The notes below the pieces were generated by a model. It did not search any database, had not been told where the DNA came from, and saw only the letters and a program-made list of their open reading frames with translations. The translations under genes were made by a program, and so were the position numbers. From a virus, in the IMG/VR virus record IMGVR_UViG_3300029985_000166, positions 1 to 22,111 of that record: DNA of 22,111 nucleotides; one strand, written 5' to 3'. Below are positions 1-22,111 of this stretch, piece by piece (the first letter of the stretch is position 1; each line of letters starts with the position of its first letter).

Positions 1-58
1 GTAAGGCGGCAAGGATTCGCCGTACTAGCGGCATCCAACCACCCGCGCAACTTGGTTA

Positions 59-76
59 GAGGCTTAACAAAGCCTC
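59..76 (-). terminator. Stem-loop just downstream of the major capsid gene
   Basis: A perfect 7-bp stem (GAGGCTT/AAGCCTC) with a 4-nt loop lies 5 bases past the capsid stop codon. On the minus strand it is followed by TAACC rather than a clear T-run, so it is not a textbook intrinsic terminator. It may be a weak terminator or an mRNA 3'-end stabiliser after the highly expressed capsid gene. Nothing else is seen in positions 1-81. Confidence 0.35.
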
Positions 77-81
77 AAAGT

Positions 82-1152
82 TTAGACTCCGTCTTGGTAC
101 ACCTGGGTCGTAGTCCGTTTGAACACGACTTCGCCGATGCATCCCATGAACGCGGTTTCGTATGCAACTCCTGCGCGTGTAGTGGGGACGGTCATGACCT
201 TAGTCATCACCTGCGGGATCTTCAAGTACAAACTACGTTTTGAATTTTTGTAGTACACCGCGCGGTCCAGACCATTGCCCTGCGTGCCGACAGCCGCCGT
301 GTTACCAGTGCCTTGGCCGCTGATCCAGGGATTTGGGAGAGGGTTGATCTTAAAGGCCACGCCATGATGCGCCGCGATGCAGTACTTCTCGATATACTCG
401 ATCACGCTCATCGCGACCGGCACACCCGCGATTGCCTGCGGCTGCGTCAGCACGTTGAACTGCGTGTAAGGCACGAGCAACCGATCGGCCATGCCCTCAG
501 TCGCTGCGAAACCAGAATTGGTCAACGTCTGGGTGAGCCCAGAGTTGACGTCATTCAGAATCTCGCCCGGAGTCTTCTTGGCCCAAGTGGTAGAGCCCGA
601 AGTACCAGCCGGCACGACGTACTCATACACGGCGGGGTTGTTGATCAGTGCCGCACCACCCAGGAACCCAGCGTAAGTAACGAAGTCCAGAGCCTTGACC
701 CAGTTGGTCTCGACGCTGTTTTCATAAAGCTCCTGCAGACTGAACGGCGGAGCCTGACCGGTACGCAGGGCGAACTCCATGCGCTGGAGGTCGACGAACG
801 TAACAGTCATGCCCATGGCCCAGATGTAAGTCGCCCAGACGCCCTTCTGCACGTCAGCCTGAGCCTCGGGCAGCTCGGTGTTATTGGTGCCCTGCAGGCC
901 GAAGTACTGAGTTCCGGTCGTGGCGTAGTTGGCGCTCCACGCGCTGAGGAACTGCGGCCAACCGCCGCCGGTCTCAACGGTAATGTCGCGCGGATGGGTA
1001 ACGGCCTGAAGAGGCTCTACCAGGTCGGTGTCAATAAGTTCCAATTGGCTATTCAGGAATGCCAGACCGGAAGCGCCCGCAGCATCAAATGCCTGGGCCC
1101 TTCCGCTCGAGTATCCGTCATAGCCACGAGTGCTCTGTCGCATCTGTTTCAT
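82..1152 (-). CDS. Major capsid protein, DUF2184-like
   Basis: This 356-aa protein resembles the DUF2184 family of phage major capsid proteins, the shell subunit of the icosahedral head. The resemblance is in the N-terminal GLAFLNSQLELID segment, the central GMTVTFVDLQRMEFALRTG region and the overall length; I recognise the family from memory and did not search. The first ~23 residues are Gly/Ser/Tyr/Gln-rich and end in A21-F-D-A24, just before the conserved fold begins. That would suit an N-terminal arm removed during maturation. It is last in the visible head operon, 26 bases after the cement gene, with GAGGAG 11 nt before the ATG. It ends in TAA. Confidence 0.85.
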   Translation of the reverse strand: MKQMRQSTRGYDGYSSGRAQAFDAAGASGLAFLNSQLELIDTDLVEPLQAVTHPRDITVETGGGWPQFLSAWSANYATTGTQYFGLQGTNNTELPEAQADVQKGVWATYIWAMGMTVTFVDLQRMEFALRTGQAPPFSLQELYENSVETNWVKALDFVTYAGFLGGAALINNPAVYEYVVPAGTSGSTTWAKKTPGEILNDVNSGLTQTLTNSGFAATEGMADRLLVPYTQFNVLTQPQAIAGVPVAMSVIEYIEKYCIAAHHGVAFKINPLPNPWISGQGTGNTAAVGTQGNGLDRAVYYKNSKRSLYLKIPQVMTKVMTVPTTRAGVAYETAFMGCIGEVVFKRTTTQVYQDGV

Positions 1153-1178
1153 GGTTCTGTCGTCTCCTCGTGTCTGGG

Positions 1179-2006
1179 TTAGGCCGCGTTGCGGATCTTG
1201 AGAGTGATTTCCATGACGCTGTTGGCGTCCAGGAAACCGGTGCGCGCGACCGTGTTGGACAGCGCAATGAGGTTGCTGAAAGTGAGTACGCTGGTAGCCG
1301 TGACTGCTGTGGTCAGGCCGTTGCTGAGCACAATGGTGGTGTAAGCACCAGCTGTGCCAGTACCGCTGACGACGTAAGTGCCCGGCGCGATGCCAGGACC
1401 CGAGACCACCTGCCCAACGTACACACCAGTAAAGGTGATGCCAGTCAGCGAAGTGGCGGCAGCTGCAGCAGCCGTAATGCCGTTCAGCGTGAACAAGTCG
1501 GAAGCCGCAGGAGCGCCAATCTCCCAGTCGCCCACCGTACCAGCCGAAACAGCCGCATTGGCCACAGCGCGCGTGTATACCTGCGAGCCGGAAACAGGTG
1601 TGTTAGCTACGGCCACGTTGACCGTAGCGCTACCACGCTCCAGCACAGTCGCCATCTGGCTGGCCGCGTAGTAACCGACCTGCTGAGCACCCGGCGCGAC
1701 GTTGAAGCCGAACGGGTAAGCCAGCTGGGTCTGCACTTCACGAACGGCCACGCCTGCAAACTGCGAAGCAACCAGCCCGATGTTGGCCGTTGCAGCCGCA
1801 ATAAAGTCGGCTACGGAGTCGTAGTAGCCGCCCTGCGCGTTCTGAATAACTACGGCCGGATCACCGAAGTTGAGGTTGTTGGTACTGGTAGTGGGTGAGA
1901 ACTGGCGGGAAGGCGCGACGCGCTCACCCTGCCGGCTGATGGTGCCCGGGAATCCGAGATTCGGCCCGGTTACCGGGATCACTTGACCAAACGAGATGAC
2001 CGCCAT
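1179..2006 (-). CDS. Structural cement (gp24-like) capsid decoration protein
   Basis: This 275-aa protein has the hallmarks of phage structural cement proteins of the gp24 type: N-terminal MAVISFGQVIP, a central GYY-ASQMATVLERGS segment, SQVYTRAVANA, and a C-terminal RTGFLDANSVMEITLKIRNAA-type ending. Such proteins bind and stabilise the outer capsid lattice. Between about residues 170 and 245 there is a Gly/Thr/Val-rich stretch (GVYVGQVVSGPGIAPGTYV) that looks like an inserted beta-sandwich module relative to the shorter members I remember. Its ATG overlaps the TAA of the upstream protease/scaffold gene (TAATG), suggesting translational coupling and adjustment to capsid stoichiometry. Confidence 0.75.
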   Translation of the reverse strand: MAVISFGQVIPVTGPNLGFPGTISRQGERVAPSRQFSPTTSTNNLNFGDPAVVIQNAQGGYYDSVADFIAAATANIGLVASQFAGVAVREVQTQLAYPFGFNVAPGAQQVGYYAASQMATVLERGSATVNVAVANTPVSGSQVYTRAVANAAVSAGTVGDWEIGAPAASDLFTLNGITAAAAAATSLTGITFTGVYVGQVVSGPGIAPGTYVVSGTGTAGAYTTIVLSNGLTTAVTATSVLTFSNLIALSNTVARTGFLDANSVMEITLKIRNAA

Positions 2007-2842
2007 TATTTGCCTCCCTTACGACGCTCGTCGTAGTACTTCTGAAGCTTCGCGTTAGCGTCCGCAGTGGCGTCAGCCGCGCGTGCGATGTTATTCTGTC
2101 GAGGCAGGTCAGCGGTGCGTGCTCGCGAGCCAGCCGCGAAGCGTCCGTAGCCAGAGTCGCCAGTACGAGCACGGCTGGTGCGGCTGACACTGCTCAGTGC
2201 GGTGTTGAAGGCCGCCTTGACAGAAGCGTCATTGCACCTAGCCACGACCGGACGCAGCATGCGCAGCGTCGCTACAGCGCCATCATGGGCGGTAGCACGG
2301 TCCTTGGCTCGTTTCTTGCGGTCGTCAGCCTCTTCTTCCTCTTCGAAGTTCTCTTCGCCGCCAGGACCAACCTCTTCCTCGGCGTCGTCAGCCTCCTCCT
2401 CGTCAGGCTCCTCACCCTCACCAAGCAGTTCTTCAAGCTCGGCTGGATCGGCGTCCTCTACTTCTTCCTCTTCTTCGGCGTCCTTAGCCTCGTGCTGAGG
2501 CTCGGTCTCCTCTTCAGACAGGAAGTCATTGAGCAAATCCTTCAGGGCCTCGATATCGGCGTCCTTGCCGCGCGCGTCGAGCATCTTGTCTAGCGCGTCG
2601 TGCATGCGCCCACGCTTGTCATTGGTATGAGTCTCTTCGATCTCAGGGTCCAGGTCCTTAGCCTTGCGCTTGCGCGTGTCCTTGACCTGCCCGGTCTCCT
2701 CGATCTCGAAGTCCTCATCACGTGCCTTCTTCTTGTCCTCAGCCTCAGGCGGCGTGAGTTCTGCCAGCTTCTCAGGCTCGATGTCAGCGTCTTGTGCCGC
2801 CGCCCTCAGCCCAAGGCCCCAGATGTGTTTACGCAAATTCAT
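2006..2842 (-). CDS. Possible nested scaffold protein from an internal start
   Basis: Within the protease/scaffold gene an AAGGAG sits at 2855-2860, 12 nt before an in-frame ATG (codon 248), with an in-frame GTG one codon earlier at 9 nt. Starting here would give a 278-aa protein of only the acidic, scaffold-like half. The boundary coincides with the end of the proline-rich linker. Phage lambda does the same with C and Nu3, where the scaffold is made from the 3' part of the protease gene. Caution: the ribosome-binding-like sequence also encodes a Lys-rich run (KKEKKP), so it could be chance. Confidence 0.45.
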   Translation of the reverse strand: MNLRKHIWGLGLRAAAQDADIEPEKLAELTPPEAEDKKKARDEDFEIEETGQVKDTRKRKAKDLDPEIEETHTNDKRGRMHDALDKMLDARGKDADIEALKDLLNDFLSEEETEPQHEAKDAEEEEEVEDADPAELEELLGEGEEPDEEEADDAEEEVGPGGEENFEEEEEADDRKKRAKDRATAHDGAVATLRMLRPVVARCNDASVKAAFNTALSSVSRTSRARTGDSGYGRFAAGSRARTADLPRQNNIARAADATADANAKLQKYYDERRKGGK

Positions 2843-3583
2843 CACGGGTTTTTTCTCCTTCTTGGTTGGTAGTGCGTTAGTGGTTGACGTCACGTGCCCG
2901 GCGCTGGGCTCAGGCGGCGATGCCGCAGGCTCAGGCGGAGTAACGCACTGTGCTGTAAGATCTTCGGATTGGGCGTCGCCGATTGATACGAGGTCGCCGG
3001 CGCGTCCCTTGGGAACTACCGCCGTGTGGTTGGCGATGTAGTCACATTGGATAATACGGTCGCCATCACGGTCGATGGTAAAGTTATAGCCCAGGCTGAT
3101 GTCACGTGCCTGCTTAGTACGAACTTTACCAACTAGCGGCTCACCAGAAATGACGATGTCGGCAATTACCGGCCACTCGCCGTCTTCCAATGGTTCAGGA
3201 CCGCGGCGTGGATTCTGGATGTGACCCTTAGAATATTGGCTGAAGTTCGATGGGTCGACAAAACCAGGCGGATGGTTGTCTGTAACTGGCCGTCCGTTCA
3301 AACTGGCCAGGAACTCCGGCTTAAACACTTCGCTCGCAGGTCGATAAAGGTCGATCATCGCCGATGGATTGGTAATGTCAATGCCCAACTCTTTAGCTAG
3401 CTCTTGTGGAAGGTCGCGCACAGAATATTCTTGCCAGCCAGTTCTGGCGATGGGGCAGCCGACAATTAACAGGCTGCCGTCTGGCATCTCGCTGATATGC
3501 TCGGACAGAGGACTGGCCAGGTAGCCGTGTGCCGTCTTGGTCGCCCGTACTATCTCAGGCTCGTCCTGAAGTTCTGTGCTCAT
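2006..3583 (-). CDS. DUF2213-like putative prohead protease fused to an acidic scaffold-like region
   Basis: This 525-aa protein has two halves. Residues ~1-205 resemble DUF2213, a phage family thought to be a capsid-maturation serine protease. Candidate catalytic residues are H104 (DNHPP), S163 (RDISLGY) and H186 (NHTAVV), a His/Ser/His set as in assemblin-type proteases; the triad is inferred. After a Pro-rich linker (215-247), residues 248-525 are highly charged with long Glu/Asp runs (~355-420) and a basic, Ala/Arg-rich end, as in scaffolding proteins. AxD motifs are scattered through this half (AQD 263, ARD 287, AKD 308, 366 and 426, AHD 432). The gene overlaps its upstream neighbour by ATGA and the cement gene by TAATG. 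Confidence 0.75.
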   Translation of the reverse strand: MSTELQDEPEIVRATKTAHGYLASPLSEHISEMPDGSLLIVGCPIARTGWQEYSVRDLPQELAKELGIDITNPSAMIDLYRPASEVFKPEFLASLNGRPVTDNHPPGFVDPSNFSQYSKGHIQNPRRGPEPLEDGEWPVIADIVISGEPLVGKVRTKQARDISLGYNFTIDRDGDRIIQCDYIANHTAVVPKGRAGDLVSIGDAQSEDLTAQCVTPPEPAASPPEPSAGHVTSTTNALPTKKEKKPVMNLRKHIWGLGLRAAAQDADIEPEKLAELTPPEAEDKKKARDEDFEIEETGQVKDTRKRKAKDLDPEIEETHTNDKRGRMHDALDKMLDARGKDADIEALKDLLNDFLSEEETEPQHEAKDAEEEEEVEDADPAELEELLGEGEEPDEEEADDAEEEVGPGGEENFEEEEEADDRKKRAKDRATAHDGAVATLRMLRPVVARCNDASVKAAFNTALSSVSRTSRARTGDSGYGRFAAGSRARTADLPRQNNIARAADATADANAKLQKYYDERRKGGK

Positions 3584-5229
3584 ACGGGCCTCGGGAGTCG
3601 TGAGTCACGAGCTTGAACTTTCTCGCCCTTCTTAACTCGTGCCAAGTTTTGCTCCTCCATCTTCAGCTGCGCACGGTAGAAGTGAATATCGGCGTCAGTT
3701 TCCTCGTCACCGCGTTTAGCGCGTTGCTTCTCTGCCACCTTGATTTGCTCTTTGTAATAATGAATGTTTGCTTCGCAGTCAGCTGGTACAAGATCGCTGT
3801 CCTTCCCAAATGACCGCTTGAAACCCTCAGGGTCTTTCTTCCCATAAGCTGCCGCTACCGCCTCGGTCTTAGACCTGTATAGCGCAGTGCGTGTTTCTAC
3901 ATCACGTTTAGCAGACTCTAGTGACCTGAACGTTCGTGGCATCGCACTGCCGGTGCGGCATACTGGGACCGATTCCCACTCACCCTTTTCACCAGGTTTG
4001 GTCAGATCTTCGACAGAACCCCAGGTGTAACCTTTGTCCCAAAGTACGAAGAAACCTTTAGCTCTCGACTTCCACTCTGGGCCTGAGTCCTTCCCAAATG
4101 ACCGCTTGAAACCCTCAGGGTCTTTCTTCCCATAAGCTGCCGCTACCGCCTCGGGCGTGCGCAGTGCGGCGCTGGTGGTCAGTCCGTACTTGCCCTTCGG
4201 CTTCGGGTCGGTCCACTCGGTGTCTTTGACGGGGACAGGCTTGAGGTCGCCCACTGCGCCATGGCCGAGAACGCTGTCCTTCCCAAATGACCGCTTGAAA
4301 CCCTCAGGGTCTTTCTTCCCATAAGCTGCCGCTACCGCCTCGGTCTTAGACCTGTATAGCGCAGTGCGTGTTTCTACATCACGTTTAGCAGACTCTAGTG
4401 ACCTGAACGTTCGTGGCATCGCACTGCCGGTGCGGCATACTGGGACCGATTCCCACTCACCCTTTTCACCAGGTTTGGTCAGATCTTCGACAGAACCCCA
4501 GGTGTAACCTTTGTCCCAAAGTACGAAGAAACCTTTAGCTCTCGACTTCCACTCTGGGCCTGAGTCCTTCCCAAATGACCGCTTGAAACCCTCAGGGTCT
4601 TTCTTCCCATAAGCTGCCGCTACCGCCTCGGGCGTGCGCAGTGCGGCGCTGGTGGTCAGTCCGTACTTGCCCTTCGGCTTCGGGTCGGTCCACTCGGTGT
4701 CTTTGACGGGGACAGGCTTGAGGTCGCCCACTGCGCCATGGCCGAGAACGCGGTCTTTGGCTGGTTTGTTGGGCTGCCCCGGCAAAGGCCCGATGCCACG
4801 ACGCTCCATCTCAAGCAGTACTTGCAGCGCCATTTTCGGCATGTAGTTCTGAAGATACTTCCTATAGGCGGCGCGCAGCTTGTCGTCCGGCCAATCTTTG
4901 TAGATCGCTGGATCGGCATCTTTAGCTTTCTCACGATCCTTATACGTGGCAAGTCTAAGTGCGCCTTCCGTGAAGGCGCCAACATTACCATCAAGAAACT
5001 TCACGCGATAGTGAGTGCCGTTAAAACCGAGCACTACTCCGACGCCAGTATCAGCAGGTTGATCGACTGCCACTACCGCGTCGCCACGACCAAACTTTGT
5101 CCCGTCGTCCTTCCCCTTCGCCTTACTCATCGCAATCGCCACGGCTTGGTCCTCCTTCTTTCCTGCGCGGCGTTCAACCGCGATGTTATGTGAAATCGTT
5201 GACTGAGAACTGCCTTCACGTAATGGCAT
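3580..5229 (-). CDS. Repeat-bearing head-module protein with duplicated 159-aa unit
   Basis: This is a 549-aa protein of unknown function. Residues 1-40 match a short N-terminal motif common in phage head-region proteins (MPL-EGSSQ...AGKKEDQAVAIAMSKAKG). Residues ~45-95 look like an SH3-like beta-barrel (GRGDAVVAVDQ...GTHYRVKFLDGNVG). AKD motifs follow at 102 and 157. Residues 161-319 and 320-478 are an exact tandem duplication. Each unit contains two copies of a ~22-residue segment ending in SFGKDS. The C-terminus is helical with two similar repeats (NIHYYKEQIKVAEKQ and DIHFYRAQLKMEEQN), then ARDS. GGGAG lies 8 nt before the ATG; the stop overlaps the next gene by ATGA. Probably virion-associated, by context. 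Confidence 0.7.
   Translation of the reverse strand: MPLREGSSQSTISHNIAVERRAGKKEDQAVAIAMSKAKGKDDGTKFGRGDAVVAVDQPADTGVGVVLGFNGTHYRVKFLDGNVGAFTEGALRLATYKDREKAKDADPAIYKDWPDDKLRAAYRKYLQNYMPKMALQVLLEMERRGIGPLPGQPNKPAKDRVLGHGAVGDLKPVPVKDTEWTDPKPKGKYGLTTSAALRTPEAVAAAYGKKDPEGFKRSFGKDSGPEWKSRAKGFFVLWDKGYTWGSVEDLTKPGEKGEWESVPVCRTGSAMPRTFRSLESAKRDVETRTALYRSKTEAVAAAYGKKDPEGFKRSFGKDSVLGHGAVGDLKPVPVKDTEWTDPKPKGKYGLTTSAALRTPEAVAAAYGKKDPEGFKRSFGKDSGPEWKSRAKGFFVLWDKGYTWGSVEDLTKPGEKGEWESVPVCRTGSAMPRTFRSLESAKRDVETRTALYRSKTEAVAAAYGKKDPEGFKRSFGKDSDLVPADCEANIHYYKEQIKVAEKQRAKRGDEETDADIHFYRAQLKMEEQNLARVKKGEKVQARDSRLPRPV
3799..3866 (-). repeat. 68-bp direct repeat, copy 1 of 4
   Basis: Four identical 68-bp copies occur at 3799-3866, 4087-4154, 4276-4343 and 4564-4631. 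Two lie inside each 477-bp unit, 288 bp apart. They encode EAVAAAYGKKDPEGFKRSF-GKDS in frame, at module borders. They could act as homologous recombination seeds for copy-number change. Confidence 0.9.
4087..4154 (-). repeat. 68-bp direct repeat, copy 2 of 4
   Basis: Identical to 3799-3866. It sits between the module beginning VLGHGAVGDL and the module beginning GPEWKSRAKG, within the downstream 477-bp unit. Confidence 0.9.
4276..4343 (-). repeat. 68-bp direct repeat, copy 3 of 4
   Basis: Identical to the other copies. It lies at the junction of the two 477-bp units, so its SFGKDS tail is followed directly by VLGHGAVG of the second unit. Confidence 0.9.
4564..4631 (-). repeat. 68-bp direct repeat, copy 4 of 4
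   Basis: Identical to the other copies. It is the first copy met in the reading direction of the gene, inside the first 159-aa unit. Confidence 0.9.
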
Positions 5230-5233
5230 TGGC

Positions 5234-5569
5234 CTAGCTCCCTGTCGCGATGTTCAAGATCGCCTGCGGAGTCCCGGCAGCGCCGAACGGGCTGTTACCG
5301 CCCTGCGTAATGCCGGCCAGGTAGGTGGCGGTGCCAATGCCCAGGTAAGTCGGCACTGGACCGGGTACGATACACACTCCGGCGGCAACCGTAGCGACGA
5401 CGGTGTTACTGCCCAGGGCTACGAACACCGGAACTCCGGACAGGTTAAGCAAGCGCACGGTGGCGTCGCTAGCGGGCGTGCCAGGCAGGGCGACGCGTGT
5501 ACTAGGCGAGCCGAACGAAGTAGTCAGTGCGGCGTCGACAGTGAAACTGGGCTGTGGTGTTGCGGCCAT
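5234..5569 (-). CDS. Small beta-rich putative virion protein
   Basis: This 111-aa protein is rich in Ala, Gly, Thr and Val, with almost no charged residues. The pattern VRLLNLSGVPVFVALGSNT...VVATVAAGVCIVPGPV...ATYLAGITQ resembles small beta-sandwich proteins often encoded beside phage head genes as decoration or head-fibre components. That is a similarity from memory, and I assign no firm function. It lies between the papain-like gene and the duplicated gene, and ends in TAG inside the next gene's ribosome binding site. GAGG lies 11 nt before the ATG. Confidence 0.65.
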   Translation of the reverse strand: MAATPQPSFTVDAALTTSFGSPSTRVALPGTPASDATVRLLNLSGVPVFVALGSNTVVATVAAGVCIVPGPVPTYLGIGTATYLAGITQGGNSPFGAAGTPQAILNIATGS

Positions 5570-5588
5570 GGTCTTAGTACCTCTGTCC

Positions 5589-7028
5589 TTAGACTAGTTC
5601 TAACTGTTTCGGCAAATACTCTTTACCATCTGAAAGTGCTACCCAGGCGATATCAGTGCTGACCACTTTTAATTCTTGACCAGTGGCTTTGACACGAACC
5701 TTGGCATTCTTCTTTAGCTGGGCCCAGGTGGGGTAGTCCTGCACATGCGGGGTGGCTTTAGGCTTTGGACCACCCCACTCTCGTGAGTGTCCTTTGAGGT
5801 TCTTCAATGCACCGGGAATGTTCTTCGGGTCGTCTAAGAAACCGTCCTTCGCTGAGTCCATCACTACGTCCAGCGCACAATAAAGCCGAGAGCGGTCGAG
5901 GGCGGGCTTGGCACTTAGGTGTGAACCACCGTGGTGAATCAATGCATCCACATCTTTTCCGCAAAGTTTACACGCCCAAGGTTTCCACCGATCTGCCTCA
6001 AATTTATGCGGAGTCTTTGCTGCACGGCGCTCTTCGGGTGTAGTGTCCTTCGCCCTGTGCCGAACTGCCGAGTCCGCGCACTCCGGGCAGATAACCTTGC
6101 CACCGCGCTCCAGAACGTCGTCGCCCATCAGACCCACACCGCACGCTTGGCACTTCGTGACTCCGTCTCGGGGATCCGTATCCTTCGCCCTTCCCGTCTT
6201 CTTATCTAGTTCTCTGATAGCCGTGTCAATCAACCGCTCACGCTGCTCTACTGTGCGCCGCAGGAATTCTTGTACATCGATGCCCACTACATCAAGCAAC
6301 TCGCTGAATGGGTAACGGTCCAGACGACTAGTGAAGAAGCCGTCTTTTGCTCTCCCAGTATGACGCAGTTTATCGATCACCGTGTGAGCCATCGTGAGCG
6401 CCGCATCTAGGTAGGCGGCTGCTTGTCCCCAATTATGTAGTCCGGCGTTCTTATCAGCCGTGGCCAGATACTTATATGCCGATGCTACTTTGGCAGCCCA
6501 AAATGGCTGGTCATCTGTCCTGGTCTTAGCAAGCAGACGCTCGGCTTCTTTGACCAACTCCGTTGTTGGCTGACGCAGGGCACGGTAAGCAGGTTCGCCA
6601 CCGCTGTGACGCACCGGACTATTCTTTAGTTCGTCATGCTTGGACTTCAGCGCTTCAGCCTCGGCGCGAGAGTCCTTAGCAACTGGAAGTAACAGTCCGT
6701 AATACTTAGGCTTTGCCAAGCCTTGCCCGTCATTCAATTCTGGCGGATGAGGGTCCCAGACTATTTGGCCATCTAGGCCTACGACGGCGTGCATGCCACC
6801 ACGCGGACTGATACCAGTTATAACGTGGTATCCAGTTGGCGCTACATCGCCTATCGGCACCTCCTGATAATGCAGTCCGTACTTAGCCAGGAAGGTGTCG
6901 ATGCCAGGGTCCTCATTAGATTCACCAAAGTCCGGAACTTGCTTTTCCTTCAAATTCAGAATGGAAGCCAATGAAGCACGGAAGCATGTGCCATGCTCTC
7001 CGGTGCGGGATTGCGTGACCGGCCGCAT
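5589..7028 (-). CDS. Multidomain protein: papain/C39-like N-terminus plus zinc-binding modules
   Basis: A 479-aa protein. Residues 1-115 fit a small papain-like fold seen in phage and plasmid proteins: Cys15 in GTCFRASLASIL, His80 in RGGMHAVVG and Asp92 in IVWDPHP form a plausible Cys/His/Asp triad. A helical segment follows (~120-275), then a zinc ribbon (C293-X2-C296, C314-X2-C317), a second metal-site motif (H341-X11-C353-X2-C356-X8-H365), and a C-terminal SH3/KOW-like stretch (~440-479). Five AKD tripeptides (117, 227, 281, 326, 393) fall between these modules. Its ATG overlaps the portal stop (TAATG). Peptidase or amidase activity is inferred only. It may be a processed virion protein delivered with the DNA. 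Confidence 0.7.
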   Translation of the reverse strand: MRPVTQSRTGEHGTCFRASLASILNLKEKQVPDFGESNEDPGIDTFLAKYGLHYQEVPIGDVAPTGYHVITGISPRGGMHAVVGLDGQIVWDPHPPELNDGQGLAKPKYYGLLLPVAKDSRAEAEALKSKHDELKNSPVRHSGGEPAYRALRQPTTELVKEAERLLAKTRTDDQPFWAAKVASAYKYLATADKNAGLHNWGQAAAYLDAALTMAHTVIDKLRHTGRAKDGFFTSRLDRYPFSELLDVVGIDVQEFLRRTVEQRERLIDTAIRELDKKTGRAKDTDPRDGVTKCQACGVGLMGDDVLERGGKVICPECADSAVRHRAKDTTPEERRAAKTPHKFEADRWKPWACKLCGKDVDALIHHGGSHLSAKPALDRSRLYCALDVVMDSAKDGFLDDPKNIPGALKNLKGHSREWGGPKPKATPHVQDYPTWAQLKKNAKVRVKATGQELKVVSTDIAWVALSDGKEYLPKQLELV

Positions 7029-9313
7029 TACTTAACCTCCGGGCTGCAGGGCTTCCTGTAATCACGATTCTTTAGCCAGGACTTGAAGTCTTCCACGCTC
7101 ATCGGTGTCCAATCCAGCAGGACATCCTCAGCGCGGTGATGACCGGCATAGAAGGCCGCATTTACAGCCTCGTATGACGGGTAAAAGACGAAGACCTTCG
7201 ACTCATCGAATTTACTTCGATCGCCTAAGACAGCCTGGTCAAACACATAAATCCATTTGGCTGCAGGATCAGGCCCGACCGCTATATCGAGTGAATCTCC
7301 ATCGGCACCAGGAATACCCTTGAAGTACCCGTAGTCGTAAGGCATGACTGTGGACCAAGACTTGCCGTTCGACGTCGCGCCACTTCGCACTTCACCTTTG
7401 CGGGTCTCAATCACGACGGGCAGGCCGTGAATGGTCATCGTCTTTCGCGCTGAGCCGTCAGCATCGTGTGCGATGCCGCGACCTCTTACATACGCCAAGC
7501 ACTTCGCATACGGCACCTTGAATTGCTCTGCGTAAAACTGCAGATTATTCAGCGCGCCTTTCTTAACTAACACTTCACCTTCCCAAGTGCCCCGCAGCGC
7601 TTTGGGAATGGTGTCGGCCTCATTTTCGCAGGCTTCTATCCAAACCATCTCGGGCGACATTCCAGCGTCATGCGCCTTAGCCTCAGGAGCCACTTTCTTG
7701 GCCCCTGGGAGCCCCACAGCGCTCTCCTTAGGGTTAGGCGAGCCGTTACCCTCAACCGGCACCGGCTTGACGCCCTGGACGGCCTCTTTGCCGACTTTAT
7801 CCTCTTCTTTAATCACCTTAGCCGGGCCGCTAGTCGGACTCAGCCCGCCGCCTTCACTCTCAGGCCCGAAAAGCCCTTCGCCTAGCTCACCCTCAGAACT
7901 AACTTCATCACTGAGCCTGTCGATGTCTTCGTCCGTGAGGTTGGTGCCGAAACCGTTGATGTCGCTGGCTTGCTTGATTTCCATACCGGCCTTGCGCGGC
8001 GAAAACAACCCAGAATTGAGGCACACCACTACTGAGTCCACTGTGCCCTTAGCTAAATCTGCCTTCTCCTTTTCATCAAGTACACGAATGGAGGGGAAGT
8101 TCAGTTCCATGTCGTCAGGCACTTCGCCCAACTCCGAAGCCATGATGACGGGAAATAGCTTCTCCAGCGCGGGGCGCAGAGTAGCGTCGGCCTCTGTGGC
8201 CACTGTCTTCTCGTAGATGCGCTCATCGCCCTCTCCAGAGTTACCCAGCCCGTTGAATAGTCTACCCCATAGTAGCGATACTGGCATCTTAGCTGCGCCC
8301 GCCATCTGCAACTGGAACATCTGAATAAGCTCGGCCAACCCAGAGAAGCTGTATTGCACGTTGCTCAGCTCTCCGTCCTGCGGAAGCATAACCAGGGACT
8401 GATTCGACAGCATCTGGTTGACGGGCGCCATGCGCTCGGCAAACTGCTGAGCTGCCTTCTGACTGATGCCTACGCCGCTAAGAATCTGCGCAAGCTCAGG
8501 CATGCGCATTCCGATAAGGTTGGCGCGGTAGCTCAGTGATAGAGCATTTGCGCTGACGTTATCGTAACTCATCAGAGCCTGCATTACCGGCGCGAGAACA
8601 GAGATACCCCAGCCTTGGTAGACTGAATTTTCGGGTTCAGGCATCTTCGGTCCGCAGAAGCGCAGGATGCGGCTACTGTGCACGTGCATGGTCTCGCTGG
8701 AACTCTTAGCATGCACGTCGTAGAACTCCGGCAGCCCCACGTCCAGCGGACTATCGAAATCGTCGCAAACGTCACCAGCCGGTGATATGCCGCTCCAGCG
8801 GTCAAATACTACAAGACCTTTATAAGCCCCGATGCCGACCTTATCCAGATCTAACGGTTTGTCGAGTTCATGCTCGTGGCCCTTGACTACAATCAATGCA
8901 CCAGCGCCGCCAAACAAGCGGCCCCAGGTGAGTGCCTCTAGTACCTTGCTCTTCGTGTTGGTCTTTGTAACCTTCCGCTTGAACTTGGCCAGATCTTCAG
9001 GCTTAGTCTCTCCCAGAATAGTGGGCCAAGTCTTCACGATGTCAGCGGCTGGTGCCTCGACTACACGGCGGGCCAGCCAGCTACCTTCAAAGAGGCTCAC
9101 CAGCTGCCAAAAGTTAAGTGTCAGTCGTGTAAGCGGGTAGTCAGTACCATTCTCAAGACTGGAGGATCCAACGCCGGTGCGCGCCAAAAGATTCTGGAAG
9201 GCGTCGTTAGCTTCGGCACCACCTGCGAGGCCCAACTTCTGACCAGCTACATCAGCTATATCAGCTACAGCCTTAGAAACCAGGGACGGCCTGTTACGTT
9301 TTCTATTTTTCAC
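7028..9313 (-). CDS. Portal protein (DUF1073-like) with C-terminal pyrophosphatase-like domain
   Basis: This 761-aa protein is longer than a normal portal (~450-550 aa). Residues ~60-470 resemble the DUF1073 portal family (FEGSWLARRVVEAPAADIVK, a WGRLFGGA motif, PVSLLWGRLFNGLGNSGEGDE), which forms the dodecameric DNA channel at one capsid vertex. A low-complexity linker follows (470-545). AHDA occurs at 547 and again at 615, bracketing a ~65-residue helical segment. Residues 619-761 resemble the InPase-like domain of phage polyvalent proteins: MPYDYGYFKG...GADGDSLDIAVGP. D671-G-D673-S-L-D676 is close to the family I pyrophosphatase signature DxDPxD. The GTG start is 14 nt after GGAAGG; a CTG two codons earlier has better spacing. 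Confidence 0.8.
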   Translation of the reverse strand: MKNRKRNRPSLVSKAVADIADVAGQKLGLAGGAEANDAFQNLLARTGVGSSSLENGTDYPLTRLTLNFWQLVSLFEGSWLARRVVEAPAADIVKTWPTILGETKPEDLAKFKRKVTKTNTKSKVLEALTWGRLFGGAGALIVVKGHEHELDKPLDLDKVGIGAYKGLVVFDRWSGISPAGDVCDDFDSPLDVGLPEFYDVHAKSSSETMHVHSSRILRFCGPKMPEPENSVYQGWGISVLAPVMQALMSYDNVSANALSLSYRANLIGMRMPELAQILSGVGISQKAAQQFAERMAPVNQMLSNQSLVMLPQDGELSNVQYSFSGLAELIQMFQLQMAGAAKMPVSLLWGRLFNGLGNSGEGDERIYEKTVATEADATLRPALEKLFPVIMASELGEVPDDMELNFPSIRVLDEKEKADLAKGTVDSVVVCLNSGLFSPRKAGMEIKQASDINGFGTNLTDEDIDRLSDEVSSEGELGEGLFGPESEGGGLSPTSGPAKVIKEEDKVGKEAVQGVKPVPVEGNGSPNPKESAVGLPGAKKVAPEAKAHDAGMSPEMVWIEACENEADTIPKALRGTWEGEVLVKKGALNNLQFYAEQFKVPYAKCLAYVRGRGIAHDADGSARKTMTIHGLPVVIETRKGEVRSGATSNGKSWSTVMPYDYGYFKGIPGADGDSLDIAVGPDPAAKWIYVFDQAVLGDRSKFDESKVFVFYPSYEAVNAAFYAGHHRAEDVLLDWTPMSVEDFKSWLKNRDYRKPCSPEVK

Positions 9314-9334
9314 TTGCAGCAGACCGTCCTTCCT

Positions 9335-9559
9335 TTAGACTTCAGATTTACTTCTTACAAGGTCATCGTCTGTAAGCCAGATGACACGTTCTTCTGTGTA
9401 TGAAATTGGCTGTGTGTCGCCATCAGCATTTTTGATGAACGCCCACAAAAGCCTTTTGTCCGCCGTAAACATTTCATCGAGAATACTGGCATCCAGCTCC
9501 ATTCCGTTAAACACCAGTATGTCAGACTTCTGCACCGCCAACCGCCGTCGCGTAGACAT
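9335..9559 (-). CDS. Hypothetical protein, 74 aa
   Basis: A small protein of unknown function, basic at the N-terminus (MSTRRRLAVQKSD) and acidic at the C-terminus (WLTDDDLVRSKSEV). I place the start at 9559 because GGAG lies 7 nt upstream. An in-frame ATG at 9607 would add 16 basic residues but has only a weak ribosome binding site. It lies between the exported protein and the portal gene, so it probably belongs to the head operon. It could be an assembly or connector factor, but nothing in the sequence shows that. Confidence 0.6.
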   Translation of the reverse strand: MSTRRRLAVQKSDILVFNGMELDASILDEMFTADKRLLWAFIKNADGDTQPISYTEERVIWLTDDDLVRSKSEV

Positions 9560-9613
9560 AAAGCGTCTCCGTCTAATAGGTTGAAGGGTTAAGCCCAGAC
9601 GGCGCATGCGAAC

Positions 9614-10396
9614 CTACTGCTGTACATAGCTAAGTATGCCCGCCACACCGGCCGCGCTAGCCGTAGCACACACAGCGTTAGACACTGGAGTCGATGCGAA
9701 CGTGGTGCTAAAGCCGCCTACGGTAAACAATCCGTTAGCCGCCATCGGCACTGCGCCAGTAAGCGCCGTAGTGCCTGTACCGCAAGCCGAACCAGTGCCG
9801 TAATTGAGCGTGAGCGTAGTGGCGGCAGTAGTATTGCCGACGGCCAATCCGCAGACATACACCTTCTTGCCAGTCGACAGAGCCACCAACTGCGTTGCAG
9901 ACGAGCCAGTCAAGTTCACAACCACGCTGGACTTCGGCGAGATAAGACAAGGGTCCTGGGTCTCAGTGCCGCTTGGGCTAAAGCTGATGCTCAGGTTGCC
10001 GGCTGTGGGGTATGCGCTGGAGCAGGCGTATGTGGCCTGGTAGTTGTCGCCCACAAGTACCGACGGCTGCACGATGATCTGCTGCGTACCAGTAGCAGGA
10101 GTGAACGCGACAGTGGCCACGGCTGCAGTAGCAGCTCCGCCCGCGTTAGACACATATTTAAGCGCGACAGTGCATCCACTGGGTGACCCAGTGATGCCGG
10201 TCTCGATGATGTTCAGCACGCCAGTACCGCTGAAGTTGGGCAGCCGCACAATGCCGCTAGCGGCCGTAGCCGTGGCGGACTGTTGCACAAAGAACGTAAC
10301 GCCCGACTGGGTTGTGTAAGTCTGGGCCAAAGTGGACAACGGCGCGAGCACCGCCGCCAGGACGCTAAAAATGGATGCGAGACTCTTAAACTTCAT
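9614..10396 (-). CDS. Sec-exported beta-rich protein within the head operon
   Basis: This 260-aa protein starts with a classic Sec signal peptide: MKFK, a hydrophobic core of about 16 residues (LASIFSVLAAVLAPLS), then TLAQ with likely cleavage after Ala or Gln near residue 25. The rest is Ser/Thr/Gly/Ala-rich beta structure in two parts (~27-150 and ~155-260) with several cysteines, fitting disulfides outside the cytoplasm. The second half has KVYVCGLAVG and YGTGSACGTGTTALTG, a pattern I associate with beta-sandwich proteins in phage genomes. Export would place it in the periplasm or on the surface, odd for a gene between MuF and portal. AGGAG lies 9 nt before the ATG. It may be a lysogenic-conversion or exclusion factor, or a decoration protein. 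Confidence 0.75.
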   Translation of the reverse strand: MKFKSLASIFSVLAAVLAPLSTLAQTYTTQSGVTFFVQQSATATAASGIVRLPNFSGTGVLNIIETGITGSPSGCTVALKYVSNAGGAATAAVATVAFTPATGTQQIIVQPSVLVGDNYQATYACSSAYPTAGNLSISFSPSGTETQDPCLISPKSSVVVNLTGSSATQLVALSTGKKVYVCGLAVGNTTAATTLTLNYGTGSACGTGTTALTGAVPMAANGLFTVGGFSTTFASTPVSNAVCATASAAGVAGILSYVQQ

Positions 10397-10438
10397 TGCA
10401 CCGTTCTCCTGTGTATTGGTTAGAGGTTGATGATACGG

Positions 10439-11299
10439 TCACGCCGCTACCTTGCTGGCAAAGCGCGAAATAAACTCTTGTTTCGTATAGTGTCTGATTG
10501 TTCCTTGGCTGTAGACGCGGGCTGGAAAATGAATGTCTTCGAGCGACAGCACCGGATATACGACACATCTACAGTTTGGGCACCCACCCGGTCCATAATT
10601 ACCCAGCGTCGACTTCTCACCAGCCAGTGCCTCAGGATTAGGTAAATCGTTCCAAGAAAAGATTACTTTATCCATGAGCTTATGTGAGGGCCGCACTCGA
10701 ACGTCCTCGGAAGTGCCCCACTCCGCAAAGTCAATGTTCAGCTCTTCACACCGCGCCATTGTCAAGGCGAGACTTGTCTTTGCCGATTCTGTTCTCGAAA
10801 TTAAGTTCACTCGACTGCGCACGAGCTCCGGGAAGCGCGCTTTCATCATCTTGGCTATAGTTCCAGGCCGCGCACCGCGCTGCTGAGCCTTAGTGACTTC
10901 GTCAGTCAGTCGCTGAGCAGCCTCAAGTGGGATGGAGGAAATAAGTTGGGCATTCTGCTGAATGATGCGACGAACCGCTTCGCCCGTCGCACCCTGCATT
11001 TCCTTCTCAAGCAGTTTGAAGAGTTTTTGGCTCTTCATGCTTCGAGCCGCGGCTTCGCGCCAGGTTTTCTGATTACCTACTGCAACCCACTTACACATTC
11101 GCGCTGCAAGGGTCTCGCTAGCGCGCTGAATGTCTTCTTGCTGGCTGCGCTCGACAAGTTCCGCCAGCCACTCATCAAGTGTCTGATCAGGACGCTTTGG
11201 CGTGAGTACACGATGGACGATCTGCTTGATACCTTGCTCGTACGCTTTCTCTAATCGCTGAGTAGGTGAGAATTTTTTAGGCGGAAGTACCTTAGCCAC
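10439..11299 (-). CDS. MuF / SPP1 gp7-like minor head morphogenesis protein
   Basis: Long helical N-terminal half, then a segment typical of phage Mu gpF / SPP1 gp7 minor head proteins: RVNLISRTESAKTSLALTMA, GTSEDVRVRPSHKLMD, and a cysteine motif GGCPNCRCVVYPVL near the C-terminus. Such proteins enter the capsid in a few copies bound to the portal and take part in head assembly or DNA exit. I choose the GTG at 11299 (286 aa): GGAGAG lies upstream, and it overlaps the preceding gene's stop (GTGGCTAA). An in-frame ATG at 11389 lies deep in the neighbour's coding region. The order TerL-MuF-portal is unusual, since MuF normally follows the portal gene. It ends in TGA. Confidence 0.8.
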   Translation of the reverse strand: MAKVLPPKKFSPTQRLEKAYEQGIKQIVHRVLTPKRPDQTLDEWLAELVERSQQEDIQRASETLAARMCKWVAVGNQKTWREAAARSMKSQKLFKLLEKEMQGATGEAVRRIIQQNAQLISSIPLEAAQRLTDEVTKAQQRGARPGTIAKMMKARFPELVRSRVNLISRTESAKTSLALTMARCEELNIDFAEWGTSEDVRVRPSHKLMDKVIFSWNDLPNPEALAGEKSTLGNYGPGGCPNCRCVVYPVLSLEDIHFPARVYSQGTIRHYTKQEFISRFASKVAA

Positions 11300-11489
11300 A
11301 GTACTCTCTCCATTCGCGTGCCGAGTCAAGCAACTCTTTCGTGGTCCAGTCGTCGCGGTGGAACTGACGCGGCAGACGATCCAGTGCATTCACATGTTCA
11401 ACCAGCGTCTCAAGCGCGAACAGAGCATCGCTAAGCCGCACGGCGAGATTGGCGTCTATCTCGATTTTGATTGCGTCGCAGTTGGCCAT
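11292..11489 (-). CDS. Hypothetical protein, 65 aa
   Basis: A small, acidic, mostly helical protein (MANCDAIKIEIDANLAVRL...LFALETLVEHVNALDRLP). I do not recognise it. It lies directly upstream of the MuF-like gene and overlaps its GTG start by 8 bases, so the two are probably co-translated. GAGG sits 11 nt before the ATG. Confidence 0.6.
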   Translation of the reverse strand: MANCDAIKIEIDANLAVRLSDALFALETLVEHVNALDRLPRQFHRDDWTTKELLDSAREWREYCG

Positions 11490-11555
11490 GTGAATTACTA
11501 CCTCGCAGGCTCGGCTTCATTCTTACGATTAAGCTCAAAATATTTGCGAGTCTTT

Positions 11556-11774
11556 TCAGGAGTAAGTGGACCGCGGATCGCGAAATTCCTCTAAGTCCTT
11601 CCCAGCCCTTCGATCCATCACGGCGTCCAAAGCGCGGTGCAATTGAGCACGGTCGGTGGCTTTACCAGTCAGCTTAGCAAGGCGTGCCTCAGCGCTCTTA
11701 CGAATGTGCGATGGTGTTCGCGGGTCAGCGATTAACCTACGCAATGTTCCTTCTTCACCGATTCTGCTTGCCAT
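11556..11774 (-). CDS. Hypothetical protein, 72 aa, with ALDxVMD motif
   Basis: A small basic helical protein of unknown function. I use the ATG at 11774 because AGAGG lies 7 nt upstream; the in-frame GTG just before it is too close. Its start overlaps the stop of the preceding gene (TGATG). The C-terminal half (TDRAQLHRALDAVMDRRAGKD) resembles a segment near residue 378 of the papain-like protein (LDRSRLYCALDVVMDSAKD), and less closely one in the scaffold (MHDALDKMLDARGKD). This suggests a shared helical docking motif among head-module proteins. Confidence 0.6.
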   Translation of the reverse strand: MASRIGEEGTLRRLIADPRTPSHIRKSAEARLAKLTGKATDRAQLHRALDAVMDRRAGKDLEEFRDPRSTYS

Positions 11775-12157
11775 CACTTCACCTCTCTACTCGCCTTACG
11801 CATCGCGGCATAATACCGATCACTTAACCACACGTACCTAAAGATCCCGTCGCGGCTCTGCATCCCCATCTTCTGCTTCAGCAGATGCCCCTTTACCAAC
11901 TTCAGGTGGAAGACGCCCTCAACTGCGTCCGGAACGGCCTCGCGCAACTTCTCAAGGATGAGGTTCATGTACTCGCCGGGTCGCATGCGCTGCCTCCAAG
12001 CAAGGCCAATCTCCTGCGCCGTGACGATGATACAAACGGGCGTCTCGCCGTCGATAACGGGGACACGCATTGTCTGCTGTCCGCCGGTAGCCGGGTCAGG
12101 CTTGTGCATCCGCTCGCCCCAGGGGCGGGGAGTCTCTAACTCTCGTGCTGAAGCCAT
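11774..12157 (-). CDS. Hypothetical protein, 127 aa
   Basis: I do not recognise this protein. It has a polar N-terminus (GERMHKPDPATGGQQ), a mixed alpha/beta middle (VPVIDGETPVCIIVTAQEIGLAWRQ) and a basic C-terminus ending RYVWLSDRYYAAMRKASREVK. GAGGAG 9 nt before the ATG overlaps the end of the upstream gene, 6 bases away. Its position between TerL and MuF suggests a virion assembly or accessory role. Confidence 0.65.
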   Translation of the reverse strand: MASARELETPRPWGERMHKPDPATGGQQTMRVPVIDGETPVCIIVTAQEIGLAWRQRMRPGEYMNLILEKLREAVPDAVEGVFHLKLVKGHLLKQKMGMQSRDGIFRYVWLSDRYYAAMRKASREVK

Positions 12158-12163
12158 CGCTCT

Positions 12164-12496
12164 TTACTCCTCTTCCTCTACTACGGCGGTTACTGAACCA
12201 TCGCGATTCACGACTACGTCAGGAGCAGTAGCGTCTTCGTCAAGCATAGCCTGCAGTTCTTCGAGCGTCGGAAGGTGCGCTTCATACGACTTGAACGCGG
12301 CCAACGCATCGTCCAGGTGGATGCACTCTTTCAGGTTCGGACAAGGATCACTGAGTGCTGTCAAAGCCACTTTACCGTTGCAGTAGTCATTGCCAGCCAC
12401 AGCGTCGTACAGGATACCCACGTACGGTAGGCCATAACTGGGTACGACCAGCACCTTGTCACCGTTCTGTGCTGCTCTGCCATTCTTATAGTGCAT
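12164..12496 (-). CDS. Conserved phage hypothetical protein with SH3-like start
   Basis: A 110-aa protein of a type I have seen in many phages: MHYKNGRAAQNGDKVLVVP, then YVGILYDAVAGNDYCNGKVAL and NLKECIHLDDALAAF. The N-terminal ~50 residues look like a small beta-barrel, and the C-terminus is acidic (VVEEEE). Its function is unknown. AAGGAG sits 6 nt before the ATG. A strong stem-loop (12521-12564) lies just upstream of this ribosome binding site, so expression may depend on read-through. Confidence 0.7.
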   Translation of the reverse strand: MHYKNGRAAQNGDKVLVVPSYGLPYVGILYDAVAGNDYCNGKVALTALSDPCPNLKECIHLDDALAAFKSYEAHLPTLEELQAMLDEDATAPDVVVNRDGSVTAVVEEEE

Positions 12497-12520
12497 TTCG
12501 ATCTCCTTGCAAGTAAAATG

Positions 12521-12564
12521 CCGCGACGACCCGTGGTATGGGAGGTTGGCTAAGGTCGTCGCGG
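12521..12564 (-). terminator. Intergenic stem-loop, perfect 11-bp stem
   Basis: CCGCGACGACC and GGTCGTCGCGG form a perfect 11-bp stem around a 22-nt loop. On the minus strand it is followed by CATTTTACTT, then the AAGGAG of the next gene. It could be a partial terminator that lowers expression of downstream genes, or an RNA-stability element. No room is left for a promoter between it and the next start codon. Confidence 0.5.
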
Positions 12565-12574
12565 ATGGACAAAC

Positions 12575-12703
12575 TTATGCGGCTGCGATAATAGTGTGAA
12601 GCTGCTGCACAACTTCTATAGTGCCGTCAGGAAGTACGTGGACTGGCACACGTGATATTTCGTTCAGTTGCCGTTCCAATTCAGCACGTCGTTCTTCGGA
12701 CAT
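12575..12703 (-). CDS. Small protein, 42 aa
   Basis: A short gene with AAGGAG 9 nt before ATG. It encodes 42 residues: a charged helix (MSEERRAELERQLNEISR), then a short strand-like part (VPVHVLPDGTIEVVQQLH) and AAA. It is flanked on both sides by stem-loops (12521-12564 and 12740-12782). The good ribosome binding site and gene-like composition support it. Its function is unknown; a small regulator or assembly peptide is possible. Confidence 0.6.
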   Translation of the reverse strand: MSEERRAELERQLNEISRVPVHVLPDGTIEVVQQLHTIIAAA

Positions 12704-12730
12704 CGTTCAAATCTCCTTGCGTGAGATGTG

Positions 12731-12782
12731 TAAAAAGAACCGCGCGGCTCAGACGGCTAAGCCGCTCCCTAGAACCACGCGG
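12731..12782 (-). terminator. GC-rich stem-loop followed by a T-run, after the 88-aa gene
   Basis: An imperfect GC-rich hairpin (outer CCGCG/CGCGG, inner CGGCT/AGCCG) is followed on the minus strand by TTCTTTTTA. This is the best intrinsic terminator candidate in the window. It lies 16 bases after the stop of the 88-aa gene and only ~28 bases before the next start codon, so it probably attenuates rather than ends the operon. Confidence 0.55.
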
Positions 12783-12798
12783 AGGAGGAAAGGTTTAG

Positions 12799-13065
12799 CT
12801 ACCAGCGTCTAGGCTTGGGCTTGTACTGCATGAGATCGTAGTTCTTGGACTCTGGCTCGGAGGGCTTCGTTGCCTCATACCAGGCAAGCAATAATCCGAG
12901 CAGCGCGGCCACCGTAAGCGGCTTTACGTCTTTGGCCTTCACTGGCAGATCGTGCAGGTCGCTCGACCTCGGGTACCGGCACGCTTTGCAAATTTCCGGG
13001 GCATCAGGCTCAGATACGAACTTATGCCGACCGTAAGGCCACCATTCACGATTCTTTCTGGACAC
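12799..13065 (-). CDS. Small protein with HX11CX2CX8H motif and hydrophobic segment
   Basis: An 88-aa protein starting at GTG with AGGAGG 7 nt upstream. Residues 14-38 hold H14-X11-C26-X2-C29-X8-H38, a likely zinc site with the same spacing as residues 341-365 of the papain-like head protein. AKD follows at 44-46. Residues ~49-63 form a hydrophobic stretch (PLTVAALLGLLLAWY), perhaps a short membrane helix or buried helix. The C-terminus is basic (YKPKPRRW). Unknown function. It is the first small gene after TerL. Confidence 0.65.
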   Translation of the reverse strand: MSRKNREWWPYGRHKFVSEPDAPEICKACRYPRSSDLHDLPVKAKDVKPLTVAALLGLLLAWYEATKPSEPESKNYDLMQYKPKPRRW

Positions 13066-13137
13066 TACGATGCCTCCTGATGGAGTTTAAGGCTTCGTGG
13101 CCGCGTCCTTAGACCTTTGGACGTAGGTTTATCCGTC

Positions 13138-14385
13138 TTAACCACTTGAGACCCGCCACGGTGGAATCTTTCCATGCAACCCATATCGCAGCGCGTCGCA
13201 GTCATCATCTTCAACCTTTAATGGCTGCTCTTCGCCGCGACGGGCAGCCTTCACATCCCAAGCATAGGTAGGAATGCGCTTCCATAGCTCTGGGCACCCA
13301 GTCTTGCTGATCTTCAGCTTACGGCGGCTCAGCATGGTGCTGACGGTATGGATGCCTTCCTTTACTTCATTGTCAGCATCCATAATCCAGAAACCGCGCA
13401 ATGAAAGTTCAGCCCTTAGACTGGCGGCCTCAGGCGGCACTCTAAGCTCGCAGCCCATGGCACCAAACTTCTCAAGGTCGTCAACATATTGACCATCTGT
13501 CTTTTGCCGCATCTCTTTGCGACTGTCCCAACGCTGCTCACGGGTGACATACACCGTATCGCCATCGTCATAAAATTCAAGATGACACTGAGGGTGGTCG
13601 ACACCCGCATCGAGACTGAACCAATGATCAATGTAGCCACGCAGCCCGCCTGGACTAAGCAGCCCGATGGGTGGGTCAGCAAATGTATTCAGTACTTCGT
13701 TCCAGCTATCTTTGTATATCGAACCTTCGGCAACGACCCAGAGACCATCAATATAACGTAGTTTGAAAACCCCAGCCTGTGACGCAATAATGGCGGCCTT
13801 GGCCTTCTTACTGATGTTAGGGTTGTCGTTCAGCGTATAGGAGATAATCTCGAGATCATCAGCGAAGGCCGGGTTGTCCATGACCTCGGCCTTAAGATAT
13901 GCGTACGGATTCCCGGGGTTGGTAGTGCCTACGAACCGAGCACCTTCAGGCGACATACGCATGAAGACTTGCGCAAGGAAGCTCTTAGGGAACTCGACGA
14001 TTTCGTCCCCAATAAATAAGCCCAGAGTGCTGCCCAAGATCTTCTTATAAGCCGCTTCGTCTCTAGCACCAACGACAAAATACTGCTTGCCATAAAGCCA
14101 AAGCTCGCCGGTCGCCATATTGTACGAGTAACTGTCACGCGACGCAATGCTGAACAGGTCCAGCAGCATGTTGCGCATGATGGAGTCTTTAGAAACTCCG
14201 GCGATGACACGCTTCCCGGGCACATCCCAATTGCTATATTGTACAAGTGTCTTAGCGTCGACAGTGAAGGTCTTGCTGGACCGTACTGAGCCGGTGAGGA
14301 TGGTATAACGCTTATCATCCTCAGGGCGGCGCATGATGAACCTGTAGGATTTCTTTCCGAACGGCTTCATCACGGCGTCGGTCAT
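13138..14385 (-). CDS. terL: Terminase large subunit
   Basis: This 415-aa protein is the ATPase/nuclease motor that packages DNA into the prohead. The ATPase domain has a Walker A-like GSVRSSKT (32-39), Walker B LGLFIGDE (121-128) and coupling motif GTTNPGNP (153-160). The nuclease domain starts with SLDAGVDHP (D259) and ends with an acidic DDDCDALRYGL (~393-403). Overall it looks like the PBSX/terminase_3 type, of normal length. The ATG overlaps the TerS stop by ATGA, the usual arrangement for a co-translated terminase pair. It ends in TAA. Confidence 0.92.
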   Translation of the reverse strand: MTDAVMKPFGKKSYRFIMRRPEDDKRYTILTGSVRSSKTFTVDAKTLVQYSNWDVPGKRVIAGVSKDSIMRNMLLDLFSIASRDSYSYNMATGELWLYGKQYFVVGARDEAAYKKILGSTLGLFIGDEIVEFPKSFLAQVFMRMSPEGARFVGTTNPGNPYAYLKAEVMDNPAFADDLEIISYTLNDNPNISKKAKAAIIASQAGVFKLRYIDGLWVVAEGSIYKDSWNEVLNTFADPPIGLLSPGGLRGYIDHWFSLDAGVDHPQCHLEFYDDGDTVYVTREQRWDSRKEMRQKTDGQYVDDLEKFGAMGCELRVPPEAASLRAELSLRGFWIMDADNEVKEGIHTVSTMLSRRKLKISKTGCPELWKRIPTYAWDVKAARRGEEQPLKVEDDDCDALRYGLHGKIPPWRVSSG

Positions 14386-15044
14386 TCTTCAGGCTCCGCC
14401 GGTCCGGCCTTCAGTGCATCGAACAAAGCTGTAAGTTGGGCGTTCTGCCCGGTACCTACATTGTCCTCAGCGGTGCCGTATTTCTTTGGCCTACGTTTTG
14501 CCAACAACCACTGGCGCACACTGACACGCACTTTCATGCGCTCGACGTTATCGTAAGTCTTCACTTCTTCTGTTTTGAACCCTTTACCAGTACGCTTAGT
14601 TCGCACTTCTCCGATCAATGGTGTGGCAGTCATCTCTTCGAGTTGTGCAGCTTGAAGGTCAGTATGCAGTTCCTGCGCCTGGGTGTAGAGCTTGTCAAGT
14701 GTGGGGTTGTCACGGAGCCACTCGTAGAATGTCCAGACCGTAGGCAACTCTGGGTCACGATTCAGTTTTAGCAGGCTCATGTCAGGGTCAGTGGCGAACA
14801 TCAAACAGATTTTCTTACCAAGCTCAACATCATATAAGGTGGGTCTTGGCTCTTCACCTTGTACCACCGCTCTCGGCACAGCAGGAGGCAGCTTAGCTAC
14901 CTCTTCCTTGCGTATGCGATGAAACGCCGCCCGATTGATTGCTGACTTCTCTGCTCTAGTCAGTTTCTTTACTACAGGCTTCCGCGCCTTCACAGCAGGG
15001 ATGGGTGGCGCGCCCTTGCCCTTCTGTTTCTTGGCGGGTGCCAT
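14382..15044 (-). CDS. terS: Terminase small subunit
   Basis: A 220-aa protein that should recognise phage DNA and load it onto TerL. The N-terminal ~60 residues are Lys/Ala/Pro-rich and basic (MAPAKKQKGKG). A helix-turn-helix-like segment follows (LLKLNRDPELPTVWTFYEWLRDNP), then a helical region (YTQAQELHTDLQAAQLEEM) and a C-terminal RQWLLAKRRPKKYG motif seen in phage small terminases. I place the start at 15044, with AAAGGAG 8 nt upstream, instead of an upstream ATG at 15068 that would include the ribosome binding site in the coding region. It overlaps TerL by 4 bases. Confidence 0.85.
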   Translation of the reverse strand: MAPAKKQKGKGAPPIPAVKARKPVVKKLTRAEKSAINRAAFHRIRKEEVAKLPPAVPRAVVQGEEPRPTLYDVELGKKICLMFATDPDMSLLKLNRDPELPTVWTFYEWLRDNPTLDKLYTQAQELHTDLQAAQLEEMTATPLIGEVRTKRTGKGFKTEEVKTYDNVERMKVRVSVRQWLLAKRRPKKYGTAEDNVGTGQNAQLTALFDALKAGPAEPEE

Positions 15045-15067
15045 AGTTGTTTCTCCTTTGTAATGCA

Positions 15068-15097
15068 CACGGCTTGCCTCGTCCGTGCGTGGCGGAC
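15068..15097 (-). promoter_or_regulatory. Two mutually exclusive hairpins upstream of terS
   Basis: CACGG at 15068-15072 can pair with CCGTG at 15083-15087, or GTCCG at 15081-15085 can pair with CGGAC at 15093-15097. The two stems share bases, so only one can form. They end just before the terS ribosome binding site. A switch controlling terS translation is possible but unproven. Confidence 0.3.
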
Positions 15098-15099
15098 CT

Positions 15100-15157
15100 G
15101 CTCAACCTGACGAAGCGACTCCGCTTCAAACTGACTCAAAAGTCAGCGGTGTTGAGC
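15100..15157 (-). ncRNA. Three-way-junction RNA leader element upstream of terS
   Basis: An outer 7-bp stem (15100-15106 with 15151-15157, GCTCAAC/GTTGAGC) encloses two 6-bp hairpins with 4-nt loops (15112-15127, GAAGCG/CGCTTC; 15131-15146, CTGACT/AGTCAG). All stems are perfect. Transcribed with terS it would fold as a compact three-way junction in the leader. It could be a regulatory leader, an antitermination RNA of the HK022 put kind, or a DNA element such as a packaging site; the sequence cannot decide between these. Confidence 0.4.
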
Positions 15158-15188
15158 TACTCAGATTCCGCTCCCTAAACACAGAAAT

Positions 15189-15215
15189 GGGCACGAGTCG
15201 CTAAGACCCGTGCCC
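15189..15215 (-). terminator. 10-bp hairpin in the control region
   Basis: GGGCACG/CGTGCCC (7 bp), one mismatch, then GTC/GAC around a 5-nt loop. On the minus strand it is followed by ATTTCTGTGTTT, a moderately T-rich tail. It lies downstream of the possible gene at 15465-15755 and upstream of terS, so it could terminate the former. Confidence 0.45.
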
Positions 15216-15464
15216 GATTAGCTGTACTTACCCGGCAAACCAATCTTAAGAAGGTTCCGGCTTGGCAACAGCGGCCAACGCTTGGCCAAATAGTGCGTGA
15301 CTTCCAGGCCCGTTGCTAGCAGCCGTCGTATAAACGAAGTTGTCACGCAAACTTACTTTTAAATATGCGTAGCCAAGAGGCTCACTAGACGCGTCCAGCC
15401 ATGTACAAGGCCCACTGCCGACTTAGCCACTCTTCGCTAACTGCAGGCTGCTCCGCCGTGGGAG

Positions 15465-15755
15465 TCACCGTGATCTAGGAAGACCCCAGGTTCGCATTCC
15501 CATAAGATGTGATCCATCTGGCATTGACGTAGGAACCGGTTGCCACATCGCAGCTTCACCTGACAGAGTAACCATTGATACAGGTTTCTTTTCTGACTCG
15601 GATGGACCGACCATGAGAAACCTATACAGTCCGGCCTTAGCACCTTCAACCGCTTTTGTTTTCGAGATGTGAATGTGTGATTTTTTACAACAAGGCCAAA
15701 TGCCCCAATTTTCTAGGCGACCAGCTTCAGCAGAGTTTAACACACATACATCCAA
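15465..15755 (-). CDS. Possible small protein, 96 aa, TTG start
   Basis: An open frame with a TTG start 7 nt after GGAG. The product begins MDVCVLNSAEAGRLENWG and includes WPCCKKSHIHISKTKAVEGA and LYRFLMVGPSESEKKP. Composition is protein-like, and the segment SKTKAVEGAKAGLYRFL recalls short phage regulatory proteins, but I cannot name a family. If real, it is a leftward gene between the early promoters and terS, a sensible place for a regulator. The rare start codon and lack of a clear promoter keep confidence low. Confidence 0.4.
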   Translation of the reverse strand: MDVCVLNSAEAGRLENWGIWPCCKKSHIHISKTKAVEGAKAGLYRFLMVGPSESEKKPVSMVTLSGEAAMWQPVPTSMPDGSHLMGMRTWGLPRSR

Positions 15756-15828
15756 CGTGACTCTCCAGGTATAACACAACCGAGTATCTGAACGTTGGCC
15801 CGGAGTCTTTCATCCGGTAGTGCAAGAC

Positions 15829-15848
15829 TTAAGTCGTTCAGGACTTAA
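15829..15848. promoter_or_regulatory. Dyad TTAAGTC-N6-GACTTAA, candidate operator
   Basis: A perfect 7-bp inverted repeat with a 6-base spacer. The left arm is also part of a 10-bp palindrome (GACTTAAGTC). The size and symmetry fit a dimeric repressor site. It lies between the possible 96-aa gene and the AT-rich block, where divergent regulation would be expected. Confidence 0.35.
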
Positions 15849-15954
15849 ATCTCACTGTGCGCAGAATCGACCACTACGCGTTTAATTATGCCTTATTAGG
15901 CCCCAGTTCGGCGCACATCGGAGAAGAAATTTTAGCCATCCGGCGAACTAAGGT

Positions 15955-16215
15955 CTAAATCCTTTGTTTTGTGTAATTTGTGGATTGAAGTTAGTTGATG
16001 ATAGTTCTAATTTGGTCTATAAGTCCTTTCTTTTCAACAAATAACTTTTATACTATTATTACTAAGATATATATAAGTCTAATATATAAGAATAAGTAAA
16101 TATACATTATATATGCAGTATGTATTTATCGATTTCATTCTATATAGAACTTGGAACACACAATAGTGCTAGTCGTTAGTAGCTATTCTAGGTGTGTTAG
16201 CGTTTATTTTCAACA
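15955..16215. other. AT-rich block, possible origin of replication
   Basis: About 260 bases much richer in A and T than the rest of the window, with runs such as atatataagtctaatatata and an imperfect dyad near 16096-16128. It lies immediately upstream of the primase-helicase operon. An unwinding element near a replication gene is a common phage arrangement. I saw no clear iterons, so the origin call is an inference from base composition and position. Confidence 0.35.
15995..16023 (+). promoter_or_regulatory. Candidate sigma70 promoter, upstream
   Basis: TTGATG, a 17-base spacer, then TATAAG: a -35 close to consensus (TTGA) and a 5/6 match to the -10 box. It would read rightward through the AT-rich block into the 180-aa gene. 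Confidence 0.4.
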
Positions 16216-16236
16216 CTTTACGGTGCGGTGTATAAT
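16208..16236 (+). promoter_or_regulatory. Candidate sigma70 promoter, proximal to the replication operon
   Basis: A perfect TATAAT at 16231-16236 with a weak -35 (TTTCAA) 17 bases upstream. It ends 36 bases before the first plus-strand start codon. The poor -35 suggests it may need an activator. Confidence 0.5.
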
Positions 16237-16272
16237 TAAGTCATCGTCAAATTTTCGAAAGGACTTTGTTTT

Positions 16273-16815
16273 ATGCTTCGTACTGCGCGTACATTTACGC
16301 TCGGCATCGATACGCAAGACCGCTTAGCTGTGCTCATCGAGACCCGTCCGAGCCTCTTTATAGACCATCTTGCACCTCACTCAACTTTACCGAATAGGTC
16401 TACTAAACCTGCTGAAATAGTTATTCTTGATGAATTCGGTTTGTTACCAGCTGATTATCCAGCTTTGCATACAGCACTTGGTAGCTCTGGTTCTGTTAAG
16501 CTAGACTATACTCCTGCTGGCATTCGGGCGGCCGTACATCGATGCCGTTCACAGGCTCAAATGGATGCGTATAGCGCAGCTTTGACAAACGCGAAAGGCC
16601 GTAATAAAGCTGCTATGCTTGCCACACGCCGAGCCATTAAGGCTGCTCAATATGCAGAATTAGTAGCGAGCCGTTCTGTTAAGTTGAACGTTAGCCGTGC
16701 AGTAGATGCTTTACTTACTATCGGAATGGATACCCTGGAGAAGGCCGGTAAAGATGCCGTCACCACTGAGTCTCGCGGACGTAAGAGCCGCAATGCTGAA
16801 CAAACTACGCGGTAG
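16273..16815 (+). CDS. Hypothetical protein, 180 aa, first gene of the replication operon
   Basis: The N-terminal half looks alpha/beta (TARTFTLGIDTQDRLAVLIE, then AEIVILDEFGLLPADYPAL). The C-terminal half is helical, Ala-rich and basic (NAKGRNKAAMLATRRAIKAAQ), ending in RGRKSRNAEQTTR. I cannot assign a family. The basic helical tail and position directly before the primase-helicase suggest a DNA-binding replication accessory protein or regulator; this is inference. AAAGGA lies 9 nt before the ATG. The gene has lower GC than the head genes. Its 3' end overlaps the primase gene. Confidence 0.75.
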   Translation: MLRTARTFTLGIDTQDRLAVLIETRPSLFIDHLAPHSTLPNRSTKPAEIVILDEFGLLPADYPALHTALGSSGSVKLDYTPAGIRAAVHRCRSQAQMDAYSAALTNAKGRNKAAMLATRRAIKAAQYAELVASRSVKLNVSRAVDALLTIGMDTLEKAGKDAVTTESRGRKSRNAEQTTR

Positions 16816-18868
16816 CCTTCTTACCGAGAAGCACGCCAAACTTCTTCATATTGAACCGATAACTGAGTTGATGGCGCAAAGCGAGGGAATAAGGCCACCA
16901 TGGGCCGGCTTTAAGATTCCATACTTTACGCCTGATGGAAAGGTTATTGACACCAAAGAATTTTACCGCTATCGCATCTGGCCAGATGCCAAACCTAGTA
17001 GGGGCTGGGCCGCTGTTGCTGAGCCATCCGATCTTAGGTATGTCCAACCAAAGGGCTCTGAACTACACGTCTATATGCCGCCACTTTTGCTTGGCGGTGC
17101 TAAATGGACGGACGTTATGGAGCATCCAGACTGTGACCTTGACATTACCGAAGGCGAATTAAAAGCGGCTTGTGCCTGCGCCAATGGCCGTGTTATGCTC
17201 GGACTTGGCGGGGTATTTAGCTGGATGAGTAAACGCCATCATCAAGAGCTACTTCCGATTCTTGAAGAGTTTGACTGGAAAGGCCGAAGAGTAAATCTTT
17301 GCTTTGACAGCGATAAAAGCACGAAACCATTAGTGCAACTGGCCTTAAGTCGTTTAGCAATTACACTCACAGCACGTGGCGCTGTGGTCTATGATGTTTC
17401 CATTCCACAAAATGGTAATGCTAAGCAAGGTGTCGATGATTTTATGGCGGCTGAAAGCGCTCAAGCCTTTGCAGCTTTGGTAGAAGGAGCCGAGATTGTA
17501 AAATCAAGTTTCGAGCTTCATCGTCTTAATACCGAGGTAGCAATGATATGGGCGGGTGGCGCTGCGGGCAATATAGCACGCATGGAGGATAGTCGACTTA
17601 TGACACCGCAGCAATTTACACGGTCATTTTATCGTGAGCGTACTTACTTTGATTGTGCTGTCAAGAAGGATGGTAGCCAAGGTCCGGCGCGAATGAAGTA
17701 TGCCGCCGAAGAATGGCTAGCCTGGCCATGCCGTGCTAAGGTGCATAGTCTTACCTACGCACCAGGTGAATCACGTATCACGAAGAATAATGATCTTAAT
17801 ACTTGGTGTGATACAGGTGTTCGGTCAGTCCATGGTGATGTCGGTCCATGGGAGAACTTGATATCGCGTATGTTTTACGGCGTCAATCCCGATCATATTA
17901 CCTGGTTTAAGCGGTGGCTGGCCTACCCATTAAAGTACCCCGGCGCTAAGATGTTCAGTTGTGTGCTGATGTGGTCCCATAAGGGCGGCACAGGTAAGAA
18001 CCTGTTAGCAGAGACAATGTTTCCTATTTATGGTGAGTCAAACTATACCGTCATTAAAAGTAAGCATCTTACAAGTGACTTTAATGGGTGGGCTGAAGGG
18101 AAAAGGTTTGTAGTAGGTGACGAGATTACCCTTGATGACAAGCGACACACTTCAGGTGATCTTAAAAGCATGCTGACAAGTAAAGTGGTGCGTGTTAACC
18201 GTAAAGGTATTGAAGCTTATGAGATGCCAGATTGTTGTAACTTCTATTTCACGTCTAATGATCCGGTAGCAGTGATGCTAGACCAAGGTGAGCGTCGCAC
18301 ATTCGTTCACCATGTACCAGAGGAACCATTAGGTGATGACTATGGCCGGCGATACGCGGCATGGCTAAATGCAGGTGGCGCAGCTGCAGTTGCTTGGTAT
18401 CTTACCGAAGAACTACGTCTCGGTAACTTCAGTCCTACTGCAGAGCCACCGGATACCGTGGATAAGTTGGACATGATCGCCAATTCACGCTCTGACATTG
18501 ACACTTGGGCCGTCGCACTTAAGCTGGAGCCGGACCGTTATCTTACTACACCAGGAAGCTCTAAATTTACCGGTGGAAACTGCTCCATCTATACCCCGGA
18601 CGACCTGCTGAAATTGTACGATCCTGAAGACCGGAAAAGGTGCTCTATGCGTGCTTTGGGCATCGCTCTTGACCGTGCCGGCTTCCGTAAGGCGTCGGCT
18701 AACAACGGGCGAATCGGCAATGTGCGCTCGACGTTCTGGCTTATTAAGGACCCCGACCCGTCACGGGAGCCAATCGCTTCCACCGTGGCGGCGAAGATTT
18801 ATCAAGAGGAGCGGCCCGAACGATTTCAGTTGCCAAGTGCGAAGAGCGAGAAAAGGAAGGCGCAATGA
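16754..18868 (+). CDS. Primase-helicase: Toprim-like plus SF3-type (DUF5906-like) helicase
   Basis: This 704-aa protein should prime and unwind DNA at the phage fork. The N-terminal part resembles the DUF3854/Toprim type: DITEGELKAACA (glutamate near residue 133) and LCFDSDKS (D185, D187). The C-terminal helicase has Walker A SHKGGTGKN (~411-416), Walker B VVGDEI (~454-458) and a sensor-like CNFYFTSNDP (~495-504), as in the DUF5906/D5 group. The start is uncertain. I prefer ATG 16754, with GGAGAAGG upstream, which overlaps the previous gene by 62 bases; ATG 16793 would overlap by 23; the longest frame opens at 16706. The stop overlaps a 22-aa ORF by ATGA. Confidence 0.88.
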   Translation: MPSPLSLADVRAAMLNKLRGSLLTEKHAKLLHIEPITELMAQSEGIRPPWAGFKIPYFTPDGKVIDTKEFYRYRIWPDAKPSRGWAAVAEPSDLRYVQPKGSELHVYMPPLLLGGAKWTDVMEHPDCDLDITEGELKAACACANGRVMLGLGGVFSWMSKRHHQELLPILEEFDWKGRRVNLCFDSDKSTKPLVQLALSRLAITLTARGAVVYDVSIPQNGNAKQGVDDFMAAESAQAFAALVEGAEIVKSSFELHRLNTEVAMIWAGGAAGNIARMEDSRLMTPQQFTRSFYRERTYFDCAVKKDGSQGPARMKYAAEEWLAWPCRAKVHSLTYAPGESRITKNNDLNTWCDTGVRSVHGDVGPWENLISRMFYGVNPDHITWFKRWLAYPLKYPGAKMFSCVLMWSHKGGTGKNLLAETMFPIYGESNYTVIKSKHLTSDFNGWAEGKRFVVGDEITLDDKRHTSGDLKSMLTSKVVRVNRKGIEAYEMPDCCNFYFTSNDPVAVMLDQGERRTFVHHVPEEPLGDDYGRRYAAWLNAGGAAAVAWYLTEELRLGNFSPTAEPPDTVDKLDMIANSRSDIDTWAVALKLEPDRYLTTPGSSKFTGGNCSIYTPDDLLKLYDPEDRKRCSMRALGIALDRAGFRKASANNGRIGNVRSTFWLIKDPDPSREPIASTVAAKIYQEERPERFQLPSAKSEKRKAQ

Positions 18869-18933
18869 CTAAGCCTTACAAATGGCGTACCACCCCACAT
18901 CTTTGTAAGCTATGTGTGGACATGGCAGATTAG
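18865..18933 (+). CDS. Possible micro-protein, 22 aa, CxxC
   Basis: ATG overlaps the primase-helicase stop (ATGA), with a strong AGGAAGG upstream. The product is MTKPYKWRTTPHLCKLCVDMAD, with one C-X2-C pair. It is short, but its spacing matches the other coupled genes in this operon. Its function is unknown. Confidence 0.4.
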   Translation: MTKPYKWRTTPHLCKLCVDMAD

Positions 18934-18963
18934 CATTGGAAGCCGGACTCTAGACGGCACGGT

Positions 18964-18991
18964 TTCACGCATAAACTCACTGGTCTATACT
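18964..18991 (+). promoter_or_regulatory. Candidate internal promoter
   Basis: TTCACG, a 16-base spacer, then TATACT (5/6 match) ends 18 bases before the next start codon. It could give separate expression of the small-gene string to the right. Confidence 0.3.
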
Positions 18992-19009
18992 AAAAGAGGA
19001 GCCTTTATC

Positions 19010-19297
19010 ATGCCAAAAGAACTAGTCCAGATGTTCGTTGAAATTCTCGAAGAGTCAGAGGTGTGGCTCGACACTGCGTGGACTGTGGATGACCTTCCAC
19101 GTCTGCAAGCACAGTATCCCCAAACGCGCTACCGCGTAGTGAGCTTCGGCCCAACTATGCAGACACCCCTCAGACCTGTGACCGAAGAGGCCACAGCTTA
19201 CTATGCCGGCAGCACGCCCAAAGGCTTCGACCTGGCGGTCATCGGCACTGGGGCGAGAGATACAGGCACACCGACGCCCATATATCGGACGGTCTAG
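19010..19297 (+). CDS. Hypothetical protein, 95 aa
   Basis: I do not recognise this alpha/beta protein (MPKELVQMFVEILEESEVWL, TRYRVVSFGPTMQTPL, FDLAVIGTGARDTGTPTPIY). The start at 19010 is chosen because AGAGGAG lies 8 nt upstream; an upstream in-frame ATG at 18914 would absorb this site and the candidate promoter. It ends in TAG, overlapped by a following GTG (TAGTG). Confidence 0.6.
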   Translation: MPKELVQMFVEILEESEVWLDTAWTVDDLPRLQAQYPQTRYRVVSFGPTMQTPLRPVTEEATAYYAGSTPKGFDLAVIGTGARDTGTPTPIYRTV

Positions 19298-19413
19298 TGT
19301 ACTTCGCGTCTATAAATGGCGAGTCGAGCTACGTGTACAGGCTGTCCAGTATCGTAGGCTGGAAGCTTACACCGTCCACTAAGGAGACCGTCGACGCCGC
19401 TTCTAGGCAATGA
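19297..19413 (+). CDS. Possible small protein, 38 aa, GTG start
   Basis: A GTG overlaps the previous stop (TAGTG), opening a 38-residue frame (YFASINGESSYVYRLSSIVG, then WKLTPSTKETVDAASRQ). There is no clear separate ribosome binding site, so it would rely on translational coupling. It fills an otherwise empty gap in a tightly packed operon. Its function is unknown. Confidence 0.4.
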   Translation: MYFASINGESSYVYRLSSIVGWKLTPSTKETVDAASRQ

Positions 19414-19423
19414 CTTCACTAAG

Positions 19424-19606
19424 ATGACGTCCGTAGTGCGCCGTCGCTGTTCTGAGTGCGGTGTAGGCATCCCAGCAGGCGGCGACATGCTGGCCTCCGT
19501 CAAGAAGGGCAAAGTCAAGAAGGCAGTCTGCTCTGAGGAGTGCCGCCAAGAGTTCGACGCCAGAGTGTGGCAAGAGTTCGCCGACCTAAATGAGAAGAGG
19601 AGATAA
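19424..19606 (+). CDS. Small zinc-ribbon protein, 60 aa
   Basis: Four cysteines form C9-X2-C12 and C36-X3-C40 with a basic hairpin between them (KKGKVKKAVCSEECRQEF). The CSEEC-type second pair resembles TRASH-like treble-clef zinc fingers. It is followed by an acidic helix (FADLNEKRR). Such small phage proteins often bind nucleic acid or protein partners; the specific role is unknown. The ribosome binding site is weak, so the start is less sure. Confidence 0.6.
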   Translation: MTSVVRRRCSECGVGIPAGGDMLASVKKGKVKKAVCSEECRQEFDARVWQEFADLNEKRR

Positions 19607-19610
19607 TAGT

Positions 19611-19907
19611 ATGCCAGATAGAAGAACATTCATTTCTTCACTTGTGGCACTCGGGCTTGCAAGTGCCCTGCCAAAAGTGACGTTCGCTAAGCCGCCGTTC
19701 ACAGTAGAAATGTGCAACTGTTCGCCCGCCCGCCAGGTAACTTGGGCCATGCTAGATAAATGGCCGGTAGTGTACCTGGGCTGCCGAGACCATATTAAAG
19801 ACATGGTAGCCGTGCCGATTCGTGCCGGTGTTATGCCGTGCACGCAGGAACAGTTTGACGCATTTGTAGACGAGCTTGTTTTAAAACCCTACAAGGAGAC
19901 ACTGTGA
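19611..19907 (+). CDS. Small protein with twin-arginine-like leader
   Basis: A 98-aa protein starting MPDRRTFISSLVALGLASAL. It has RR followed by T-F-I, a hydrophobic stretch of ~13 residues, then PKVTFA, consistent with a Tat (or Sec) signal and cleavage near residue 24. The mature part has three cysteines (MCNCS, YLGC, MPC) and no known fold I can name. The start is at 19611 with GAGGAG upstream; an in-frame ATG at 19590 lies inside the previous gene. The stop overlaps the HD-domain gene by GTGA. If exported, it would act in the periplasm of a Gram-negative host. Confidence 0.65.
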   Translation: MPDRRTFISSLVALGLASALPKVTFAKPPFTVEMCNCSPARQVTWAMLDKWPVVYLGCRDHIKDMVAVPIRAGVMPCTQEQFDAFVDELVLKPYKETL

Positions 19908-20473
19908 CCGAAGACCTGAGAACCAAAAGCGTAGCCGAAGCCATGGAGTACCTACGTAATACCGCACGGTTATTCCTGCCTGAGCCATACTGCACCTTAT
20001 GTCTACGTGCTAGCACTGATTACGACAAGGGGTATGGTGGCGCATGGCACCCCTACGCCTATGAAGGCGGCCTGGCCGTGCATGTAGCTGACGTCGTTCG
20101 CCGTTGCTGGCAAATGTGCAGACCTGAAGTCAATGTCAGCGTGCTACTTACGGCCGCGTACTGGCACGACCACTGCAAGCTGCTTGAGTACAGAGCCAAT
20201 CCAGATGGGAAGGTGAGCTACACAGCCTACGCAAAGCAGATCGGCCACGTAGTCGGGTCGGTGCTAGCGTTCTCGGGGCTGGCGTCTAATCCTGATCCAA
20301 GTGACACGAGTGTGTACTACTACGTCCCAGCGCCTGAGCGCAATGCTATCATCCACTGTATGCTCACCCACCACGGCCGTAAGGAGTGGGGCAGCCCGGT
20401 CGAACCCACCACGATCGAGGCGTACATACTACATAGCGTTGATATGCTAAGTAGTAGGGCGGCGGCGGAATGA
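19904..20473 (+). CDS. HD-domain phosphohydrolase, YhaM-like
   Basis: A 189-aa HD-superfamily protein. Metal-binding residues are visible in order: H60 (GGLAVHVADVV), H88-D89 (YWHDHCKLLEY), H115 (IGHVVGSV), H157 (THHGRKEWGSP) and D180 (LHSVDML). The HHGRKEWGSPVEPTTIEAYILH block is like the HD domain of YhaM-type 3'-5' exoribonucleases, although the nucleic-acid-binding OB domain of YhaM is absent. It could cleave RNA ends or nucleotides; the substrate is unknown. It starts at GTG with AAGGAG 5 nt upstream and overlaps the previous gene by GTGA and the next by ATGA. Confidence 0.8.
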   Translation: MTEDLRTKSVAEAMEYLRNTARLFLPEPYCTLCLRASTDYDKGYGGAWHPYAYEGGLAVHVADVVRRCWQMCRPEVNVSVLLTAAYWHDHCKLLEYRANPDGKVSYTAYAKQIGHVVGSVLAFSGLASNPDPSDTSVYYYVPAPERNAIIHCMLTHHGRKEWGSPVEPTTIEAYILHSVDMLSSRAAAE

Positions 20474-20595
20474 AGGTCCTAGTAACTATAGACCCGGAGC
20501 GCGGCGAGTACTCGTGCGCATGTTTAGGCTTGGGCCGCAGATACTTCGGCACGGCGGCCTACATGCTTGACTCGGCGGCTCTATATGCAGGCTAG
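20470..20595 (+). CDS. Small protein, 41 aa, possibly truncated by an amber codon
   Basis: ATG overlaps the HD gene stop (ATGA). The product starts MKVLVTIDPERGEYSCACLG and ends at TAG 20593-20595. The same frame continues for 20 more sense codons (RFINYIDVVDHEKPVVEISL) to a TGA at 20656-20658 that overlaps the next gene's ATG by ATGA, exactly as intact genes here do. This suggests a 62-codon gene split by one nonsense codon or sequencing error. Suppression is a less likely alternative, since TAG ends other genes nearby. Function unknown. Confidence 0.55.
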   Translation: MKVLVTIDPERGEYSCACLGLGRRYFGTAAYMLDSAALYAG

Positions 20596-20654
20596 CGTTT
20601 CATCAACTACATTGACGTCGTAGACCATGAGAAACCTGTGGTGGAGATTAGCCT

Positions 20655-21017
20655 ATGAAGCACTCAGAGCCAAAGATTCAGGAGCTGATCGAGCAGCTGC
20701 AAGGTGCGCTGGACACCTTGAGTTGTCACCAGGTCCGGTGGGTGTGGATGGTGGACGAGGCGCTTGACACCTACCACATTGGTGGTACGGCCGTCTGGCT
20801 TAAATCACCTTCTTTCGTCGATCCGCCTATTGACGAGTCGAGGCGGCTATATTTTACGTTTGCTGTGAACCTGCGCACTTTATATGAAAAGTACTGGGAC
20901 AATTTCAAGTACAACCTGGTTCAACAGTGCGTTCTGTGCATCATTAAGAACGCCAAACCTGCCTCAGAACATGAAGTTACGTACTTCACAGAACAGGAGG
21001 GCCTAAGTGCTGAGTAG
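20655..21017 (+). CDS. Hypothetical protein, 120 aa
   Basis: An N-terminal helix (SEPKIQELIEQLQGALDTL), a Trp-rich core (VRWVWMVDEALDTYHIGGT), and a C-terminal helical part with two cysteines (QQCVLCIIKNAKP). I do not recognise a family. GGAG lies 8 nt before the ATG. An AGGAGG inside its last codons serves the following micro-ORF. It ends in TAG. Confidence 0.65.
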   Translation: MKHSEPKIQELIEQLQGALDTLSCHQVRWVWMVDEALDTYHIGGTAVWLKSPSFVDPPIDESRRLYFTFAVNLRTLYEKYWDNFKYNLVQQCVLCIIKNAKPASEHEVTYFTEQEGLSAE

Positions 21018-21054
21018 GCTAGGCAAGAGAACTATTGCAGGGAGCAAAGGATGA
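21007..21054 (+). CDS. Possible micro-ORF, 15 aa, basic peptide
   Basis: AGGAGG (20995-21000) sits 6 nt before a GTG. The frame is 15 codons long (LSRLGKRTIAGSKG after the start) and its TGA overlaps the next ATG (ATGA). It is too short to judge by composition. The near-perfect ribosome binding site with exact coupling is the evidence. It could be a leader peptide that tunes translation downstream. Confidence 0.35.
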   Translation: MLSRLGKRTIAGSKG

Positions 21055-21125
21055 CGGATGAAGAGAAGCTGGTGCAGGAACTACAGGCCAGCGTCCTGAT
21101 TGCCTTAGAGAACGCCGGCCGGTGA
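21051..21125 (+). CDS. Possible micro-protein, 24 aa
   Basis: ATG overlaps the stop of the 15-codon frame. The product is an amphipathic helix: MTDEEKLVQELQASVLIALE followed by NAGR. AAAGG lies immediately before the ATG, which is too close to be ideal, so coupling from the previous frame may drive it. Confidence 0.4.
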   Translation: MTDEEKLVQELQASVLIALENAGR

Positions 21126-21138
21126 TGCTCCGTGGAGT

Positions 21139-21372
21139 ATGCTAAAGACCGTGATGCAGACGGCGGCCGAGGATTGGTCCGGGCGCGAGGTAGCTGAGCA
21201 GTTAAGATTCAATTACACTGACGATCCTGCGTCGCCTGGCAAGCTTGTCTGTCATGTAAGTGGCTCGCCCGAAGTGCTGAAGAACTTGCGATTTGGTTAC
21301 CGGCCTATCCACGACTTTGTAGACGTAGATGTCGAGGTGGTAGATGCACCTTCGAAGGAGGTAGGACTTTGA
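21139..21372 (+). CDS. Hypothetical protein, 77 aa
   Basis: A small acidic alpha/beta protein (AEDWSGREVAEQLRFNYTDD, LVCHVSGSPEVLKNLRFGY, VDVDVEVVDAPSKEVGL) of unknown function. The start could be ATG 21139 or ATG 21154; neither has a well-spaced ribosome binding site. A 7-codon frame from 21125 (TGATG) could couple translation to it. Its last codons contain AAGGAGG for the next gene, and its TGA overlaps that gene's TTG. Confidence 0.55.
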   Translation: MLKTVMQTAAEDWSGREVAEQLRFNYTDDPASPGKLVCHVSGSPEVLKNLRFGYRPIHDFVDVDVEVVDAPSKEVGL

Positions 21373-21467
21373 CGAGTGAACGAAGCTTCACCTCACGTGT
21401 TGCTAATGGCGAAGTGACACTGAACAAAGGTGAAGCCATCAAGGAGGCACAAAGTGGGTTTGAATGA
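21369..21467 (+). CDS. Possible small protein, 32 aa, TTG start
   Basis: AAGGAGG (21355-21361) lies 7 nt before a TTG that overlaps the previous stop (TTGA). The product is TSERSFTSRVANGEVTLNKG, then EAIKEAQSGFE. Its last codons contain the AAGGAGG of the next gene. The ideal ribosome binding site makes this rare start codon credible. Function unknown. Confidence 0.45.
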   Translation: MTSERSFTSRVANGEVTLNKGEAIKEAQSGFE

Positions 21468-21822
21468 AGATCTAGGTGACCGTGAAAATGTCGGCAATGC
21501 ATCTTTAGCAGCGCGACGCGCCAAGGAACTTGGTGCTACGCACCAAATGCACGTCTACGAGTTCACCGACGGTGCTGCCAAGCACTTCATCGCCGCTCGC
21601 AACCTGGAAGAGGCCACGGCGGAGTTTGTCGCGCTGTTTACGTCTGATCCACCCCAGGGTGTTGAGCTCACTGACGCCCAACTGGATTCGCTGCAAGTGG
21701 CGGTGCTAGATGAGGCCGACGGGCCAACCTTGGCTAATAGCACCATGCGCCAGCAGTTGACCGAGAGCCTGGACCATGAAGGTGAGACTGAAGACGCTTT
21801 CTACTTGTGTGGAGAGGAATAA
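21454..21822 (+). CDS. Hypothetical protein, 122 aa, acidic
   Basis: The GTG at 21454 is preferred because AAGGAGG lies 6 nt upstream; an in-frame ATG at 21430 would swallow that site. The product has a basic-to-mixed N-terminal half (LAARRAKELGATHQMHVYEF, KHFIAARNLEEATAEFVALF) that could form a small alpha/beta domain, then an acidic C-terminus (ESLDHEGETEDAFYLCGEE). Not recognised. Confidence 0.6.
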   Translation: MGLNEDLGDRENVGNASLAARRAKELGATHQMHVYEFTDGAAKHFIAARNLEEATAEFVALFTSDPPQGVELTDAQLDSLQVAVLDEADGPTLANSTMRQQLTESLDHEGETEDAFYLCGEE

Positions 21823-21827
21823 GACTA

Positions 21828-22111
21828 ATGACCGAGAGCTTGACACGTAGAACTTTCCTGGCGCTTACGAGTGCCTTTGTCCTGAAGCCCAAGTCCGAAG
21901 AGGCGAAACGGCTCGCATGCATCGAGGTACAGCAGCCAGATGGCAATTGGCTAGTCGGGCCGCGCAGTCTTCGTGGCGTCAAGCGTGGTCAGCGCTTTCG
22001 CCGACACTTTGGTATGACTGCGGATGCACCACTGAACCTTGAGGCTACCGCTGACGAGGATGGTCATGACGGTATCGACGAAGACGGCTGCGTGTGTGGC
22101 GTGGTGTACTT
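21828..22111 (+). CDS. Protein with twin-arginine motif leader, partial at window edge
   Basis: Starts MTESLTRRTFLALTSAFVLK. The T-R-R-T-F-L block matches the Tat consensus well, but the hydrophobic stretch is only ~9 residues and no clear cleavage site follows, so export is uncertain. The rest is charged (RSLRGVKRGQRFRRHFGM) and then acidic (EDGHDGIDEDGCVCG), with a CVC pair. The gene runs off the right edge after ~94 codons. GGAGAGG lies upstream of the ATG, which shares TAATG-type spacing with its neighbour's end. Confidence 0.55.
   Translation, partial: MTESLTRRTFLALTSAFVLKPKSEEAKRLACIEVQQPDGNWLVGPRSLRGVKRGQRFRRHFGMTADAPLNLEATADEDGHDGIDEDGCVCGVVY

Follow-up and report, generated by a model that had tools for sequence, protein, structure and literature searches.

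Why does a tripeptide of the type Ala-x-Asp recur in several head proteins of one virus, between recognisable domains and next to the gene of a putative prohead protease? The question is raised by a stretch of viral DNA of 22,111 nucleotides, here called the window (record IMGVR_UViG_3300029985_000166), in which an earlier note had read these tripeptides as candidate maturation cleavage sites. It is very probable, in our judgement, that the DUF2213 protein is an Asp-specific prohead protease that cuts [RK]-A-x-D/[SA] in the capsid protein, the scaffold, the portal tail and cargo polyproteins, with loading guided by a helix. The features on which the argument rests are collected in Table 1.

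Table 1. Features of the window, in order of position; all lie on the (-) strand.
Feature	Position	Strand	Basis
Major capsid protein, 356 aa	82..1152	(-)	PF09950, E 6e-32
Capsid site A21-F-D/AAGAS, predicted N-terminal arm removal	1084..1092	(-)	homologue alignment; P3 = Ala in 28/31 clade capsids
Scaffold part of fusion, residues 200-525, acidic; A-x-D at 263, 308, 366, 426, 432, 502	2009..2986	(-)	homologue A-x-D excess; aligned sites
Scaffold helix KRGRMHDALDKMLDA, residues 323-338, cargo-helix counterpart	2570..2617	(-)	hhalign, invariant residues
Scaffold site A308-K-D	2654..2662	(-)	[AGS][KR]D in 8/8 aligned homologues
DUF2213 head maturation protease domain, residues 18-199 of 525-aa protease-scaffold fusion	2987..3532	(-)	PF09979, E 1e-31
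549-aa candidate polyprotein	3580..5229	(-)	homologues, 482-975 aa long, are mosaics of modules and have at most 17 sites each
Exact 477-bp tandem duplication in 549-aa gene, contains all four FGKDS	3799..4752	(-)	sequence repeat
A157-K-D/R, 549-aa protein	4753..4761	(-)	motif position
A102-K-D/A, 549-aa protein	4918..4926	(-)	motif position
479-aa candidate polyprotein: papain-like, helical modules, zinc ribbon, LHRALD-type helix	5589..7028	(-)	sequence, AF2
Cargo helix DRSRLYCALDVVMDS, then A393-K-D/G, 479-aa protein	5844..5900	(-)	helix pattern
A326-K-D/T after zinc ribbon	6045..6053	(-)	AF2 low-confidence stretch 322-449
A281-K-D/T before zinc ribbon	6180..6188	(-)	AF2 gap 281-285
A227-K-D/G	6342..6350	(-)	AF2 gap 225-237
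A117-K-D/S after papain-like domain	6672..6680	(-)	AF2 gap 117-122; border A-x-D in many homologues
Portal with putatively cleavable tail carrying inorganic-pyrophosphatase (InPase) module	7028..9313	(-)	Pfam, PF06381
InPase module (PF18823) in portal tail	7070..7447	(-)	Pfam, E 6e-29
A615-H-D/ADGS, border directly before InPase	7463..7471	(-)	homologous portals
A547-H-D/AGMSPEMVWIEAC, border of first tail module	7667..7675	(-)	motif position
Cargo helix in 73-aa protein, ATD/RAQLHRALDAVMDRRAGKD	11607..11657	(-)	helix pattern
A44-K-D/V, 88-aa protein	12928..12936	(-)	single motif, weak alone

A tripeptide shared by head proteins

The positions first reported for the motif were recovered without exception: AKD lies at residues 117, 227, 281, 326 and 393 of the 479-aa protein, at 308, 366 and 426 of the scaffold (beside AQD 263, ARD 159 and 287, and AHD 432) and at 44 of the 88-aa protein, while AHDA is found at 547 and 615 of the portal and AFDA at 21 of the capsid protein. 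Fewer than one AKD is indeed expected per protein (0.32 in the 479-aa protein, 0.37 in the scaffold and 0.53 in the 549-aa protein), and composition-preserving shuffles confirm the excess for the five AKD of the 479-aa protein (p<0.001), for the three of the scaffold (p 0.006) and for the seven A[KRHFQ]D of the latter (1.1 expected, p<0.001). In the 549-aa protein AKD 102 and 157 and ARDS 540 stand where they had been placed, but taken by themselves its two AKD do not significantly exceed the 0.53 expected (p 0.11); four GKDS are present, yet as part of four identical 68-nt stretches of an exact 477-bp tandem duplication they are not independent. TerL, which had been listed as free of the motifs, has no AKD but holds one ARD. 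ARD159 of the fusion is unlikely to be a cleavage site, because it adjoins the catalytic-serine motif ISLGY inside the folded protease domain.

To place A-x-D among the 400 possible X-x-Y pairs, 48 clusters of related viral loci were used. It ranks first in the scaffold (580 where 269 are expected, z 21.7, 44 homologues), in the polyprotein family (199 vs 97, z 11.6) and in the papain-like family of the 479-aa protein (81 vs 41, z 6.5), and its first rank holds under shuffling within 20-residue windows (z 11.0 and 19.3). Across the same clusters it is not enriched in the tail genes (354 vs 385 expected) or in the cement, MuF and TerL proteins. A-x-E is not enriched in the polyproteins (128 vs 115) and is depleted in the scaffolds (182 vs 273), so that the enriched pair is not the one expected from the P1 Glu specificity of T4, phiKZ and SPN3US. 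The motif is therefore real, but its family-wide form is broader than the A-[KRHFQ]-D first described: A-x-D preceded by [RK] and followed by [SA], an extended motif with the same P4 and P1' preferences in four protein groups and with neither preference in the tail genes. G-x-D was rejected as an equal motif on account of its weak enrichment, and the GKDS sites are therefore not weighted as strong. In one cluster (L075) the automatic polyprotein pick was a glycosyltransferase and no true member, which dilutes the signal and does not create it.

The DUF2213 domain and its predicted specificity

The putative prohead protease that had been noticed beside these genes is a DUF2213 protein, a family with matches in 537 phage records, for which the papers found indicate, by title and abstract, no cleavage data. 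Its domain is fused to the scaffold, and the cement and capsid genes come next. The AlphaFold (AF2) model of the domain exceeds pLDDT 90 across nearly all of the core. Foldseek gave no significant match for it, and T4 gp21 surfaced only when the Foldseek candidates were re-aligned: VIA-align places gp21 (5JBL) at Z 12.4 over 142 residues, with the herpesvirus proteases ranking next (HCMV protease, Z about 5). Residues H104, S163 (within SxGY) and H186 are invariant in 30-33 homologues, and the order and spacing of this His-Ser-His set resemble those of herpesvirus proteases at the sequence level. The domain is thus predicted to have a gp21/assemblin-type fold, with His-Ser-His as predicted catalytic residues.

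The likeness to gp21 and assemblin extends from the predicted fold and the His-Ser-His order to the scaffold and capsid genes as neighbours and to a short motif that would be recognised by its P3 and P1 residues; in herpesviruses the protease is likewise fused to the scaffold. The difference lies in P1, which is Glu in T4 (L/I-x-E) and would be Asp here; an IPIII tag of T4 that has Asp at P1 is not processed (PMC9026906). SPN3US gp245 (A-x-E) and phiKZ gp175 (S/A-x-E) share Ala at P3, Ser at P1' and several sites per propeptide, and their capsid and portal are trimmed as is proposed here (PMC10052503, PMC5694885). They differ in having Glu for Asp, and the cuts found in them mostly take off N-terminal propeptides, not the borders of many modules.

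Covariation between substrates bears directly on this specificity. The clade of the window has Ala at the capsid site in 28 of 31 members and a scaffold rich in A-x-D, whereas in a sister clade the scaffold carries T-x-D (352 vs 73 expected) and is depleted in A-x-D, and all 33 capsids have Thr at the site, in the form T[IV]D/S and in the same role as AFD. In a third clade the scaffold has T/V/S-x-D and the capsid Thr in 26 of 33. Used as a query against the genome collection, the window's scaffold found no relatives; by capsid, phage AB434P2 of Agathobaculum ranks among the nearest.

The Pbunaviruses E217 and Pa193 have the same gene order (portal-InPase, MuF, DUF2213 scaffold, cement, capsid), E217 gp23 being the DUF2213 protein. 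The E217 capsid protein reads AMD64/S65, and the capsid models of both phages begin at residue 66 (PMC10329688, PMC11042391). The E217 portal reads AMD72/S73, so that A-x-D/S stands at the N-termini of capsid and portal alike, and the first 93 residues of the Pa193 portal were undetected by LC-MS. The E217 cement protein holds several A-x-D and its Pa193 homologue is modelled from residue 1; A-x-D alone is therefore insufficient for cleavage. These phages differ from the window in having no large cargo polyproteins beside the portal and no A-x-D directly before the InPase; BcepF1, too, has no A-x-D there. Taken together, the covariation and the ordered N-termini of the two capsids point to cleavage after Asp, as first suggested, and agree with a DUF2213 cleavage that would be common to capsid and scaffold.

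Module borders and a second recurring element

The claim that the motifs sit between modules was borne out in several ways. Every one of the 16 InPase-bearing portals, whose linkers are otherwise unlike, has A-x-D directly before the InPase (4.3 expected), and the low-confidence gaps in the AlphaFold model of the 479-aa protein coincide with AKD 117, 227 and 281. At the borders of shuffled modules A-x-D occurs 163 times against 102 expected (z 6.5), while the controls K-x-D, S-x-D and A-x-K are near 0 and G-x-D is mildly enriched. A first, cruder border test that used polyprotein matches alone gave no significance for A-x-D (p 0.12), since the majority of the matches extend across the sites; restriction to shuffled modules made it significant. 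Alignment of homologues, which the earlier note had named as a check, finds A-x-D kept at module borders despite differing linkers. The papain-like domain (residues 1-116, with C15, H80 and D92 invariant) is instructive, since two homologues that end after it are without the site, and the border A-x-D thus occurs only where a further module follows. Matches to the papain-like part in cultured phages cover only N-terminal stretches. A single-sequence search of the 479-aa protein against viral_contigs gave no match, Foldseek found no significant fold for its model, and Pfam gives no domain above cut-off in typical polyproteins.

A second recurring element, beyond those of the earlier note, is the LHRALD helix. 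With the pattern RRxRLHRALDxVLD it recurs in many cargo proteins (53 matches among 1171 proteins vs 0.15 expected), mostly beside A-x-D sites: 22 of 30 cargo helices have A-x-D within 20 residues, a count to be read knowing that the helix itself contains A-L-D. Proteins retrieved by the helix only, with the helix removed, hold 31 A-x-D against 14.0 +/- 3.4. The scaffold helix (MHDALDxxLD), in which H328, D329, A330, D332 and D336 are invariant in 8 homologues, aligns with the cargo helix in hhalign (96.4%, E 1.1e-9). The cargo helix is probably a removable head-targeting tag, and some cargo proteins have no recognisable one. The capsid-targeting (CTS) peptides of T4 internal proteins are comparable: short and helix-like, they take cargo to the core and are removed by the head protease, as the helix described here would. 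They are N-terminal propeptides of 10-20 residues, whereas this helix is found at N-terminal, internal and C-terminal sites and can be present more than once; in most cases a putative cut site lies close by, on one side or on both, and the helix is similar to one in the scaffold.

Proposed mechanism and its alternatives

Computation gives the motif, its covariation, its placement between modules, a predicted protease fold and a helix common to scaffold and cargo; from these we infer cleavage, packaging, targeting and ejection as follows. DUF2213, at the N-terminus of the scaffold, would be a serine prohead protease of the gp21/assemblin fold that cuts after Asp. Cargo precursors would enter the prohead core at least partly through the helix RRxRLHRALDxVLD, which resembles the RRxxMHDALDxxLD of the scaffold. 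In the immature head the protease would reduce the scaffold to peptides, trim 23 residues from the start of the capsid protein, detach the pyrophosphatase along with other modules of the portal tail, and dice the 479- and 549-aa candidate cargo polyproteins into single domains. Since the helix usually lies next to, and often between, cut sites, the tag would subsequently be cut off; the released domains would remain in the head and later be ejected into the host. Slightly better than even are the chances of a general cargo-loading code, in which a scaffold-mimicking helix and A-x-D borders lead to prohead entry, Asp-specific cutting and host delivery, and in which capsid, scaffold and cargo jointly follow the P3 letter of their clade (Ala, Thr, or Thr/Val/Ser).

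Other explanations of the motif have to be weighed. That Ala/Lys/Asp-rich disordered linkers yield A-x-D by chance is hardly credible: linkers and scaffold are indeed acidic, charged and Ala-rich, but the excess survives the 20-residue-window shuffles, A-x-E, A-x-K and K-x-D are unenriched both overall and at borders, and the sister clade switches from Ala to Thr jointly in scaffold and capsid. It is also improbable that A-x-D/[SA] serves, in place of cleavage, to cap helices or to let head proteins bind by docking on scaffold, capsid or DNA. Asp-Ser/Ala frequently begins helices and many sites precede predicted ones; against this, order in the E217 capsid starts right after AMD/S and in Pa193 from the same residue, the motif keeps to domain borders and not to fixed helix positions, its form matches the A-x-E/S of SPN3US, and the gene cluster includes the predicted gp21-like protease.

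Rather unlikely, finally, is a protease that trims only capsid and scaffold, with the 479- and 549-aa proteins left undiced and either bearing motif copies by inheritance or simply being degraded. In the phages studied so far it is mainly scaffold and propeptides that are cut, and cargo usually loses one terminus (PMC9026906, PMC10052503), which favours such a restriction; however, polyproteins and portal tails share the extended motif, with sites at the borders of exchanged modules and before the InPase, and the papain-border site occurs only with a following module. The locus is best read as prohead proteolysis in an Asp-specific form with diced cargo polyproteins.

In the papers searched, no viral-polyprotein strategy like the one proposed is described for a phage head. 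A close parallel is offered by the polyvalent proteins (Iyer et al., 2017, PMC5512222), which are equally multi-domain, with module shuffling, InPase-portal fusions and predicted injection; here too, unrelated domains stand in one chain and are exchanged among relatives. Whereas an internal metallopeptidase domain was made responsible for the processing of polyvalent proteins, the present proposal gives that part to the prohead protease, acting at A-x-D. Pfam scans of the window's proteins and 20 relatives found no internal peptidase domain, although divergent ones could escape such scans. The proposal offers a substrate code for DUF2213, a widespread yet formally uncharacterised family. If it is true, head-processing sites would become readable in the sequences of many phages, therapeutic Pseudomonas phages included. 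It suggests viral-style polyproteins as a means for phages to load several proteins per head, and it points to a short tag by which proteins may be steered into the capsid; how diverse cargo enters would thereby become a directly testable question. In the polyproteins, L-P at P2'/P3' probably reflects one recurring module rather than the protease.

The A-x-D motif in head proteins and at module borders

The earlier note had listed A-[K/R/H/F/Q]-D motifs in the head proteins of the window as candidate maturation sites cut after Asp, and all of its motif positions proved correct. Shuffles that preserve the composition of each protein predict 0.32 AKD for the 479-aa protein and 1.1 A[KRHFQ]D for the scaffold; the observed counts, 5 and 7, are highly significant. 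The 549-aa protein fared less well: its four GKDS are present but lie inside an exact 477-bp tandem duplication, and its excess of AKD is not significant taken alone. This duplication could be either a recent event or an assembly artefact, since a related contig with an identical capsid (L001, 100%) starts within it.

Scans with the capsid, portal and scaffold as queries recovered 97 loci in 48 clusters from viral contigs, most of them with the gene order of the window. The choice of motif was kept unbiased by counting all 400 X-x-Y residue pairs against shuffles. A-x-D ranks first in three protein groups: the scaffolds (580 observed, 269 expected, z 21.7), the polyprotein upstream of the scaffold (199/97, z 11.6) and the 479-aa family (81/41, z 6.5). 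It keeps this rank in all three when shuffling is confined to 20-residue windows, and is among the strongest pairs in the portal. By the same counts, 292 proteins from the tail region show no excess of it (354/385), and neither do the cement, MuF and TerL proteins of the relatives; A-x-E is not enriched either, and is depleted in scaffolds. Around A-x-D, R/K is preferred at P4 and S/A at P1', with K often at P2, in four groups: portal tails, scaffold C-termini, polyproteins and the 479-aa family. Tail proteins lack this extended preference.

A-x-D stands immediately before the pyrophosphatase in 16/16 portals that bear this module (4.3 expected) and is kept even though the preceding linkers differ in length and content, which is the conservation that the earlier note had proposed to look for. 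In other relatives, the modules found between the A-x-D sites of the portal tail are different ones. Modules have been exchanged between genes, including those for polyproteins, portal tails and the 479-aa family; where such a shuffled match ends, A-x-D is no more than 5 residues away in 163 cases (102 expected, z 6.5), with no excess for the controls K-x-D, S-x-D and A-x-K. AlphaFold's model of the 479-aa protein has gaps of low confidence, at 117-122, 225-237 and 281-285, that hold AKD 117, 227 and 281, and the other two sites fall in a low-confidence stretch (322-449). A small module without Pfam annotation, starting (S/A)LPxGLxxGExVLVNGKxLTV, recurs directly after A-x-D in polyprotein homologues and is also found in portal tails.

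Features of the window (IMG/VR virus record, 22,111 bases) and of related loci
Feature	Location	Strand	Remark
TerS, TerL, small genes, MuF-like protein	window	minus	
Portal (PF06381)	window	minus	C-terminal inorganic pyrophosphatase (PF18823)
479-aa, 111-aa and 549-aa proteins	window	minus	
525-aa DUF2213-scaffold fusion, cement protein, PF09950 capsid	window	minus	
Exact tandem duplication in 549-aa gene	window 3799-4752		68-nt unit x4 at 100% identity
Helix in scaffold	residues 323-338		
Helix in 479-aa protein	residues 377-394		
Helix in 73-aa protein	window		
Stretch between TerS and divergent primase side	window 15069-16272		
Two twin-arginine-like small proteins	window 19590-19907 and 21807-22109		
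189-aa protein	window 19904-20473		
E217 gp23, DUF2213 protease-scaffold fusion	L098:11679-13112		477 aa
Portal tail of a relative	L072:398-3235		ADP-ribosyltransferase in place of pyrophosphatase tail
Portal tail of a relative	L073:2255-5518		type IB topoisomerase + pyrophosphatase in place of pyrophosphatase tail
Portal tail of a relative	L025		zinc ribbon
Polyprotein homologue with small module	L067:5151-7493		

The predicted protease and its candidate substrates

A model of the DUF2213 domain, built from 30 sequences, exceeds a pLDDT of 90 in almost the whole core. Foldseek alone returned no significant match for it; in VIA-align the best match is T4 gp21 (5JBL; Z 12.4, 142 residues, rmsd 3.3), followed by the cytomegalovirus and Kaposi herpesvirus proteases. 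All homologues compared keep H104, S163 (within S-x-G-Y) and H186. Herpesvirus proteases have a His-Ser-His triad, and the order and approximate spacing are the same here. The predicted fold and the invariant residues thus make the domain a well-supported putative prohead protease, as the earlier note had suggested.

The heads of cultured phages provide an anchor. E217 has the gene order of the window, with a DUF2213 protease-scaffold. In its capsid protein the ordered part begins at residue 66, the first 65 residues being perhaps cleaved or disordered according to its authors (PMC10329688); the deposited chain also starts there, and the sequence reads SAMD64|S65N66. The Pa193 capsid likewise begins at 66 (PMC11042391), and residues 1-93 of its portal are absent from LC-MS; the E217 portal has VAMD72|S73, and the capsid and portal of BcepF1 read QAFD|S and FAMD|S, respectively. 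Residues 286-326 of Pa193 gp24, a putative scaffolding protein, remain as a pentameric helical hairpin at the five-fold vertices (PMC11042391); judged by length and gene order against E217 gp23, gp24 itself appears to be this phage's DUF2213 protease-scaffold fusion.

DUF2213 phages (loci L110-L269) divide by scaffold preference into A-x-D, T-x-D and T/V/S-x-D clades. In a sister clade of 39 dereplicated phages, which includes Acinetobacter Ab105-1phi, Klebsiella GZ7, Elizabethkingia EKP1 and Burkholderia BgManors32 (a few rows being other cultured DUF2213 phages), T-x-D is the top pair in scaffolds (352/73, z 35.9) and A-x-D is depleted (72/133). The capsids follow: T-x-D|[SAG], mostly T[IV]D|S, immediately precedes the conserved body in 33/33, and Ala occupies the corresponding place in 28/31 window-clade capsids. 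In a third clade, around Vibrio phages, scaffolds favour T-, V- and S-x-D and capsids have Thr in 26/33. In the V clade, the P1' residue of many capsid sites is Asp, unlike the Ser/Ala of the other clades. Such a linked change in two unlike substrates is what would be expected of one common protease, and would otherwise be hard to explain. In a quick tree whose root is not fixed, Thr-type clades lie between the window clade and the Ala-type Pbunaviruses, so that P3 has probably switched more than once.

A recurring helix and a candidate scheme

Many proteins, those of the 479-aa family among them, carry a helix of consensus [DR]RRxRLHRALDxV[LM]D, found at either terminus or in the interior of the chain. 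Its core also occurs in a conserved scaffold helix, RRxxMHDALDxxLD (96.4% in profile comparison of cargo and scaffold helices). The helix was matched 53 times in 1171 proteins (22 scaffolds and 31 others; 0.15 expected), and A-x-D lies no more than 20 residues away from 22/30 distinct cargo copies, in many cases on each side. When the helix alone was used to search whole records, it retrieved additional proteins, among them a 498-aa protein that contains it three times; counted outside the helix, A-x-D occurs 31 times in the proteins found in this way (14.0 +/- 3.4 expected). On the simplest reading, the cargo helix would be a tag that targets proteins to the head through the contact made by the scaffold itself and is later cut off; it would be comparable in function to the T4 capsid targeting sequence, though without its N-terminal restriction.

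The motif, its extended preference and border placement, the predicted protease fold, the capsid covariation and the common helix are all results of computation. In the scheme proposed from them, the helix would bring cargo precursors into the scaffold core; the scaffold-tethered protease would turn active once the prohead is closed and cut after A-x-D in the polyproteins and the portal tail as well as in the scaffold and the capsid arm; scaffold and tag fragments would exit, and the folded modules would remain, to be ejected along with the DNA.

The scheme would resemble head maturation in T4, phiKZ and SPN3US, but cuts there follow L/I-x-E, S/A-x-E and A-x-E, respectively (PMC9026906, PMC10052503), with Glu at P1 instead of the Asp of the predicted sites, and Asp at P1 blocks T4 tag processing (PMC9026906). 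Polyvalent proteins with pyrophosphatase and portal fusions are already known, and their processing has been ascribed to a metallopeptidase domain (PMC5512222), whereas Pfam scans found no such domain here. In the literature searched, with most subscription journals outside it, no description was found of DUF2213 cleavage at A-x-D or T-x-D, or of head polyproteins cut between modules. Asp-specific prohead processing with cargo polyproteins is a candidate scheme, well supported by comparative evidence.

Other features of the window

No obvious gene lies in the roughly 1.2 kb that separate TerS from the divergent primase side; GC there drops towards 0.43, and the stretch is likely the control region between the two transcription units. 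On the early-gene side, two small proteins have twin-arginine-like N-termini (RRTFISSLVALG, RRTFLALTSAF), which is odd for a phage, and a 189-aa protein has an HD-hydrolase-like motif (AAYWHDHCKLLEY).
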